Shown: piece by piece, positions 1 through 64,000 of the stretch
Layout: each line of letters starts with the position of its first letter
How positions within the stretch are numbered: the first letter of the stretch is position 1
Assembly (NCBI RefSeq): GCF_010726765.1
Contig: NZ_AP022602.1
Coordinates: forward strand, 147,675-211,674
Direction: 5' to 3'
DNA length: 64,000 bases
Source: Mycobacterium gallinarum
Lineage (GTDB): Bacteria; Actinomycetota; Actinomycetes; Mycobacteriales; Mycobacteriaceae
Made by a program: the position numbers and the translations under genes
Notes under the pieces: generated by a model
What the model saw: only the letters and a program-made list of their open reading frames with translations
Databases searched by the model: none
Told to the model about the DNA's origin: nothing

Positions 1-57
1 GCAATAGACAATTTCGCAGCGATGACTGAACCATGCGGCCGTGATTTCACGTGGTGC

Positions 58-2169
58 TCACTTCTGGAAGTGTGTCGACTCATGGCGTGACTCCTCGGGT
101 TCGATGGGGCGGCAGCACGCGCAGTCCTCGCCGCAGGTATGACGTTGAGCTGGGGGCGCCGGTGCGGGGAATGCCGGCGGAGCGCAGCAGGCGTCGACGG
201 GCGGAGGGGGCGGGGGCAGGGTGCCGTGTTGCACCGCGGTTGCAGCGCGCAGCGGTGCAACGTCGTCGGGCAGTGGCTGGGTGCGTGCGGCGCGGATCGC
301 GTTGAGGATGACGAGCACTTCGGCTACCTCGTGGATGAGCACCACGGTGGCCAATCCAAGAACACCGAAGGCGGCGAGGGGGATCAGGATGGTGATGATC
401 GCCATCGACAATCCGATGTTCTGCAGCATGATTCGACGGGCGCGGCGGGCGTGGGCGAGAACCTGGGGGAGGTGACGCAGGTCCTCGCCCATTAGCGCGA
501 CGTCGGCGGTTTCAATGGCGACGTCGGTACCCATCGCGCCCATCGCGATGCCGATGTCGGCGGTGGCCAGTGCGGGTGCATCGTTGACGCCGTCGCCGAC
601 CATCGCGATGGGCCGGCCGCCGGATAGTTCGGGCAGCAGGCGCGCTTTGTCTTCGGGCAGCAGGTCGGCGTGCACGGCGGTGATGCCGGCAGCTTCGGCT
701 ACCGCTCGAGCTGTGCGAACATTGTCGCCGGTGAGCATCGCTGTCTTGATGCCCAGTTCACGCAGTTGCCGGATGACTTCGGGGGCTTCGGGCCGCAGTT
801 CGTCGCGGACCGCGATCGCGGCGATGACGGCGGCGTCGCGTTCGAGCAGGACCACCGTTGCCCCTGCCGATTGAAGGCGGGTGACGTCGCCGGCGAATTC
901 CCCGGGCGTGATCCAGCCGGGCTTACCCAAACGGATGGTGGATCCTTCGAGGCGTCCGCTGATGCCGTGGCCGGCGAAGGCTGTCACATCGTCGGCGGCC
1001 GCGACGCCGGGGGCCGAGGCGGCGACGATGGCTTGGGCCAGAGGGTGCTCGCTGCGAGATTCCACCGCGGATGCCATCTGCAGGGCTTCGGCTTCGGTGA
1101 CCCCGCCGGCGGTCACGGTCTCGACGACCTGGGGGCTGTTCCGTGTCAGTGTGCCGGTCTTGTCGAGGGCGATCACGGTGATGCGTCCGAGTTCCTCGAT
1201 CGCGGCGCCACCCTTGACGAGAGCGCCCTGTCGACTGGCGGCGCCGATGGCGGCCACGACGGTCAGGGGCACCGCGATGGCCAGAGCGCACGGTGACGCC
1301 GCAACGAGCACCACCAGCGCGCGTTCGAGCCACAACACCGGATCGCCAACGAGCGCGCCGATTCCGGCGACTGCCGCGGCGAGAACCAGGATCGCCGGGA
1401 CGAGTGGGCGGGCGACCCGATCGGCCAGGCGCTGGCCCGCGCCCTTGCGTTCCTGGGCCTGCTCCACGATGTGAACGATGCGGGCCAAGGAGCTGTCAGC
1501 AGCGGCTGCGGTGACGGTGACTTCGATGGCCCCGCCGCCGTTGATTGCTCCAGCATGCACGACAGTGCCTGGTCCGGCTTCGACTGGAACCGATTCCCCG
1601 GTGATCGCCGACAGATCCAGGCTGGTACGACCGGAGGTGATGACGCCGTCGGTGGCTGCGCGGTCTCCCGGCCGCAAGACCATCAGGTCGTCTACCACCA
1701 ATTCATCTGGCGTCACGCCGGTTTGACGTCCCTCGCGGATCACCGTCACCGTAGGTGGTACCAGCGACAGCAGGGCGCGAAGACTTCGGCGAGTACGCGT
1801 CACCGCGTAGTGCTCAAGTCCCTCAGCAATGGAGAACAGGATTGCAAGGAGCGCTGCCTCGGCGACCTGCCCCAGTGCCACGGCGCCGATCGCGGCGATC
1901 GTCATCAACGTGCCCACCCCGAGGCGGCCGTGCCGAAGGTTGCGAACGGCGCCGGGTGCGAAGGTTAAGGCCCCAACGGCAACTGCCGCCAATTCAGCTG
2001 CCAGGCTGACCGTTTGAAGACCACTTCGGTCGAGCGCCCAACCGGCAAGCAGCAACGCCGCCGCCACGGCAGCCAATTGCAGCTCTCGAACATGCCACAA
2101 CTTGTCCGGCCCCGAGTCGGGCTCGGCGTCGGCGTCCTTGCCCACAGGCCCGCAACACGCATCAGACAT
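58..2169 (-). CDS. ctpG: CtpG-like heavy-metal P1B-type ATPase
   Basis: Integral-membrane metal efflux pump of about 703 residues. Visible motifs are the TGES actuator motif, SPCAL in membrane helix 4, the phosphorylation motif [17 protein letters not shown], and HEVAEVLVILN in the last membrane region. The body closely resembles mycobacterial CtpG (for example GVGTLMTIAA and RALLSLVP). Two cysteine clusters are present: CC near residue 5, and a C-terminal tail with CCAPP and CGEDCACC, probably metal-binding. The N-terminal HMA domain of M. tuberculosis CtpG is absent. The start overlaps the stop of the upstream ArsR-family sensor gene by 8 bp, so the two are translationally coupled. Cd/Pb/Zn specificity is inferred from the CtpG match and the CadC-type sensor. 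Confidence 0.93.
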   Translation of the reverse strand: MSDACCGPVGKDADAEPDSGPDKLWHVRELQLAAVAAALLLAGWALDRSGLQTVSLAAELAAVAVGALTFAPGAVRNLRHGRLGVGTLMTIAAIGAVALGQVAEAALLAILFSIAEGLEHYAVTRTRRSLRALLSLVPPTVTVIREGRQTGVTPDELVVDDLMVLRPGDRAATDGVITSGRTSLDLSAITGESVPVEAGPGTVVHAGAINGGGAIEVTVTAAAADSSLARIVHIVEQAQERKGAGQRLADRVARPLVPAILVLAAAVAGIGALVGDPVLWLERALVVLVAASPCALAIAVPLTVVAAIGAASRQGALVKGGAAIEELGRITVIALDKTGTLTRNSPQVVETVTAGGVTEAEALQMASAVESRSEHPLAQAIVAASAPGVAAADDVTAFAGHGISGRLEGSTIRLGKPGWITPGEFAGDVTRLQSAGATVVLLERDAAVIAAIAVRDELRPEAPEVIRQLRELGIKTAMLTGDNVRTARAVAEAAGITAVHADLLPEDKARLLPELSGGRPIAMVGDGVNDAPALATADIGIAMGAMGTDVAIETADVALMGEDLRHLPQVLAHARRARRIMLQNIGLSMAIITILIPLAAFGVLGLATVVLIHEVAEVLVILNAIRAARTQPLPDDVAPLRAATAVQHGTLPPPPPPVDACCAPPAFPAPAPPAQRHTCGEDCACCRPIEPEESRHESTHFQK

Positions 2170-2545
2170 GACGAACCTCGGCAGGCCGGCGGCCTGTGTG
2201 TCCGAAAACGGCTTCGGTCAAGGACCGGCCGCGATCGGTGAGCTGATACATCACCATCCGGGCTTGCCGCCGGGACGTCACGAGACCGGCGACTTTGAGC
2301 TGACGCAGGTGATGCGACACGAGGTTCTGCGATTGGCCGACCACCCAAGCCATGTCGCACACACACAGCTCATCGCCTTCGAGAAGGGCTGATGCGATGG
2401 TCAGCCGGGTCGGGTCACTCAGAGCCCTGGCCGCGGCGGCCAAGACTTCGGCCTCCGCCAACGACGGGAGCAGGGCGCGAATCCGCTCGGCGTGCGGCAA
2501 GTCCAGACACAGCAGTTCGCACCGATCGATCGACGGTTCGGTCAT
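2162..2545 (-). CDS. CadC-type ArsR/SmtB metal-sensing repressor
   Basis: Winged-helix repressor of about 127 residues that should release DNA on metal binding. Two N-terminal cysteines four residues apart (CELLC) and the ELCVCD pair match the alpha3N thiolate site of CadC (Cd/Pb/Zn). The helix SQNLVSHHLRQLKVAGL is the recognition region. It is first in an operon with the CtpG-like pump and plays the role CmtR has in M. tuberculosis, with different metal ligands. An ATG at 2545 is preferred. A GTG at 2551 is in frame but lies inside the putative operator. No Shine-Dalgarno sequence is visible, and a TAGTAT hexamer ends about 7 bases before the ATG, consistent with a leaderless message. Confidence 0.9.
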   Translation of the reverse strand: MTEPSIDRCELLCLDLPHAERIRALLPSLAEAEVLAAAARALSDPTRLTIASALLEGDELCVCDMAWVVGQSQNLVSHHLRQLKVAGLVTSRRQARMVMYQLTDRGRSLTEAVFGHTGRRPAEVRHV

Positions 2546-2549
2546 CAGC

Positions 2550-2565
2550 ACATACTAACGTATGT
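2550..2565 (-). promoter_or_regulatory. Dyad operator and -10 of the sensor/ctpG operon
   Basis: ACATAC-N4-GTATGT inverted repeat directly upstream of the sensor start. On the minus strand it contains TAGTAT, a good mycobacterial -10, placed so that transcription would begin at or next to the ATG. It is the probable autoregulatory site of the CadC-type repressor, by inference from position and symmetry. Confidence 0.6.
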
Positions 2566-2615
2566 TGATATGTCGTAGTAGGGGCATTTCGATGTGCCGC
2601 CCCGTCGATCGGCAC

Positions 2616-2634
2616 CTACGTAGACGAGCAGTAG
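2616..2634 (-). promoter_or_regulatory. Envelope-regulon operator, copy A
   Basis: CTACGTAG-N7-GTAG, which on the other strand reads CTAC-N7-CTACGTAG. It lies 62 bp before the beta-lactamase-like gene. The same 19-bp pattern recurs at 8.2, 9.96, 10.2, 14.6 and 21.5 kb, always near cell-envelope genes. Confidence 0.6.
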
Positions 2635-2696
2635 GAAGCGGCGTAGGTACGGCGTGCCTTCGGCCATGGTGCGTACTGGCCTGACAAGCTGGGCCT

Positions 2697-3488
2697 GTGA
2701 AGGCGCTCGCGATCGGGCTTGTCGCACTGGTGGTACTGGTCGTGGCTCCGACGCCCGTCGCCAACGCCAACATGGCCCAGCGCATCGCGCAGGCGAACGC
2801 CTACCTCGCCACCCGTCCCGGCACCATTGGCTATGTCCTCCGCGACCGCACGACCGGACAGGCGCACCGCAACGAGGCGGCCGGCACCATGATGTGGACC
2901 GCGTCCACCATCAAACTCGCAATGGTGGTGGACCTGCTGACGCGGGCGCGCACTGGTCAGATCAGTCTGACCCCAGCCGACAGCCAACTCATGGCCGACA
3001 TGATGCATTCCTCCGACAGCAAGGCCGCTGACACGTTGTGGGAACGCTACGGCGGACCCGACAACATGGCGTTCAACCGCAACTTCCCCAACTACGGAAT
3101 GACCGGTCTGCAAGCGCAGCAGGGGTTCAGCGCCACCTACCCCTACTGGGGATTCCAAAAATCCACGAGTGATGACCTGGACCGGCTGATGAACTACACC
3201 CTCACCAAGCTGCCGCCGGCCCAGACCGCGGCCATCGTGTCGGAGATGCAGCACCTCGACGCAAACCAACAATGGGGAGTGTGGGGAGCGGGCGCGGCCA
3301 TGACCCCCGGCAACAAGAACGGATGGTCACAGGAGCAGGGGGGCTGGGTGGTCAACAGCGTTGGTTTCGCCGGCCCTCAACAGCGCTACACCCTGGCGAT
3401 CATGAACTCACTCAACGGTGAGGGCGGCTATGACGACGGTGTGGAGACCACGACGCGCCTGGCTCAAATTCTGCTATCGCCGACCTAG
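2697..3488 (+). CDS. Secreted class A beta-lactamase-like serine hydrolase
   Basis: Exported protein of 263 residues with an N-terminal signal peptide (hydrophobic residues 3-20, cleavage near ANA). It has the serine beta-lactamase/DD-peptidase motifs: STIK at residues 70-73 (catalytic Ser and Lys), SDSK at 106-109 in the SDN position, and KNG at 207-209 in the KTG position. A clear omega-loop Glu166 equivalent is not evident, so it may be a penicillin-binding or peptidoglycan-acting enzyme rather than an efficient beta-lactamase. The start is GTG at 2697 with no strong ribosome-binding site. The gene stands alone behind copy A of the shared envelope operator. Confidence 0.8.
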   Translation: MKALAIGLVALVVLVVAPTPVANANMAQRIAQANAYLATRPGTIGYVLRDRTTGQAHRNEAAGTMMWTASTIKLAMVVDLLTRARTGQISLTPADSQLMADMMHSSDSKAADTLWERYGGPDNMAFNRNFPNYGMTGLQAQQGFSATYPYWGFQKSTSDDLDRLMNYTLTKLPPAQTAAIVSEMQHLDANQQWGVWGAGAAMTPGNKNGWSQEQGGWVVNSVGFAGPQQRYTLAIMNSLNGEGGYDDGVETTTRLAQILLSPT

Positions 3489-3786
3489 CGCAGACTTCTC
3501 ACCGTGCTTGCAACAAGCACGACAACTCCCATGCGGACGACTAGTTCGTTGCCGATTGTCACCAAAGCGACTGCTGCACTCGGGATTCAATGCCGTACAC
3601 GCGACTGGCAGCGGCATGACTCCTGAGAGTCACAGTGGTCGCCGCTGGTGGAAGTGGTCTTTATCAAATCTTCATCGGAAGTCGAACCGACCCATACTTG
3701 GAATCCCGAAGCTGGAGGGTAACCGGCGGCGATAGCCCGTGTCGGTGTACGCATGAGGTCAATGGAGTGATCGGGAGGGATGTGCG
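3489..3786. other. Intergenic stretch without a gene
   Basis: About 300 bp between the hydrolase and the DUF305 lipoprotein. The only structure seen is the 11-bp-periodic direct repeat described separately. Confidence 0.6.
3657..3678 (+). promoter_or_regulatory. Candidate response-regulator site, TCTT(T/C)ATC repeats 11 bp apart
   Basis: TCTTTATC at 3658 and TCTTCATC at 3669 form a direct repeat with 11-bp period, as OmpR-family regulators use. The two-component promoter at 6455-6473 has TCTTCA repeats with the same period. It lies about 110 bp before the DUF305 lipoprotein gene. Confidence 0.5.
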
Positions 3787-4455
3787 ATGCAGCACAAGCG
3801 ATATGGATTCGGACTCGCGGCGGTGGTGGCGTTGGCCCTCTTCTCGAGCGCCTGTTCGAACACGAACAGCGAGACCCAGGGTTCCGCAGCCGCCTCTGCC
3901 CCGTCGCCGGTTTCCACCAGCGCTGCTGGCAATGACACGCACAACGACGCCGATGTGACGTTCGCTCAAGGCATGATCCCACATCATCAGCAGGCAATCG
4001 AGATGAGCGACATGCTCCTCGCCAAGCAGGGCGTCGACCCTGAAATCGTGTCGCTGGCCAACCAGATCAAGAGCGCGCAAGGTCCGGAGATCGAGCAGAT
4101 GCAGGGTTGGTTGCAAGCGTGGGGCGCGTCGTCCACACCCGCGCCCACCAGCAGCGGGATGCCCGGTCACGACATGCCCGGCGACGGTGACGCCAGTCAG
4201 ATGCCGGGTATGGCCGGCGGCGGCCACGGGATGATGTCTGAGGGGGACATGGCTGCCCTGCAGAATGCACAGGGCGGCGATGCTGGCCGGTTGTTCCTGA
4301 CACAGATGATCGAGCACCACAAGGGTGCAATCACCATGGCCCAGCTCGAAATCGACAATGGGCAGTTCCCCGCGGCGGTGGAAATGGCACGGACCATCGT
4401 TTCCAATCAGCAAGAGGAAATCACCACCATGCAGGGGATCTTGGAAAATCAATGA
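3787..4455 (+). CDS. DUF305 family lipoprotein
   Basis: Predicted lipoprotein of 222 residues: hydrophobic signal followed by the lipobox FSSAC. The mature part carries two DUF305 metal-associated motifs, MIPHHQQAIEM and MIEHHKGAITMAQLE, around a Met/His/Gly-rich linker (GMPGHDMPG, MPGMAGGGHGMM). DUF305 proteins are ferritin-like helical bundles often found beside copper genes. Copper or other metal binding at the cell surface is inferred. It converges on the histidine kinase gene, 9 bp apart, and may be controlled by that two-component system because both promoters share an 11-bp-periodic repeat. Confidence 0.85.
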   Translation: MQHKRYGFGLAAVVALALFSSACSNTNSETQGSAAASAPSPVSTSAAGNDTHNDADVTFAQGMIPHHQQAIEMSDMLLAKQGVDPEIVSLANQIKSAQGPEIEQMQGWLQAWGASSTPAPTSSGMPGHDMPGDGDASQMPGMAGGGHGMMSEGDMAALQNAQGGDAGRLFLTQMIEHHKGAITMAQLEIDNGQFPAAVEMARTIVSNQQEEITTMQGILENQ

Positions 4456-4464
4456 GCCGATTCG

Positions 4465-5655
4465 CTAGTCGGCGTGTGCGGTCAACGTCGTGCCAACCGG
4501 TGCGGCATCCTCTCGCGGGCGCGCAATCGGCAGAGCGACGGTGAAGGCTGCGCCAGTGCTAAGCCCGCCGCTCGTCACGGAGATGGTTCCGCCGTGCGCT
4601 TCGACGAGCGCTTTGGCGATTGCGAGCCCTATGCCAGCGCCGCCGTGTTCACGATCACGGGCTGCGTCTGCCCGGTAGAACCTCTCGAATAGACGTGGCA
4701 GGTGCTCGGCTGTGATTCCCTGGCCGCTGTCGATGACCGCTATAGCCAACCGGTCCGCCTCGCGAAAGCAACTGATGTTGACTGATCCTTCAGAAGGTGT
4801 GTGGCGCAACGCATTGTCGAGCAGGTTGCTTACTACTTGCGAAAGCCGCTGCTCATCACCCCACAGTCGGGGAAGGCCATCGGCAACTTGGACGTGGAGC
4901 GCCACCTTCTTAGCGTCGTAGCGGTCCTGCACCGCCGCGGCGCAGCGGCGAGCCAAGCGTTCGACGTCGATGAAGCTGTACGACATCGAGACCGAACTCT
5001 CTTCGGCCTTGGCGAGAGAGGCCAGGTCATCGGAGAACCGCACAAGACGCCCTGCCTGGTCACGCAGCATGGTTGCTGTCTGCGGGGTTAGCGTGCGTAC
5101 CCCGTCTTCGAGCGCCTCGATATAGGCGACCAGCACTGCTATAGGAGTACGAATTTCATGGGCCAAGTCGCCGAACAGTTGCCGTCTGGTCGATTCAACC
5201 GACTGCAGCCGGGACGCCATCTGGTTGAAGGCAATAGCGAGTGCGTCAAATTCATCGCCGAGCCGGGGAGATGACACCCGTGTGTCGTAGTGACCTTCAG
5301 CGACGGCGGTAGCCGCTGCCGCGACTTCGGTTATCGATCGCTGCAGCCGCCGGCTGGCGTACCAGCTCACCGCCAGAGCAGCCAGCGCGGCCACCGCTAC
5401 GGCGCCTCCCAATGAGATGGCCGTGGCGTATCCGTACGCTTCTTCGGCGTGGAATTGCTCGACGGAGTCCGCAGCGACTCCGGCTCGATGCAGATGCTCA
5501 CGAAACAGCGGCGGCCCCACAACGCCCGCCACGATCGAAGTCGTCGCTGCGCCAGCGGCTAAGACGATGGCCTGAGCCGCGAGCAGGCGTAGGCCGATGC
5601 CGGATCGGCGCCACCGGCCTCGCCGAGACCGCCGGGCGGAGGCTGTGCTGGTCAC
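4465..5655 (-). CDS. Sensor histidine kinase of a two-component system
   Basis: Membrane kinase of 396 residues. Transmembrane helices lie near residues 22-46 and 78-98 with a short extracytoplasmic loop, followed by a HAMP segment. The H box FGDLAHEIRTP has phospho-accepting His166. The N box LLDNALRH (Asn281), the G1 box DSGQGI and the G2 box GGAGIGLAIAK complete the catalytic domain. The start is a GTG overlapping the response-regulator stop by 4 bp, so it is the second gene of a coupled pair. The stimulus is unknown. The surrounding metal and wall genes suggest envelope or metal stress. Confidence 0.92.
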   Translation of the reverse strand: MTSTASARRSRRGRWRRSGIGLRLLAAQAIVLAAGAATTSIVAGVVGPPLFREHLHRAGVAADSVEQFHAEEAYGYATAISLGGAVAVAALAALAVSWYASRRLQRSITEVAAAATAVAEGHYDTRVSSPRLGDEFDALAIAFNQMASRLQSVESTRRQLFGDLAHEIRTPIAVLVAYIEALEDGVRTLTPQTATMLRDQAGRLVRFSDDLASLAKAEESSVSMSYSFIDVERLARRCAAAVQDRYDAKKVALHVQVADGLPRLWGDEQRLSQVVSNLLDNALRHTPSEGSVNISCFREADRLAIAVIDSGQGITAEHLPRLFERFYRADAARDREHGGAGIGLAIAKALVEAHGGTISVTSGGLSTGAAFTVALPIARPREDAAPVGTTLTAHAD

Positions 5656-6398
5656 TTCCCCGTTCCCATCCGGTAGCCAACCCCCCGCACTGTGGTGATG
5701 TAGCGCGGCCGCGCGGCGCCGTCACCGAGCTTGCGTCGAAGATGTCCGATGTGGACGTCGACGAGGTGCTCGTTGCCGACCCATGGACCGTCGCGAGTGA
5801 TCTCGAGAAGTTGTCGCCTCGTCAGCACCACACCGGGGCGACCTGAGAGAGCTTCGAGGATATCGAATTCGGTGCGCGTCAACAGAATCAACTCATCGTC
5901 GATGCGTACCTCTCGGGCCGCCACATCTATGGAGAGCAGTTCGAAGCGCCGCACCGGTGCGCTGTCGAGGACTGGGGCCGAGCTGGTGATCGGTACCGCG
6001 CGTGGTCGCCGCAACATGGCCCGGATGCGTGCTACGAGTTCGCGTGGGCTGAAGGGTTTGGTCATGTAGTCGTCGGCCCCGACGGTAAGACCGAGGATGG
6101 TGTCGATCTCCGTGTCCCGAGCGGTCAGCATCACGACATAGGCGTCGGAGAAGGTGCGCAGCTGTCTGCACACCTCTAAACCATCAATTCCTGGCAGGCC
6201 TAGGTCGAGGATGACGACGTCGGGGTCGAGTTCACGCGCCACCGCGATGGCGTCGACACCGTTGTCGGCGACGATCGCCTCGAACTGCTCGCGTTGCAGA
6301 TAGCTGGCTACCACCTCGGCTAGCGGTACTTCGTCGTCCACCACCAAAGCGCGATAGCCCTTCGCAGGCTTCGATGGCGTCCCTGTCGGCTGCTGCAT
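5652..6398 (-). CDS. OmpR-family response regulator
   Basis: DNA-binding regulator partnered with the downstream kinase. The receiver begins YRALVVDDEV and has the phosphoacceptor Asp in VVILDLGLPGIDGL and the conserved Lys in MTKPFSP. The C-terminal winged helix ends RGVGYRMGTGK. The ATG at 6398 gives 248 residues. An in-frame ATG at 6446 would add 16 residues with no known counterpart and would sit against the repeat at 6455-6473, so the shorter start is preferred. That repeat implies autoregulation. The small membrane-protein gene at 6536 diverges from the same region. Confidence 0.9.
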   Translation of the reverse strand: MQQPTGTPSKPAKGYRALVVDDEVPLAEVVASYLQREQFEAIVADNGVDAIAVARELDPDVVILDLGLPGIDGLEVCRQLRTFSDAYVVMLTARDTEIDTILGLTVGADDYMTKPFSPRELVARIRAMLRRPRAVPITSSAPVLDSAPVRRFELLSIDVAAREVRIDDELILLTRTEFDILEALSGRPGVVLTRRQLLEITRDGPWVGNEHLVDVHIGHLRRKLGDGAARPRYITTVRGVGYRMGTGK

Positions 6399-6454
6399 GC
6401 CACTTATGGTGCCCGCTCGCCGGTGAAGAGACACTTGCTTGCACATGCGGGCTC

Positions 6455-6473
6455 GATCTTCAGCAGATCTTCA
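6455..6473 (-). promoter_or_regulatory. Perfect GATCTTCA direct repeat, 11-bp period
   Basis: GATCTTCA-GCA-GATCTTCA lies between the divergent response-regulator and small membrane-protein genes. An 11-bp tandem repeat is the usual shape of an OmpR-family binding site. A matching repeat precedes the DUF305 gene. Confidence 0.6.
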
Positions 6474-6535
6474 TAGGACAAATACCGCGTCACTAGATGA
6501 CTGCGCAACGATGAGTGTCATAGGAGGAGCCCTCG

Positions 6536-6763
6536 ATGTCGTGGATGGACACTTGTCGCAACGCGCTTGGATGGCAGGTCTGGCTGCTACTTTGTGCGTC
6601 CGTGGTGGTGCTTTGGGCTGGCGCCATCGCCGGCGCTATCGCTCTACTTAGTTCGTCACCTCGACTTGATAACTCAGACGACGCGCCCCGCCGCGACGCT
6701 TTGACCCGACCGCATGGCGGCGGTGCCGACGCCGACATGATTGGCACGGACCGGTCACGCTGA
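6536..6763 (+). CDS. Small single-pass membrane protein
   Basis: A 75-residue protein with one hydrophobic segment at residues 13-38 and a polar, charged C-terminal tail. The start is well supported by AGGAGG at 6522-6527, 8 bases before the ATG. It diverges from the two-component system across the GATCTTCA repeat, so it is probably co-regulated. No family recognised. Confidence 0.65.
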   Translation: MSWMDTCRNALGWQVWLLLCASVVVLWAGAIAGAIALLSSSPRLDNSDDAPRRDALTRPHGGGADADMIGTDRSR

Positions 6764-6970
6764 TTCGCCGAATGTTTCGCAATGTACTGCTAAATCACCA
6801 GATTCAAAGCGTCGCCACGGATGCGAGCTCCAGGCTGCGCCAAAGGATCCGGCGCGGATGACGCAACGCTGCACGTACCAGGAAATCCACCTGTGGACCG
6901 CTACATTAAGGAATGCAGTTGAGTCGCGAAGCGAGTGGCCAGCTCGCCATCGAGAGCAGGAGGTGGCGAC
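6764..6970. other. Intergenic stretch, nothing recognised
   Basis: About 200 bp before the BlaI-like gene. No convincing gene and no copy of the TACGTAG operator was seen. Confidence 0.5.
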
Positions 6971-7180
6971 GTGGAACGACGTGGGTTCGGCGACCTCGAA
7001 GCGGTGGTCAAGGAGCCTCTCCGGGTGTACTCGGATTCCGTGACAGTGCGCGAGTCCTTCGAGGCGCCGTCGCGCCGCCGACAACTCGCCTACACGATGG
7101 GGATGTCCTCTTCCGCTGATCAAATGAGCAAGAAGCCCTGCGTGCAACTCAAGGCGGAGCCGGACAAGGGCCGGCGATGA
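6971..7180 (+). CDS. Truncated BlaI/CopY-like winged-helix protein
   Basis: A 69-residue protein aligning with the N-terminal half of mycobacterial BlaI (Rv1846c type): FGDLEAVVK, VTVRESFEA, RRQLAYT and DKGRR correspond in order. The recognition-helix region reads YTMGMSSSADQMSKK where BlaI has YTTVMTVLQRLAKK. That is one residue longer and divergent, as expected from two compensating small indels. The C-terminal dimerisation half is missing (BlaI is about 125-140 residues). The GTG start has AGGAGG at 6958-6963. Its stop overlaps the M56 peptidase start by 4 bp, preserving the usual blaI-blaR order. It may be non-functional as a repressor. Confidence 0.65.
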   Translation: MERRGFGDLEAVVKEPLRVYSDSVTVRESFEAPSRRRQLAYTMGMSSSADQMSKKPCVQLKAEPDKGRR

Positions 7181-8100
7181 TGACCACGGCCATGTGGCTT
7201 GTGCTCTACGGCGGTGTGCTCGCGTGTCTGGCGCCTCCCGTGCTGCGGCGGATGACCAGCAGCGGAATCAGCCCTTACATGGGTGTCGCTGCTTGGCTCG
7301 TCACGATTGGCGCCACGCTCATCGCCTGGGTTGTGGCCCTGGCGCTGGTACTCATCGCCGCATCGGACAGTATCCAACAGCCCTCCGCAGTGACCCTGTG
7401 CCTGGAGCTGTTTGGCTTCTCGGACCACACCCCGCTGCCAGGACGGATCGGAACAGTGGCACTGGCGATTAGCGGCCCGCTGGCGCTGTGCATAGTCGGG
7501 ATACGGGTGGGCCGCTCCATCGCGGGACTTCGCGCTCGAAGTCATGAGCATGCACACGCTGCGCGGATCATCGGAAGGCCAACAGGCCATCCCAACATGG
7601 TCGTCATTGAGGCTGCCCGGCGTGCCGCTTATTGTGTCGTCGGGCGCCCGAATGCCATTGTCGTTACCTCCGCCGCGATGAGTTCCTTGGACCGATCGCA
7701 GCTCAAAGCGGTTCTGGCGCATGAGGATGCGCACATCGCGGGCCGACACCACCACATTCTCATGGTGCTGCGGGCGCTGTCCACGACACTGCCTAGACTC
7801 CCGCTGTTCGCGATCGCCAACGATTCGGTCGCCGAACTGCTGGAGATGTGTGCCGATGACGCTGCTGCACGTAAGGTCGGCACGCGCCCATTGCTCGATG
7901 GGTTGCTCACCCTTGCCGGCCACCACGCCCCGTTACCGGAAGGTTTGGCTGCGGCGGCAACGGCAGTCGTTATTCGCGCGATGAGGCTGGCAACACCCAC
8001 GCGAAGTCACACTCGATGGCGGCACCGGTTCTCCCTCGGCGCAGCGATGACAGCGATGCTTACGATGCCCGCGCTCATCCAGGTTCTCTGCCACCACTAA
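7177..8100 (+). CDS. BlaR1-like M56 family membrane metallopeptidase
   Basis: Membrane zinc protease of 307 residues, similar to the partner of BlaI in mycobacteria (Rv1845c type). Hydrophobic helices lie near residues 5-22, 35-62 and 93-112, with another at the C-terminus. The zinc motif is HEDAH at 182-186 and the third-ligand motif EMCAD is at 223-227. There is no penicillin-binding sensor domain, so it is not a full BlaR1. Family members cleave the cognate repressor. Here the coupled repressor is truncated, so its real substrate is uncertain. Confidence 0.82.
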   Translation: MMTTAMWLVLYGGVLACLAPPVLRRMTSSGISPYMGVAAWLVTIGATLIAWVVALALVLIAASDSIQQPSAVTLCLELFGFSDHTPLPGRIGTVALAISGPLALCIVGIRVGRSIAGLRARSHEHAHAARIIGRPTGHPNMVVIEAARRAAYCVVGRPNAIVVTSAAMSSLDRSQLKAVLAHEDAHIAGRHHHILMVLRALSTTLPRLPLFAIANDSVAELLEMCADDAAARKVGTRPLLDGLLTLAGHHAPLPEGLAAAATAVVIRAMRLATPTRSHTRWRHRFSLGAAMTAMLTMPALIQVLCHH

Positions 8101-8185
8101 TCGGCACACGTCGCGGGATGGATCCCTTCGGGGGCCGCGAAATCCGGCACTTGCCTGCGGGATGGACGCAGCATGGACGACACGC

Positions 8186-8214
8186 TATACGTATCTACGT
8201 AGTAGATACGTATA
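8186..8214. promoter_or_regulatory. Palindromic envelope-regulon operator, copy B
   Basis: Perfect inverted repeat with 13-bp arms (TATACGTATCTAC and its complement) around GTA. It contains CTAC-N7-ATACGTAT on both strands. A 31-bp core here differs by one base from the palindrome at 21.5 kb. It lies about 90 bp before the atypical response regulator. Confidence 0.7.
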
Positions 8215-8304
8215 TTGCCGTTACGATAGCCGTCTGCGGGATGGTTCTTGCTATTTAATCGAGAGCGCTTGCCATCGCTGACGCATACGAGCTAGGAGCC
8301 TCAC

Positions 8305-9042
8305 ACGACTATCGAGATTGGTCACCGAGCCAGCGACTCACCGAGAGATGTTGCCGCCGGGCGCATCCGCCTGCTGCTGCTGGAGCCGCGGCACATCTAC
8401 GCGGCTAATCTGACACAGAGGCTACGCGCGCACGAATTCGCCGTTGAAGTCGTGCACTCCGAAGCAGCTGCACTTGACGAGCTGCGAAACGGCGACCCTG
8501 ACGTCGTGATGGTGTGCATAGGAACAGATGGACCGGGTGCCGCCGTGCTGGACCGTGTTCGGCAGTCGGCTCACGTCGGCGTCGTAGCCGTTACCGACGC
8601 AGATGTCAGACCGTTACTTTCGAATGTCGCACTCACATCTGAAAGGAAGATCGAGGGATTGAACACTCGTATTCGTAGCGTGCTGAGAAACAACCGAATC
8701 GGTACGCAGACAACACATCGCGGCTGGAATGGCGAAGCGATACGACCGCGCAAAATCGCAGATCTAGAGGTTGATGTGGTGTCACGTCGCGTGTTCTTGT
8801 GCGGTAATACGGTGGCGGTCACTCGTATCGAGTTCGCCATTCTCCATGCGCTTTCAGCATGCCCAGGAGAGCCTGTGACGTCTCGGCAGCTAGCAGAGTT
8901 CGTGTGGGGGAGATCCGTCACCGGTGGCCGATCCTCGCTTGGAGTGCACATTGGCAGACTCCGTCGCAAGTTGGGTGAGGACTCAGCGTCTCCTCGTTAC
9001 CTGCGCACAGTGCGTGGGGTGGGTTACTGCCTCGGAGGCTGA
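8305..9042 (+). CDS. Atypical OmpR-like regulator with degenerate receiver
   Basis: The C-terminal winged helix is intact (VTRIEFAILHALS, VHIGRLRRKLG, RTVRGVGYCLGG). The N-terminal domain has a receiver-like layout (RIRLLLLEPRHIY, DPDVVMVCIG) but Thr-Asp-Gly replaces the phosphoacceptor segment and the conserved Lys is absent, so classical phosphorylation is unlikely. The frame is open from 8305, where an ACG follows AGGAG (8294-8298) at ideal spacing. This may be a mutated or non-canonical start, giving 245 residues. The first standard in-frame start is a GTG at 8452, which would cut into the receiver. No kinase is adjacent. It is a candidate reader of the TACGTAG operators. Confidence 0.72.
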   Translation, partial: TTIEIGHRASDSPRDVAAGRIRLLLLEPRHIYAANLTQRLRAHEFAVEVVHSEAAALDELRNGDPDVVMVCIGTDGPGAAVLDRVRQSAHVGVVAVTDADVRPLLSNVALTSERKIEGLNTRIRSVLRNNRIGTQTTHRGWNGEAIRPRKIADLEVDVVSRRVFLCGNTVAVTRIEFAILHALSACPGEPVTSRQLAEFVWGRSVTGGRSSLGVHIGRLRRKLGEDSASPRYLRTVRGVGYCLGG

Positions 9043-9100
9043 AACGGACGTGAAAGGACATGAGGTCCTGGCCAAAAAGGGGGCTGGGGACACTTGCCTG

Positions 9101-9874
9101 TCACGTCTCGATGATTCGAACGACGTATGGTGTCATGCCAGCCATGCGCACCGGGGAGACCTTGATGGGAACACCAGTCTGCTGCGCTTCGATCATCTGA
9201 CCTCCACCGAGGTAGATGGCTTCATGCTGGCTGCCGCCCGGTCCCCAGAACAATAGATCCCCGCGCTTGGCTTGCGACGGCGGCACCTTACGTCCGGCGT
9301 CGTACTGGTCTCCGGAGTAACGCGGGAGCAGGACCCCCACACCGGCGAATGCGTACCGTGTCAGTCCGGAGCAATCGAATCCGACGGTGTCCGCGCCGGA
9401 GTCGATACCGCGACTAGGCCCATTAAGGCTTCCCCCACCCCAGGAATACGGGACGCCGATTTGCGTTCCGGCTCGCCTAATGACGGCCTCGATGGCCTGC
9501 GCGCCGTACACGCGGCTGCCGCGCACGCTCGCCTCAGGGGCGGCAGCAGCAGGAGGACTGAGAATCCCCAAGCTGGTCAGAAACTTGCGGCCCATCTCCA
9601 TGGTTGTCTGCGTCGCAAGGGCACTTGCTTGCAGCGAGGCGTTCGCGATGGCCACTGGGTCACCCGGTGCGCCTGCGCTCCGAAGCATCGGAAGCAGCGG
9701 ATCCCATGGTCCAGCAGTAGGTTGCGCTGAGCTCGTAGGCACGAATGTTGCAAAAAGCAACACGCTGAGCCCTAGGACCCAACTGACCCGCCGGATAGTC
9801 ACATGGCGTGCAGCGGTCGTGCGGCGCTGCGCGCAAGATTGCGTCGAGCGTTTCTGTCGGGCAAGAGAATTCAC
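9101..9874 (-). CDS. Secreted NlpC/P60 peptidoglycan endopeptidase (RipA/RipB type)
   Basis: Exported protein of 257 residues with a signal segment near 28-50 (cleavage after SSA). The NlpC/P60 domain fills residues 120-257 and matches the RipA/RipB catalytic domain closely (GVPYSWGGGSLNGPS, GMTPYVVR). The catalytic triad is Cys168 in FDCSGL, His217 in GSQHEAIYL and Glu229. The 49- and 12-residue spacings equal those of RipA. The family cuts D-Glu to meso-DAP bonds. The long coiled-coil region of RipA is absent. Copy D of the envelope operator lies 82 bp upstream of the start. Confidence 0.92.
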   Translation of the reverse strand: MNSLARQKRSTQSCAQRRTTAARHVTIRRVSWVLGLSVLLFATFVPTSSAQPTAGPWDPLLPMLRSAGAPGDPVAIANASLQASALATQTTMEMGRKFLTSLGILSPPAAAAPEASVRGSRVYGAQAIEAVIRRAGTQIGVPYSWGGGSLNGPSRGIDSGADTVGFDCSGLTRYAFAGVGVLLPRYSGDQYDAGRKVPPSQAKRGDLLFWGPGGSQHEAIYLGGGQMIEAQQTGVPIKVSPVRMAGMTPYVVRIIET

Positions 9875-9956
9875 GCCGACTCTCCTTCGTGCGCCGCGGG
9901 AGTCGTTCGCGTCAAGCCAAGGCGCGGCTCACACAACTGGACTGCCCAGTGACGAT

Positions 9957-9975
9957 GTACGTAGCTGATACGTAG
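9957..9975 (+). promoter_or_regulatory. Envelope-regulon operator, copy D
   Basis: GTAC-N7-ATACGTAG containing two TACGTAG words exactly 11 bp apart (9958 and 9969). It lies upstream of the NlpC/P60 gene. Confidence 0.55.
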
Positions 9976-10176
9976 AAAAGGCTAACTCACAATCGCCACA
10001 TTGGTAACAGCAGTCACATAATTACAAGGGTGAAATTCCTCCGTCGGATCTTTATGCCGCTGGTAAGCGCCGGAATTGGGCGAAAGAATAAATTGCGCAG
10101 ACTCATTCCCAGTTGTGCGCTTGATCGTTGAAGAGCACGTCGATTCACCCCTTTCTAGCCGCTCCAACGGCGCAGA

Positions 10177-10195
10177 CTACTATCGCGCTACGTAG
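10177..10195 (+). promoter_or_regulatory. Envelope-regulon operator, copy E
   Basis: CTAC-N7-CTACGTAG, 43 bp before the DUF1942 gene start. Pattern and spacing match copies A and F. Confidence 0.6.
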
Positions 10196-10238
10196 ATGAG
10201 GGCGTTGATTGGGCGCTCCCCGCAGCAGGAGGAACGAT

Positions 10239-10814
10239 ATGGCACAACGAAACGTCGTCATCGTGTTGATGACTGCACTGCTTATCGCCGCCGCGACAGC
10301 GCTCAGCGCACCTTCCTCTGCAGCCGAGGCCTGTCCCCACCAGTTCGGCTCACCACAACAACGCGTGGACGCCGCCGGCACCGTCGTCCAAGAATGGACC
10401 ATCGCAGGACTGCAGAAGTCCGAGGACGTTTTGCCCGGCTATACCCCTCGCGGGCAACTCTGGCAAGCGACCGCCACTCTGCAAGCTGTCAAAGGCACAG
10501 TGACGCCGCTCATCCCCAGCTTCTACGCTGCGGCGCCAGGTGGTCAGCGCGTCGGGGTTCTCTGGCAGGCGGCAACCCCACAGGGCATTGCACCGACAAC
10601 TTTGGCACAGGGGCAATCTTCGACAGGGAAAATCTACTTCGACGTCATCGGTGAAGATCCGATGGGAATCGTTTACAACGACGGGGCGGGCGAATTACTG
10701 ATGTGGTGCTGCGAGAGCGGTATGACGATGTCCATGCCGATGTCCATGCCGATGGACAGATGCCCGATGTGTGCCGCCAGGGATTGCCCCTGCCCGCACC
10801 GCAACATGATGTGA
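10239..10814 (+). CDS. Secreted MPT63-like (DUF1942) protein with Met/Cys-rich tail
   Basis: A 191-residue exported protein. The signal peptide covers residues 4-29, followed by an MPT63-type immunoglobulin-like domain (VVQEWTIAGL, GQLWQATATL, STGKIYFDVIG) to about residue 155. An extra 36-residue tail follows, with about nine Met and six Cys, including GMTMSMPMSMPM and CPMCAARDCPCPH. MPT63 itself ends before such a tail. The composition resembles Cu(I)-binding segments, so copper binding outside the membrane is a reasonable inference. The start ATG has an AGGAGG upstream. It is monocistronic behind operator E. Confidence 0.82.
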   Translation: MAQRNVVIVLMTALLIAAATALSAPSSAAEACPHQFGSPQQRVDAAGTVVQEWTIAGLQKSEDVLPGYTPRGQLWQATATLQAVKGTVTPLIPSFYAAAPGGQRVGVLWQAATPQGIAPTTLAQGQSSTGKIYFDVIGEDPMGIVYNDGAGELLMWCCESGMTMSMPMSMPMDRCPMCAARDCPCPHRNMM

Positions 10815-10898
10815 GCCCCGTTCGCAGGTCCTCCCTCCCTCAATCGAGCGCCAGTGCGCCAGGTTCTGGAGGGCGAGCAGCGTCTGAATATTGTTTGG

Positions 10899-11714
10899 TC
10901 AGGCAAGCCGCACGCTGCGGTGGACGTCGATCGGTGCGACGCCGAACATTTCGTGGAACGCCCGGTTGGCGTGGGAGCCATCGGCGAAACCGGCGGCGTG
11001 GGCTGCGTCGGTAATCGTTTCTCCCATGCGCGCGACTTCCATCGCTCGGATGAGCCGCGCCCACCGGACATAGGCGGGAAAGGACAGGCCGACATCGCGG
11101 GCGAACAGGCGGCCGAGCCGGTCGGCCGACAGATGCACGGCGGAAGCGACGTCGGTCAGTCGAACCGGGCCGCTGAGCAGGTCGGGCATCAATGCAATGG
11201 TTGCCGACACGCAGGGGTGCGTGTCGGTCTGCGCGGTGACTGCGCCTTCGGGTCCTAGGAGTTGGGTAATCACGGTATCGGCGGCTGTCGAGAGGTCGTC
11301 AGCGTGATTAGCTTCATCTGAAAGGCGCCGAGCCGCCGCCCGCCAGGCTAATGCTCCATCTTGGCTGACGCGGTTTACGAGAGCTCCCACGCGACGTCCG
11401 TGTGCTCCTGTGGGATCCAGATAGATCATGATGCCGCTCGCTGGACCAGCGTCAATCGCGTGCAGGACTCCAGACGGAATGATGCCGGCGCGAGTATGAA
11501 CGCTACGCCCAGATGCATCGGTGAAAAGCACTGATGTGTCGGACGCAACGGCGATCTGAACCGCCGCGTGCGAGTGACCGTGTGCAGCACCAAGCCGGCC
11601 GCTGAAAATCAGCCGGCCCGGCTCGATCACGGCTGCCCCCGACCACGTCATTCCCTGAGTATGCCAATGACGGCGCCCGCACCTCGAGCTTCGAATCCCA
11701 CTGCTCTCGGACAA
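10899..11714 (-). CDS. AraC-family transcriptional regulator
   Basis: A 271-residue regulator. The N-terminal half has cupin-like effector-domain features (HGHSHAAVQIAV, IIPSGVLHAI). The C-terminal 100 residues carry the double helix-turn-helix: RLTDVASAVHLSADRLGRLF, then ITDAAHAAGFADGSHANRAF. It diverges from the hydroxylase/amidohydrolase operon over a 54-bp gap containing a dyad, so it probably controls that operon. Confidence 0.86.
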   Translation of the reverse strand: MSESSGIRSSRCGRRHWHTQGMTWSGAAVIEPGRLIFSGRLGAAHGHSHAAVQIAVASDTSVLFTDASGRSVHTRAGIIPSGVLHAIDAGPASGIMIYLDPTGAHGRRVGALVNRVSQDGALAWRAAARRLSDEANHADDLSTAADTVITQLLGPEGAVTAQTDTHPCVSATIALMPDLLSGPVRLTDVASAVHLSADRLGRLFARDVGLSFPAYVRWARLIRAMEVARMGETITDAAHAAGFADGSHANRAFHEMFGVAPIDVHRSVRLA

Positions 11715-11728
11715 ATATCGCCGGATCT

Positions 11729-11751
11729 GTACATGCGCTGACGCGCTGTAC
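11729..11751. promoter_or_regulatory. Imperfect dyad between araC-type gene and hydroxylase operon
   Basis: GTACATGCGC-TGAC-GCGCTGTAC: arms pair except for one unpaired T. It is the only symmetric element in the short divergent gap. Confidence 0.35.
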
Positions 11752-11768
11752 CTCCAGAGACTTAGGAC

Positions 11769-12677
11769 ATGACAAAATCACTTGTCCGGTACGGCTACGT
11801 GCCAGTAATGCTAATCGGTATAAATGGCGCCGCTATCGGCCTGGCGCACGCGCCCTGGGCCGAACTGTGGATGGCTGGGCTCATCGTCGCGGCGATCGGG
11901 CTGTCCTTCGCGGCCGAACGAGCTCTGCCCTACACCGACGAGTGGAATACGTCGGTCGGTGATACGCGCCGCGACGTCGCGCACGCCTTCATCAACGAGA
12001 CGTCGCTGCTACTCACCGTGCTTGTGATCCCGCTGATGGCCGCGCTGTCGCCATTCGGTGAACGATGGCCGTCGTCGCTGCCCTTCGTCGTACAAGTCCT
12101 GATCGCGATCGTCGTCACTGACTTCGGAGTTACCCTCGCGCACCTCGCCAGCCATAAGGTGGCGTGGCTGTGGCGCTTTCACGCCGTGCATCACAGCGTG
12201 AAGCGATTTTATGGATTCAACGGCCTGATGAAGCATCCCCTTCACGGGGCTCTGGAACTCGCCGCGGGCACCGTGCCACTCCTGCTGCTTGGCATGCCGA
12301 AGGCCGTGGCCGAGGTGCTCACCGTATGCATTGCGGTCCAGCTGCTGCTGCAGCACTCCAACGCCGACTACCGAATCGGTCCGCTGCGAAAGGTGCTGGC
12401 GCTCAATGAAGGACATCGCTTTCACCATCTCAAATGGGCCGGCATCGGCGACGTCAACTTCGGGCTCTTCACCCTCGTCTGGGACCACACGCTGCGCACC
12501 TTCTCCTTCGACACGCAACGCCGGTTCAGCAGCGACGACCTCGGTATGGCCGCCAAGCCGAACTACCCCGTCGGGTATCTAGCTCAGCTGGCCGAACCGT
12601 TCCGCGCGACCGGGGCCTGCAATCTCAAGGACAACGCCGACGGTGACAACCTGCAGACCGTGGCGACCCAGTCATGA
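11769..12677 (+). CDS. Fatty acid hydroxylase / sterol desaturase superfamily membrane protein
   Basis: Di-iron membrane oxygenase of 302 residues. Hydrophobic segments lie near residues 8-28, 32-48, 80-98 and 110-125. The histidine clusters expected for the metal centre are present: HLASH, HAVHHS, KHPLH and, further on, HRFHHLKW. The substrate is unknown (a lipid, sterol or carotenoid by family). The next gene starts inside its last codons (4-bp overlap), forming a two-gene operon with an amidohydrolase, divergent from an AraC regulator. Confidence 0.87.
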   Translation: MTKSLVRYGYVPVMLIGINGAAIGLAHAPWAELWMAGLIVAAIGLSFAAERALPYTDEWNTSVGDTRRDVAHAFINETSLLLTVLVIPLMAALSPFGERWPSSLPFVVQVLIAIVVTDFGVTLAHLASHKVAWLWRFHAVHHSVKRFYGFNGLMKHPLHGALELAAGTVPLLLLGMPKAVAEVLTVCIAVQLLLQHSNADYRIGPLRKVLALNEGHRFHHLKWAGIGDVNFGLFTLVWDHTLRTFSFDTQRRFSSDDLGMAAKPNYPVGYLAQLAEPFRATGACNLKDNADGDNLQTVATQS

Positions 12678-14404
12678 CGAGCACCGTCTATACCCACGCC
12701 ACCGTGATCACCTGCAACCGTGCAGGATCCACCGCTCAAGCGCTCGCCATCGACAAGGGGCGTATCAGCGCCGTGGGCAGCGACCCCCACGTCCGCCGCG
12801 AAGCTGGCCCAGACGCTACCGTGGTGGACCTCGACGGCGCCACGGTGATGCCGGGCTTCATCGACACCCACCCCCACCTACTGCACTTCGGAGTGATCGC
12901 CCAACCGTTGGTCGATCTAGCCGATGCTGTCGACCACAAAGACATCGCCGCACGCATCACCGCCCGCGCTCAGACAACACCACTGGGGGAGTGGATCATG
13001 ACGACCCCGGTGGGGGAGCCGCACTACTTTCTGCGGCGCTCGTACCGTGACCTCGCCGAGGGCGTCTTACCCGACCGAGTCGTCCTCGACCGCGCGGCGC
13101 CGCACCATCCGGTGTTCATTCAGGCGTGGGCACCAGTCATCCCGAACACCTGCGTTCTCAATAGTGCAGGATTGCAACGCCTGGAAATCCACCGTCGCAC
13201 CGCCGACCGTGTCGGTGATGTGTGGGTCGAAAAGGACGCCGCCGGTGAACCCACCGGGCGGCTACACGGTGCGGTCACCCTTTACTACAACAACGACGAC
13301 TATATGAATAGCCTGTTGCGGCACCTACCGCTGTTGCAGCCCAACGCTTTCGAGCCTGGTGTGATACGTGCAATGCGAGAAGCCAACGCGCGCGGTGTCA
13401 CCACCGTCTACGAAGCCCACGCGATGGACTTCTCCCACATCGAGCTCTATCAGTGGTTGCGCAGCACCGATCAGCTCAGCGTTCGCGTGCAGTGCGCACC
13501 GGAAGCGCACATCTACGGCATGCCCGACGACCAACCTGTCGACGGCGACCGCCTGCTGTCCCGCCTTCAGCGCGCCGCTCATTTGGTCGACCGCGACGAT
13601 GACATGCTGCGCATCGACGGCGTCACCATCGGCCGCGGCGGATCCTGCCACTCCGGCCAATTACTCCTGCGCGAGCCGTACCGGGGACCGTTCGGGGCCA
13701 TGACCACGGGCCGATCGTTCGTGCCCGCAGACACCGTTGAAAACGTGATGCGGTTCTGCCTCGCGAGCGGCCTGCGCCTGAACATGATGATCGCGGGCAA
13801 CGGCGAGTTGGACATCTACCTCGACCAGCTCGAGCACCTCAAGGGACCGCTACGCGCAGAGGACCGCCCGTGGATCGTCCAGCACGCCGCGGTCGCCGAA
13901 CCACACCAGATCACCCGCCTGGCCGAACTCGGTCTGGACCTCACCACCACCATGTCGTTCTCCTGGGGCAAAGGCGAGCTATTCGCTGAGCGGATCGGGG
14001 AACACATCCTCGAACATCTCGTTCCGCTGCAGCGCTTCCTGGCTTCTGGGCTAACCGTGGGCTGTGGCACCGACTGGGGCCCCAAGAACGTCTTCGAACA
14101 CCTCGCCTTAGCAGTCGAACCACGTTATTGCGCGACCGGACGGCGTGCCGCTACCCCCGGGATCGCTCGCACCGATGCCCTCGCCGCGTGGACGAGGACC
14201 GCAGCGCAAGTGCTGGGCTGGAGCGACATCGGAAGTCTAAATGTCGGGAACCACGCAGACATGATCGTCGTGGACCGAAACCCCCTCACCTGTCGCATCG
14301 CCGACCTGCCGGACACCCGCGTGCTGGCGACAATGCTCAACGGCGGGTGGCTCGCTGATCCCGCGACGGACGGTGCCGAAGTGCCCTCAAAGCCTCTCAA
14401 ATAA
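12674..14404 (+). CDS. YtcJ-like amidohydrolase (amidohydrolase 3 family)
   Basis: Cytosolic metal-dependent hydrolase of 576 residues. The N-terminal part has the urease-like beta domain, then GFIDTHPHLL with the first metal-binding His pair. TTVYEAHAMDFSH, IVQHAAVAEPHQI and the late Asp in VGCGTDWGPKNVFEHL supply further ligands. The C-terminal beta segment reads LNVGNHADMIVVDRNPL. The substrate cannot be told from sequence. Coupling to the hydroxylase suggests a shared catabolic role. Confidence 0.88.
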   Translation: MTSTVYTHATVITCNRAGSTAQALAIDKGRISAVGSDPHVRREAGPDATVVDLDGATVMPGFIDTHPHLLHFGVIAQPLVDLADAVDHKDIAARITARAQTTPLGEWIMTTPVGEPHYFLRRSYRDLAEGVLPDRVVLDRAAPHHPVFIQAWAPVIPNTCVLNSAGLQRLEIHRRTADRVGDVWVEKDAAGEPTGRLHGAVTLYYNNDDYMNSLLRHLPLLQPNAFEPGVIRAMREANARGVTTVYEAHAMDFSHIELYQWLRSTDQLSVRVQCAPEAHIYGMPDDQPVDGDRLLSRLQRAAHLVDRDDDMLRIDGVTIGRGGSCHSGQLLLREPYRGPFGAMTTGRSFVPADTVENVMRFCLASGLRLNMMIAGNGELDIYLDQLEHLKGPLRAEDRPWIVQHAAVAEPHQITRLAELGLDLTTTMSFSWGKGELFAERIGEHILEHLVPLQRFLASGLTVGCGTDWGPKNVFEHLALAVEPRYCATGRRAATPGIARTDALAAWTRTAAQVLGWSDIGSLNVGNHADMIVVDRNPLTCRIADLPDTRVLATMLNGGWLADPATDGAEVPSKPLK

Positions 14405-14625
14405 CACCTTGCATAAGTAGAACGCTGTGCATGTCGATCGTGGCCGGCAAAAGCGTTGGAGACCGCATGATGGTGTCGCTCATCGAGCTACGACACGCCG
14501 GAGCGAGTCGCGCCAAGCCACACTGATCACCCCCGCGAGCCGCCCGCACCCGCGGGCCTCGCCTCGCACCCGACGCTTTCGTTCAGCGTTAGCGCTCCGC
14601 GGTGTGTCGAAGCGCGCCATGATAC
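14405..14625. other. Intergenic stretch without a gene
   Basis: About 220 bp of G+C-rich sequence. Nothing recognised apart from operator F at its right edge. Confidence 0.5.
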
Positions 14626-14644
14626 CTACGTAACGGGATAGTAG
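14626..14644 (-). promoter_or_regulatory. Envelope-regulon operator, copy F
   Basis: CTACGTAA-N7-GTAG, 36 bp before the first L,D-transpeptidase start. Same layout as copy A. Confidence 0.6.
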
Positions 14645-14680
14645 GTTGTGGCAGGACCGGTGCTCGGGAAGGAAGGCGCA

Positions 14681-15436
14681 ATGATTAAGGGGGTTCGCAT
14701 CGCGTTTGTCATGGTGAGTGCCGCAGTCATCGCGGTCGGCAGCTCAGCTGCGGTCGGTGCGCCAGTCGCCGCGTCAATGAGCCGTCCCGCGCTTGTTGTG
14801 GACATCTCGCCCGGACCTGGCCAGGTGGTCGGAATCGCTCAGCCAATCACGGTGCGTTTCGACGGCCCGGTCGCCGACCGCGCGTCCGCTGAGCGCGTGA
14901 TTACGGTCGAGTCGCCCATGCCGGTGTCGGGCCGATTTACCTGGTTGGGGGACCGCGTCGTGGAGTGGCAGCCAGAAGGGTTCTGGCCGGCCTATACGCC
15001 AGTGACAGTGACTGTGGGCGGCATGTCGACCAGCTTCGAGGTTGGCGCAGCGGTGATGGCCGTCGCGTCGATCTCTGCGCACACGTTCACTGTCAGTATC
15101 GACGGCGAGACGATTCGAGAGATGCCGGCGTCGCTCGGAAAGCCTGGCTTCGACACCCCGCAGGGCGATTTCAGGGTGCTGGAGAAGCAACGCAATGTGA
15201 CGTTCGATTCACGCACCATCGGCATTCCGCTCGATTCACCGGAGGGTTACCTGATTGACGGCGAGTACGGGGTGCGGATTACGTGGGGCGGTGTTTACGT
15301 GCATTCGGCTCCATGGTCCGTCGGCTCTCAGGGCAAGGCGAATGTCAGCCACGGATGCATCAATCTAAGTCCCGAGAATGCGGCGTGGTATTTCGAAACG
15401 GTGGGCATCGGGGATCCGGTTATTGTGCAGGCTTGA
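14681..15436 (+). CDS. L,D-transpeptidase (YkuD domain with Ig-like domain)
   Basis: Exported wall cross-linking enzyme of 251 residues. It has a signal peptide at 1-30 and an immunoglobulin-like domain at about 38-125 (FDGPVADRASAERVITVES, typical of mycobacterial Ldt proteins). The YkuD catalytic domain at 132-251 has His208 and the SHGCINLS motif with nucleophile Cys226. It should form 3-3 cross-links and is of the carbapenem-sensitive type. The ATG at 14681 is chosen over an upstream GTG because AAGGAAGG lies just before it. The C-terminal extension of LdtMt2 is missing. Confidence 0.91.
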   Translation: MIKGVRIAFVMVSAAVIAVGSSAAVGAPVAASMSRPALVVDISPGPGQVVGIAQPITVRFDGPVADRASAERVITVESPMPVSGRFTWLGDRVVEWQPEGFWPAYTPVTVTVGGMSTSFEVGAAVMAVASISAHTFTVSIDGETIREMPASLGKPGFDTPQGDFRVLEKQRNVTFDSRTIGIPLDSPEGYLIDGEYGVRITWGGVYVHSAPWSVGSQGKANVSHGCINLSPENAAWYFETVGIGDPVIVQA

Positions 15437-15517
15437 TGGCCGAAATCTTATGAGCGCCTAGCGAAGAAGTGTCCGGTTGTGTGGCTATTCAGTTCTGGCC
15501 CTAGGAGAGGCAACTTG

Positions 15518-18500
15518 ATGCAGCGCACTTGGACTAAAGCAATCTTGGGCATTGCACTCGCTGTTGCCATGGCGACGACCGCCCTTACCGCGTCTTGCAG
15601 CTCCGACGAGGGGTCGGAAGTGTTGACGGGCGTTAACGCGGGTCCAGATGGTAAGCCGGCCCCATTCAAAGAGCCGGTCAGGTTGTCCAGCAAGGACGGC
15701 GTCCTCGAGGTGCGGCTGTCGGCGCATCAGGGCACGGTCAGCCTCGACACAGTCAAGAAACCGGTAAGCAGCTTCTTGGTGTTCGGCTATGAGCTGATTC
15801 AAGGCACGAGCTCGGACGGATCGACCTCGGGCGACAACATGTACCCTGCCCCGACCTTGCGGGTGGAACCCGGCGAGAGACTTATCATTTACTACGACAA
15901 CGACTTACAAGGTCTGACCATCCCCGATTTCAACGACCCGGCGATGACACCGGCGGGTGGCGAAGTCCCGATCTACCCGCCGGCACTGACCTCGGCGCCG
16001 CTGAATCTGCATACCCACGGCTTACACGTGAGCCCGTCAGGTAATGCCGACAACGTCCTGGTGTCCATACCGGCGGGCATGGGCAACACCTTCGACTACG
16101 CGGTGCCCACCGACATGCCCAACGGCCTGTACTGGTATCACCCCCATCGGCACATGGTGAGCGCCCAGCAGGTGTACGGCGGATTGGCCGGCTTGCTGGA
16201 AATTGGCCGGCCCGACGGCAATTTGCCCCTGGTGACGAAGAACAACATACCGATTCGCGATATGGCGCTGCAGTACAACTTCGTCTTCGACAGGAAGGGC
16301 GGTGGTCACGAGCTGAACAACCCCTACTGGGAGCAATGGGTGAGCACACTCAAGCCGCCGGAAGGCTCGCAACTCGCCGACGGCACCTACTCCCCGAGTC
16401 TGGCCCCGGTGAACTTCTCGGAATCAACGAAAGGCGCCGAGTACTTCACCAACTGGTACGCCGGTCCGCTGTCTCCCCAAAATCACAGGGGACAGAATCA
16501 GTTCATACCCCAGAATCTGCAGACATTCACCAGTCCATCGAAGACCGTGCCCGCCGACCCCGGGCTACCGGACAATCAGCGCGATGTGCAATTCACTGTC
16601 AACGGCCAGTTCCAGCCAGAGTTGAAGGTCAAGCCAGGCCAAACTGAGATATGGGTGCTTGCGAACATGAGCGACATTGCCTACATGCCAATCAGACTGA
16701 CCGAGACAGCCACAGGCAACCACCCGAAGTTCTCGATCGTCGGGCAGGACGGCAACCCCTACACGCAGGTGCAGCGACCCGTGGACGGCGATGGGACCTA
16801 TCTCGAGATCCCGCCGGGGTCGCGTTATGCCATCGCGGTGACCATGCCCAAGACGGGCGATCTCGTTGTCGACATGCCGCCGAAAGACGGTGTCAAGGGG
16901 ATCTCAGAACCGGCTGTCCTGTACACCAATAACGAAACCAAGAACGCTCCGGCCGTGCTGGGGACAGTGACCATCGACCCCAAGTACATCAGCGCGCGAG
17001 ATGGCTTCTTCACATTTCCTACGCAAATCCTCCTTCGCGCGACCCCCGAGAGCGGCGAGGGACAAACGACACCTTTCGAGCCCGGCCAGAATCTAGGCGC
17101 CTACACATCCTTCGTCGACACAGCAGCGATGACGCCCGATATCAAACGTACACTTGACATCTCGGGTGGCTTCGGCAACAAGAAGGCTAGTGACAACGAT
17201 CCCAAGGCATTCACCTATGAGTTCGAAGACAACATCTTCCCGTACGTCCCGTTGATACAGCCGCGGCTCAACTCTGTCGAGGAATGGTCGATCACCAACT
17301 ACAACAACGACGGACACCCGATGCACATCCACGTCAATGATTTCCAGGTGATGGAAGTGGTGAACCCCCTCGCGGGAACCAGGACCGGCGTCCAGCCGTG
17401 GGGGTTGGACAACGCCAACGTTCCTCCGCCCGTGATCGATGAAAACGAGAACCCGCTCGTGCCCGCGTCATTGACGTTGCGCTCTAAATTCACTGAGTAC
17501 AAGGGAACTTTCGTCATACATTGTCACCGGTTGAATCATGAGGACAACGGACTGATGGCGATCGTCAACGTGATTCCCGAAGTGTCGACATATGCGGTCG
17601 CCCAGCCTGGATCACCAGGCAAACCTGCAACGGTGCGGATACACGACGGCAGCGGTGACAAAGTGCTGGGCTTCGTAACCCCGTTCCCCTCCTTCGAGGG
17701 CACTCCTTCAGTGGCGATGGCCGACGTGAATGGCGACATGATTCTCGACCTCATAGTCGGCACGGGTGGAGGTGTTGACCCCGAGGTGGTGGTCTACGAC
17801 GGCAACGACGCCGCCGACGGCCGATTCACGTCGGAAATCACGCGATTTGCGCCCTTCGACGCCGGCTTGCGAGGCGGAGTCAACGTGGCTGGCGCAGACA
17901 TCGACGGAAACGCGTTGGCCGACAACATCATCGTGGGAACGGGTCCAGGCATCGAATCGCAGGTGAAAGTATTCTCATCCGATCTCCCCGCGGAGAGGGA
18001 CCAGGCGCCCGACGTGTTCTCCGCCTTCACACCGTATCCCGGCTCGAAATCCGGTGTCTCTGTCGCTACGGGAATGGTGGAGCTAGGGTCCGGCCGGGAA
18101 AGCATCGTCGCGGCTCCCGGGCCGGGAGATGCTCCGCAAGTCAAGACCTTCCGTTTCGACCTGTTTAAACCGACAGCGAGATCGCAGGCCAATGGCACCG
18201 CCACAGAGCATTCAGGCAAGCCGAACGAGCCGAGAATAACCTCACAGTTCATGGCCTACGACGAGAACTACACGGGCGGAGTGTCATTGACTACCGGATG
18301 GGTAGTCGGGGCTGAGGGTGGCGCCAAGAGCATCATTACCGGTCAACTGGCCGGGGATGGCACCGTGCGGGTCTGGTCCACTGGTTCGCGTTTGGACGGC
18401 CAGCCCGCCTCGTATCTCAGGAACCCGAATGACCACGAGGGACCTCTTGAGTATGCCCAGATCTCATCGTTCGCGCCGTTCAACGACGGCGCGGACGGAG

Positions 18501-18694
18501 TGACAGTCGCGACCAGCAGCACCCCCTACGGCGCGGATCTACTCCTTAGTGGCGGGGTGACCGGCGGCACCGAGGTACGCAAGTATGGGCTCGTTCCCGC
18601 AGGGCCGGGCATGACGACCGTGGTGCCCAAATTGTTGACCACGCTTCCGACTCTTCCCGACGTCTCTGGCGCGGTCCCCATGGCGGGTCGCTAG
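15518..18694 (+). CDS. Giant multicopper oxidase lipoprotein with C-terminal FG-GAP propeller
   Basis: About 1058 residues, probably a lipoprotein (hydrophobic signal, TASC with Cys27). The oxidase part spans roughly 40-690. Copper motifs are HTHGLHVSP (about residue 165), YWYHPHRHM (about 207), GHPMHIHVNDF (about 598) and IHCHRLNHEDNGLM (about 668, type 1 Cys, His and Met). From about 695 to 1045 there are FG-GAP/VCBS-like repeats such as MADVNGDMILDLIVGTG and GADIDGNALADNIIVGTG, suggesting a beta-propeller. Typical bacterial multicopper oxidases are near 500 residues, so the fusion is unusual. AGGAGAGG supports the ATG at 15518. Cuprous oxidation for copper tolerance is inferred from context. 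Confidence 0.9.
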   Translation: MQRTWTKAILGIALAVAMATTALTASCSSDEGSEVLTGVNAGPDGKPAPFKEPVRLSSKDGVLEVRLSAHQGTVSLDTVKKPVSSFLVFGYELIQGTSSDGSTSGDNMYPAPTLRVEPGERLIIYYDNDLQGLTIPDFNDPAMTPAGGEVPIYPPALTSAPLNLHTHGLHVSPSGNADNVLVSIPAGMGNTFDYAVPTDMPNGLYWYHPHRHMVSAQQVYGGLAGLLEIGRPDGNLPLVTKNNIPIRDMALQYNFVFDRKGGGHELNNPYWEQWVSTLKPPEGSQLADGTYSPSLAPVNFSESTKGAEYFTNWYAGPLSPQNHRGQNQFIPQNLQTFTSPSKTVPADPGLPDNQRDVQFTVNGQFQPELKVKPGQTEIWVLANMSDIAYMPIRLTETATGNHPKFSIVGQDGNPYTQVQRPVDGDGTYLEIPPGSRYAIAVTMPKTGDLVVDMPPKDGVKGISEPAVLYTNNETKNAPAVLGTVTIDPKYISARDGFFTFPTQILLRATPESGEGQTTPFEPGQNLGAYTSFVDTAAMTPDIKRTLDISGGFGNKKASDNDPKAFTYEFEDNIFPYVPLIQPRLNSVEEWSITNYNNDGHPMHIHVNDFQVMEVVNPLAGTRTGVQPWGLDNANVPPPVIDENENPLVPASLTLRSKFTEYKGTFVIHCHRLNHEDNGLMAIVNVIPEVSTYAVAQPGSPGKPATVRIHDGSGDKVLGFVTPFPSFEGTPSVAMADVNGDMILDLIVGTGGGVDPEVVVYDGNDAADGRFTSEITRFAPFDAGLRGGVNVAGADIDGNALADNIIVGTGPGIESQVKVFSSDLPAERDQAPDVFSAFTPYPGSKSGVSVATGMVELGSGRESIVAAPGPGDAPQVKTFRFDLFKPTARSQANGTATEHSGKPNEPRITSQFMAYDENYTGGVSLTTGWVVGAEGGAKSIITGQLAGDGTVRVWSTGSRLDGQPASYLRNPNDHEGPLEYAQISSFAPFNDGADGVTVATSSTPYGADLLLSGGVTGGTEVRKYGLVPAGPGMTTVVPKLLTTLPTLPDVSGAVPMAGR

Positions 18695-18736
18695 GTGGAC
18701 TTACGAAGAAGTGCCGGTGCGCGCCGTCGCAGAACG

Positions 18737-20110
18737 CTAGGCGCCAAAGAGTAGGTAGAGGCCGAGGAACGAATACCCAACCATGGTCAGCAACAACATC
18801 AGCTGCCCGGTCAGTTGGTGTCCCGCTGGCAACACTTGCAAGGCTTTGTCGTGCGCGGCAACAACTCCGGCGATGTGACCCGCAACAACGCAAAAAACTT
18901 TGATTGTTGACAACGCCGCGGGATGAAGCGATAGCCAATAGTTCGCATCCCAGGCATCCAACCCGAACAGTTGCCATCCGTTGTCCAGTGGGTCGGCCAG
19001 AAGGAGTACCGTTTCCTGGCCGCGCTCAATGAGGTACGACAGGTAGTGGGCAAACACGTAGCCCACGACGATGGGAATCAGAGTATGCGCCATTTGCCCG
19101 GGAAGTTGGCGGCGCTGTTGCCGGTCTATCCCGCCAGCGGCCCGGGCTGCTACCCAGAACGTCACTGCGACACTAACAATGAACGACAGTAGGCCGGCCG
19201 TGCGTAGCAGCGTGCCGCCGACGACTGCAGAGACGAGCGGGAAGGAGGCCTCGTGGTCGTAGACGAAGTTTTCGACCGGCGGCATCGCGGAGAAGCTGTC
19301 GAACGCGGTGGATCCCAGGAGCACGGCAAGCACGGCCAGCAGTCCCGGCCGCACGGGCATCGACGGCAGGTGGTCAAGCGGATTGCCGACAGCGATCAGA
19401 CGGGTGCCGGTGTTACGCCGCAATGGCGACAGCCGCGAAACCACCACGCTGTACACCTCGAAGGGGTCCGCGCGGGCGAACCACCGCTGCCCGTATAGCA
19501 GTGCGCCACCCATCATCACCGCGACGTAGACCACGAGCCAGATCTTGATAGCGGTCAGCGTCCCGTAATTTGGGCTCGCCAACTCGAGCCAAACGAACGC
19601 GAACAAACCAAGCGCTGCGGGCCAGTACCCCCACTTCGTAGGATAGTGCAGCTTGCGAGCCGACCCGTTCCCGAATTTCCTTTGACAGCTATCGATTAGG
19701 CGATAGACGGTTCCCGTCGGCGAGACGACCCGCCACACCGGCCCGATGGCGAGTGAAACTGCCACCAGCCCCACCCACAGCAGGACATAGAAGACTCCCC
19801 GAAGAGGGTTCAACGCATCCTGCGGTCCAACTACCGTCGCGACTGCGACCCAGGCTGTGAACAGCAACGCGCCGATCGCGGCGATCCAGCGAATCGCCTG
19901 TGAGTCCACGGTGTGCGTCACCCACGCCGGTAGCGCACGGCCGGACTTTGCGGGATCGAAACGGGGCTTTCTCCACCCAAAGGCCAAGATCACGAAAGTG
20001 AACGTCAGTGCCGATGTCGCGCCGATCAACACCAAAGACATCGGCACCGGGAGATCGGAGGGTCCGCCGACACCGTGTGCTAGGATCGCCGCGTCCTCTG
20101 CCCAGATCAT
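18737..20110 (-). CDS. Polytopic membrane protein, function unknown
   Basis: A 457-residue protein with about ten hydrophobic segments. From memory, database entries for similar actinobacterial membrane proteins are sometimes named fenitrothion hydrolase. I cannot confirm that here and assign no reaction. Visible features are a WAEDAAILAHGVGG start and conserved-looking His and Asp residues in the last third. The ATG at 20110 is chosen because it overlaps the preceding gene's stop by exactly 4 bp. It is last in an operon after an L,D-transpeptidase and a His/Cys-rich protein, and it converges on the multicopper oxidase gene. Confidence 0.78.
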   Translation of the reverse strand: MIWAEDAAILAHGVGGPSDLPVPMSLVLIGATSALTFTFVILAFGWRKPRFDPAKSGRALPAWVTHTVDSQAIRWIAAIGALLFTAWVAVATVVGPQDALNPLRGVFYVLLWVGLVAVSLAIGPVWRVVSPTGTVYRLIDSCQRKFGNGSARKLHYPTKWGYWPAALGLFAFVWLELASPNYGTLTAIKIWLVVYVAVMMGGALLYGQRWFARADPFEVYSVVVSRLSPLRRNTGTRLIAVGNPLDHLPSMPVRPGLLAVLAVLLGSTAFDSFSAMPPVENFVYDHEASFPLVSAVVGGTLLRTAGLLSFIVSVAVTFWVAARAAGGIDRQQRRQLPGQMAHTLIPIVVGYVFAHYLSYLIERGQETVLLLADPLDNGWQLFGLDAWDANYWLSLHPAALSTIKVFCVVAGHIAGVVAAHDKALQVLPAGHQLTGQLMLLLTMVGYSFLGLYLLFGA

Positions 20111-20481
20111 AGCCGGACTTGCAAACCAGTAGCTGTGCAACATAAGTCGTGCACGTCGATGCGGCCACAGCCAAGGCGATCATGGGTCAACATGAACACC
20201 TGCCCCGGGTGGACCTGCACGTTGAAGGTGTGTTTCCGGCATTGAAGTGAATGCAGTTGATCGGCGCCATCGCCGTGGGCCTGTAGCACGACGCGGATGC
20301 CGCTGTGGCCGTGTCCGCGGTTGTGATCGCAATGATCGCTGCCTCGGCCCGACGGCGCGAATGCGATGGCGAGACAGTGGCATGGCCCCGCATGCCGACA
20401 CACGTAGGGCCTGCGGACGATGAATGCACGGTTGGTTAGCGTCTGCACGGCAACTACGCATGAGGCGTGTCCGGGGGGCAC
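20107..20481 (-). CDS. His/Cys-rich 124-residue protein of unknown function
   Basis: No family recognised. The frame has strong G/C preference at third codon positions, sits 22 bp after the L,D-transpeptidase stop, and its own stop overlaps the next start by 4 bp, all supporting a real gene. It has many possible metal ligands: CRHAGPCHC, SDHCDHNRGHGHS, HSLQCRKH, LTHDRLGCGR and VHDLCC. No signal peptide or membrane helix is clear. The start is a GTG at 20481. A metal-buffering or metal-delivery role is only inferred from composition and neighbours. Confidence 0.62.
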   Translation of the reverse strand: MPPGHASCVVAVQTLTNRAFIVRRPYVCRHAGPCHCLAIAFAPSGRGSDHCDHNRGHGHSGIRVVLQAHGDGADQLHSLQCRKHTFNVQVHPGQVFMLTHDRLGCGRIDVHDLCCTATGLQVRL

Positions 20482-20503
20482 ACCATCTGAGCGTGGAGCC
20501 TCG

Positions 20504-21367
20504 CTAACCCGTCACGACCCGGGGTACTTCAATGCTGTTCTCCTGCACAATTATTGGATCGCCGACGTTCACCGTATTGAAATACCACTCCGCGTCCTCA
20601 GTGCTCAAGCCGATACAGCCATGGCTCACATTCTCGTACCCGAGTGAATTTACAGCCCACGGCGCTGAATGCACGAACAGGCCGCGAGCAGTGAAACGAA
20701 TGGCGTACTCCACGTCAAGCAGGTAGCCGTCCGGCGAGTCGATAGGGATGCCGACGCTGCTCGAATCCATGACTATGTCGCGCTCCCTCGCCAAGACGGT
20801 GTAGGTACCCACAGGCGTCGGATATGCGGGCCTACCCATCGAAGCCGGGAACACGCCGGGCTTTCCCCAGTTGGCCCGGTGGTGTGGCGAAGGCAGTTCT
20901 GACGGCGGTACGCCATCGATGGTCACTGTAAACGTCTTGTCTGCGACATTGGCAACGCCAATAACTGCGGCACCTGTCTGGAAGTTGGTTAGCGGGATGT
21001 TGCGTACCGAAAGGGCGATCGCGCTGTGGGCAGGCCAGAACTGGTCGGGAACCCATTGCACGACGTTGTCGTCGACCCATTCGAACTTGCCGGTCATCAC
21101 AGGCGACGATTCAATGTCGATGGCGCGCTCCGCCTTACGCTTGTCGGCGACCGGCGCGCTGAACGTCACCACGACGGGCTGTGCTACTCCGACGACATCG
21201 CCCTTCGCCGGTCGTACCGAAGCAATAGGCGGGTGGTAAAAGGGTTTCGCCGTCGCGGAAGGTAAGTACGACGGGCTCGCCGCCAGGACACTGTTTCCGG
21301 GCGGACCCGAAGCCACAATCGCATTCATCGCGATCGCTGCAAGAGCACACAGAACAACCCCACGCAT
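20504..21367 (-). CDS. L,D-transpeptidase (YkuD domain with Ig-like domain), second copy
   Basis: An exported 287-residue paralogue of the enzyme at 14.7 kb. It has a signal peptide at 1-30 and an Ig-like domain at about 48-135 (TFSAPVADKRKAERAIDIES). The YkuD domain at 143-287 has His233 and VSHGCIGLS with catalytic Cys251. It differs from the first copy by a longer linker (PSPHHRANWGKPG) and a short C-terminal extension. It is first gene of a three-gene operon with the His/Cys-rich and polytopic membrane proteins. The large palindromic operator C is 160 bp upstream. Confidence 0.9.
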   Translation of the reverse strand: MRGVVLCALAAIAMNAIVASGPPGNSVLAASPSYLPSATAKPFYHPPIASVRPAKGDVVGVAQPVVVTFSAPVADKRKAERAIDIESSPVMTGKFEWVDDNVVQWVPDQFWPAHSAIALSVRNIPLTNFQTGAAVIGVANVADKTFTVTIDGVPPSELPSPHHRANWGKPGVFPASMGRPAYPTPVGTYTVLARERDIVMDSSSVGIPIDSPDGYLLDVEYAIRFTARGLFVHSAPWAVNSLGYENVSHGCIGLSTEDAEWYFNTVNVGDPIIVQENSIEVPRVVTG

Positions 21368-21788
21368 AGCCTACGTTCCTTCGAAATTACAATGGTGTCA
21401 ATTCGATCGTAGAGCGGCGGGGTCGATTCGATGTGTAGGTGCGCCTTCGCAATTCGGTCAAGGATCAGTCACGCTTCGGCCACAGCGAATGAAATCGACC
21501 ATGTTGCTATCGTGGCCTCGCCGACGAATATACGTATCTACGTGGTAGATACGTATATTGTTCGGAAGTAGCTGCTCTCGAACCAAGGCTGCTGCGATCT
21601 GCAGAGCTTTCGGTTTCAGTCATGCTGCTCTGGGTTACACGGCAGCCGCCCAATCAGCTTAGCGCGGCGAGTCGCCTCCGAGGCCGGACGATCCGCAGTG
21701 TGGGCGTGCGGCATAACTGGGAAGAGCGCTCTCAATCTGACCACCCAGATCGACCGACAGCCACGACCGGTCATACGGCGCTGCTTGC
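21368..21788. other. Gene-free stretch with palindrome C
   Basis: 421 bp between the L,D-transpeptidase start and the end of the next minus-strand gene. Apart from the 33-bp palindrome, nothing was recognised. Confidence 0.6.
21527..21559. promoter_or_regulatory. Palindromic envelope-regulon operator, copy C
   Basis: Perfect inverted repeat with 15-bp arms (AATATACGTATCTAC and its complement) around GTG. It shares 30 of 31 core bases with copy B at 8.2 kb and includes the CTAC-N7-ATACGTAT pattern in both directions. Confidence 0.72.
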
Positions 21789-22532
21789 TTAGTGATGACC
21801 ACCGGCAGTGCTGTGTGACGGATCGGTGGGGGGCGGCGGATCGACAAGCGCCGGTGCAATGTGCGGCGGAGTCACCTCGGCGTTGAGGGGAGCGTTTTTT
21901 TTTGGTTGGTTGTCGTGATGGCCGTCTTCGTGACTGCTCATCGAGGGGCGAGAATCGTGTTCTGCGCCGGCCGAGGCGTGGTGGTCGTTCAGGAACCCGG
22001 AAGCCACACCCAGCGTCGCCGCGGCAGTGATCACGGCACTGCCGCCGCCCAGCACAATCGCGTTGCCGAAAACCGATATCGGCTCTGCTCGGGGGCCTCG
22101 ATACCACACCCAACCTGCTCCCATGACGACGTAGCACTCGAGCAGGAGTACGCAGAGACCCGCGGCCTCTATCACTTCGGGTTCACCGGCGTTCGGGCCG
22201 AAGGGCGCCCCCGCTGTCCGAGACAACGCCCACAGCGCAGCGGCACCGCCATTGGCCACGATCCCGGCGGCCAGCACGACCCTAGTCGGCCGAACCAACA
22301 CCAGGAGCGCCCAAGCCAGCTGAAACAGAGCGATTGAGGCGAAGAAAAGTCCAGCCGGCGTCCACTCTTGCCAGTGCGCCGGCAGGACAGCGAAGTGAAT
22401 CACCGCTGCGCCCAGAGAAGAAACCGTCGCGAGGCGAGCAGCCAGCCTGCCGTCGGTCTTCGTCGCGATCTTCCGTGTCACTCGTCGAATGATGGCATCG
22501 CCCGCCCAAATGTTGAGGAGGCGACACCACAT
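21789..22532 (-). CDS. Membrane protein with His-rich C-terminal tail
   Basis: A 247-residue protein with about five hydrophobic segments (near residues 34-52, 60-80, 84-104, 122-140 and 155-175). The hydrophilic tail is rich in His, Pro and Asp (NDHHAS, SSHEDGHHDNQ, GGHH). No family recognised. A run of nine A on the coding strand (T9 at 21895-21903) encodes the Lys-Lys-Asn part of the tail and is prone to slippage. A shorter start near 22481 is possible. Metal binding by the tail is inferred. Confidence 0.68.
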   Translation of the reverse strand: MWCRLLNIWAGDAIIRRVTRKIATKTDGRLAARLATVSSLGAAVIHFAVLPAHWQEWTPAGLFFASIALFQLAWALLVLVRPTRVVLAAGIVANGGAAALWALSRTAGAPFGPNAGEPEVIEAAGLCVLLLECYVVMGAGWVWYRGPRAEPISVFGNAIVLGGGSAVITAAATLGVASGFLNDHHASAGAEHDSRPSMSSHEDGHHDNQPKKNAPLNAEVTPPHIAPALVDPPPPTDPSHSTAGGHH

Positions 22533-22752
22533 CTCAACCGCACCGAGATGGCTCCGTCATCATCTCCGGATCACGGGCGGTGGGACCTGAAGACGTATCG
22601 AGTCGAATGCAGAAGCGGCCGTAGCTACGTCAAGGCCGTGGTACGGCGATCATCGCCACGCGGATTCGATTCGTCAGCCCCAGGAAACGGGATCGTGCGC
22701 GGCGAAGGTCTCAAGCCTTGGCTCGGAGTTGCGGCTGGCTGCGTGCCTTGTG

Positions 22753-24771
22753 TCACAACGTTTGTGACACGAATCGCGGTGACCGCGTATCGGCGCGGCG
22801 AACTGGCCCTTTCATGGTTGGCCAGGCGGCCTCACGTAGTAGTCGGAGGCCGTTGAGTCCGACGAGGATGGTGGAACCTTCGTGGCCGGCAACTCCCAGC
22901 GGAAGCGGCAGATGGCCGAACAGATCCCAGGCCACCAGAACGACGATGAACGTCGCCGCGATGGTCAGGTTGGCGATCACCAGGCGACGGGCCCGGCGCG
23001 CCAGCGCGATGACTGCTGGGATGGTGGACAGGTCGTCGCGGGTGATGATGGCATCGGCAGTGTCCAACGCGAGGTCTGAGCCCGCACGGCCCATCGCTGC
23101 CCCGATAGTAGCGGCAGCCATTGCGGGGGCGTCATTGATGCCATCGCCGACCAGCATCACCTTGGCTCCGTTGGCTTCGAGTTCACGCACGGCGTCAACT
23201 TTGTCCTGCGGGAGCAGCCCGGCGCGGACATCGGTGATACCCACGTGAGCGGCGAGTGCGGCAGCGGCCCGCGGGTTGTCGCCGGTGAGCAGAACCGGGC
23301 GCGCCCCAGTCAACGAAATCAAGCCGGCCACCGTGTCCGCCGCACCCTCGCGTACCCGGTCGGTGAGGCCGAGTACACCAGTCACGATTCCGTTGACGCG
23401 GATGACGACCGCGGTGTGACCGGTCTGTTCAAGTTCACCCACCAAGTCAAGTGCCACGGCGTGATCCGCGGGCAGCAGGGTGGGTTTGCCGACCTCGACG
23501 AGGGTGTCGCCCACATGGGCGCGGACGCCGTGCCCGGGGGTGGAGGCAAAATTCTCAACAGAATCCAGCGTCAGGCCGGCTTGACGCGCAGCGGAAACGA
23601 TGGCGCGGGCCAGCGGGTGTTCGGATGGACGCTCGACCGCGGCCGCCAGCGCGAGCAGTTCGGACTCGTCAATGGCGACGCCGGATGCTCGGCGGATCTG
23701 TGTCAGCTGCGGTGAGCCTTCGGTGAGCGTGCCCGTCTTATCGAATGCCACATAGGTGATGGTGCTGAGCTTTTCAAGCACGACAGCGGATTTCACCAGC
23801 ACGCCGTGGCGGCCGGCGTTGGCGATCGCCGACAGCAACGGCGGCATGGTGGACAGCACCAGCGCGCACGGGGAGGCGACGATCATGAATGTCATCGCCC
23901 GCAGCAATGTGGACTGCAGATCGGCGCCCGACAGCAGCGGAATCACGAACAAAGCGACTGTGGCGATCACCATGCCGACCGAGTAGCGCTGCTCGATCCT
24001 CTCGATGAACAACTGCGTCTTTGCCTTGCTGGCACTGGCCTCGGTGACCATCGCGACGATGCGCGCGATAACCGTGTCCGCTGCCGGGCGCGTCACCCGC
24101 ACCCGCAGGGTGCCGGTGCCGTTGACGGTACCGGCGAACACCTCGTCACTGGGCCTCTTATCTGCCGGCAGGGGCTCGCCGGTGATGGTGGCCTGGTCGA
24201 CCTCACTGGCACCGTCGAGGACCGTTCCATCGCCGCCGATGCGTTCCCCGGGCCGGATAATCAACACGTCCCCCACGTCGAGTACCGCGGTGTCGACCAC
24301 CTCTTCACCGGTTCCAGTGATGCGGGTGGCGGTCTCCGGCGCCAGGTCGAGCAGCCCCCGCACAGAGTCCTCGGTGCGTTTGGTAGCCAGAGCCTCCAGC
24401 GCGCCTGAGGTCGCGAAGATGACGATGAGCAGAGCGCCGTCGAACACCTGCCCGATCGCGGCCGCACCGACCGCCGCGACCACCATCAGCAGATCGACAT
24501 CAAGTGTCTTGTCCCGCAGAGCTTTCAGCCCAGCCCACCCCGGTTCCCAGCCGCCAGTGGCGTAGCACGCCAGATACAGCGCCCAGTACAGCCACGGCGG
24601 CGCCCCCGCCAGCTGCGCGATCCCGCCCACCACAAACAATCCGGCTGCAGTCAGCGCCCACCGCACCTCGGGCAGCGACCAAGCGCTCGACCGCGGTTTC
24701 TGCCACCTGTCTGCCTCGTCAAAGGAAGCAGTTAGTCCTTCAGGATCGGCAGCCCGCACGCCAGTACTCAT
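22753..24771 (-). CDS. ctpD: CtpD-like P1B-4 metal ATPase
   Basis: Metal efflux ATPase of about 672 residues, very similar to mycobacterial CtpD (ALDVDLLM, QIFDGALLIVIFATSGAL-like region, GRHGVLVKSAVV). Signature motifs are SPCALVLS in helix 4, DKTGTLT, GDGINDAPAM and, near the C-terminus, HEGSTILVGLNGLRLL, which marks subgroup P1B-4 (Co/Fe/Ni/Zn exporters). There is no N-terminal HMA domain. The ATG at 24771 is used; the frame stays open further upstream only by chance across the divergent sensor gene. It is controlled by that ArsR-type gene across an operator-rich gap. Confidence 0.92.
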   Translation of the reverse strand: MSTGVRAADPEGLTASFDEADRWQKPRSSAWSLPEVRWALTAAGLFVVGGIAQLAGAPPWLYWALYLACYATGGWEPGWAGLKALRDKTLDVDLLMVVAAVGAAAIGQVFDGALLIVIFATSGALEALATKRTEDSVRGLLDLAPETATRITGTGEEVVDTAVLDVGDVLIIRPGERIGGDGTVLDGASEVDQATITGEPLPADKRPSDEVFAGTVNGTGTLRVRVTRPAADTVIARIVAMVTEASASKAKTQLFIERIEQRYSVGMVIATVALFVIPLLSGADLQSTLLRAMTFMIVASPCALVLSTMPPLLSAIANAGRHGVLVKSAVVLEKLSTITYVAFDKTGTLTEGSPQLTQIRRASGVAIDESELLALAAAVERPSEHPLARAIVSAARQAGLTLDSVENFASTPGHGVRAHVGDTLVEVGKPTLLPADHAVALDLVGELEQTGHTAVVIRVNGIVTGVLGLTDRVREGAADTVAGLISLTGARPVLLTGDNPRAAAALAAHVGITDVRAGLLPQDKVDAVRELEANGAKVMLVGDGINDAPAMAAATIGAAMGRAGSDLALDTADAIITRDDLSTIPAVIALARRARRLVIANLTIAATFIVVLVAWDLFGHLPLPLGVAGHEGSTILVGLNGLRLLREAAWPTMKGPVRRADTRSPRFVSQTL

Positions 24772-24785
24772 CCCGCAACCATACC

Positions 24786-24840
24786 TGCGTGTACACGCAA
24801 GTTCGCAACTACTAATACAGGCATACAGTTGTACAGCTGA
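24786..24840. promoter_or_regulatory. Operator region: 14-bp palindrome and triple TACAG repeat
   Basis: TGCGTGTACACGCA (24786-24799) is a perfect palindrome. Downstream, TACAG occurs three times at exact 8-bp intervals (24816, 24824, 24832). It lies in the divergent gap between the CtpD-like pump and its ArsR sensor. Confidence 0.5.
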
Positions 24841-24858
24841 CCACACGGATCCGGAGAT

Positions 24859-25230
24859 ATGCTTGCCGCTATGCACACCTCGCTGCCGGACTTTCAGATG
24901 CCCAACGAGGAACAAGTCCACCTGGCCGCGGAATCGTTCCGCATGCTCAGCGATCCGACCAGAATCAAAGTGCTCTGGGCGCTTCTGCAAGGCGAGTCCT
25001 CGGTGGCCTGCCTCGCCGAGTTGGCCGATGTGGCCCCCACAGTTGTCAGCCAACATCTGGCTAAGCTGCGGCTTGCCGGTCTGGTCAAAGGTCGTCGCGA
25101 AGGAACCTTCGTGTACTACTCCGCGGCCGACCAGCACGTTCATCGCCTGCTCAGCCAGGCGCTGTTTCACGCGGACCACATCGACACACACGCCGGCGAC
25201 GTCTTTACGAACGCGGCAACCACCCGATAG
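24859..25230 (+). CDS. ArsR/SmtB-family metal sensor with alpha5 site
   Basis: A 123-residue winged-helix repressor. The recognition region is VVSQHLAKLRLAGLVKGRR. The helix-5 ligands Asp91, His93, His104 and His107 follow the exact D-x-H-x10-H-x2-H pattern of CzrA/SmtB (Zn/Co/Ni sensing). The ATG at 24859 is used; the second ATG at 24871 is also possible. It diverges from the CtpD-like pump, a layout also known for NmtR and CtpJ. Confidence 0.88.
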   Translation: MLAAMHTSLPDFQMPNEEQVHLAAESFRMLSDPTRIKVLWALLQGESSVACLAELADVAPTVVSQHLAKLRLAGLVKGRREGTFVYYSAADQHVHRLLSQALFHADHIDTHAGDVFTNAATTR

Positions 25231-25368
25231 CTTCAGCAACTCCGCCGAGGTGACGCCAGCTCACGCAACGCTGCCAAAACCCCGCCCTCATAACACCATT
25301 TGCGACGTGGGGCGCCACCAGCCATGCGGCGGTGCACGCCAATTATTGGCGCGAGCGTGGCATCACCG

Positions 25369-26445
25369 TCATGACACGGCAGAGTCAGGTGCGCCCAGGC
25401 GCTGCACTTCTCGCTGGTGCGTCTGCGCTGGATACGCATGGATCAGGCTTGTGCCGACCTTCGGCACGGCGTGAGTCAGGGTGTATTCGGCGCGGTGGGC
25501 AATACCGTGGGCTTGAGTGAGACTGACGCTGGGGTCGATGTCGAGCTCGGCGTCGGCATGGAGGCGGTGTCCGATCCATCTCATCTTCACGCTGCGTACT
25601 GCCAGGACTCCCGGTTCGGTGGCCAGCGCAGCTTCCGCGGCGTCAACAATGGTGGGGTCGACACCGTCGAGGAGCCGCCGGAACACGTCGCGCACGGCGG
25701 TGCGCAGCACTGCGAGGATGGCGATGGTGATGAGTATTCCGATTACAGGATCGGCCAGCGGGTAGCCCAGTGCGACCCCGCCGGCGCCGAAAAGTACTGC
25801 CAGGGAGGTGAATCCGTCCGTGCGGGCGTGGAGGCCGTCAGCGACCAGGGCGGCCGAGCCGATACGGCGGCCGACACGGATGCGGTAGACAGCGACCAGT
25901 TCGTTGCCGATGAACCCGACGAGCCCGGCGGCGGCGACCCAGCCGACGTGCTCGATGGCGACCGGGTTGAAGAGCCGACGAACTGACTCGTAACCGGCGA
26001 TGGTGGCAGACAGCGCGATCATGGCGATGACGAAGAGGCCGGCGAGGTCTTCGACGCGGCCGAATCCATAGGTGTACCGGCGGGTGGCGGCACGGCGACC
26101 GAGCACGAACGCAATCCATAGGGGGATGGCGGTCAGTGCGTCGGAGAAGTTGTGAATGGTGTCAGCGAGCAACGCCACAGAGCCTGAGATGACCACGATG
26201 ACGATCTGCGCAATCGCGGTGAGGCCCAGTGCGACGAGGCTGATCTTGACCGCCCGGATTCCTGCCGCGCTGGACTCGAGTGCGTCGTCGATGCTGTCGG
26301 AGGCATCGTGACTGTGCGGTGCAAAGACCTCCCGCAGGGCGGCTTTGGCTTTTCCGCGCCGCCCTGACGCATCGTGGTGGTTGTGGTTATGGTGCGAATG
26401 ACCACGACCATGGCTATGGCCGTGTTGGTGCGAGTCGTGCGTCAT
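25369..26445 (-). CDS. Cation diffusion facilitator (Rv2025c-like)
   Basis: Proton-coupled divalent metal exporter of 358 residues. The N-terminus is very His-rich (HQHGHSHGRGHSHHNHNHHD) and likely buffers metal. Six membrane helices follow, with the paired transport-site motifs HNFSDALTAIP and DGLHARTDGF. The cytoplasmic C-terminal domain is of the usual CDF type. Its ATG overlaps the kmtR stop by 4 bp. In M. tuberculosis KmtR (Ni/Co sensor) regulates the CDF gene Rv2025c, so the substrate is probably Ni/Co or Zn. Confidence 0.9.
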   Translation of the reverse strand: MTHDSHQHGHSHGRGHSHHNHNHHDASGRRGKAKAALREVFAPHSHDASDSIDDALESSAAGIRAVKISLVALGLTAIAQIVIVVISGSVALLADTIHNFSDALTAIPLWIAFVLGRRAATRRYTYGFGRVEDLAGLFVIAMIALSATIAGYESVRRLFNPVAIEHVGWVAAAGLVGFIGNELVAVYRIRVGRRIGSAALVADGLHARTDGFTSLAVLFGAGGVALGYPLADPVIGILITIAILAVLRTAVRDVFRRLLDGVDPTIVDAAEAALATEPGVLAVRSVKMRWIGHRLHADAELDIDPSVSLTQAHGIAHRAEYTLTHAVPKVGTSLIHAYPAQTHQREVQRLGAPDSAVS

Positions 26446-26864
26446 GCGCCGAATCCCGTACGTTTCTCGACGCCGGCTTGCGTGTCTGCGGTTTGGTGCA
26501 GCTCTCGCAACTCTGCGGTGTCACGGTGGTGCCCGGGCGTTCCCGGGCCGGCGTGCTCAGCGTTGAACACGGCATCGGTGACCAACTGCCCGATGTGGTC
26601 GTTTTCCAGGGCATAGAAAATCGTGGTGCCCTCGCGGCGAGTGCGGACCAGCCGGGCCATCCTGAGCTTGGCCAGGTGTTGGGAGACCGAGGGAGCCGGC
26701 TTGCCGATGTGCTCGGCCAATTCGTTGACCGACATCTCACGGCCCACCAATGCCCAGAGCACTTGGACGCGGGTGGCCTCGGCCAGCATCCGAAACACCT
26801 CGACCACGAGGGCGGTCTGATCGTCCGGTATCCGCCGCCGAGGGCCACCGCTATCTGCATTCAT
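26442..26864 (-). CDS. kmtR: KmtR-like ArsR-family Ni/Co sensor
   Basis: A 140-residue repressor nearly identical in its core to M. tuberculosis KmtR (VVEVFRMLAEATRVQVLW, MSVNELAEHIGKPAPSVSQ, AVFNAEHAGPG, HHR). Extra His residues at the C-terminus are in keeping with the KmtR ligand set. The ATG at 26864 is chosen: an upstream start would add 30 unrelated residues. TACTAT ends 6 bases before this ATG, so the transcript may be leaderless. It is the first gene of a coupled pair with the cation diffusion facilitator. Confidence 0.9.
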   Translation of the reverse strand: MNADSGGPRRRIPDDQTALVVEVFRMLAEATRVQVLWALVGREMSVNELAEHIGKPAPSVSQHLAKLRMARLVRTRREGTTIFYALENDHIGQLVTDAVFNAEHAGPGTPGHHRDTAELRELHQTADTQAGVEKRTGFGA

Positions 26865-26879
26865 ACGTAGATAGTAGAC
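26865..26879 (-). promoter_or_regulatory. Likely leaderless promoter of kmtR-CDF operon
   Basis: On the minus strand, TACTAT (26873-26878) precedes CTACGT and the kmtR ATG. The CTAC words here resemble the envelope operator but with N3 rather than N7 spacing, so it is not counted as a copy. Confidence 0.4.
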
Positions 26880-26953
26880 CAGCACGCCGCTTGCGCCGGC
26901 ATTGCAGCCGGGCGTGGACGTATGCGGGCGCAGCGGAACCGATTCTTGCCGCA

Positions 26954-26968
26954 TACCCTCTGGGGGTA
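26954..26968 (+). promoter_or_regulatory. Copper-responsive CsoR/RicR box 1
   Basis: Exact TACCC-N5-GGGTA (N5 = TCTGG), the consensus described for mycobacterial RicR/CsoR-type repressors. It is upstream of the copper chaperone gene. Confidence 0.8.
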
Positions 26969-26984
26969 TATATTAGCGTACACA

Positions 26985-26999
26985 TACCCGGTAGGGGTA
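26985..26999 (+). promoter_or_regulatory. Copper-responsive CsoR/RicR box 2
   Basis: A second exact TACCC-N5-GGGTA (N5 = GGTAG), 31 bp after the first, so both lie on the same helix face (three turns). It lies 31 bp before the copZ-like start. Confidence 0.8.
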
Positions 27000-27029
27000 T
27001 TGCCACCGATGCAGATGGGAATTTCGGTT

Positions 27030-27242
27030 ATGAGCACGCTCAAGTACGCCGTCACAGGAATGACCTGCGGGCACTGCGAGCTGTCAGTGCGGGAAGAAGT
27101 CAGCGAGGTCGCCGGTGTTCAAGACGTCAAGGTCAGCGCCACGACGGGCACCCTGCTCGTGACCTCCAGCAGTCCCGTCGATGACGCGCAAATCCTGCGT
27201 GCGGTCGATGAGGCCGGCTATTCGGCGGTGCGTGTCGCATGA
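27030..27242 (+). CDS. copZ: CopZ-like copper chaperone (HMA domain)
   Basis: A 70-residue HMA protein: YAVTGMTCGHCELSVREEV carries the Cu(I)-binding GMTCGHC loop. It would pass copper to the CopA pump encoded two genes downstream. The ATG at 27030 (MSTLKY) gives the usual family length; an in-frame ATG at 27009 adds seven residues. It is first gene of the copper operon, directly after the two copper boxes, and its stop overlaps the next start by 4 bp. Confidence 0.9.
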   Translation: MSTLKYAVTGMTCGHCELSVREEVSEVAGVQDVKVSATTGTLLVTSSSPVDDAQILRAVDEAGYSAVRVA

Positions 27243-28210
27243 ACGCCGCGGGACGGTTGGCTGCTTTTGGTGCCGGACTGGTGGTGGCGTTCACGGCTGC
27301 GTACGTCACCGCCGCGGCGGTCGTCCCCGAGACCGCGCCAACCGCTACACAGAACCTCGGCGCTGAGCCCGCTTCTGATCACAGCGCGCCAACCGAGCAG
27401 GCGTTGCCAGTATCCCCGCTCTCCGATGATCCGCCTGGGTTGTCGCTCGCCCAAGACGGATACACGCTCGGCGCGGTACGGGCACCCGGAGCCGCCAACG
27501 ATCGGGGCAGTTTGAGCTTCACCATTGCTGGTCCCAGCGGTACGCCGCTGCTGGACTACGCGACGGTGCACGACAAGCAGCTGCATCTCATCGTCGTCCG
27601 TTCTGATGGTCAGTACTTCGCGCACGTACACCCGGTCTTGGATCAGGCGACCGGCATGTGGTCGACGCCCTGGATGTGGAAGGCCGCCGGCACCTACCGG
27701 GTGTTCGCAGATTTTCAGCCCACCAAGGCCGGCAGCGCCAAACTCACGCTCACCCGCACGGTCGACGTCGCCGGCGAGATGACCACGTCACCCCCGCTGA
27801 CCACACGCACCGTGGATGAGATTGCCGGTTACACCGTGGAACTCGACGGTGCGCTCACCGCAGGCGTCTCGAAGCTGGTCACAGCGAAGATCACCCGTGA
27901 CGGCGAGCCGGTGACGACACTGCAGCCCTACCTGGGGGCATATGGCCACCTCGTCGCTCTGCGTGAAGGTGACCTGGCGTATCTGCATGTGCACCCCGAG
28001 GGTGCTGAGCCGGTGGGGGACCGCACCGGTGGGCCTGGGGTGTCGTTCGCTGCGACCGCACCCACCGCGGGTCGCTACCTGCTCTACCTCGACTTCAAGG
28101 TCGCCGACACCGTGCACACCGCCACGTTCGTCATCGACGCCGCACGCGGCGACGCCAATCAACCAGTGCCGGAACCGTCGCGCGGCCCCGGCCATGCCGG
28201 CGGGCACTGA
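27239..28210 (+). CDS. Exported copper-operon protein with duplicated His motif
   Basis: A 323-residue protein with an N-terminal hydrophobic segment (residues 5-29), so exported or membrane-anchored. Two similar beta-rich halves carry related motifs: HLIVVRSDGQYFAHVHP at 116-132 and HLVALREGDLAYLHVHP at 237-253. The C-terminus is His/Gly-rich (GPGHAGGH). I know such proteins only as hypothetical members of actinobacterial copper loci. Periplasmic copper binding is inferred from the HxHP motifs and operon position. It is translationally coupled to copZ. Confidence 0.8.
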   Translation: MNAAGRLAAFGAGLVVAFTAAYVTAAAVVPETAPTATQNLGAEPASDHSAPTEQALPVSPLSDDPPGLSLAQDGYTLGAVRAPGAANDRGSLSFTIAGPSGTPLLDYATVHDKQLHLIVVRSDGQYFAHVHPVLDQATGMWSTPWMWKAAGTYRVFADFQPTKAGSAKLTLTRTVDVAGEMTTSPPLTTRTVDEIAGYTVELDGALTAGVSKLVTAKITRDGEPVTTLQPYLGAYGHLVALREGDLAYLHVHPEGAEPVGDRTGGPGVSFAATAPTAGRYLLYLDFKVADTVHTATFVIDAARGDANQPVPEPSRGPGHAGGH

Positions 28211-28251
28211 CGACCTCCGTCCACCTAGGAAGCTGAAAGGCATTGGCACAC

Positions 28252-30555
28252 ATGACGACATCGACACCCGTGTCCGGCCCGAGCGTTGAGCTACGCATCG
28301 GAGGAATGACTTGCGCCTCCTGCGCCAACCGAATCGAGCGCAAGCTCAACAAAATCGATGGTGTCGCGGCAACGGTCAATTACGCGACTGAGAAGGCAAC
28401 CGTCACGGTGCCTGACGGATACGATCCCGCGCTACTGATCGTTGAGGTGGAAAGCGCCGGATACAGCGCCGCGCTACCGACACCGGAAAAGCCCGCCCCG
28501 CCGGGGGCGACAGGCGAGACCGACGACCCCGACATGATATCGCTGCGCCACCGGTTGACCGGTTCGGTGCTGTTGTCGGTGCCGGTCATCGCGATGGCGA
28601 TGATCCCCGCGCTGCAGTTCACCTATTGGCAGTGGGCCTCGCTGGTGTTGGCTGCGCCGGTGATCGTCTGGGCGGCGTGGCCGTTTCACCGCGCCGCCTG
28701 GGCCAATCTGCGCCACGCCACGGCGACGATGGACACACTCATCTCCCTGGGCACTTTGTCGGCCTTCCTGTGGTCGCTGTACGCGCTGTTCTTCGGGACG
28801 GCCGGCACCCCAGGAATGAAGCATCCGTTCGAGTTGACACTGGCACCATCTCACGGCGCCGCCAACATCTACCTCGAAGTCGCCGCTGGCGTAACGACAT
28901 TCATCCTTGCTGGGCGTTATTTCGAGAAGCGCTCCAAACGGCAGGCCGGTGCGGCGCTGCGTGCCCTTCTAGAGATGGGCGCCAAGGAAGTGTCCGTGCT
29001 GCGCGACGGCGCGGAATCGAAGATCGCCGTCGAGTACCTGGTGGTGGGTGACGAGTTCGTCGTGCGCCCGGGGGAGAAGATCGCCACCGACGGGGTGGTG
29101 GTATCGGGGACATCAGCGGTCGATGCCTCGATGCTGACCGGCGAATCGGTCCCCGTGGAGGTCGGCCCAGGTGACACCGTGGTCGGTGTAACCGTCAACG
29201 CCGGCGGGCGGCTGGTGGTGCGCGCCACCCGCATCGGTTCCGACACCCAGTTGGCGCAGATGGCCCAACTAGTAGAGAACGCACAAACGGGCAAAGCCCA
29301 GGTCCAGCGGCTGGCCGACCGCATCTCCGGTGTCTTCGTGCCGATCGTCCTCGCGATCGCGGTCATCACACTCGGTGCATGGCTAGGCGCGGGCTTCCCG
29401 GTCGCGGCCGCCTTTACCGCCGCGGTGGCGGTCCTCGTCATCGCCTGCCCCTGCGCGCTCGGTTTGGCCACACCGACGGCACTATTGGTGGGCACCGGTC
29501 GCGGCGCGCAAATGGGCGTGTTGATCAAGGGCCCGGAGGTGCTGGAGTCCACCCGCAAGGTCGACACTGTGGTGCTGGACAAGACCGGCACCGTCACCAC
29601 CGGCCAGATGACCCTGGTCGACGTCATCACCGCCCCGGGAACAGAACGTATGGACCTGCTCCGGCTGGCCGGGGTAGTGGAGAACGCCTCAGAGCACCCG
29701 ATCGCCCAAGCCATCGCTATCGCCGCCACCGAAGAAGTCGGGACGCTACCCACCCCTGAGGATTTCGCCAATGCCGACGGTAAGGGCGTGCAGGGCGTCG
29801 TCGACGGCCACGCCGTCGTCGTGGGGCGCGAGTCACTGCTCGCCGACTGGTCCCAGCACCTGAGCCCGGAGTTGGTGCAGGCGAAAGAAGCGGCCGAAGC
29901 GCAGGGCAAGACGGTGGTCGCGGTCGGCTGGGACGGTCAGGCTCGCGGCGTACTCGTCGTCGCGGATACTGTGAAACCGACCAGTGCGCAGGCGATCTCA
30001 CAGATGCGTGAGCTTGGCCTGACGCCTGTGCTGCTCACCGGGGATAACGAAGCCGTCGCCCGGCAGATCGCCGCCGAGATCGGCATCGACACCGTGATCG
30101 CCGAGGTGATGCCGAAAGACAAAGTCGACGTCATCGCCCGGCTGCAATCCGAGGGCAAGACGGTGGCGATGGTCGGCGATGGCGTCAATGATGCGCCCGC
30201 CCTCGCCCAAGCCGACCTCGGCCTGGCTATGGGTACCGGAACCGACGTCGCGATCGAAGTCTCTGACATCACCTTGGTACGCGGCGACCTGCGCAGCGCC
30301 GTCGACGCGATCCGGCTGTCCCGCAGAACACTATCGACGATAAAGACGAACCTGTTCTGGGCGTTCGCCTACAACGTCGCCGCCATACCGGTCGCAGCAC
30401 TGGGCATGCTCAACCCCATGCTCGCCGGAGCGGCGATGGCGTTCTCCAGCATCTTCGTCGTAGGCAACAGCCTCCGACTGCGCGGCTTCAAATCCACGTC
30501 CCCATCCTCTGCCCCTACCACTGAACCCCTACTGCACCAACCCCTACCGCATTAA
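28252..30555 (+). CDS. copA: CopA-type P1B-1 copper-exporting ATPase
   Basis: Cu(I) efflux pump of about 767 residues. The N-terminal HMA domain contains [16 protein letters not shown]. The membrane domain has the CPC motif in [20 protein letters not shown]. Catalytic motifs are [26 protein letters not shown] and [16 protein letters not shown]. It ends with the usual [27 protein letters not shown] helices. The ATG at 28252 is used; a TTG at 28243 is in frame and also possible, with GAAAGG upstream. It is third gene of the copper operon. Confidence 0.95.
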
Positions 30556-30563
30556 GGAGACCC

Positions 30564-30839
30564 ATGTCCAACAACAGGAACCTGACGTCGAGCTGCTGCT
30601 GCAGCGGCTCAACACAAGACCTCGACACGACGGTCATCAATCCTGCGACCACGAACCTCCTCGACCCCGCGACGGACCAGGCAACATGCCCGGTGATGCC
30701 CGGCACGCCGGTGAATAAGGCGGCCGCCGAAGCCGCAGGCCTGTTTCGCGACTACCGAGGCCGACGGTACTGGTTCTGCTGCAAAGGATGTGGACCGCGG
30801 TTCGACCGCGACCCCGACAAGTACGCCAGCGCGCCGTGA
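30564..30839 (+). CDS. Small Cys-rich YHS/TRASH-like metal-binding protein
   Basis: A 91-residue protein. The N-terminal SSCCCSGS cluster is followed by a YHS-type domain: CPVMPGTPVNK, then FRDYRGRRYWFCCKGCGPRFDRDPDKYA. The spaced Cys residues (CP, CCKGC) are typical metal ligands. It lies 8 bp after copA, inside the copper operon, so copper binding or chaperoning in the cytosol is likely. Confidence 0.85.
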   Translation: MSNNRNLTSSCCCSGSTQDLDTTVINPATTNLLDPATDQATCPVMPGTPVNKAAAEAAGLFRDYRGRRYWFCCKGCGPRFDRDPDKYASAP

Positions 30840-30909
30840 CTGACATTCCACACGCCGGCCGCCGAGCGCACCGCGGCGGCGAACCCGCTCACAGACCGAG
30901 GGATCTGCC

Positions 30910-31239
30910 ATGACTCACGTCGACGATGCTGACCACTGCCCAGCATCGGGTTCGGTCAACCACGGCTACATCACCGATAAGGACAAGTACCTCAAACGCT
31001 TGAAACGTATTGAGGGCCAAGCCCGCGGCATCAGCCGGATGATCGAGGAGGAACGCTATTGCATCGACATCCTCACTCAAGCCGACGCACTCACCAAAGC
31101 CCTGCAAAGCGTCGCGCTGGCACTGCTCGACGACCATATCCGACACTGCGTTCGAGACGCGGCGGCCGCCGGGGGACCGGCCGCTGACGCCAAACTCACC
31201 GAAGCATCCGAAGCCATCGCCCGACTCGTGCGGTCATGA
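30910..31239 (+). CDS. csoR: CsoR-family copper-sensing repressor
   Basis: A 109-residue helical repressor. Cu(I) ligands Cys51, His76 and Cys80 have the 25- and 4-residue spacing of M. tuberculosis CsoR (Cys36, His61, Cys65). KYLKRLKRIEGQARGISRMI is the family's DNA-contact helix region. It is encoded within the operon it should control through the two TACCC-N5-GGGTA boxes at 26954 and 26985. A RicR-like role is equally possible since the box matches that consensus. Confidence 0.92.
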   Translation: MTHVDDADHCPASGSVNHGYITDKDKYLKRLKRIEGQARGISRMIEEERYCIDILTQADALTKALQSVALALLDDHIRHCVRDAAAAGGPAADAKLTEASEAIARLVRS

Positions 31240-31326
31240 CCTACACCGCGGCGCACCGACACCGCCGCCTTGCTGCTACACACCCCGTGCGAAGCGAACA
31301 CGTGAGACTCCTCAAGGAGAGACAAC

Positions 31327-33450
31327 ATGGCTAACCACGACGAGCACGCCGTAGCGACATCGCACAGCGGCGTTCACGCCGACCATGGCGGCCACGGCGA
31401 GCACACCGCTCAGGAAACCAACGTCCACCACGACGACCATGCTGACCACGGGGGCCATGCCGGCCACGGCGCCGATCATGTTGCTCAGTTCCGGAAGCTG
31501 TTCTGGATCAACCTGATCATCGCCATCCCGGTCATCGCGTTCTCGACCATGTTCGCGATGCTGCTCGGCTACGCAGTGCCCGACGTCCCCGGCGGCCGCT
31601 GGATCGCGCCACTGCTGGGCACGGTCATGTACGTCGTGGGCGGTCGCCCCTTCCTCACCGGCGCCGTCAGCGAAATCCGTTCTCGCAAACCGGGAATGAT
31701 GCTGCTCATCGGGCTGGCCATCACCGTCGCCTTCTTCGCGTCCTGGGGCGCCAGCCTGGGCGTGCTCCATCACGAACTGGAGTTCTGGTGGGAACTGGCG
31801 CTGCTGATCGTGATCATGCTGCTCGGCCACTGGGTCGAGATGCGCTCCCTGGCTCAGACCACCTCCGCACTGGACTCCCTGGCCGCCCTGCTTCCCGACG
31901 AAGCCGAGAAGGTCGACGGGGACCGCACCATCACCGTGTCACCCGCCGACCTGCAGGTCGGGGACCTGGTGGTCGTGCGACCCGGTGGCAGCGTCCCCGC
32001 CGACGGCAGAATCGTCGACGGGCGCGCGGACATGGACGAGTCGATGGTGACCGGTGAATCGCGGCCGGTGGCCCGCGGCGTCGGGGATGCGGTGACAGCC
32101 GGAACCGTGGCCACCGATTCCGGGTTGCGGGTCGAAATCACCGCCACCGGGGACGACACCGCCCTGGCGGGAATCCAGCGCCTGGTGACCGAAGCGCAGA
32201 ACTCGTCCTCGCGAGCCCAGCGCCTCGCCGACCGGGCGGCGGGCTGGCTGTTCTGGTTTGCCCTGGGGAGCGCCGCGATCACTGCCGCGGTGTGGTCGGT
32301 TGTCGGAGACCCTGACGCCTCCGTTGTCCGGGCGATCACCGTGCTCGTCATCGCTTGCCCTCATGCGTTGGGGTTGGCGATACCACTGGTGGTGTCGATC
32401 GCCACCGAGCGAGCCGCGCGGGGCGGCGTGCTGATCAAGGATCGCCTCGCCCTAGAAGGCATGCGCACCGTTAACGCCGTGCTCTTCGACAAAACCGGCA
32501 CCCTGACCAAGGGCGAGCCCACCGTGACCGCGATCGAGGCTAGCGGTGACCTGGAGGAGGGCACCATGCTCGCCCTGGCCGCCGCCGCCGAGGCCGACAG
32601 TGAACACCCCCTGGCGCGGGCGATCGTGAAAGCCGCCGAGGAGCGAGGACTCACCGTGCCGCGCGCCAGCGGCTTCTCGTCCTCTCCGGCGGTGGGCGTC
32701 ACCGCCACTGTTGACGGGCACGAGATCCGGGTGGGCGGCCCTCGCCTGCTGGACGAGATCGGCGGACAGGAAGTCAACGCCGCCACCGTGTGGCGCGAGG
32801 AGGGTGCGATCATCCTGCACGTCGTACGTGACGGGGTTGTGCTCGGCGGGCTGCGCTTGGCCGACCAGATCCGCCCCGAGTCGCGGGAAGCCGTCGATGC
32901 GTTGCACAAGCTCGGTGTGGAGGTGGTCATGATTACCGGTGACGCCGAAGCGGTCGCGCAGGCGGTAGGTCACGAACTCGGCATAGATCGGGTGTTCGCC
33001 GGCGTGCGACCGGAGGACAAGGCGTCGAAAGTTGCTGCGCTGCAACAGGAGGGCAAGAAGGTCGCGATGGTCGGCGATGGCGTTAACGATGCGCCCGCGT
33101 TGGCGCAGGCTGACGTTGGCATCGCGATCGGCGCCGGCACAGATGTTGCCATCGCCTCTGCCGGTGTGATCCTGGCCAGTTCGGACCCGCGCTCGGTGCT
33201 GTCGGTCATCGAATTGTCGCGTGCCAGCTATCGAAAGATGAAACAGAACCTCTGGTGGGGGGCGGGCTACAACCTCATCGCAGTGCCATTGGCTGCCGGT
33301 GTGTTCGCACCGATCGGGTTTGTGCTGCCGATGTCAATCGGCGCGATTCTGATGTCTATGTCGACGATCGTCGTGGCGCTCAACGCGCAACTGTTGCGCC
33401 GCCTCGACCTGAGCCCTGAGTCAAGCACCCGCGCAGTCCTCGACCGCTGA
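31327..33450 (+). CDS. copB: CopB-type P1B-3 copper ATPase
   Basis: A 707-residue pump with a His-rich N-terminus (repeated HADHGGHGEH-like stretches) instead of an HMA domain. Helix 4 has CPH (IACPHALGLAIP), the mark of subgroup P1B-3. Other motifs are VTGESRPV, DKTGTLTKGEP, SEHPLARAIV and [16 protein letters not shown]. It is last in the copper operon, 87 bp after csoR. Having both CopA and CopB types in one operon suggests high copper tolerance. Confidence 0.94.
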   Translation: MANHDEHAVATSHSGVHADHGGHGEHTAQETNVHHDDHADHGGHAGHGADHVAQFRKLFWINLIIAIPVIAFSTMFAMLLGYAVPDVPGGRWIAPLLGTVMYVVGGRPFLTGAVSEIRSRKPGMMLLIGLAITVAFFASWGASLGVLHHELEFWWELALLIVIMLLGHWVEMRSLAQTTSALDSLAALLPDEAEKVDGDRTITVSPADLQVGDLVVVRPGGSVPADGRIVDGRADMDESMVTGESRPVARGVGDAVTAGTVATDSGLRVEITATGDDTALAGIQRLVTEAQNSSSRAQRLADRAAGWLFWFALGSAAITAAVWSVVGDPDASVVRAITVLVIACPHALGLAIPLVVSIATERAARGGVLIKDRLALEGMRTVNAVLFDKTGTLTKGEPTVTAIEASGDLEEGTMLALAAAAEADSEHPLARAIVKAAEERGLTVPRASGFSSSPAVGVTATVDGHEIRVGGPRLLDEIGGQEVNAATVWREEGAIILHVVRDGVVLGGLRLADQIRPESREAVDALHKLGVEVVMITGDAEAVAQAVGHELGIDRVFAGVRPEDKASKVAALQQEGKKVAMVGDGVNDAPALAQADVGIAIGAGTDVAIASAGVILASSDPRSVLSVIELSRASYRKMKQNLWWGAGYNLIAVPLAAGVFAPIGFVLPMSIGAILMSMSTIVVALNAQLLRRLDLSPESSTRAVLDR

Positions 33451-34063
33451 TTCCGCGTGAACCGCTGAAGGCTTGTTCCGTTGTCCGCGCCGAAGGGAAT
33501 CAAGCCTCACGCAGGACTGCGTTGAGACGTCAACCGCCGTGGTCATGATCAAGCCGTGACCGTCCTGTGACGGAACTGTAGGTGGCGCCGGGGCCGACTG
33601 CGGTGCAGGCGCCGTCAGCTCGTCGGCCACCTCGCTCACCGCCGGCGGAACGCTGGACTCTGGACGGCCAACGACGTCGTGGCTGTCCACCGGCTCGATT
33701 GCCGTGCCAGGGTGGCTATGGCATCGATGCCACATCGATGCAGGTCGGAGCCCTCGGACCGCGATGAGTCGGGTGAACTCCACGTGCCGCGTGATGAACG
33801 CGCAAATTTCCCTAGCCAACCTGGTCCTACGACCCACCCGCTCTCGCACCCTGCCGTAAACCCGAATACCACTGGCCAACAGCAGCATTCGGTGCACAGA
33901 AGCGACGGTCGCACCGGCGGGCGGCAGCAACCGGTTGATTCATCAGATGAAAACGACGGCGGGACTAATCATGGATAACAGCGGTTGTCCGTGATGCGGC
34001 TCGCGCGAATGCCGAAGGACCCACGATCGATCGAATCCCCCGCGTACATGACCGGACGAAAAC
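33451..34063. other. Gene-poor junction with long-repeat copy 1
   Basis: About 610 bp after the copper operon. A minus-strand frame rich in Pro and Ala crosses it but has no recognisable domain and runs through the repeat, so no gene is called. The left copy of the 165-168 bp repeat is the only clear structure. Confidence 0.5.
33827..33994 (+). repeat. Long direct repeat, left copy (168 bp)
   Basis: Matches 39673-39837 over its full length at roughly 90 percent by eye, with a 3-bp indel. It ends in a degenerate dyad (TCATGGATAAC-AGCG-GTTGTCCGTGA). The copies have the same orientation and are 5.85 kb apart. Confidence 0.8.
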
Positions 34064-34668
34064 CTATTGCGAGCGGGTGTCGTCGTCAGGGCTTGTCGGC
34101 AGCTGCGTCGGGTCGATGAAGTCGGGGGCCATCCACGGCGCACGGCGCAGCTGTCTGTAGTCGGTCGCCGAGCCTTCGAGGTAGTCGCTGAACGCTTTGT
34201 CGATCGCTTCTGGCCCAGGTGATCCCTGCTGGCCACGGGGGTCGGGTAGTCGTCTCGCGGTTCGAACAAGTCGTGATTGGCACTGGCAAGTCGTGATTGC
34301 CACTGGCTCCTATCGGCTGCAGGTCGAACAGTTGCTCGGCAGTCAGTGCGAAGTGCGGCCGACCGTTGGGCGCGGCCTGCTCGCGCCATAGAGGCCCGCA
34401 GCTGCGGGCTGGATCCGGCGTCGCCGCGAAAGTGCGCTCGCGCACCCACCTGGTCGGCGGCCTTCCAGAGCTTGTCGAGCTCATCACCGGTCAGCCCGCG
34501 TGCGCTCGTCTTCCACTCTCCGACGACAAGCCCTGCACTGCGCAGAATGATCAGGCCGTCGGCGGTTGCGTCTCTATCGCCGGCCGAGAGATGGACACCA
34601 TCCTCGATGGTGATGGCGGCGAAGCGGAAGCAGTCTAGTCGCCAAGATTGACAACGCCTTTGCTGCAC
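34064..34668 (-). pseudogene. Frameshifted gene of unknown function
   Basis: Three successive minus-strand frames read as one protein. The first part contains GVHLSAGDRDATADGLIILRS followed by GLVVGEWKTSARGLTGDELDKLW. The second frame gives PNGRPHFALTAEQLFDLQPIG. The third gives GPEAIDKAFSDYLEGSATDY and ends near DPTQLPTSPDDDTRSQ. The second shift coincides with a 20-bp tandem duplication at 34267-34306, which is not a multiple of three. The family is not recognised; GLVVGEWK-type text hints at a nuclease fold but that is weak. Confidence 0.6.
34267..34306. repeat. 20-bp tandem duplication
   Basis: CAAGTCGTGATTGGCACTGG followed at once by a copy with one substitution (G to C). It lies inside the frameshifted gene and accounts for one of its frame changes. 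Confidence 0.85.
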
Positions 34669-34691
34669 GAATCGCCAGCTAGGCTTCCGGC

Positions 34692-34925
34692 ATGCGTTCG
34701 TACTATTCGAGGTGGAGGCATCCGACTAGGAGGGACCTCGGCGCTACAGTCCTGGTCTGTGGCCTGGTGTTGCTAGCCATCATCTGGGGAATCCACGAAA
34801 TGCGGAAGCAGTCGCAAGAGGCCAAGTACGAAAGTTGCCTTCGTGAAGCCGAGACCAAACACGTGTTCCCCCTGGCCAGCCTCGACGAGATTGACGCGTG
34901 TAAAGAAGAGGCGGGCCTCAATTAG
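34692..34925 (+). CDS. Small single-pass membrane protein
   Basis: A 77-residue protein with one hydrophobic helix (about residues 18-35), then a charged cytoplasmic or extracytoplasmic tail with two Cys (ESCLREAE, DACKEEAG). No family recognised and no strong ribosome-binding site. Coding is plausible from length and composition only. Confidence 0.45.
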   Translation: MRSYYSRWRHPTRRDLGATVLVCGLVLLAIIWGIHEMRKQSQEAKYESCLREAETKHVFPLASLDEIDACKEEAGLN

Positions 34926-34962
34926 CTGAGGTGGTCACAGCCGTTCCGCTGCATTGGTAGTG

Positions 34963-35450
34963 CTAGACGCCGAATGGACCCACGGTCCAAACCGCCAGCG
35001 AACGGTGCGATCCTTCGCCTAATAAGCGCGCCCGACTCCGTCGGCGACGGCTCGCCAGGCGGGGCCGTGGCGATCGACATGGCGATGCTCCAACTCCACC
35101 CGAGTCCGATCGTCGGACTCGGCCGATAAAGCGCACCTCGACCTCACTAGTCTTGGCCGGATCGGTTTCCAGCTGCCAGGTCGGGCCAATGTCCCATGAG
35201 GACACGACCCGCGATGGCGGCTCATAGGCCAGAACACGCGCCCACTTGCAGAGGCTGCGGTCAATCCCGACGTCGTAGATGTGTCCGCCGACTCGCGGCT
35301 CGAAGACTGTCTCGGCAATCGGGACCGCCAGCAGGTTTGTGGTCGCGTGGCTTGATGGCATCGAACTTGGTGGTGAACAGCGAAACGTACGCTAATACCG
35401 GTGCGGACAACGATGCTCTTCCGGACAGACTCTGCATCTTCTGACCTCAT
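34963..35450 (-). pseudogene. AHSA1/SRPBCC-family protein, frameshifted
   Basis: Pieces in different minus-strand frames join into one SRPBCC (Aha1-like) protein: KSIVVRTGISVRFAVH, then NLLAVPIAETVFEPRVGGHI with YDVGIDRSLCKWARVLAYEPP and SSWDIGPTWQLETDPAKTSE, then DDRTRVELEHRHVDRHGPAW. At least two frame changes are needed. The start overlaps the stop of the upstream ArsR remnant by 4 bp, the usual ArsR-AHSA1 operon layout. Confidence 0.7.
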
Positions 35451-35764
35451 CCGTGATGCCCTCTCTCGTCAGCGATCGACTTGTATGCGTCTAAGGCCTT
35501 GGCCCAGAACACGTCTAGCTCCGCCCTGACGTCCTCGATGCCTTTCGGGTTCAACTGATAAAGCCGGCAAGTGCCGACCGCGCGATCTGCGGCCTCCGCC
35601 GATAAGTCATTTGAGAGTGGTTGCGAGAAAACCAAATTCGACATCTGTCCGACTGATATCAAGGGCGGCGACATTCCCACCGGATTGAAGCGGTCGCAGA
35701 TCTGTACGTCGAAATTGCGGCGATGACCGACGCCGAAGTGTTGGACGCACTGCAAGCGTCGCAA
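35447..35764 (-). pseudogene. ArsR-family regulator remnant
   Basis: Only the C-terminal third is recognisable: RAVGTCRLYQLNPKGIEDVRAELDVFW is typical of the ArsR regulators paired with AHSA1 proteins. The helix-turn-helix region is missing or unrecognisable upstream. It is probably inactive, like its coupled partner. Confidence 0.6.
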
Positions 35765-35773
35765 AAGTGGTGC

Positions 35774-37318
35774 CTAGCCTCGACGGCTGTTCGGTGGGCG
35801 GTTGGGTTCGAGGAGCTGGTCGACGGGAGCGTAGTCGTCGTTGAGGGTCTCGGCGTCGCCGATCCAGTCGGTGAGGACTGCACCCGCGATGGTCGCCCAC
35901 GGTAAGTCTTGTAGGTCTAGCGACTTCTCAATGGCTTGAGGCCCGACGGGTCGGTCGGAGGCCAACACGACGAAGTTGCCGCCGTCGGCTTCGCTCGTTA
36001 GATCGATGCCGAGGTCGTTGGGTTCGCCGAGAAGAACAACGTGGTTAAAGACGCTTGCAAGAGTGGCGACTTCGGCGCGCGCAAACGCGATGTCCGCATA
36101 GTCGATGAGATTGGCGATATAAAGCCCATCGGGTTTCAGGACTCGATGGATGTCGGTCATGGCTTCCAAGGTTGTGAGGTGCCAAGGCACGCTCACGCCT
36201 CCGAAGGCATCGCCGACGACGAGGTCCCAGCTGTCTGTTTCGAGCCTGCGGAGTCCGAGTCGGCCGTCTTCGACGCGGACCTGCATTCCGCTCTCTGAGC
36301 TGAGACCGAGCTCCGCAGAGTCGACCCGAACGACGCCGGCGTCGATTTCCGACACCAAGTTCCTCGATCCGGGACGGGTCGCGGAGAGGTACCGCGGGAA
36401 GGTCAGCCCACCGCCGCCGAGGTGGTATGCCTCCAGAGCGCTCCGACCGGGAAATGCGCTGTCGACGATCGCGGCGAACGCCTTCACGTAAGCGAATTTC
36501 AGCCAGGTTGGGTCCTCAATGTCGACGTAGGAATGTCGAACACTGTCCAGGACGAGAGTGCGGCCGCTCGCACGGTCCGGATCCGCGACGACTCGTACGC
36601 AGTGGTACTGGGTTTCCGCATCGCAGCCACCCGGGGCGATATACGCGGCGAGGCCGCCGATGACCGTCGCCAGCGTGAGACCGATGACGTCGACGCGGTT
36701 CCACCTGTGGATTCGCCACTGAATCACGATGCCGCTCAACACGAGTGCTGCTCCGAGCCCGACCAGGATGGTGCTGACTGGTAGCCGTGAGACAAGGACG
36801 AATCCGGTCAGCACCGTGCCAGCGATCGCTCCGAGGGAGCCGACTCCGGACAGCGACCCGACAACGGTCCCGGTCTGGGTGAGGTTGGTCAGACGCAACT
36901 TAGTCACCATCGGCGTGATCGATGACAGCAGTGCGCCAGGCAGCAGGATGGTCAGCGATGCCACCAGCAGCAATGTGGACGGCGCCCATTCGGCCGCCCC
37001 CCGCACGGCGGCCGGAGTAAAGGCCACAATGACCCCTGATGCCCCAAGCGTCTGCCCGATGAGCCGTCGGGGAGCGACGCGATCGGCGATTCGTCCGCCG
37101 GCCCAGGACCCGAGAGCGATGGCAGAAAGAGCGATGCCGATCACCAGCGTGCTCGTCTCCAGCGTCAACCCGAGGTACGGCGCCAGCAATCGCAGGGCAG
37201 TGATCTCAACGACCAGGACCGCAGCCGAAGAGCCGAACGCCAGCACCGCTGCCGTCCGGGCATCCGTACCGGGAATCAATGCCGTCGGAGACGGTTCGTC
37301 GGGGGAGGAGTCGCTCAC
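35774..37318 (-). CDS. Spermidine-synthase-like protein fused to membrane domain
   Basis: A 514-residue protein. The N-terminal 230 residues form about eight transmembrane helices (LVVEITALRLLAPYLGLTLE near the start, typical of fused spermidine-synthase transporters). The C-terminal half is a methyltransferase-like fold: AYHLGGGGLTFPRYL, LVSEIDAGVVRVD, DSWDLVVGDAFGG. Polyamine synthesis is not assured because many such fusions have no known substrate. The start is a GTG at 37318. It stands alone. Confidence 0.83.
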   Translation of the reverse strand: MSDSSPDEPSPTALIPGTDARTAAVLAFGSSAAVLVVEITALRLLAPYLGLTLETSTLVIGIALSAIALGSWAGGRIADRVAPRRLIGQTLGASGVIVAFTPAAVRGAAEWAPSTLLLVASLTILLPGALLSSITPMVTKLRLTNLTQTGTVVGSLSGVGSLGAIAGTVLTGFVLVSRLPVSTILVGLGAALVLSGIVIQWRIHRWNRVDVIGLTLATVIGGLAAYIAPGGCDAETQYHCVRVVADPDRASGRTLVLDSVRHSYVDIEDPTWLKFAYVKAFAAIVDSAFPGRSALEAYHLGGGGLTFPRYLSATRPGSRNLVSEIDAGVVRVDSAELGLSSESGMQVRVEDGRLGLRRLETDSWDLVVGDAFGGVSVPWHLTTLEAMTDIHRVLKPDGLYIANLIDYADIAFARAEVATLASVFNHVVLLGEPNDLGIDLTSEADGGNFVVLASDRPVGPQAIEKSLDLQDLPWATIAGAVLTDWIGDAETLNDDYAPVDQLLEPNRPPNSRRG

Positions 37319-37419
37319 GTCACCGTCCTCCCAAGCCGTCGAGACGGCGTGACTACGGGAAAGCGGTCCTATTTGTACCGCATCGCCCGATCGAAGTGCC
37401 TTAGTTTACCTATCTAGCT

Positions 37420-37551
37420 ATGGATGCAGATAGTTCGGCGGCGCGAGCGCCTATCGGCAACAAACAAGTGCTGTGGACGCTGGTCGATGTGCAGCGATCA
37501 GTCAACGAGCTCGCCGAACTGATCGCCAAGCCTGCACCGTCGGAGTCATAA
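37420..37551 (+). CDS. Possible 43-residue protein
   Basis: ATG GATGCAGAT... to TAA. The peptide includes NKQVLWTLVDVQRSVNELAELIAK, which looks like a short amphipathic helix. TATCTAGCT just upstream could be a -10 for a leaderless message. No family recognised; low confidence. Confidence 0.3.
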   Translation: MDADSSAARAPIGNKQVLWTLVDVQRSVNELAELIAKPAPSES

Positions 37552-37722
37552 GCACCTGGCCAAACTACGGATGGGCCGTCTAATGAGTTGTCTCCTCGCC
37601 TCGATTTGGATGGAAGCGAGGAGGGCACACCAACTTTCGGCTTTGCAGACCTCTCTTCAGCCACTCCTCGCGGGGGCGCACCATCCGAGGCACAAGCCGT
37701 CTAGGAGTCAACCCACACGGTC

Positions 37723-37938
37723 GTGGGCGACAGGTATGAGGCGAGCGATCTCGGATCGGTGCTCGGTGATCAGCCGTCAGGAATGTGGTCCTGGCCGGTA
37801 GAGCCACAGTTGTGGGAGGGGCCCCTGTACCGGTCGTGTGAGGACTGCCGCCAGGACCTGATGGCGGCCCATAACCGGCTCTCGAAGCTATTGCTGCGCA
37901 GGGGCATCGTCTACTACGGCGGGACGCCCATTAGATGA
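37723..37938 (+). CDS. Possible 71-residue protein with CxxC
   Basis: GTG start. It contains SCEDCRQDLMAAHNRLSKLLLRRG and ends YYGGTPIR. The Cys pair and coding-like composition suggest a gene or gene remnant. The stop lies just before the left 36-bp repeat. No family recognised. Confidence 0.35.
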   Translation: MGDRYEASDLGSVLGDQPSGMWSWPVEPQLWEGPLYRSCEDCRQDLMAAHNRLSKLLLRRGIVYYGGTPIR

Positions 37939-37951
37939 AAACGGCGACATT

Positions 37952-37987
37952 TACCGGTAACTCGCCGTATTCGATTCCGCCGTATTC
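37952..37987 (+). repeat. 36-bp direct repeat flanking toxin-antitoxin pair, left copy
   Basis: Begins with TACCGGTAA (preceded by T, a TTACCGGTAA palindrome) and contains two GCCGTATTC words 15 bp apart. It matches 39131-39166 with 4 mismatches. Confidence 0.75.
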
Positions 37988-38200
37988 CCGCATTGGGCTG
38001 GTGGTCAGAGGTTTTTGGGAACGGTTGGTGATTATCTAGTTGAGTGCCAGTACGGCGGCACGTATTGACTCCTGGTGAGGTTGGCGGCCAGGGGAGTTGA
38101 TTGTTTGCTAGTGGAACGACGGCCTTGGACCTGTCGGTAGATTAGGGAGGCCGTGGGCTGCACATTGGACTTCCGAACACATTCCGAATACCATGGCGGC

Positions 38201-38662
38201 ATGACTACGACAGCTCTTCGCGCCTCCACGCGCCGCTCCTCGGACCTGAGCAAGCACTCCGCTGAGGTGTTCGCCGAGGCTGAGGACCACCCCGTGACGG
38301 TGACCCGCCGTGACGGCGAGGCGCTCGTGCTCATGTCGCAGCGCGAGGCGGAGGGTCGCGCCCGCCTGCTCGAGTTCGCCGCGCAGCTCATCGGCGTAGC
38401 TGTGGACGACGACGGTCCGCTCGCCGAGCGGATGTCACGGGCGTTTCCGTGGATGCTCGCGCTGTCCCTGGAGGACCGGGCCACCTGCGCTCAAGCCCTC
38501 GTTGACGCCGCTCGGGCGTCGTTCTCCACCGACCAACCGCACTTGGCGCTCGCGGAGCTGACCTCGTGGCGGGAGACTGCGACCGCCATCGCCGCTGGTC
38601 TCGGCCGTGCCGACCTGGATTGGTTGGACTCTGACGATGATGAGCTTGTGGAGCGGCCGTAG
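38201..38662 (+). CDS. Phd/YefM-type antitoxin-like protein
   Basis: About 153 residues from the ATG at 38201. The N-terminal part reads SSDLSKHSAEVFAEAEDHPV then VTRRDGEALVLMSQREAE, typical of Phd/YefM antitoxins. The longer acidic C-terminus ends DWLDSDDDELVERP and could wrap the toxin. The toxin-like gene follows 2 bp after its stop. The pair sits between 36-bp direct repeats. Confidence 0.75.
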   Translation: MTTTALRASTRRSSDLSKHSAEVFAEAEDHPVTVTRRDGEALVLMSQREAEGRARLLEFAAQLIGVAVDDDGPLAERMSRAFPWMLALSLEDRATCAQALVDAARASFSTDQPHLALAELTSWRETATAIAAGLGRADLDWLDSDDDELVERP

Positions 38663-38664
38663 CG

Positions 38665-39012
38665 GTGGCCGGCAAGCGCGGCGAGCTCGTCCCTCGTCCT
38701 CCGAAGAAGATGGAGTACGAGATCCGCTTCGCGACCACCAACGCCCGCAAGGGGTGGCAGGACCTCGCCGCGACGATCCGGAATCCCTTGGCCGAGGCCT
38801 GGGACTTTTTGACCCGGACGCCCCTGGCTAAGACCCCGTCGAACTACCCGTTGCGCGGCGAGCTCGGCACGATCACTCGCGGGGACAAGGTCCATGAGCG
38901 TTGGCAGCACAAACCGACGATCAAGGGCACCGCCCGCATCTGGTTCTTCGTCGACGGCCGTACGGTGTACTTGGAGCAGGTGCACACCAGTCACCCGAAT
39001 GAAACGAAGTAG
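38665..39012 (+). CDS. RelE-superfamily toxin-like protein
   Basis: A 115-residue basic protein starting at a GTG 2 bp after the antitoxin stop. YEIRFATTNARKGWQDLAAT and, near the end, ARIWFFVDGRTVYLEQVHTSHP have the beta-strand layout of RelE/ParE toxins (mRNA interferase by family). Catalytic residues cannot be assigned with confidence. Confidence 0.72.
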   Translation: MAGKRGELVPRPPKKMEYEIRFATTNARKGWQDLAATIRNPLAEAWDFLTRTPLAKTPSNYPLRGELGTITRGDKVHERWQHKPTIKGTARIWFFVDGRTVYLEQVHTSHPNETK

Positions 39013-39130
39013 GGCGACACGCGACACATCGGATTCCGCCAAATCTATTGTGAAAACCGCCAGATGGATCGAGACCAGACAGACACCGTCGGGTGAAAAC
39101 AATTGGGGGGCAGCGCAATAGGATGTTATC

Positions 39131-39166
39131 TACCGGTAAACCGCCGTATTCGACTCGGCCGTATTC
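39131..39166 (+). repeat. 36-bp direct repeat flanking toxin-antitoxin pair, right copy
   Basis: Same orientation as 37952-37987, 32 of 36 bases identical. The pair brackets about 1.14 kb holding the Phd/RelE-type genes. Confidence 0.75.
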
Positions 39167-39672
39167 GTCGTGCGATCGGTGCCGTCGTGCTTGCCCACGA
39201 CCGTTAGGTGACATAGCGCGCCCCAGTTGAACAGCGAGTTGGGCATGCGCTCCTACATCATCACCAGCCCGTTCGCCGCAGCGATGGCGCTGAGGTGGCA
39301 TCCGATCGCTCCCTGGGGCCAGCACTCGGCGGGGCCGGAACGCATTTCCGCAGCGAGGAAGTTCGGACGCGCAACCTCGCCGGCGCTTGGTATCCGTCGC
39401 GACGCCGCTTGTTGTCGCAATCTGCCTGGCGATGGCTCCATACGGAATGGCCTAACCGAAATACGCCCCCAGGAATACGGGCCTCGGGGCCGTCCTCGAT
39501 CCCGATCCCAACAATGTCTCCGAGAGGACGGCATACGAGAAGGCGCGCTCGCAGCTCAGTTCGTAACCGAACGCGAGGTCGCTCGTTGCTCGACCGGATG
39601 AACCTGCTCGATGGGTCGGCGATCAACGACCCTGTCTACGCATCTCGCTGATTGCGGCATCAAGCGGCCGCG

Positions 39673-39837
39673 CTACGACCCACCCGCTCTCGCACCCTGC
39701 CGTCAACCCGAATACCACTGGCCAACAGCAGCATTCGGTCAATAGAAGCGACGGTCGCACCGGCGGGCGGCGGCAACCGGTTGATTCATCAGATGAAAAC
39801 GGCGGGATCATTCATGGATAATAGAGATTATCCATGA
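39673..39837 (+). repeat. Long direct repeat, right copy (165 bp), ending in a perfect dyad
   Basis: Counterpart of 33827-33994. The last 26 bases (39812-39837) form a perfect hairpin or dyad: TCATGGATAAT, loop AGAG, then ATTATCCATGA. The shape suits a recombinase core site or an operator. Confidence 0.8.
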
Positions 39838-40108
39838 GAGTGGAGCGGAAGTGTTGGTGCACAGCAGGTTTAGAGACTCGGGAACCGTCACAGTGACGTA
39901 ATTGCCCCGCGGGAGGAATGCCGTCAGGCTCGGATTTGAAGACTTTTCGGTCCTTCACGCGGCCGCTCTCGGTCAGTGTCGCATCGCGATCGACAATCAT
40001 TTGCTAACGGCCCCGAACGCGCGGTCGCTACAACGACGGACGCATCGGGCGAGCGCAGGCGGCAGCGCCCGGATGCCCGCGCCCTACTTGACCATAACGG
40101 AGCTTATC

Positions 40109-40139
40109 GGTATACCAAAAGTATCCATAACAAGGATAC
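40109..40139. promoter_or_regulatory. Operator-like dyads before mazEF
   Basis: GGTATACC (40109-40116) and GTATCC-N7-GGATAC (40121-40139), ending 18 bp before the antitoxin start. Probably the MazE/MazEF autoregulatory site. Confidence 0.55.
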
Positions 40140-40157
40140 CTCTGATAGACTAGCCGT

Positions 40158-40403
40158 ATGGCGGAACTCACGACGATCAAGGTGTCCAAGCCGTTGCGCG
40201 AGCGCATCAGTGCCGCCGCAGGACAAGAAGACGCCACGGTGCAGAAATTTCTGGAGCAGCTCATGGACGAGCACGATCGACACAAGCGCATCGCGGCTGT
40301 GGCCGAGGCCATCCGCAGCGCCGACGAACCGGCGCTGGCCAGCTGGCGTGCGGAAACCGCCGACTGGGCCGCGGTCGACGTCGACACCGAGGCGAATCAG
40401 TGA
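40158..40403 (+). CDS. mazE: MazE-like antitoxin (RHH type)
   Basis: An 81-residue protein. The N-terminal ELTTIKVSKPLRERISAAAG is a ribbon-helix-helix of the mycobacterial MazE kind. The acidic, Trp-containing C-terminus (SWRAETADWAAVDVDTEA) would bind the toxin. It overlaps mazF by 4 bp. Confidence 0.85.
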   Translation: MAELTTIKVSKPLRERISAAAGQEDATVQKFLEQLMDEHDRHKRIAAVAEAIRSADEPALASWRAETADWAAVDVDTEANQ

Positions 40404-40759
40404 ATGTTCCCGTGCTGCCCGGCTCGGTGGTGTGGGTCGACCTGAACCCCACCGTGGGCCGCGAACAAGCGGGGCGCCGGCCCGCGGTCATCGTCGCCTC
40501 GTCGGGCTACTTGGACGCCGTCACCGAGTTGGCCATCGTAGTTCCCGCCACAACCACTGACCGCGGCTGGCCGCAGCACGTCCAGCTCACTGGCCCCACC
40601 CTGGCGCTGCCCCGCCCTACCTACGCGATGACCGAACAACCACGCACCATCAGCCGGCAACGGATCGCCAGCGTGGCCGGGACGATCGACAGCAGCTGTC
40701 TGGCCTCAATACGTCGGTGGCTCAACGACTTCCTCAATGACGACGTTTTGTCACCGTGA
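40400..40759 (+). CDS. mazF: MazF-family mRNA interferase toxin
   Basis: A 119-residue PemK/MazF protein: PGSVVWVDLNPTVGREQAGR, RPAVIVASS, then AIVVPATTTDRGWPQHVQL. Its own stop overlaps the next start by 4 bp, so the downstream gene is co-transcribed. Confidence 0.88.
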   Translation: MNVPVLPGSVVWVDLNPTVGREQAGRRPAVIVASSGYLDAVTELAIVVPATTTDRGWPQHVQLTGPTLALPRPTYAMTEQPRTISRQRIASVAGTIDSSCLASIRRWLNDFLNDDVLSP

Positions 40760-41262
40760 CGAATATAGAAGGGGTCGCCATGACTGTCCCACCGCCAATG
40801 GTCCTGGTGGAACTCACATTCTGGGGCTCGCATGAGCCGATCTACTGGCCGGTCGAGCGGTTGACCGAACACTTCGGGTGGTGTCCCGGCGTCGAACCCG
40901 ACGCTCGGGGCGAATGGCATTACGCGCCACGCTGGTGGCTGTTGTGTCACATGTGGATCGACGAGTTCGGAAAGCCCGCGGCGCGCCGGATTGTCGTCGT
41001 CGAGCAGGCGCTACCGCCCAGCGACCTGATCGATCGGCCGTCGCTGGCGGTCGACCCCGAAAGGGTGCGCACCTTCGCGGCCTGGCTTGAACAGCAACGT
41101 GATTGGTCATCCCACACGGCATCCTCCGACCTTTCGGAACTACCGGCTGAGATCCGAGATGAGATCGACCGGTTTTACGCCTCTCCAAACCTCTGGGAGA
41201 TCCCTGCGCGAGGTGCTCTTAATCCGTCACGACCGCAGCTTGACCCCGCTGAGGATTCATGA
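40756..41262 (+). CDS. Hypothetical protein coupled to mazEF
   Basis: A 168-residue protein, Trp-rich in its first half (FWGSHEPIYWPVERL, PRWWLLCHMWIDEFG). No family recognised. The GTG at 40756 overlaps the mazF stop (GTGA); an ATG at 40780 is an alternative. The stop overlaps the next, frameshifted gene by 4 bp, so four genes form one tight operon. Confidence 0.6.
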   Translation: MTNIEGVAMTVPPPMVLVELTFWGSHEPIYWPVERLTEHFGWCPGVEPDARGEWHYAPRWWLLCHMWIDEFGKPAARRIVVVEQALPPSDLIDRPSLAVDPERVRTFAAWLEQQRDWSSHTASSDLSELPAEIRDEIDRFYASPNLWEIPARGALNPSRPQLDPAEDS

Positions 41263-41977
41263 ACTCCGCAATGGATATGAGTAGTTTTCTTCGTGCCCGG
41301 GCAGATCACTTCCCGCCCTCCATCGACGCCCGCGGATTTCTCGAATTCGGTGCTCCCCGAATGCATTACGAGAGCCGCGATTCCTGGTCAGGAACGGTGT
41401 CGTGCTGTCTTGACTGGCGCGCGGAACTCTCGCTCTCTGCACTCGACGCCGCCGCTGGTGCTCCCGACGTCGTTGTGGGCTCCGTGGACTTCCTGCTCCT
41501 GCGCCTGGCTATGAGCCGGCGGCACAGGTGTTGGCGCTCTACGGCGACCAGGCCGAGGCATTCAGTGAGCTTTTCGACGGGGAATGGCTTGCCCCCGACC
41601 TCGATGAGAACGACACCCTCACCGCTGGCATGCCGATCAGCGTGGCGCTGCTGGTCCTCGACGCCACCGTAGATGACACGGTGGAAGCTGGCGACCTCCG
41701 CGCCTGGGCGGTGTCGCAAGTCGCCTACACGATGCTGCCCACCACCGCAGGGCTCCTGGCGATGTCGTCGTTTGCGCCGCCGGCATCCGAAGGCCGACCC
41801 GCACGCCGGCTCGTCTCGACCGACCGCGTCGACCCGGACTGGCCGCGCGTCGGCTGCATCAGCATTCCTGGGCACCCGCAGTTCTTTGGGCAAGCAACCG
41901 CGTACACATATCTCGACGACGCGCGGGCCTCGCTGGACATCTGTCGCGAACAGACCATTCGCGTCCCCGTGGTCTGA
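41259..41977 (+). pseudogene. Hypothetical protein gene with one frameshift
   Basis: The first frame reads MDMSSFLRARADHFPPSIDA onward to DFLLLRLA near 41508. The protein clearly continues in another frame as YEPAAQVLALYGDQAEAFSE, then FGQATAYTYLDDARASLDIC near the end. One base appears lost at about 41505-41510. An intact version would have about 239 residues. No family recognised. Last gene of the mazEF operon. Confidence 0.6.
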
Positions 41978-42082
41978 CTCGGTTCCCAATTTGGGTGCCA
42001 GGGAAGGATCAACCATCCCGAGTTTCATGCACCCTCGGGGTTCTGCGAGCCGGCTGTCAACGACGGTCGAAAATTGACCCCT

Positions 42083-42928
42083 TTACGACGGTTGAAAATT
42101 GACCCCCTTGGTGTTCATTCTTCGGTGGTCGATCCGGACGCGCCCGAGATCTCGGTCTTTGATGCGGTAGGAGTCTCCTTTCAGGGCGATCACTTCGGCG
42201 TGGTGGACGAGGCGGTCGATCATGGCGGCGGCCACGACGTCGTCGCCGAACACTTCACCCCACCGGCCGAACGGTTTGTTGGAGGTGACGATCAACGAGG
42301 CTCGCTCGTATCGGGACGACACCAACTGGAAGAACAGGTTGGCGGCCTCGGGCTCGAATGGGATGTAGCCCACTTCATCGACCACGATCAGCGGGTAGCG
42401 GCCCAGCCGGACGAGTTCGGGTTGCAGCCGGCCGCTGTGGTGGGCCTCGGCTAGCCGGGCCACCCATTCCGACGCGGTGGCGAACAGCACCCGGTGCCCG
42501 GCTTGGCACGCCCGGATCGCAATCCCGATCGCGAGGTGGGTCTTGCCGGTGCCCGGCGGGCCGAGGAAGACGACGTTGTCCTTGGCGATGACGAAGTCCA
42601 GGGTCCCCAGGTGGGCGACGAGGTCTCGTTTGAGGCCACGCGCATGATCGAAGTCGAACTCCTCCAATGACTTTCGTGACGGGAATCGAGCCGCCCGGAT
42701 ACGGCCCTCACCGCCGTGAGATTCCCTGGCGGAGACCTCGCGCTGCAGGCACGCCACCAGGAACTCCTCGTGGGTCCAGGACTCGGTGCGAGCCCGCTCG
42801 GCCAGCCGGGTGACCGCCTCGCGCATCGTGGGGGCCTTCAGGGCGCGGGTCAGGAAACCGATCTCGGCGGACAGATCGCGATGGCTCGACGAGGTGGCCG
42901 CGGTCTTGGTCGTGGTCTTGGTGGTCAT
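42083..42928 (-). CDS. istB: IstB-like ATP-binding helper of IS21 element
   Basis: A 281-residue AAA+ protein with Walker A GPPGTGKT (residues 123-130) and Walker B LIVVDEVGYIPF, and the family segment NLFFQLVSSRYERAS. The last codons (VNFQPS) are inside the inner terminal repeat, as common in IS21 elements. The start overlaps the istA stop by 4 bp. It assists IstA-mediated transposition. Confidence 0.93.
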   Translation of the reverse strand: MTTKTTTKTAATSSSHRDLSAEIGFLTRALKAPTMREAVTRLAERARTESWTHEEFLVACLQREVSARESHGGEGRIRAARFPSRKSLEEFDFDHARGLKRDLVAHLGTLDFVIAKDNVVFLGPPGTGKTHLAIGIAIRACQAGHRVLFATASEWVARLAEAHHSGRLQPELVRLGRYPLIVVDEVGYIPFEPEAANLFFQLVSSRYERASLIVTSNKPFGRWGEVFGDDVVAAAMIDRLVHHAEVIALKGDSYRIKDRDLGRVRIDHRRMNTKGVNFQPS

Positions 42929-44184
42929 GACACCAGCCCGCCGTCGCCCAGATCGATTCCCAACGCTGCGTCGTAGTCACTGAGCAGCCGCTGCTCGACC
43001 ATCACCTGGTCGGTGGGCTCACCAACCGGGCGCAGAGCGTTGATCCTGTTATGGCGCAGCATGTTCGCCGCCACGCGATGTTCTGGGTCGGTGACGGTCT
43101 GATGCCACGCCCAGACCCGTTCGTGATCGGCGACGGTCGTGCCGTCGCAGAACACCCGCACCCAATCCAAATCCGCGGTGACCTCGATGCGGCGCCCGAT
43201 CACTGCGGGGTGCACGGAGTAGTCATTGGAGTCCAACCGCACGTAATGATCACGCGCCAACCGCGTGGAGTTACGCCAGCCCACCTGCGGCGCCACCGGC
43301 GGCAGGGTCAACATCGCCTGGCGGTCCGCGCCGATCCGATCCGTGGGTGCACACCCCAGCACCCGGCGCCGCCGCCCGTTGACCACGTGCAGCCACGCGC
43401 CCAGCTGGTGGTTGAAGTCCCCCGGACCGGTGAAGGTGCGGCCGGGCAGAAACGACCGCTCCAAGTAGTCATGGGCCCGTTCGATGATCCCCTTGTGTTC
43501 CGGTTCGCGCGGTTTGAGCACCACCACCTTGGTGCCCAGCACCCCGCGGAACCCCTGACAGTCCCCGGTCAACTCGGTGCGACCGGACCGCCACCGCCCG
43601 ATCGCGCCCTCGCCGTCCCAGACCAGGGTCCGTGGCACCGCGCCCAGGGCGCTGATCAGCTGCCACCACCCGGTGAACAGATCCTCGGCACGCCGCGACG
43701 GCAACAGGATCGCGGCAAGCCACCGCGAATAACCCAGCACCATCGTCAGCACCGGCAACTGCGTCGGTGAACGTCTCTGCCCGTACCCGACCGGGATCGT
43801 GGTCGGAGGAAACCACAAGTCGCACTGCGCGATGTCACCAGCGTCATAGATCGTGCGCCCCGTCGGGTCCGGCGGCAGATACGCCGGACGCAACTCGCGC
43901 ACCCGTTCGTTGAACACCGTCATCCCGCGCGTCCACCCGACCCGCTCAGCGATCACCGAGGCCGGCATCGTCGGCACCACGGTGAGTTGAACACGGATCG
44001 CGGCATCGAACTCATCCACCGCCGACCCCATCGGCTTGCGCTCGTACTTCGGCGGCCCCTCACTGGCCAACGCCGTGCGCACCGTATTCCGCGAGATCTT
44101 CAACGTCCTGGCGATCAGCTTGATCGGTAACGCCTCCGCTCGATGCAATCTGCGGATCTCAGCCCAGTCCTCCACTGACAACAA
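42925..44184 (-). CDS. istA: IstA transposase of IS21 element
   Basis: A 419-residue DDE transposase. The N-terminal helix-turn-helix reads EALPIKLIARTLKISRNTVR. The catalytic core includes DIAQCDLWFPP (first Asp), LVWDGEGAIG (second Asp) and EHKGIIERAHDYLERSF (Glu). The C-terminal beta domain has VRLDSNDYSVHPAVIGRR. It appears intact. Confidence 0.93.
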   Translation of the reverse strand: MLSVEDWAEIRRLHRAEALPIKLIARTLKISRNTVRTALASEGPPKYERKPMGSAVDEFDAAIRVQLTVVPTMPASVIAERVGWTRGMTVFNERVRELRPAYLPPDPTGRTIYDAGDIAQCDLWFPPTTIPVGYGQRRSPTQLPVLTMVLGYSRWLAAILLPSRRAEDLFTGWWQLISALGAVPRTLVWDGEGAIGRWRSGRTELTGDCQGFRGVLGTKVVVLKPREPEHKGIIERAHDYLERSFLPGRTFTGPGDFNHQLGAWLHVVNGRRRRVLGCAPTDRIGADRQAMLTLPPVAPQVGWRNSTRLARDHYVRLDSNDYSVHPAVIGRRIEVTADLDWVRVFCDGTTVADHERVWAWHQTVTDPEHRVAANMLRHNRINALRPVGEPTDQVMVEQRLLSDYDAALGIDLGDGGLVS

Positions 44185-44323
44185 CTCCCTTCTCCTCTCG
44201 GCTCACAAGCCGAGACTCAGACGAAGGGGGTCAAAATTCGGGCGTCGACACGGGGTCAGTTTTCAGACGACGCCGACACCGGCCGGCTGGCTGGCGTCGA
44301 GTTGATCGTAAGAAGGGGTCACA

Positions 44324-44635
44324 ATGGGATGGGATGCGATTCCTGGAACTGAAACCCGCGCTCGGCCGCGCCTATCGATCACCGCAGCACTCCAGCGTGA
44401 ATACCCCAACGCCATCGCAATCGACGCGAGTGTGGCCAAGGGGCGCGCTTATCTCGCACTCCGATGCGACGACGGCGAAGTCCGACCCATGTACCTACTG
44501 CTTGACCGTGAGGGCTTCAAGCACTTGTTTGATCCAGGTGACGACCCTGTGTACTCCAAGGACTATCCCCTCGACGAGTCTCCTATTCGCTGGCCAAGGA
44601 AGGTGGCCCAGGCGCTCACGACCTGGGAATGGTGA
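44324..44635 (+). CDS. Hypothetical protein
   Basis: A 103-residue protein with an AAGAAGGGG ribosome-binding site before the ATG. ALQREYPNAIAIDASVAKGR and LLLDREGFKHLFDPGDDP suggest a compact soluble fold. No family recognised. It lies 45 bp right of the IS21 element and may once have belonged to the operon on its left. Confidence 0.55.
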   Translation: MGWDAIPGTETRARPRLSITAALQREYPNAIAIDASVAKGRAYLALRCDDGEVRPMYLLLDREGFKHLFDPGDDPVYSKDYPLDESPIRWPRKVAQALTTWEW

Positions 44636-44708
44636 GGTGCGCAGCCAGCAGGTGAACATCGACGATCCAGTCGAGTACCGAGAAGTCCGGTAAAGGTCGA
44701 AGAAGACG

Positions 44709-45110
44709 ATGGCCCACCGATTTGTGATCCGCCGACTGGGCTCGCTGCCCTGGCCGCCCGGCCTGGGCAAGAACGCGGGCCCGAGCCACCCCTACAAGCA
44801 ACTGGAGCGCCGGCTACGCGCCCACCTCGGCAGCGACCGCCATTACAGCGCTGCGGCCCACAAACACGCCTATCTGACGGGCGATCCCGAGTATCGACGG
44901 ATCGTTCTGCACGCGCTCTGTCAGATGCCGTGGGCCGCGGGCCTGCTCGATGACGTCGGGCGGCGACCGCTCTCTCACGGTCAGCGCCGCTGCTCGATCG
45001 ACCGATCGCCGTCGATTCGCAATGGGACGATTGGGCCCGTCCTCATTGCCTCGCTGTGGGCCTATCGCGCGCCTGGCTGGCAAGCCCGCTTCGGGTCTGC
45101 AATCAGATGA
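44709..45110 (+). CDS. Hypothetical protein
   Basis: A 133-residue basic protein starting MAHRFVIRRLGSLPWPPG, with GAAGAAG just upstream. The middle part (RHYSAAAHKHAYLTGDPEYR) looks coding. The last third is Arg/Ser-rich and might be out of the original frame. No family recognised. Confidence 0.45.
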   Translation: MAHRFVIRRLGSLPWPPGLGKNAGPSHPYKQLERRLRAHLGSDRHYSAAAHKHAYLTGDPEYRRIVLHALCQMPWAAGLLDDVGRRPLSHGQRRCSIDRSPSIRNGTIGPVLIASLWAYRAPGWQARFGSAIR

Positions 45111-45457
45111 TTACAGACGGCCGACATCACCTCACTTACTTGCGATCACCGCCCACCCGACCATGAAGTCTTGGTACGCCTAGACACCTAGACCCGTCCG
45201 CGGAAGCGCTCGACGACGCCGAGCCTTGGCTGCGCCGCTCCGTCCCTCACGGGCACCGCGAGTGCTACCTCGCTGAGCTCCTCGGAGACGCGCACCGGCG
45301 AGCTCTCCGGCGGCGGTGGTCCAATGACCGATCGTGCGTTCGGTTCGAGAGCGCACATATGGCACGCCGCGGTGGAGGGCCGCGCAGAACTCAGCGGCGC
45401 GCCCTAAGCGGCGTGTATTTAGGCGTGATTTACGGCGCATCCTGACATCGTTGCGGC
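45111..45457. other. Gene-free stretch, nothing recognised
   Basis: 347 bp of high-G+C sequence. Open frames exist only as Arg-rich noise. No repeats or operators were seen. Confidence 0.45.
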
Positions 45458-45964
45458 ATGGTCAACATCAGCCCTAGCCGCATGCGCTCGGTGAGCGAGG
45501 CGCGGAACGGGTTCAACTCTCTGATTGCAGATGCCGGCGACGGCTTAACGACTCACGTCGTGAAGGGTTCTGCCGTAGTCGCGCACATCTTTCCGCCAGA
45601 CGCGCCAGTGCTTGATGATCCACTCCTGAGAATCGCCATGATCTCTGCGCTGGCCGAACAGGAAGCTGCTGCAATCGCCGAATCAGAGTGGTACGAAGGC
45701 AAACTCGCTCACGCCGGAGACCCAATGGGCCGCCTGTTGGCCTGGGCGTGGCGCACCGATCCCAAACTGTGCATGCGCGCACTCGCGCATTTCCACAAGG
45801 TTCTTCAAAGCGCCGTAGGTCACCCAGTGGGGCTCGGCGCAATATGGGGTGGCGTGAGCACTGCCCTGCGGGTGAGCCTCGACAGTGGCGAAATCGCTGC
45901 GGCATTCCGTTACCTGGACCGCCACTATGACGATTACTACTCCCTTCCCCTTAGCGACCTCTAG
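45458..45964 (+). CDS. Hypothetical protein with Phd/YefM-like N-terminus
   Basis: A 168-residue protein. The first 45 residues (SRMRSVSEARNGFNSLIADA, THVVKGSAVVAHIFPP) resemble the DNA-binding part of Phd/YefM antitoxins. The rest is helical and ends RYLDRHYDDYYSLPLSDL. No obvious toxin gene is adjacent: the next gene is an unrelated-looking 222-residue protein, which could still be its partner. Confidence 0.6.
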   Translation: MVNISPSRMRSVSEARNGFNSLIADAGDGLTTHVVKGSAVVAHIFPPDAPVLDDPLLRIAMISALAEQEAAAIAESEWYEGKLAHAGDPMGRLLAWAWRTDPKLCMRALAHFHKVLQSAVGHPVGLGAIWGGVSTALRVSLDSGEIAAAFRYLDRHYDDYYSLPLSDL

Positions 45965-46041
45965 ACCCAACGGCGATCCGTTGCCGCCATAGTGACGAAA
46001 TATGTTGTTAAGTCGATGTTTTCACGGAGGTGCTTCCCGCG

Positions 46042-46710
46042 ATGACCTATCCGTTCCCGAACCCGAGTGCGGAACTCGGCCAGATAAACTTCCGCTTGTA
46101 TTACGGCGAGGTCCTGCGGCAAGCGTTGCAAAAAGCTCGCGACGGGGAGCTCGATCACCGGTGGCGCCAGAACACCGCACACAGCAGCGTTCTCGCTGGT
46201 CTGGTGACCGGTGCCGACCCGTACGGCGTCCACGCGGCAGTCGTGACGGCAATCAACGAGATGCCTTCAGCGGCCTGGGAACCCGGACACTCTCCGGGAT
46301 GGCGAGCAGCACTGGACAGTTGGTTTGACGACGCCCGCGCAGCACTTATTGAGCACCGTACGATGTCGCTAGCCCAACATGCCACCTCTGCGAAACTCGG
46401 CGCGTCCATGCCGGTAGCCGCACGAGTCGCCACCTCGCCGTCCGTTATCGACGCTATTGCGCTTATCACGCGCAGCGACGCCATGAATGATCAGACTGCC
46501 CGACAATCGTTGTCGACATTTATGGTGCAGCGCGACATGCTCACCGCCTCATACATGGCGGCCCTATGCGCTGGCGGCGTGAACTCCGATTGGCGGTCAT
46601 GGCTCGAAGCCCGCATCAAGAATTGGGACCACAGTATGGCCGCAGAAAACGCCAGAAGGACTATGCGCCAAGACCATTCCTACCTAGAGCGGTTACCGCC
46701 TTACTGGTGA
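46042..46710 (+). CDS. Hypothetical protein, possible partner of the preceding gene
   Basis: A 222-residue soluble protein. The ATG at 46042 has GGAGG about 12 bases upstream. It has helical composition, with LYYGEVLRQALQKARDGELD and SWFDDARAALIEHRTMSLAQ. No family recognised. It follows the Phd/YefM-like gene by 77 bp in the same direction. Confidence 0.58.
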   Translation: MTYPFPNPSAELGQINFRLYYGEVLRQALQKARDGELDHRWRQNTAHSSVLAGLVTGADPYGVHAAVVTAINEMPSAAWEPGHSPGWRAALDSWFDDARAALIEHRTMSLAQHATSAKLGASMPVAARVATSPSVIDAIALITRSDAMNDQTARQSLSTFMVQRDMLTASYMAALCAGGVNSDWRSWLEARIKNWDHSMAAENARRTMRQDHSYLERLPPYW

Positions 46711-46749
46711 CCGTGCATGCCCCGGCTGGCAGTGCGAAAGCACGGTGGC

Positions 46750-47757
46750 TCAGGCCGCAGTCGGCACCCGCGCGCTGGAACTCGCGACATCGCGGAGTCC
46801 CTTCCACGACGGGTGACGCAGCCAGCGGCCCGGCGTGTACTCGCGATAGGCGATCTCGCCGACGTATCGCGGAGCCACCCATCGCACGCCAGCGACCGCC
46901 GCCGGGTTACTCACCGGCGGGTGCGAAATCTCGATGGGATCGAGTAGCTCAAACAGCCTTCGCCGCTCACGCTGGCTCATCCCGGTGCCGACTTGGCCGA
47001 CGAGCAGCAGATCGCCGCTGTCGTCGTATCCGGCCACCAGCAGCGTGCCGACACTTCCGCCCGCCGAGCGTGTGTCGATGTGTCCTACGATCGCCAGCTC
47101 AGCGGTAGCGCGCACCATCGTTTTCACCCACAGTGGGGATCGGCCGGGTCGGTACGGTGAGTCCAGGTGCTTGGCGACGATGCCTTCCATCGCGTTGGCC
47201 GCGCACACTTCGAGCATGTCGGCCGGCGGCACATCCACCCAGTGCCGGGGAACGGTCATGGCCGGCGACTGATCAACGACCATGACCGCATCGAGGATTT
47301 CCCGGCGGCGGCCGTAGGGTTCGCCGGTGACATCGACACCATCGATGGCCAGGACATCGAAGGCTAAGAAGCGCGTAGGCATCTCGCGGACCAACTCCGC
47401 GCTGGGTCGTCGCTGTTGCGGCCACCGGCGCTGTAGCCGAATGAATGACGGTCGCCCGTCGCTGCCGACCGCGACGATTTCGCCGTCCAAGATGACGCGG
47501 CGACCGCCGACCGCGCCGCGGATCCCGGCAAGTTCAGGGAAAGTCCGCGACACCTCCGCGCCATTGTGAGTAAAGACAGCAAGTCCGTCGTCGTCGAGGA
47601 CCACCAGGCCGCGCTGCCCGTCGTACTTCACTTCAACAGCAAAATCATCCCCGGTGGGCGGGCGGCCCAGGGTAGCCAGCATCGGCACCGGAGCCTGCCG
47701 GCGCAGGCCCCTAGTTCTGCCGTTCTCCACCACACCGAGGTTACGCAGGCCCCTCAT
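46750..47757 (-). CDS. LigD-type ATP-dependent DNA ligase (stand-alone)
   Basis: A 335-residue ligase. The nucleotidyl motif KYDGQRG has Lys44. Other ligase motifs include LDGEIVA, FLAFDVLAIDG, EGIVAKHLDSPYRPG and WVKT, followed by an OB-fold ending YREYTPGRWLRHPSWKGLRD. The sequence resembles the ligase domain of LigD (end-joining) more than LigC. No polymerase or nuclease domain and no Ku gene is nearby in the window. Confidence 0.87.
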   Translation of the reverse strand: MRGLRNLGVVENGRTRGLRRQAPVPMLATLGRPPTGDDFAVEVKYDGQRGLVVLDDDGLAVFTHNGAEVSRTFPELAGIRGAVGGRRVILDGEIVAVGSDGRPSFIRLQRRWPQQRRPSAELVREMPTRFLAFDVLAIDGVDVTGEPYGRRREILDAVMVVDQSPAMTVPRHWVDVPPADMLEVCAANAMEGIVAKHLDSPYRPGRSPLWVKTMVRATAELAIVGHIDTRSAGGSVGTLLVAGYDDSGDLLLVGQVGTGMSQRERRRLFELLDPIEISHPPVSNPAAVAGVRWVAPRYVGEIAYREYTPGRWLRHPSWKGLRDVASSSARVPTAA

Positions 47758-47790
47758 GTGCCCTAAGGCATCGCCGCGGCTTCTGACACG

Positions 47791-48708
47791 TCAGGGCACT
47801 GGCACAGGCGTCGTCGTGACTGGCGAGACGGGCGCGGCCTCACTCGCGGACGGCGCGGCTGGCGGGACCGTAGCCGGCGACAGAGGTGTGCCAGCGCTGC
47901 CAGCGGGCACCGTGGTGGGCACTGCCGGCGCAACAGCCGGTGCTGGCGGCCCAGTCGGCACGGGCGTTCCTGCGGCGGTGCCGGGTGTGGTTGCCGGAGT
48001 CGGAGCCACCCCGGGGGTGGTGCCCTCCGCAGGAGGCAACGGAGTCCCCGCGCTACCGGGCAGCGGGGTACCGAAACTAGTTGTTGGCAAGGGACTTTCC
48101 GGATTACTCGCGGGTGCCGGTGCGATGGGTGTTTCACCCTCCGGCGATTCCGCCGCTTCAGCGGGTGCCATGTCCTGTGAACGGCCCGGGTTCAAGACCG
48201 GGCCGGGGCGATAGGAGGGGGAACTCCCTGCTGGCGGTGCGGCAGGGGTTACCCAGATCGCAAGGTCACGAGCGCCGTCGTTGTAGACCAGGCTGTCAGG
48301 CTGAGCGCCCGTGACGTCGAAGTACAGCGTGCCGGTAGTGTGCTGCCCCTGGGCGAGGGTGGCGGGATTGACGCCCTGAGGCGTGGCCGCGCCGAAGAGG
48401 ACGCGGTAGGTGTCTCCGTTGCGGGCGCGGGCGTTGAAGTTGGACACGATCGGGGTGACCGAACCCGCGATGGCGGTGTCGGTGGCGGTGGCCTCCCACA
48501 GCACGCCACGCACTGGGTAGGGGATGACGTCGCTACTAGGCTTGAGATCCTTGACCGTCCACGCTTGCACGACCGGACCGTGAACCAACTCGGCGGACTG
48601 CCCCAACGGCACCAGGGTCGGAGATGGGTTGTCCGCGTGTGCGATTGGTGCACTCAAGACGGCACCGGCGACCGCCGCGGTCGTGGCCAATACGGTCGTC
48701 AACTTCAC
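47791..48708 (-). CDS. Secreted MPT63-like (DUF1942) protein with Pro/Ala/Thr-rich tail
   Basis: A 305-residue exported protein. The signal peptide is residues 1-25 (SAPIAHA cleavage). The DUF1942 domain covers about 26-155 (VVQAWTVKDLKPSSDVIPYP, TGTLYFDVTGAQP). A low-complexity tail of about 150 residues follows, made of Pro, Ala, Thr and Gly, possibly wall-spanning. It is a relative of the Met/Cys-tailed protein at 10.2 kb, with a quite different C-terminus. No copy of the TACGTAG operator was seen here. Confidence 0.85.
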   Translation of the reverse strand: MKLTTVLATTAAVAGAVLSAPIAHADNPSPTLVPLGQSAELVHGPVVQAWTVKDLKPSSDVIPYPVRGVLWEATATDTAIAGSVTPIVSNFNARARNGDTYRVLFGAATPQGVNPATLAQGQHTTGTLYFDVTGAQPDSLVYNDGARDLAIWVTPAAPPAGSSPSYRPGPVLNPGRSQDMAPAEAAESPEGETPIAPAPASNPESPLPTTSFGTPLPGSAGTPLPPAEGTTPGVAPTPATTPGTAAGTPVPTGPPAPAVAPAVPTTVPAGSAGTPLSPATVPPAAPSASEAAPVSPVTTTPVPVP

Positions 48709-48856
48709 GTGGTCGGCTCCTTCTGTCGGCTAAGACGGTAGCGCGTACCGGGCCAAACATACGCCGAGCGTGGCCTCAAGCTATCAGCAGCGCCGCGAGC
48801 TCGCGCTGAGCTGGTCCATGGACCGCGCCAGAATTCTCCGCGCATTGTCAAAGTGC

Positions 48857-49318
48857 TCAGATTGCAATGCCCGGCTCGTTACGCTCGGGCTCGACGTGCT
48901 GCCGACGCGCAGAAGCTTCGACAGTCCTGTCGAGCATCCGCCCGTAACCAATCACTTGACGTGCTGCGGCTCGTTCGTCGTCGGAAATGTCGCGATGGCG
49001 CGTCGCTTGGCGGGCCTTACTCACTGCCGTCCGAGCCAGCTCGCGCCGGCGTTGTGGATCGGTGTTGTTGCGAGCCTCCACGAGGATCGCTCGAGACTCG
49101 CGCAGCAGGCTGCGGGCGGTCAGGGTCATGGCCTCTTGCGTCAGCGCCACTGCCCGTTCGCGATCGGCGCGGCTCACTGCGTTGTCCAAGGCCACTTCTG
49201 CGGCGGTGTCGGCGGCCGATCTGGCGTACTCACCCTGCCGGTGCGGGTCGGCTTCGGATAATGCGATCTGCAAGTCGCTTTCGGCGCTCTGCAGACTCGC
49301 TGGTCCCGGTGTGGTCAT
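48857..49318 (-). CDS. Hypothetical helical protein
   Basis: A 153-residue protein from the ATG at 49318 (MTTPGPASLQSAESDLQIAL). Almost all helix-forming, rich in Ala, Arg and Glu (SAADTAAEVALDNAVSRADR, RRRELARTAVSKARQATRHR). No family recognised. Probably a plasmid-type accessory protein. Confidence 0.5.
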   Translation of the reverse strand: MTTPGPASLQSAESDLQIALSEADPHRQGEYARSAADTAAEVALDNAVSRADRERAVALTQEAMTLTARSLLRESRAILVEARNNTDPQRRRELARTAVSKARQATRHRDISDDERAAARQVIGYGRMLDRTVEASARRQHVEPERNEPGIAI

Positions 49319-49760
49319 GGCTGGGACGCTACGGAGAGCGCCGCGGCGGAGTCCACCACCAGAGGCACATTCGCGGCCCACCCCATTCTCGGGAAGTGCA
49401 GGGCGCGTTTGCATACAGGGCTTTCCTGCAGGAAGCCAAGTCCACCACCAGGCAGCTTCGCGTCCAGAACAGCTCGGCACTCCCGGTCAGCTGAGTCCAG
49501 GACCGCCGGCTGAAGGAACTTGCGTCGGCTGTGGCTGTGGCCGGCGTGCGGGTGAGGAGGGCAGCTTGCATGCAGGCCCGTCTCCAGCGGGGGCGCCAGC
49601 GCCGCGCCACTCTGTTCAGAGATTCTCCCCCTTTGCTCGACGCGGCGGCGTACCCGGTGGTCGAGAAACGAAAGGCCCTGACACGGAGGGTGTTTGGCGT
49701 GAAGTGACACGCATGAAAGGTCATTAAAAGTGTTGCTAGACAGTGCTTTTCACGATAGAC
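49319..49760. other. Gene-free stretch
   Basis: About 440 bp. Only Arg/Ser-rich frames with no domains. It ends at the GTTGCTTATAAGCAAC dyad. Confidence 0.45.
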
Positions 49761-49778
49761 TGTTGCTTATAAGCAACA
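49761..49778. promoter_or_regulatory. XRE-regulon dyad, copy 1
   Basis: TGTTGCTTATAAGCAACA, a perfect 18-bp palindrome, 20 bp before the gene at 49798. It resembles the dyads at 51019 and 52290. Confidence 0.65.
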
Positions 49779-49797
49779 TCCACTGAAAGGCAGTCTG

Positions 49798-50343
49798 ATG
49801 AAATCTCGTTCCGCCGAAGCCCATGTGACCCCCGCCGCATTGGTGAGCCACACGATCGTCCGAGTACAGGGTGAGCAGAACGGCGACATCGCCGTAAATC
49901 ACGCCTGCTCCCCCAACGCCCGTCTACGGCTGCAATGGGGTGGACTGCTCATGACGATGCTGTCAGCGCAGGCCGTGCAGGGCGTACTGGAGGGGTTCTG
50001 CGCGGCACGATCGGCGATGACGCTCATCCCCCGACAGATCCCGGCGCCCGCCCCGGCGACGGCCGAGCCCTTCGCATTGCCGACCGTGGCCATCGACTGG
50101 ATGCGCCGACCTGCCTATGCGGTCGTGCCCCGACAGGAGCTGTCGCGGGACCGCGCACGCCAACTCCGCTGGCTCGACCTGCACATGGGACCAGTCACGT
50201 TCCAGATCCTCGATCAGGCTGGTGGTATCAGCGCCGTGGAACTGTTGACCACGGCCCATCGCACCGGGGTGCAGGTCTTCCTTGACGGCCCGGACTTCGC
50301 CGCAGATCCCCGCGAACGGGACTACGCGCCGCCGAACGGCTAG
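49798..50343 (+). CDS. Hypothetical plasmid-type protein under the XRE-type dyad
   Basis: A 181-residue protein. Start ATG with GAAAGGCAG upstream and a perfect dyad 20 bp before it. It contains RLQWGGLLMTMLSAQAVQGV and ISAVELLTTAHRTGVQVFLD. No family recognised. Expression is likely controlled by the XRE repressor encoded at 50741-51004. Confidence 0.6.
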   Translation: MKSRSAEAHVTPAALVSHTIVRVQGEQNGDIAVNHACSPNARLRLQWGGLLMTMLSAQAVQGVLEGFCAARSAMTLIPRQIPAPAPATAEPFALPTVAIDWMRRPAYAVVPRQELSRDRARQLRWLDLHMGPVTFQILDQAGGISAVELLTTAHRTGVQVFLDGPDFAADPRERDYAPPNG

Positions 50344-50460
50344 CAGTTATCCACAGCCGCGCCGAGCCGGGTCTGTTTATCCACAACCGTGGAGGGCAGG
50401 CCCGGCTTTTTCAGCCGCTCACAATCGGGCCCAGGACACCGACGCAAGGGAGACAGCACA

Positions 50461-50760
50461 ATGACCGTTCTTTGGTCACTGGCGATGATAATCGACGGCC
50501 GCGTCGACACGATCATCGACACCGCAGAGGGCCACGAAAACGCGGTGACGGCCGTCCTGGCCGCCACACTCGACGCCATGCATGACGCGCGGATCGATGA
50601 GTTGCCGCAGGCACCGCGCTACGAGCTGCGGGCCGATGGCGACCTGGTGGCACTCATTCGGACGGGCACCGACGAAGCTGGGCGTGCCGACCACGCCGAG
50701 GCCGCCGCACTGATACAACGCATCGAGGCGGCGCGCAGCCTCAGTGTGTCGCCTCGCTGA
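50461..50760 (+). CDS. Hypothetical protein
   Basis: A 99-residue acidic protein from the ATG at 50461, with GGGAGAC upstream. MTVLWSLAMIIDGRVDTIID then AVLAATLDAMHDARIDELPQ. No family recognised. It follows the preceding gene by 117 bp in the same direction. Its end overlaps the convergent XRE gene by 20 bp. Confidence 0.5.
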   Translation: MTVLWSLAMIIDGRVDTIIDTAEGHENAVTAVLAATLDAMHDARIDELPQAPRYELRADGDLVALIRTGTDEAGRADHAEAAALIQRIEAARSLSVSPR

Positions 50761-51004
50761 GCGGCTGCGTCTGCAGCAGGACCGCGGGGTCGACGCCAAG
50801 GCCGCGGGCCAGATGGACCAGCACCACTACGGTCGGGCTCTTGCGGCCGCCCTCAATGTGATTGAGGTGGGGACGGCCGATGCCCGCACGCTCGGCAAGC
50901 TGGGCCTGCGTCAGGCCGGCGGCGGTGCGGTGTTCGCGGATGGCCGCACCGAGTGCGGCGAGGATGAGCGAACCGTCATCGGAGGGTGTCGCCTCCATGC
51001 CCAT
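50741..51004 (-). CDS. XRE-family repressor
   Basis: An 87-residue helix-turn-helix protein: AAIREHRTAAGLTQAQLAER and AGIGRPHLNHIEGGRKSPTV form the classic Cro/C1 fold. The ATG at 51004 is chosen; upstream codons add unrelated residues and contain the putative operator. A GTTGCC-N4-GGCTAC dyad lies 15 bp upstream (autoregulation). Two more sets stand before the genes at 49798, 51060 and 52362. Confidence 0.82.
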   Translation of the reverse strand: MGMEATPSDDGSLILAALGAAIREHRTAAGLTQAQLAERAGIGRPHLNHIEGGRKSPTVVVLVHLARGLGVDPAVLLQTQPLSEATH

Positions 51005-51018
51005 CCCCTTTCCTTGGC

Positions 51019-51034
51019 GTTGCCCAAAGGCTAC
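51019..51034 (-). promoter_or_regulatory. XRE-regulon dyad, copy 2
   Basis: GTTGCCCAAAGGCTAC: differs by two bases from one arm of the large element at 52290. It lies in the promoter of the XRE gene itself. Confidence 0.6.
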
Positions 51035-51059
51035 ACCGGCGGGGTGGACGTGGGTGTAC

Positions 51060-52259
51060 TCAGAACAGCACAGCATCGGTCGTCGCCTCCTGCCACCACG
51101 CTTCGAAACCCGGTCGTTGCTTGCTGTCCACTACGGCCGGGCACACGACGAAGAAGTGTTGCAACGCCGGAAGCTGATCGTCCCTCTCACGCAGGACCTG
51201 GCGCACGATCCCATCCGCACCGATTTGTCGCTCACCGGCGTGGCTGCCAAGCTCCTCGTCCATCTGCCTGCGCGAGCCACGAGCCACGGCCCGCACCGAG
51301 CGCGCAGTGATACCGCGGCCTTGGGCCCGGCTGGAGGACCTGCGGGTGAGCCGGCGGACCTCGTAAACGGCGTGTTCACACTCGTCGAGCATCGCGTCGA
51401 AGCGGGCCCGCACCTGGGTCAACCCGGCGGAGGCCACCAAGTCTGCCGCAGAGCTGCCCTCGATGAGGGTTTGGCGTTCGTTGAGGCTGCGCGCGACGTG
51501 CTCGAGGAACAGGGCTTGAGCACCCTTCTCTGGTTCGCGGCGCCACCGTTGGACAACGCTGCTTCGCCCGGCTTCGGTGCGCATCGCGAACGGGCAGTAT
51601 CCGCACGCTGACTTCGACCAGCGGCGCCCAGTGATCTCGGCAATGAAATCGGAGCAGCGTGTTCTATCCCAACCCCAGTCGCGCAGCGGGTACCAGCCGG
51701 TGCGGCGGTCGGTGTTGAACAGCGCGTCCTTGACGGCCCGGGCGCCCTCATGACTTTCGAATCCCACGACGTGGCGATAGCGACGTCCGGCCGTCACCGC
51801 AGCGATGATGGGATCCAGGCAATTGCCTTTGGCGTGGATGGAACACATGCGCGTGCCGCCGATCTGCGGAACCGTTCCGGCCGAAAGCATTTCGTCTGCC
51901 AATGTGTAGGCGGCGCTGTACAAGCGCGTGGGCTCGATGGAGTCCTGCAGGACCGCGACGCCATCCCCGTTTGCGGTGGTCTTGCGCTTCGATCGGCCGA
52001 CCTGGATGAAACGAACCCGATGACGACGCAATTCGGGAAGCACGACTTCCTCGACGTCGCTGATCGTCTGTTCGAACTCTCCCCCGGTGTCGGCCGTGAC
52101 GACGATGAGGTCTTGCAGGTCGAAGTCTCGGCTGGACGGGTCGGTAAGCCAGCGGAGCAGGATCGCGGTGGAATCGACGCCCATGCCGTAGCTCATCACC
52201 ACCGTTGAGCCGCAGTCGGTTTCAGCGAAGCCGGGGAGCTGGTCGAGGCTCACACTCAT
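51060..52259 (-). CDS. PP-loop / PAPS-reductase-like protein
   Basis: About 399 residues. The nucleotide-binding PP-loop is SYGMGVDSTAILLRWL (residues 23-38). Further on, DLIVVTADTGGEFEQT, RMCSIHAKGN and CGYCPFAM resemble phage and plasmid PAPS-reductase-like enzymes, with Cys pairs that may bind metal or an Fe-S cluster. Sulfonucleotide reduction is not proven; related PP-loop proteins modify DNA or RNA. The last third is Arg-rich and less certain. It is divergent from the ParB-like gene over the large XRE dyad. Confidence 0.72.
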   Translation of the reverse strand: MSVSLDQLPGFAETDCGSTVVMSYGMGVDSTAILLRWLTDPSSRDFDLQDLIVVTADTGGEFEQTISDVEEVVLPELRRHRVRFIQVGRSKRKTTANGDGVAVLQDSIEPTRLYSAAYTLADEMLSAGTVPQIGGTRMCSIHAKGNCLDPIIAAVTAGRRYRHVVGFESHEGARAVKDALFNTDRRTGWYPLRDWGWDRTRCSDFIAEITGRRWSKSACGYCPFAMRTEAGRSSVVQRWRREPEKGAQALFLEHVARSLNERQTLIEGSSAADLVASAGLTQVRARFDAMLDECEHAVYEVRRLTRRSSSRAQGRGITARSVRAVARGSRRQMDEELGSHAGERQIGADGIVRQVLRERDDQLPALQHFFVVCPAVVDSKQRPGFEAWWQEATTDAVLF

Positions 52260-52289
52260 CGGGAATCGACCCTTCTCATCAAACAAATG

Positions 52290-52331
52290 TGTTGCCTATA
52301 GGCTACATCATGGTGTAGCCTATAGGCAACA
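52290..52331. promoter_or_regulatory. XRE-regulon double dyad, copy 3
   Basis: Perfect inverted repeat with 18-bp arms (TGTTGCCTATAGGCTACA and its complement) around 6 bp. Each arm is itself a near-palindrome GTTGCC-TATA-GGCTAC, so it offers two repressor sites 24 bp apart between divergent genes. Confidence 0.75.
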
Positions 52332-52361
52332 GGTTCGACCGACTGAGAAAGGAACCCCCCG

Positions 52362-53942
52362 ATGACCACCATCGCCACCCCCGAGCTTCTTCACCTGCAC
52401 CCCAACGACATTGAGATCGAAGACAACGTTCGACTGGACCCCCGACTGGATCGCGAGTTCCTCGCCTCCATTGAGGAACACGGAGTCCTCGTCCCCGTGC
52501 TTGCGGTGCGGATCGACGGGCAGGACAAGCCCTTCGTGCGCGAGGGACAGCGCCGCATCCAGGCGGCCCGCCAGGTCGGCTTGACCTCAGTGCCGGTGTA
52601 CGTACGCACCCTCGACGGCACCGACACCGGCGTTCGCGCCCAGCGTGTCATCGAACAGATCGTGGCCAATGATCACCGCGCACCGCTCACCGAAGCCGAG
52701 CGCGCTCGGGGTATCAACCAGCTGCTGCTAGACGGGGTGTCGCTCACCAAGGTGGCCAAAGGACTGTCCACCACGAAGGACGCCGTCGCCGCAGCCAAGG
52801 TCGCCATCGAGTCCGAGAAGGCCATGAGCGCTCTGGACACCGGGCAGCTCAACCTGGTGGAGGCCACCAGCTTTGTCGAGTTCGACGGCGACGACGCGGC
52901 CCAGGCCGAGTTGATCAAGGTGGCCGGCACCGACCAGTTCGACCACCGCGTCGCTCAACTGCGTGCCGAGCGCGAAGACCGACGCCGCTACGAGGAGAAA
53001 GCAGCAGGGTTCACAGCGAAGGGCTACACGGTGCTGGATCGCCGCCCAGGCTGGTCCGACAAGGCCTACATCCCGACCAACTACCTGCGGGACGCGGAGG
53101 GTAAGACCCTGACCGACGAGACGATCGCCGCGATGGACCCCCAGCACTGGGCAGTCGTCCTCGAAAGCGAAGAAGTGTTCCTCGACGTTGAGACCGGCGA
53201 ACCGGTAGATGAGCACGACATCGACTTCGAGACCGCCGACGATCCCACCCTGGAACCGGCCGAGGGCTACCGGCACATCCGAACCGTTACCGAGACCACC
53301 GCGTGGAGCCCGGAGTACTACTGCTGCAACCCGCGCGGCGCCGGGGTCACCATGCCCGACTGGGCGGCTCGCCAGTACGGCTTCGACGCCGACCGCCTCG
53401 CCGATGCCAGCGACCCTGACGGTGCAGCCGACCGCGAGCGGGCTCGCCAGGAAGAGGCCGAGAAGGAACGCGCGGAACGCCGCAAGCTCATTGCCTTGAA
53501 CAAGCTCGGCGAAGCGGCGGCGATCGTGCGCCGCGAGTGGGTGCGCGACAAGCTGCTGTCCCGCAAGACCGCACCGAAGGGCGCGGCCCTCTACCTCGCT
53601 GATGTGATTGTCAACCGGCCCGATTTGTTCAACGACTACCACGGCCAGAAGCTCGCGCCCGAGCTGCTCGGCCTGGCCGATAACGAGACCGCGAAGATGG
53701 CCGTCGCCAAGCTGCCGGCCACCGGCGACGGCCGCGCGCTGGTGATCCTGCTCGGAATGGTGCTCGCCACAACTGAGGCCCGGACGGCCAAAGACGCCTG
53801 GCGCGCACCCCAAGAGATCACGAAAAAGTATCTGACCTGGCTTTCTGAGGTCTGCGGGTACCCCCTCAGCGACATCGAGCAGGTGATCCTCAGCAAACGC
53901 AAAGCCGACACCGTGTACCGACAGGCTTGCAAAGAGGACTAG
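52362..53942 (+). CDS. ParB-like N-terminal-domain protein
   Basis: A 526-residue protein. The first 110 residues are the ParB/Srx-type domain (LHLHPNDIEIEDNVRLDPRL, then VREGQRRIQAARQVG), followed by a KorB/ParB-like helix-turn-helix region (TEAERARGINQLLLDGVSLT, KVAKGLSTTKDAVAAAKVAI). The C-terminal 300 residues are less typical, with an acidic middle and a charged coiled stretch (ERARQEEAEKERAERRK). No ParA gene is in the window, so it may be a plasmid regulator rather than a partition protein. It ends at a strong terminator. Confidence 0.82.
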   Translation: MTTIATPELLHLHPNDIEIEDNVRLDPRLDREFLASIEEHGVLVPVLAVRIDGQDKPFVREGQRRIQAARQVGLTSVPVYVRTLDGTDTGVRAQRVIEQIVANDHRAPLTEAERARGINQLLLDGVSLTKVAKGLSTTKDAVAAAKVAIESEKAMSALDTGQLNLVEATSFVEFDGDDAAQAELIKVAGTDQFDHRVAQLRAEREDRRRYEEKAAGFTAKGYTVLDRRPGWSDKAYIPTNYLRDAEGKTLTDETIAAMDPQHWAVVLESEEVFLDVETGEPVDEHDIDFETADDPTLEPAEGYRHIRTVTETTAWSPEYYCCNPRGAGVTMPDWAARQYGFDADRLADASDPDGAADRERARQEEAEKERAERRKLIALNKLGEAAAIVRREWVRDKLLSRKTAPKGAALYLADVIVNRPDLFNDYHGQKLAPELLGLADNETAKMAVAKLPATGDGRALVILLGMVLATTEARTAKDAWRAPQEITKKYLTWLSEVCGYPLSDIEQVILSKRKADTVYRQACKED

Positions 53943-53951
53943 CGGCCGACG

Positions 53952-53985
53952 AAGGCCCCGGGAGTAGCTGGGCTCCCGGGGCCTT
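53952..53985 (+). terminator. Intrinsic terminator after the ParB-like gene
   Basis: Perfect 13-bp stem: AAGGCCCCGGGAG pairs with CTCCCGGGGCCTT around an 8-base loop, 9 bp after the stop codon, followed by TCG rather than a long T run. Confidence 0.85.
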
Positions 53986-54213
53986 TCGTCCGTTCGGGTA
54001 AAGAACAAACGCCAATAATAGAGAATTGCAAGAATGGTTCCTAGTGCGAAAACAGAAGGGGTCCTAGTGCCATTAATAGCGTTCGCCAATAAGGTCTAGT
54101 CACCGCCGAAAGTGGGCGCTCTAGTATGCTCTATGCGTTGCCGAATTAACGTTCAGCAATTAGAATCGAAGCTACAGAAAGAACCCGCAATACCGACGAT
54201 TAAGGAGCGCGAA

Positions 54214-54465
54214 ATGAGCACCACCGCCACGGTCACCGTCTACACCAAGCCCGCCTGCGTCCAATGCAACGCCACTTACAAGGCGCTCGGCAAGCGGGGC
54301 ATCGCCTACGACGTCGTGGACATCAGCACCGACCCCGAAGCCCGTGACTTCGTGATGGCCCTCGGCTACCTCCAGGCCCCCGTGGTGGTGGCCGGCGACG
54401 ACCACTGGTCAGGTTTCCGGCCCGATCGGATCAGGGCCCTCGCCCACGCCACCGCCGCCGCATAA
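54214..54465 (+). CDS. nrdH: NrdH-type glutaredoxin
   Basis: An 83-residue redoxin: VTVYTKPACVQCNATYKALG carries the C-x-x-C active site (Cys15, Cys18), followed by AYDVVDISTDPEARDFVMAL, and APVVVAG and HWSGFRPDRI as in NrdH. AAGGAG before the ATG sets the start. It would supply electrons to ribonucleotide reductase, although no nrdEF genes are present here. Mycobacterial phages and plasmids often carry such copies. Confidence 0.9.
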   Translation: MSTTATVTVYTKPACVQCNATYKALGKRGIAYDVVDISTDPEARDFVMALGYLQAPVVVAGDDHWSGFRPDRIRALAHATAAA

Positions 54466-54496
54466 GACCCCGCCACAGAGCCGACAGGAGCCACCC

Positions 54497-54782
54497 ATGT
54501 ACACGTTGACCATCGACGAGCACGGCCGCGACGTAAGCACGCAGCACGACACCCCAGAAGCCGCCCAGGCCGCCCTGCACGCGTACCTGGTGATCTCGGA
54601 CTACTACCACCGACCCACTCAGCTCAGCGCCACTCACACGGCGTTCGAGCTCTCTCCCTCGCCGAGGCACGGCCCCGCGTCGTCGGCGTGGCCACCATTG
54701 AGCCCTACTCCGAACTCGACGCCCGCCGCGACCTCAAGACCGTCTTCGCCGCCGCCAGCCCCATCCACGCACTCGCGTCTTA
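54497..54782 (+). pseudogene. Small hypothetical gene with a frameshift
   Basis: The start MYTLTIDEHGRDVSTQHDTP and AALHAYLVISDYYHRP is in one frame. The continuation ALSLAEARPRVVGVATIEPY with SELDARRDLKTVFAAASPIH is in another. The change falls near 54630-54645. Joined, the product has about 95 residues. No family recognised. Located 31 bp after nrdH. Confidence 0.5.
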
Positions 54783-54794
54783 AGGACCCCCGGA

Positions 54795-55037
54795 ATGACA
54801 ACCGTCTTCCTCGCCAACGTTCGGACCGCCGTGGAGGCGACGGCCATCGCCGAGACCGCCGACAACGCCGCCAGACTCGCATGCGAGAAGGCCATGGAGT
54901 ACTTGCAGAGCGTGCATGGAGATTTGGGATACGACGACCCCATGCTGGTCGGGCAATACTTCGGAGTAGACGTGCTGGCGTTCGAGGTTGGCGGCCCGGC
55001 ACAGTTCACGCGCCGCTCCACGCTGCTGGCGCCCTAA
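54795..55037 (+). CDS. Hypothetical protein
   Basis: An 80-residue protein, MTTVFLANVRTAVEATAIAE onward, with LGYDDPMLVGQYFGVDVLAF. It starts 12 bp after the preceding gene and seems to belong to the same nrdH operon. No family recognised. Confidence 0.52.
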   Translation: MTTVFLANVRTAVEATAIAETADNAARLACEKAMEYLQSVHGDLGYDDPMLVGQYFGVDVLAFEVGGPAQFTRRSTLLAP

Positions 55038-55231
55038 CCCACCGACGTCCGCATGGCCTACTACCTCCTCAGGGTCGACGAGCTGCCCTAACCCCCACGG
55101 CATGGGAGTGCGATGGCCAGAGATGGGCGGGCCATCCAACTGCCCGATGGAGCTAGCACAGCTGAAGGCAGTCCTGGGCACCGATCCCGGGCAGGACGGC
55201 TACCGCGAGCTGTTCGGCGACCCCGCCATGG

Positions 55232-55588
55232 TTGGCCGCCGCCAGAGCTGTCACGTACACGAGGGCGTGGACCATCGTGCTGGCCACGGTCCAGAACTTC
55301 CTTGCGCCCTTCCCGGCAACGGCCGATCCCGTCGTCATCGAACACGCGAGTCTCGACGATCCACGCATCGCCGGCCTAGCCGATGCTGATCGTCGCCTGG
55401 CGCGCTCACTCGTCCACGCGCGAGAACACATCAAGTACGTCGTCAAACGATCCGGCTCGGCCGTGCTGGACAGCGGGCAGCACCGCAACTGCTGGGCGCG
55501 CACAGCCGAAGTCGCTGCGATGCCCGTGTGGTTCGACGCCGCCACTGCGGCACCGCCGCGCGACGCGGTGCTCCTGCAGCGAGGCTAA
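55232..55588 (+). CDS. Hypothetical protein, N-terminus uncertain
   Basis: A 118-residue frame with DPVVIEHASLDDPRIAGLAD and RRLARSLVHAREHIKYVVKR, ending in PPRDAVLLQRG. The region just upstream also looks coding but in another frame (MELAQLKAVLGTDPGQDGYR), so the true gene may start near 55148 and be frameshifted at about 55235. No family recognised. Confidence 0.45.
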   Translation: MAAARAVTYTRAWTIVLATVQNFLAPFPATADPVVIEHASLDDPRIAGLADADRRLARSLVHAREHIKYVVKRSGSAVLDSGQHRNCWARTAEVAAMPVWFDAATAAPPRDAVLLQRG

Positions 55589-55723
55589 GCGCCGACGCGC
55601 GACATCACCGCCGCACACCCCCTCCAGCCCTCCAGCCCGGCGCTGCGACACCGTGCCCCACACCACCCAGCTCGGCACACCCGGCGACATGTTTCACCGG
55701 ACCTCGACGAGCTCTGGCCGACC

Positions 55724-56226
55724 TCACCACAGCGTGGCTTGGTCGCCCAGCAGGGCCGCCTGCACCGCAGCGGCATCCCAACCGTGGCGCACCGCTTCGC
55801 GCAGCGCCACCGAGCGTTGCCTACGAACGCCGCGACTATCGAAGCGTCGCACCGCATATCGGCCGCCGCCACGCGCATCCGCGCCATGCGTTCCATGTTG
55901 TCGCCCTGCGACCCCGACACGACGTGCTGGCGGGGATCTGTCACCGCCGCGACCTTGACGCACACTGGGTTGTCGCACTCGTGGAGCCCAAGCACCCCAG
56001 CGGCCACCACACCGGACACGATGGCCAACGCGTAACGGTGCGGACGAACGCACAGACCCGAGCCCGCTCGAGTGAGGTAAAAGCGACCGTAGCCATCGGC
56101 GCCGATCGCCCCGGTCCAAATGTTGCAGTCCGAAGCCGTTGGCCCACAGACGACATGGCTGTGAAAGCGCGCGATCTCAGCAGCGTGCACACGCCGATCA
56201 ACGATCAGCTTCCCTGCGCTTCTCAT
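55724..56226 (-). pseudogene. HNH endonuclease-like gene with a frameshift
   Basis: It starts at the ATG at 56226. CGPTASDCNIWTGAIGADGY, GRFYLTRAG, VRPHRYALAIVSGV and LHECDNPVCV, then HVVSGSQGDNMERMARM, match the HNH_3-type His-Me finger nucleases of actinobacterial phages and plasmids. After 55870 the homologous text moves to another frame (RYAVRRFDSRGVRRQRSVAL, then AVQAALLGDQATLW). One frameshift lies in a GCGGCGGCC stretch. Nuclease ligands precede the shift. Confidence 0.65.
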
Positions 56227-56527
56227 GGCCGATGAACCTAGCCGTCGACACCGACATTCAGGCGTCGACCGCGGCCCGCTCCCCGGTGCTGTGAACGCAC
56301 TCCCGAGCCGCACCGCTGTGCGGTCATGCAACCGCCGCATACCGAGCGACCGGAGCCGCGATGCCCAGATACCCTGCGACGCAATCAACGAACGCCTCTC
56401 GCCGCATGATGCGCAACCGGCTAGCGCGGCCGCGGCGCGGCCGGCGGAGCGGCCGGTCGACATCACGCCAGGCGCACGGGCCGACCGGCGCCACCGGGCG
56501 CGCTCCCCGTGCACCGTCGACCTCGCC

Positions 56528-57025
56528 TCACCACGGCGCAACGCCCGCACCATTCACGCCGAGACGGCATCGGCCGGCGGCTCGCCGGAGTAGGGGCCAG
56601 CAGCCTTCAACGGCCCGCCATCCACACCACCCCCGCCTAGTGCATGCGAACCGCCCCCGGCCGAGGGTTCTCGGGTTTCGGGCATGCCGCGCCATGGTGC
56701 GAACAACTCCGATCCCCACGTCTGTCCGCGCGGCGATCGTCGTCAGCGTCTCACCGCGGCCCTGCATGCGTGCGATCGCCGCGCCGGCTTTGGCCCGATG
56801 GACAGCCACCCGCTTCGCGGCTTCCGCGTCGACCTGCGCGCGCAGCTGAGCCAGGCGCTCCTTCTTCCAGGACTCGACCTCGGCGATCTTGCCGACCGCC
56901 ACGAGAAAGTCCGCGGCGTCGTCGATGTTCGCCTTGTCCCGCGCGGCGCGAGCCTCGTTGGCGCGCCGGGTCGCCTCATGCGCCCGCTTCCGGGCCTCAA
57001 CCTTCGATATCCGTGGTGCTGTCAT
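56528..57025 (-). CDS. Hypothetical coiled-coil protein with possible HTH
   Basis: 165 residues from the ATG at 57025. A strongly charged helix (SKVEARKRAHEATRRANEAR, then SWKKERLAQLRAQVDAEAAK) precedes a segment reading TLTTIAARTDVGIGVVRTMA that could be a helix-turn-helix. The last 40 residues are unusual in composition and may be out of the original frame. No family recognised. Confidence 0.45.
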   Translation of the reverse strand: MTAPRISKVEARKRAHEATRRANEARAARDKANIDDAADFLVAVGKIAEVESWKKERLAQLRAQVDAEAAKRVAVHRAKAGAAIARMQGRGETLTTIAARTDVGIGVVRTMARHARNPRTLGRGRFACTRRGWCGWRAVEGCWPLLRRAAGRCRLGVNGAGVAPW

Positions 57026-57420
57026 GGTCGGGACCCTAAGAGCCGACAGGCCGACCGGGCCACCACCACAGCCACATTCGTCATCCCTCAATTTTTTTCC
57101 GTCGCTCCTGCCGCACTACCGCCGCTACCCTCACCACACCGCCGCCCGCTCCTCTCGCCACCACCGCACAGCCCCCTCCACCTCTCTGCCTTGACCCCCC
57201 CCTTCCACAGCCCACCGACAGACCACACACCTCTTGCACTCAGGAAAAGACTGCCGCGAATCAACTCAGAGTGGACGGAGCCTGGTGGTGCATCGGGGTG
57301 GGTTCCTCGTGGGCACTTTAGTCACGTTTCCGTTTGGCCTGGTGAATCAATAGCGTCGGGGACGTGGTAACTTTCCGTTGTCAATGTCCACTTTAAGTTT
57401 ACGTCCGCAGTGGAGGTCGG
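57026..57420. other. Gene-free stretch with C-rich low-complexity tract
   Basis: 395 bp upstream of the recombinase. 57090-57235 is a plus-strand run dominated by C with CCACC, CCGCC and C8 blocks. 57300-57420 probably holds the recombinase promoter. No gene is supported. Confidence 0.5.
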
Positions 57421-58543
57421 GTGAGTGTTCCGGGTTCGGCTCACTTGGTTCTGGCGCCTGGTGTGGTGCATCTGAATGAGCCGGCGGCGGTGTTCGAGGC
57501 GATGCTTTCAGGATGGGGGCGCCAACAGAAGTCGAGACTGCTGGCTGACGCCACGATCGAACCGCGGATCGCCTTGCTGCGAAGGTTCACTGCGTTCGCC
57601 GAATCGCTGCCCTGGGACTGGACGGCCGGTGACGTCGAGGACTTCACTGCCAGTTTGATGTCCGGCACCGATCGTCTAGCGCCGTCCACGATCCGCGGCT
57701 ATCACCTGACGTTGCGGATGTTCTGCGACTACCTTCTCGACGGCCGCTACGGCTGGACCTCCCAGTGCGAGCAACGGTTCGGCAGGATCCCGTCGCAGAT
57801 CTGTCACGACTACAACACCGCCGCGCATCTGGTCGAGTACGAGGGCAAGCCAGCCCGGCGACCGTTCTCCTACGACGAGGTGGAAACCTTGTTCGGCTTT
57901 CTCGATGACCGCGTCGAGACGGTCGCGCGGTCGGGTCGCAAGGGCGCGTTAGCGGCGCTGCGAGACGCACAGATGATCAAGACGGCCTACGCATTCGGGT
58001 TACGCCGCCGGGAACTGTGCTTCCTGGACGTCGTCGATCTGCGTCCGAACCCGCGGATGCCGGCGTGGGGAACGTTCGGTGCCGTCCACGTCCGTTACGC
58101 GAAGTCCAGCCGCGGCAGCAACCCGCGGCGTCGCACCGTGTTGGCCGTCCCGGAGTTCGACTGGGTGATCGACGGACTGCGCCAGTGGGTCGAGCAGGCC
58201 CGGCCGCTGTTGAGTCCCGGACCGCGTGAGGAGCTGTGGCTGACCGAACGCCAGCAGCGGGTGTCAACGAAGACGATGGACAAGCGGTTCGCGTTCTTGC
58301 GGGGGGCAGGCCGGTCTGCCGAAAGACCTCACCTTGCACTGCCTGCGGCACTCCTATGTCACCCACCTGATCGAGTTCGGCTACCCGGAACGGTTCGTCA
58401 CCGAACAGGTCGGGCACTCCTATGCCTCGACCACTGCGATCTACACCTCGGTGTCGAACGATTTCAAGACCAAGACCCTGCAGGCGGCGCTTCGTCGCGT
58501 CTACGGATCCACGACGACAACCGGGAGCCGGAATGAGCACTAG
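57421..58543 (+). pseudogene. Tyrosine recombinase/integrase with frameshift at a G6 tract
   Basis: The N-terminal core-binding domain (about residues 25-130) and the first catalytic Arg (AYAFGLRRRELCFLDVVDL, about 195) are in frame 1. After the G run 58301-58306, the remaining catalytic boxes continue in another frame: HCLRHSYVTHLIEFGYPERF, VTEQVGHSYASTTAIYTSVS with the final Tyr. Removing one G restores a 373-residue enzyme. As written, the product lacks HxxR, His and Tyr and cannot recombine DNA. A sequencing indel, slippage, or true mutation are all possible. Confidence 0.82.
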
Positions 58544-58865
58544 AACGGTAATCCGTTGGAACCTGCGCCAACTGATGGCGGAGAACGGCATGTTCGCGAC
58601 CACCGACCTGGTCGAGCCGCTGCACGAGCGTGGCGTGGAGATCTCCCGACAGATGGTTCACCGGGTTGCGACGAAACCGCCGCAACGGATCAATCTCGAC
58701 TTGCTGGCGGCCCTCTGCGACATCTTGGCGTGCACGCCCAACGATCTACTCGAGCTCGCCCAGGAACAGATCCGCGAGGCGCCCGCGGTCAACGACAGCG
58801 GACCCGGGATTGGCGACCTGCGGCCGATCCGCGCCAAGATCCGCCGCCCCGGCGACAGTAGGTGA
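58533..58865 (+). CDS. XRE-type HTH partner of the recombinase
   Basis: A 110-residue protein. VIRWNLRQLMAENGMFATTD then GVEISRQMVHRVATKPPQRI and NLDLLAALCDILACTPNDLL match the compact HTH proteins found between two recombinase-like genes in actinobacteria. It overlaps the recombinase end by 11 bp and the next gene by 4 bp. Confidence 0.8.
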   Translation: MSTRTVIRWNLRQLMAENGMFATTDLVEPLHERGVEISRQMVHRVATKPPQRINLDLLAALCDILACTPNDLLELAQEQIREAPAVNDSGPGIGDLRPIRAKIRRPGDSR

Positions 58866-60323
58866 ATCACTGCGTCTGCTGGGAGTGCGGAAGCACCAAC
58901 GGCTTGAGTCGACTCGCGCATGGGCGGAGGATCTGCATCGGCTGTCGCCGGCGACGGCACTACCACCCGAAGCCTGCCCGCAGTGTGCCGTCGTGCGGCC
59001 GCTGGCATGGCTGCGCGGCGAGATCGTCGTCTGCGCGTCGTGTGCCGGTGTCGAGTCGATCTTCGCGTGCCGTGACTGCGGCCGCGAGGAACACCGTACG
59101 GCGACAGTCGGTGCGCTCGCTGCTTCCTGCGCGAACGGCTCACCGACCTGCTAACCGACCCAGCGACCGGTCAAATCCATCGCCGGTTGCGTCCGGTGTT
59201 CGACGAATTGGTGAACTCCGAACGCCCGCAGACCGGACTGTGGTGGCTGCGCAAGAAACCCGGTATCGGTCCGCAACTGCTAGGCCAAATGGCGTGCGGC
59301 GCGCTCGAGATCAGCCACGACACCTTCCGCGCCCTGCCCTCGGATCGATCCCACGACTACCTGCGCAGCCTGCTCGTCGCGGTCGGCGTCCTGGATCAGA
59401 TCGAGATCCGAATCGAAAGGATGCTGCCCTGGATCGAGAACGTCGTAGCCCAACTGCCCTTCGAGGACGCCGCCCTGATTCGCCGGTTCGCTCACTGGCA
59501 TGTGCTGCGGCAGATGCGCAAAGCCGCCCGCGAAGACCGATTGACCAAAACCATGGCCGACGCGTGTCGCCGACGTATCCGCGTCGCTATCGAGTTAGTG
59601 GCCTTCCTCGCCGCTCACGACGCCAGTGCGGCCACCGCGACCCGGGATCTGTTGGAGCGCTACCAGGCGCACGTCGGCAGGACACTTGGCCACGAATACG
59701 CCTTCGTGGTCTGGCTGCGCGACTCCCGGATCAACACTAAGCTGACCGTTCCCGATGTCCCGCGGCCGCCGCCGGCAGTGACTGTGTCCGATGCGCAGCG
59801 CTGGGCGGCCGTCGAGCGTCTGTTGCACGACTCGACCTTGCGCCGCTACACCCGCATTGGCGGTCTGCTCACTCTGCTTTTCGCTCAATCCCTTTCGCGC
59901 ATTGTGGCGATGCGAACGAGTCAGGTCACCATCACCGATGACCGGGCCGTGCACGTCACCTTCAGCTCGATTCCAATTCAGATGCCTCCCGTCCTCGACG
60001 ATCTGATTCGCGAACACCTCGAGCACCGAGGCAAGAGCCTCTACGCCTCCCGCGAGACCGGATGGCTGTTTCCTGGCGGTAACCCCGGCCGCCACCTTGC
60101 CACCGAAAACATCCGGTCCCAGCTCGTCGCCATCGGCATCAAACCCTACGAGAACCGCAAAGCCACTCTCTTCCAACTCGCCGGCGACATGCCCGCACCC
60201 GTCCTGGCCGAGCTCATCGGGATCACCAACAACAACGCCGCCGCCTGGGCCACACTCGCCGCCCGCGACTGGACCGAATACATCGCCGAACGAGCCCAAC
60301 TTCCTTCTACCCGTAGGCGGTGA
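58862..60323 (+). pseudogene. Zinc-ribbon recombinase-like third protein, two frameshifts
   Basis: The N-terminus lies in three frames: MNHCVCWECGSTNGLSRLAH with GRRICIGCRRRRHYHP, then CPQCAVVRPLAWLRGEIVVC with ACRDCGREEH, then YGDSRCARCFLRERLTDLLT. Each break looks like loss of one base (near 58970 and 59097). From 59187 a 378-residue frame is intact (RPVFDELVNSERPQTGLWWL onward). Its C-terminal half has a tyrosine-recombinase-like layout without the catalytic residues. Four CxxC pairs suggest zinc ribbons. It is probably a structural or targeting partner of the recombinase. Confidence 0.7.
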
Positions 60324-60452
60324 CGGTGGTGCACGCCTTCGGTTTTGATTCGGTTCAGGGTTGCTTGGATGCCTCGGGGCGGAGTTGTAACCTTCGGTGT
60401 CGGGACCGCCGCTACGATCCCGACGTCGGACCGCGTGGGCAGGAGAAGCACG

Positions 60453-60680
60453 ATGGCAGGGTTCAAGATGGATCCGAACTTCGAGAAGAACGTCACCAAG
60501 CAAGTCGCGAAGAATATGCAGAGCGACATCGATGCGGTCTTCCGGCAGCACAAGGGCCAATCGGTCGACGCTGTGAAGCGGGCGCTGCAGAGGAAGCTCG
60601 GCACCGCCCTCGTAGAACCTGCCCTCACCACCGTGGCCGAATCGATCAGCCGAGGCGAAAAGGTCACGCTGAAGCTCTAG
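60453..60680 (+). CDS. Small hypothetical protein
   Basis: A 75-residue helical protein: MAGFKMDPNFEKNVTKQVAK, then AVKRALQRKLGTALVEPALT. AGGAGA is placed well before the ATG. No family recognised. Common-looking actinobacterial accessory gene. Confidence 0.6.
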   Translation: MAGFKMDPNFEKNVTKQVAKNMQSDIDAVFRQHKGQSVDAVKRALQRKLGTALVEPALTTVAESISRGEKVTLKL

Positions 60681-60726
60681 CGCCTGGTTGGCGTTGGCCC
60701 GTACTCCGATGCGGTTTCATGTGTCG

Positions 60727-61724
60727 TCAGCTGTTGAGCAAGCCGCGGAAGATGGTTTGGCCGAGACGCGCGGCCTCGGAGAGTCCCAGAATTCCGCCCA
60801 CCACGTGGGGATTCAGATCCGCCCACGCGTGGGTGGATGGGCGATCGGTGAAGAAGTTGAGGTAGTCGCAGCAGGTGTCGGCCGAGGGGCCCGTTCCGGA
60901 TCGGACGCCGACGAAGACCACTGCGGTGCTGGGCTGCCCGATCGGCTCGCCGCGCTCGACAGTGATCGTGATGGGATTGCCGTTAACGGGGTCCGGGACT
61001 CGATCACCGTGTCGGTGTCGAGCATGAAGGCGATCCCGAGAGCGTCGACCGCGCACATCGAATATGCCTCGCCGCCATGGGCGAGGCGGACCCGGTGGCG
61101 AGTCGGAACAGCGGAGAACGGGTAGGCGACCTCGATGAGTCCACTGGTGCCGAGCCGGATCACGTCCGAGGCATGTAGTCGAGTCAAAATCTCCTCCACT
61201 GGTGACTCGAAGGCGATGCTGCGCTAGCGAGTTCGGCCATCGAGGGCAGCGCCGTGCTTGGCGAAGGCTCGCAGAATGCACTGATGCACGGCGGTCTCGC
61301 CAGGATCGCTGGGCGCGGCTCGAAACCGCGCTGAACCCAACGAGGCGGCCGCCGAATCGGCCCCGGCAGCCGGGGCGCAGCAGGCATCTGCGGTGTGATC
61401 GGCATCGTCGCCGGCTCGGGCAGTAAGGCCGAGTGCGTCTCGCAGGGCAGCCACTGACGGCGCACCGGCTACGGCGCCGCGCTCGTCGCGGTAGAGCCTG
61501 CACGACAGACTGGGTGGTTCGCCGGCCACAGCGAACGGATCACAACCGTCCACTAGCAGCGTCGGCGAGCCCACCATTCCAGCCGCGGTAGCGTCCTGCG
61601 GGTCATCGATCACCCGGTGGACCAGCGTCACCTCGGTGGTCTCCCCGGCAAGTGCCTGTTCGAGCCGGCGCTGCAGCACCGCAACATTCGGGCAGTCGGG
61701 AACCTGCAGAATCTCCAGTCTCAT
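60727..61724 (-). pseudogene. merB: Thioredoxin-like/MerB alkylmercury lyase fusion, disrupted
   Basis: Residues 1-115 are thioredoxin-like (MRLEILQVPDCPNVAVLQRR, GSPTLLVDG). The MerB N-terminal helix region follows (HQCILRAFAKHGAALDGRTR) and stops at an in-frame TAG (61224-61226). The same frame then continues through FESPVEEILTRLHASDVIRL to AYSMCAVDALGIAFML, with the MerB Cys-x-x-Asp catalytic pair. At about 61000 one base is lost, and DPVNGNPITITVERGEP then TCCDYLNFFTDRPSTHAWAD with the third catalytic Cys continue in another frame. An intact version would cut carbon-mercury bonds. The start overlaps the merR stop by 4 bp. Confidence 0.78.
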
Positions 61725-62127
61725 TGGTGCCCTTCTTCGTTGGTGTGCAATGACGACAGCATCGGGCAGCGCCGGTCGCGACGGGGAAACTCGCAGGTCG
61801 ACACCAATTCAGCGAGGGAATCCCTCACGCGGTTGAGGTCGAGGATGCGTTGCGCGAGTTCCTCCATCTTGACCTCGGCAAGGATCCGTACCTGGTCGCA
61901 GTCGTCGGGACCGCCGTTGGCCAGGTGGAGCAGCTCATCGATCTCATCGAGACTGAATCCCAGCTCTTGGGTGCGCTTGACGAACCGCACCACCTCGACA
62001 GCACTGTCGGGATACGCCCGGTAGCGCCCTACCGATCGAGGTGGTTCGTCCAGCAAGCCGCGCCGCTCGTAGTAGCGCAGCGTCTCGGCGTTCACCCGGC
62101 CAGTGCGGCAACCTCACCACGTCGCAT
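61721..62127 (-). pseudogene. merR: Mercury-type MerR regulator with N-terminal frameshift
   Basis: MRRGEVAALAG in one frame is followed by VNAETLRYYERRGLLDEPPR in another. One G is missing from a run near 62096. The rest is intact and has the Hg(II) ligands: a Cys, then 35 residues to the next (VSTC), then 9 to the third (RRDRRC), exactly the Cys82-Cys117-Cys126 spacing of MerR. A shortened start at GTG 62095 would lose the first HTH helix. It is first gene of the mercury operon, with a mer-type promoter directly before it. Confidence 0.8.
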
Positions 62128-62133
62128 ACACCC

Positions 62134-62165
62134 ATTCTCAACCCTGTACCTGGGTACGGAGTCAA
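62134..62165 (-). promoter_or_regulatory. mer-type promoter/operator
   Basis: On the minus strand, TTGACT (62160-62165), a 19-bp spacer, then TGAGAA (62135-62140). The spacer contains GTACC-CA-GGTAC. TTGACTCCGTAC equals the classic Tn501/Tn21 mer operator start. The long spacer is the hallmark of MerR-controlled promoters. The ATG is about 8 bases after the -10, so leaderless. Confidence 0.82.
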
Positions 62166-62194
62166 GGTACTTCAGCGCCGCTGCGGCTCGACCG

Positions 62195-62995
62195 CTACTG
62201 CGGTTTGGTCGCTCGGATGATGGTGGAGTGCAGCCCCTCGGTGACGGTGTGGCTGCGGGTGAGGGTGATCTCGGTGAATCCCGCATCAGCAAGATCGCTG
62301 GTGTATTCAGCGGCGGTCAGCGCGCCTGCGATGCAGTCGGCGTGGGTGCCCAGGCGGGCGCGGTCCTCGGTGGTGAGGTGATCGTCGGCGACCAGGTCGC
62401 TGATGCCGATGCGGCCGCCGGGTGTCAGGACGCGGTAGATCTCGCCGAATACGGCGGGTTTGTCCGGGGAGAGGTTGACGACGCAGTTGGAGATGACGAC
62501 GTCGATGCTGGCGTCGGGCAGCGGGATCGCTTCCATATGGCCTTTGACGAATTCGACGTTGGTGGCACCGGCAGCCGCGGCGTTGGCCCGGGCGAGGTCG
62601 AGCATCTCGTCGGTCATGTCCAGGCCGTAGGCGCGGCCGGTGGGCCCGACCCGGCGGGCCGACAGCAGCACGTCGATGCCGCCGCCAGAACCCAGATCGA
62701 GCACGGTCTGGCCCTCGTGGAGTTCGGCGACGGCGGTGGGGTTGCCGCAGCCCAGGCTGGCCAGCACCGCGTCGACGGGCAGTTGGTCCAGGTCGATGGT
62801 GTCGTATTGGCTTGCGCCCAGGCCGGACTCGTTCGGGGCGATCACCGAAGCGTTGAGGTGGCTATCGCTGCCGATGGTGCTGGTGGTGCCGCAGCACGCA
62901 CCGGTGTTCTTGTTGATGACGGCCAGCGCGGCAGCTGCGTACTGGGCGCGGACCTGGTCGAGGATGCTGTCGGCGGCTGGGGTGTGATCGGTCAT
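62195..62995 (-). CDS. arsM: Arsenite methyltransferase (ArsM type)
   Basis: A 266-residue SAM-dependent enzyme. The SAM site is VLDLGSGGGIDVLLSA (98-113). The three As(III)-binding cysteines are present: Cys83 (SLGCGNP), Cys171 (ISNCVVNLS) and Cys221 (HADCIAGAL). An additional GACCGT pair lies near residue 34. It should convert As(III) to methylated species in the cytosol. It lies 9 bp after the membrane-protein gene, in the same operon, and appears intact, unlike the neighbouring mercury genes. Confidence 0.93.
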   Translation of the reverse strand: MTDHTPAADSILDQVRAQYAAAALAVINKNTGACCGTTSTIGSDSHLNASVIAPNESGLGASQYDTIDLDQLPVDAVLASLGCGNPTAVAELHEGQTVLDLGSGGGIDVLLSARRVGPTGRAYGLDMTDEMLDLARANAAAAGATNVEFVKGHMEAIPLPDASIDVVISNCVVNLSPDKPAVFGEIYRVLTPGGRIGISDLVADDHLTTEDRARLGTHADCIAGALTAAEYTSDLADAGFTEITLTRSHTVTEGLHSTIIRATKPQ

Positions 62996-63004
62996 GTGTA
63001 GTCC

Positions 63005-63469
63005 TTACTTCTGGGCCGTTGTCGGTGTGGAGTGTCGGAGCAGCGCGCGGGTGATGAGGGGAAGGCCGATTGCGGCGGGAAGGATCCAGAAAGTGCTGCG
63101 CGGCAGCAGGTTCCACACCGGCAGTTTGGGCCCGTTATCGACATAGAAGGTGGTCAGCAGCGCGATGTAGGCGATGCCCATGGCAGCGATGTGGTGGCGT
63201 ATCCAGCCATGCCAGCGGATCCGGCGTGCGGTGAAACCGGTCGCGGCGGCGAGCAGGGCGATGCTGCCGGGGATGAGCAGGTAGGCGGTGTGGGGACGCG
63301 CGGCCACGATCCCCAACGCGGTGGCGAACACGATCCCGATGGCCACCAAAAACACGTGTCCGCTGCGGGGGTGCCGACCAGCCTGCTTGGGGGCCAACAT
63401 GGCGGTCAGGCCGGCGATGACCGCGGTAAGGCCCGCTGCGATGTGGATTGCGATCACCGCGGTCAGCAT
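63005..63469 (-). CDS. Small polytopic membrane protein
   Basis: A 154-residue protein with about five hydrophobic segments. It begins MLTAVIAIHIAAGLTAVIAG and includes APKQAGRHPRSGHVFLVAIG and WHGWIRHHIAAMGIAYIALL, resembling DUF2306-like heme- or metal-associated membrane proteins with conserved His. Its start overlaps the stop of the upstream hydrolase gene. Function unknown. Confidence 0.72.
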   Translation of the reverse strand: MLTAVIAIHIAAGLTAVIAGLTAMLAPKQAGRHPRSGHVFLVAIGIVFATALGIVAARPHTAYLLIPGSIALLAAATGFTARRIRWHGWIRHHIAAMGIAYIALLTTFYVDNGPKLPVWNLLPRSTFWILPAAIGLPLITRALLRHSTPTTAQK

Positions 63470-64000
63470 CGCGGCGCGTCCTTCGGGCCGGATCGGGTTG
63501 TGGTGGTGAGGAATTCGCGAATCAGGCTGGCGATGTGATCTGGCTGTTCCTCCATCAGCAGATGCCCGGTTGCGGGCAGCGTTTCCACCCGCGTGGTGCC
63601 GGGGATGTCGGCGGCCAGGCGCCGCGCGAACGGGCGGGAAATGGACGTCGCCTTCGCCCCACAGGATCAGCGTCGGGACCTCGATCTTGTGTAGTGCGTC
63701 GGCGAGGTGGTGGGTGTGGGCTTGATTGGCGGGGTCGAGTTGGGTGGCGAGAAATCGTCGGGTCTTGGCCCGCTTGTGGGCGGTGGCGAGGTTGGCGGCG
63801 ATGTAGCCGTCCACGAGGTCATGGTCAGCACGGAGCGGTCGTAGACGGCTTTGCCCTCCCAGTGCCCACCGAAACAGTGGCCGCCGCGACCAGGCCCATA
63901 ACACCAACGGCCCGATCACCGGCAGTTGGGTAACACGAATGAACGGCAACTCCTCGGCGGAGGGCCAGTTGTCGTAGGCCTCGGCGTCGGCCAACACCAG
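63463..64000 (-). pseudogene. Alpha/beta hydrolase, partial at window edge and frameshifted
   Basis: The visible part includes HKIEVPTLILWGEGDVHFP (late Asp region of the fold) in one frame. It continues after about 63640 in another: FARRLAADIPGTTRVETLPA, then TGHLLMEEQPDHIASLIREF with the catalytic His. One base appears lost at a C run. The N-terminal half with the nucleophile lies beyond the window. It is upstream in the same operon as the membrane protein and arsM. Confidence 0.65.

Follow-up and report, generated by a model that had tools for sequence, protein, structure and literature searches.

A repeated palindromic operator on a Mycobacterium gallinarum plasmid, with an island-type BlaI and its M56 membrane protease as the best candidate reader

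A repeated DNA signal in a plasmid of Mycobacterium gallinarum was confirmed to be real, and the best candidate for its reader is a plasmid-borne repressor of the BlaI family, here called island-type BlaI, with an M56 membrane protease. We consider it probable (roughly 0.83) that the operators belong to this repressor, BlaI_1, paired with the proteases M56_1 and M56_2, and that they control an envelope-centred regulon for which copper or thiol stress is the preferred signal. The evidence consists of the operators, their placement and conservation, the finding that they co-occur with blaI-M56 and are linked to it, and a structure model in which the predicted transducer resembles BlaR1. The window is the stretch of 64,000 nucleotides that was analysed, and its positions are given as plain numbers; positions on the whole plasmid contig carry the prefix C2.

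Layout and placement of the operators

The window contained 19 matches to CTAC-N8-TACGTAG with at most two mismatches, against 4.3 expected, and 0 of 100 dinucleotide shuffles reached this number, whereas a layout one base shorter stayed at chance level in the window (4 matches, 4.8 expected). The replicon-wide scan proposed in the first-pass annotation was run with a matrix trained on 71 sites, all from other genomes, and in the 211,674-base plasmid contig it recovered 12 merged operators of at least 18 bits, all inside 41 kb. With the same matrix, simulated sequence gave a mean of 0.03 places in 30 order-1 runs and 0 in 30 order-3 runs. Six operators lie in the window (2616, 8195 overlapping 8187, 9957, 10177, 14626, and 21538 overlapping 21530) and are the same six sites that had been picked out in the first-pass annotation; its statement that the right half of the window has none also holds, there being no operator of at least 18 bits beyond 21559 in the window. 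The other six lie to the left (C2:128310, 130731, 133492, 136672, 142901 and 146617), reaching about 19 kb beyond the window's edge, and the operators are also present in Rhodococcus and in mycobacteria other than this one. All 12 plasmid operators fall outside genes when gene bounds are set by homology; those at C2:142901 and C2:146617 are inside the longest possible reading frames, but the homologous proteins begin downstream of the site. The operators and genes in the window, with each gap measured to the gene start, are as follows.

2616–2634, + strand: operator of 20.2 bits with a 62-bp gap to the beta-lactamase-like gene; its other side faces ArsR/P-type ATPase genes
2697–3488, + strand: beta-lactamase-like serine hydrolase, exported, with a STIK motif (Pfam Beta-lactamase2)
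4465–5655: HK of the two-component pair RR_A/HK, inside the island
5652–6446: RR_A of the same pair, inside the island
6935–7180, + strand: BlaI_2, short remnant of a second blaI upstream of M56_2, of which tblastn recognises the N-terminal part only
7177–8100, + strand: M56_2, membrane metalloprotease and candidate sensor/transducer, 307 aa, HEDAH, C-terminal LCHH
8187–8213, no strand assigned: double overlapping palindromic operator, 32.0 bits, 91 bp before RR_B
8305–9042, + strand: RR_B, atypical regulator with an OmpR-type DNA-binding domain; receiver half unrecognised by Pfam, start codon uncertain
9101–9874, − strand: RipB-type NlpC/P60 peptidoglycan endopeptidase (NF033742, 372 bits, cut-off 335)
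9957–9975, − strand: operator of 27.7 bits with an 82-bp gap to the NlpC/P60 gene
10177–10195, − strand: operator of 27.6 bits with a 43-bp gap to the DUF1942 gene, the motif pointing away from the gene
10239–10814, + strand: DUF1942 protein (PF09167)
14626–14644, + strand: operator of 22.7 bits with a 36-bp gap to an ATG of an L,D-transpeptidase gene
14681–15436, + strand: L,D-transpeptidase (Big_10 and YkuD)
20504–21367, − strand: second L,D-transpeptidase (Big_10 and YkuD)
21530–21556, no strand assigned: double overlapping operator of 25.9 bits with a 162-bp gap to the second L,D-transpeptidase gene

The 2697 gene product carries SxxK and scored 18.7 bits against the NCBIfam class A beta-lactamase model, far under the cut-off of 200. 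The 14681 gene may start earlier, with the GTG at 14648, and is followed at 15479 by a gene for a multicopper-oxidase-domain protein. Longer relatives of BlaI_2 are present in L065 and L069.

The 11-bp repeat noted previously is present but is not the only symmetry: the operators share an inverted repeat, with the 23-bp core ATCTACK-N9-MGTAGAT and outer arms ATCTAC-N11-GTAGAT. In the ctaD operator (C2:136672) the outer arms are kept and the inner GTAG is absent, and the sites at 8187 and 21530 each consist of two overlapping operators with a common centre. The mycobacterial −10 box is TAnnnT, and the right arm GTAGATT could overlap such a box in several sites; a promoter or compositional feature that needs no dedicated reader is nevertheless an extremely unlikely account, against which speak the Markov models, predicting essentially no operator matches, the near confinement of two or more motif matches to genomes with island-type BlaI, and near-perfect palindromes of up to 29 bp, for example in L056.

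Candidate readers of the operator

As readers, the first-pass annotation had put forward the regulator at 8305 and a BlaI-type protein, the latter taken to be chromosomal. A BlaI-type protein is indeed the likely reader, but the plasmid itself encodes a blaI-M56 pair belonging to the island, 12.5 kb to the left of the window:

C2:134786–135172: BlaI_1 repressor, outside the window
C2:133845–134789: M56_1 membrane protease, adjoining BlaI_1

BlaI_1 matched the BlaI repressor family (PF03965) at 85.3 bits against a cut-off of 22.6, and it is related to M. tuberculosis BlaI (2g9w, E 2.1e-21). By genome counts taken from the search tables, the accompanying match lists being incomplete, island-type BlaI was present in 47 of the 48 genomes with at least two motif matches and in 125 of 297 genomes, and 51 BlaI-positive genomes had no exact motif match. 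Four loci had neither response regulator within the stretch retrieved, and at these the operator was 26–66 bp from blaI. The regions inspected (20 and a further nine) were hand-picked from motif-positive genomes, so locus tallies describe motif-positive loci and not all genomes.

In a rival reading, RR_B would recognise the operators as direct repeats and might act as an activator of the genes and of its own. Its DNA-binding domain is OmpR-type, at least two motif matches occur in each of the 28 genomes with RR_B (E<1e-50), and an operator precedes its own gene in 5/5 islands inspected (C2, L017, L018, L065, L069). The GTAG elements are spaced 11 bp apart as in OmpR/PhoB-type direct-repeat regulons; unlike in those regulons, however, the island operator is an inverted repeat and is found also in genomes without OmpR-type candidates. 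RR_B relatives are mostly 52–60% identical to the window copy, yet the operator stays recognisable. Because the gene is missing from 20 of the 48 genomes with at least two motifs (19 of these 20 have island-type BlaI), RR_B looks like a target, and we regard it as an unlikely reader; an OmpR-type regulon read by RR_B was rejected on the same count.

The two-component pair RR_A/HK is a very unlikely reader. Although the pair lies inside the island and an RR_A relative (E<=1e-70) occurs in 44 of the 48 genomes with at least two motifs, RR_A is found in 134 of 297 genomes, 90 of which have fewer than two motifs, and it correlates also with a backward control pattern (p 0.002 for at least one match, 0.02 for at least two). 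Four of the 48 genomes have no RR_A at this threshold (G041, G122, G199 and G220), and in G199 the operator adjoins blaI, the first aligned codon being 35 bp away.

The island branch compared with known BlaI systems

Returning to BlaI_1 as the preferred reader, its M56 partner has HExxH and a BlaR1-like fold and is encoded beside blaI; the structure model matches the membrane-protease part of BlaR1. In the M56 proteins (307 and 314 aa) an M48-type peptidase match was the only one, and a search for a penicillin-binding or transpeptidase domain found none. The system resembles S. aureus BlaI/BlaR1 and MecI/MecR1 in combining a winged-helix repressor with a membrane protease, but differs from them in the sensor domain, the operator geometry and the targets. 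The BlaI/BlaR1 consensus operator TACA-N2-TGTA (PMC7253601) was not matched by the island arms.

The mycobacterial pair Rv1846c-Rv1845c is likewise a BlaI repressor with a short M56 protease lacking a penicillin sensor, and one report (PMC5473688) links M. tuberculosis BlaI-BlaR to beta-lactamase and respiratory genes. Three traits set the island branch apart from such pairs: the operator, the BlaI recognition helix and the M56 cysteines. We read the upstream regions of 30 of the 60-odd Rv1846c-type matches; GTAGTA-N5-GTAGTA precedes the start in 21 of the 30 blaI genes of the same genus, and CTACGTAG-N7-GTAG in 0/30. Since these regions also show the 11-bp period, it is not peculiar to OmpR-family regulators, and the Rv1846c-type element read from them, GTAGTA, differs from the island GTAGAT. 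The recognition helix differs consistently (in a comparison that omits one duplicate and two near-copy rows, holds one Rv1846c-type gene twice and includes as one island row the drifting BlaI_2 of L017). Two conserved M56 cysteines are predicted to be extracytoplasmic, one in loop 1 (Cys75 in M56_2) and one at the C-terminus (Cys305 in M56_2), and both positions lack cysteine in 30/30 Rv1845c-type proteins; this M56 comparison left out 5 of 28 sequences (one duplicate locus, two L018 near-copies and two run-on frames). Set A1 comprised 56 sequences hand-picked out of the 120 homologues listed. The Rv1846c type was found in 60/60 genomes searched, compared with the 125/297 of the island type, and island BlaI was rejected as a member of that branch, its recognition helix and operator being different.

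CopY/CopR copper repressors belong to the same superfamily, and their half-site YGTMRNY (PMC7253601) fits CGTAGAT. However, BlaI_1 has an M56 partner and contains no cysteine at all, and therefore no CXC metal site; with no C-terminal CXC and a CopY/TcrY score of 31 bits against a cut-off of 122, it was rejected as a CopY/CopR.

Proposed mechanism and implications

How BlaI binds and is cut, and which signal sets this off, we infer as follows. In the unstressed cell, BlaI would sit on ATCTACK-N9-MGTAGAT at the promoters; an envelope signal would activate the M56 protease, which would cut BlaI and release the regulon. The operator common to an envelope-centred gene set, as first suggested from the window, is supported, and the regulon would comprise four plasmid L,D-transpeptidases, two NlpC/P60 endopeptidases and perhaps an M23 endopeptidase; DsbA-, TlpA- and CcdA-like thiol-redox proteins, cytochrome oxidase subunit I and probably CtaG-type assembly factors; and the beta-lactamase-like hydrolase, DUF1942 and DUF305 proteins and RR_B as a secondary regulator. 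The preferred signal would be copper or thiol-reactive damage on the outer side of the membrane, which the conserved cysteine pair would detect with one residue in loop 1 and the other at the C-terminus, the place of the penicillin sensor in BlaR1; a BlaR1 study (PMC9834060) describes loop EL1 and the C-terminal extracellular domain as signalling jointly. Such stress would release replacement exported cysteine enzymes together with thiol-redox and oxidase-assembly proteins.

The same BlaI-M56 reader might instead respond to beta-lactam or wall damage relayed otherwise than via the M56 cysteines, which differs from the preferred reading only in the signal and appears possible, though clearly short of even odds. 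In its favour are the many wall enzymes among the targets, the role of L,D-transpeptidases as a beta-lactam bypass, the presence of the beta-lactamase-like hydrolase in the set, and the report in PMC5473688 that amoxicillin-clavulanate induces blaR and blaI in M. tuberculosis. Against this, neither M56 protein shows a penicillin-binding domain, genes for thiol-redox proteins and oxidase assembly are part of the set, and metal-resistance genes are present on the island.

The same report describes mycobacterial BlaR proteins as lacking a beta-lactam sensor and calls the M. tuberculosis response mode unknown; for the island branch the question is directly testable, because the operator, the BlaI branch and the cysteine pair are named and each can be mutated. 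The island blaI-M56 system is a new variant of BlaI-BlaR1 that seems to induce a mobile group of genes with cell-wall, thiol and respiratory roles. More tentatively, and at not quite even odds, the island M56 may be a BlaR branch in which a minimal extracytoplasmic Cys-His site (Cys75 of loop 1 and the C-terminal Cys-His-His tail) stands in for the penicillin sensor, directly senses copper or thiol oxidation and, via BlaI, controls a mobile regulon of poison-prone exported cysteine enzymes. If so, the theme of the regulon would be exported cysteine enzymes poisoned by copper or oxidants (L,D-transpeptidases, NlpC/P60, and DsbA-, TlpA- and CcdA-like proteins), plus a copper-oxidase assembly line; metal resistance islands would therefore bring along spare wall enzymes under their own control, with beta-lactam tolerance as a conceivable by-product. 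The operators link metal resistance islands to L,D-transpeptidase control, including that of the host's chromosomal LdtMt2-like gene, whose start is preceded, at a distance of 42 bp, by a palindromic operator; metal exposure might change wall cross-linking by this route.

Distribution of the operator on the plasmid

The sites have in common the outer arms ATCTAC and GTAGAT flanking a centre (ATCTACK-N9-MGTAGAT). Perfect examples read CTACGTAG-N3-CTACGTAG, as at position 8559 of locus L056, where 29 bases are near-perfectly palindromic; the ctaD operator has the outer arms only, and those at window 8187 and 21530 each consist of two overlapping operators on one centre. The genome comprises two contigs, and the window is positions 147675-211674 of the 211,674-base plasmid contig C2. 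The first-pass pattern was observed 19 times in the window against 4.3 expected, and 21 of the 23 TACGTA occurrences in C2 lie between 124963 and 174538. We then scanned C2 at a threshold of 18 bits with a 29-column matrix, which was trained on 71 distinct sites from other genomes and is biased towards its seed, exact CTACGTAG-N7-GTAG cores. Twelve places reached at least 18 bits, all between 128310 and 169230, versus 0.03 and 0 in simulated sequence, and the six within the window were the same six that the first-pass annotation had listed. With gene bounds set by homology all 12 were extragenic, including two within over-long reading frames whose homologues begin later. Orthologous operators precede ctaD, LDT (L,D-transpeptidase)/CcdA, RR_B (an atypical OmpR-type regulator, window 8305-9042) and RipB in the plasmids of both M. 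vanbaalenii JOB5 and M. rufum.

When ATCTACK-N9-MGTAGAT was searched in the own genome with up to one mismatch, ten places matched (three plasmid operators, two adjoining the chromosomal island-type blaI-M56 pair, an unrelated sequence present four times, once within ctaD, and one other), versus none for the backward control pattern.

Candidate readers across genomes

We surveyed 297 genomes of the genus, counting a palindromic site as two matches and without correction for ancestry. Exact CTACGTAG-N7-GTAG gave at least one match in 86 genomes and two or more in 48 (motif-rich). Island-type BlaI, called at E<1e-30 with the plasmid protein BlaI_1, was found in 125 of the 297 and in 47 of the 48 motif-rich genomes, the sole exception (G220) having a weaker BlaI match. 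Eleven of the 12 motif-positive genomes without island-type BlaI had a single match, and the exact motif was absent from 51 island-BlaI genomes; the backward control showed a weak link to BlaI at one or more matches (p 0.047). All 28 genomes in which RR_B, put forward earlier as one candidate reader, was detected (E<1e-50) are motif-rich, but the other 20 of the 48 motif-rich genomes lack it, which argues against RR_B in that role. RR_A, the response regulator of a two-component pair (E<=1e-70), was found in 134 genomes and is missing from four motif-rich ones.

The 11-bp period had also been taken as a sign of an OmpR-family reader. Rv1846c-type BlaI, the M. tuberculosis-like branch, was present in 60 of 60 genomes searched, and in 30 upstream regions of 110 bases each GTAGTA occurred in all and GTAGTA-N5-GTAGTA in 21, with the island operator in none. 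Since GTAG elements at 11-bp spacing are thus common to Rv1846c-type and island blaI genes alike, an OmpR-type reader is unnecessary. Recognition-helix residues differ in step between the two branches, and the sequences suggest that the island branch would read a sequence related to, yet distinct from, the Rv1846c-type element.

Operator placement was tallied with a gene library for 77 places in 31 loci, picked because they bear the motif. None lay inside library-matched stretches. Within 300 bp downstream were NlpC/P60 (13 times), blaI (12), LDT (12), DsbA-like (5), RR_B, CtaD and CcdA genes (4 each), and 24 places had no library gene in that range. In L052, L055, L066 and L071, 26-66 bp separate the operator from the first aligned blaI codon. 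It precedes LDT, then blaI and M56, in L057, and stands between LDT and DsbA-like genes adjoining blaI-M56 in L052, L061, L062 and L089. The link reaches Rhodococcus (L082, L083), where the L082 operator adjoins blaI. BlaI_1 had 106 matches among 72,556 plasmid records, 73 covering at least 80% of it. Two places on the host chromosome (C1) were also recorded:

L012:7880-7898 (C1:3907879): palindromic operator 42 bp before an LdtMt2-like lipoprotein gene; same layout in L058, L061, L062 and L089
L015/L020 (C1:1842419 and 1844120): further blaI-M56 pair of the island type, with a variant operator on either side, CTACGGNGTANNACCGTAG

The island and its plasmid

Among the named plasmids of the collection, the closest belong to Mycolicibacterium vanbaalenii JOB5 and M. 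rufum; both match parts of window 175-6365, with an identity of about 79%. When M. rufum proteins were mapped onto C2, a metal and envelope island emerged as conserved. It starts far to the left of the window and carries a blaI-M56 pair, ctaD, CcdA- and CtaG-type genes, thioredoxin-like genes, L,D-transpeptidases, RipA/RipB-type NlpC/P60 genes, P-type ATPases and CsoR. The following features were noted in the window:

6935-7180: second-blaI (BlaI_2) remnant upstream of intact M56_2
15479-18694: 1071-aa protein with multicopper-oxidase domains, directly after an operator-linked L,D-transpeptidase gene
21789-22532: 247-aa protein without match in Pfam or NCBIfam; operator downstream here, directly upstream of orthologues in L065 and L068
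26864 (C2:174538): TACGTAGATAGTAG, about 165 bp before a heavy-metal-associated protein in a CsoR/P-type ATPase cluster; spacing unlike the operator, matrix score under threshold
37534-64000 (C2:185208-211674): last 26.5 kb of C2, a repeat of its first 26.4 kb that is 99.6% identical, with 94 gap columns and 4 mismatches

Given this terminal repeat, C2 is probably a circular plasmid of about 185 kb whose overlap was left untrimmed, and window 37534-64000 is likely an assembly duplicate. The related islands L065 and L069 have an apparently whole BlaI_2, L017 and L018 a drifting one, and the present plasmid a short remnant. In the plasmids of M. vanbaalenii and M. rufum the gene drifts while BlaI_1 keeps 97% identity, as though a single repressor had come to serve two sensors.

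Proposed function of the regulon

The majority of the named candidate targets resemble exported or membrane proteins, export being our assumption from their families. Many are cysteine-working, namely L,D-transpeptidases and NlpC/P60 proteins, families with catalytic cysteines, and DsbA-, TlpA- and CcdA-like proteins. Further candidate targets build or form part of a copper oxidase (CtaD, CtaG), and the plasmid bears copper-type genes. Copper was the sole inhibitor of a V. cholerae L,D-transpeptidase among the metal salts tested (PMC11390936). The inducing signal might possibly be beta-lactam or wall damage instead. The simplest reading, which we offer as a proposal, is that the regulon would serve to replace and protect envelope enzymes disabled by copper or oxidants.
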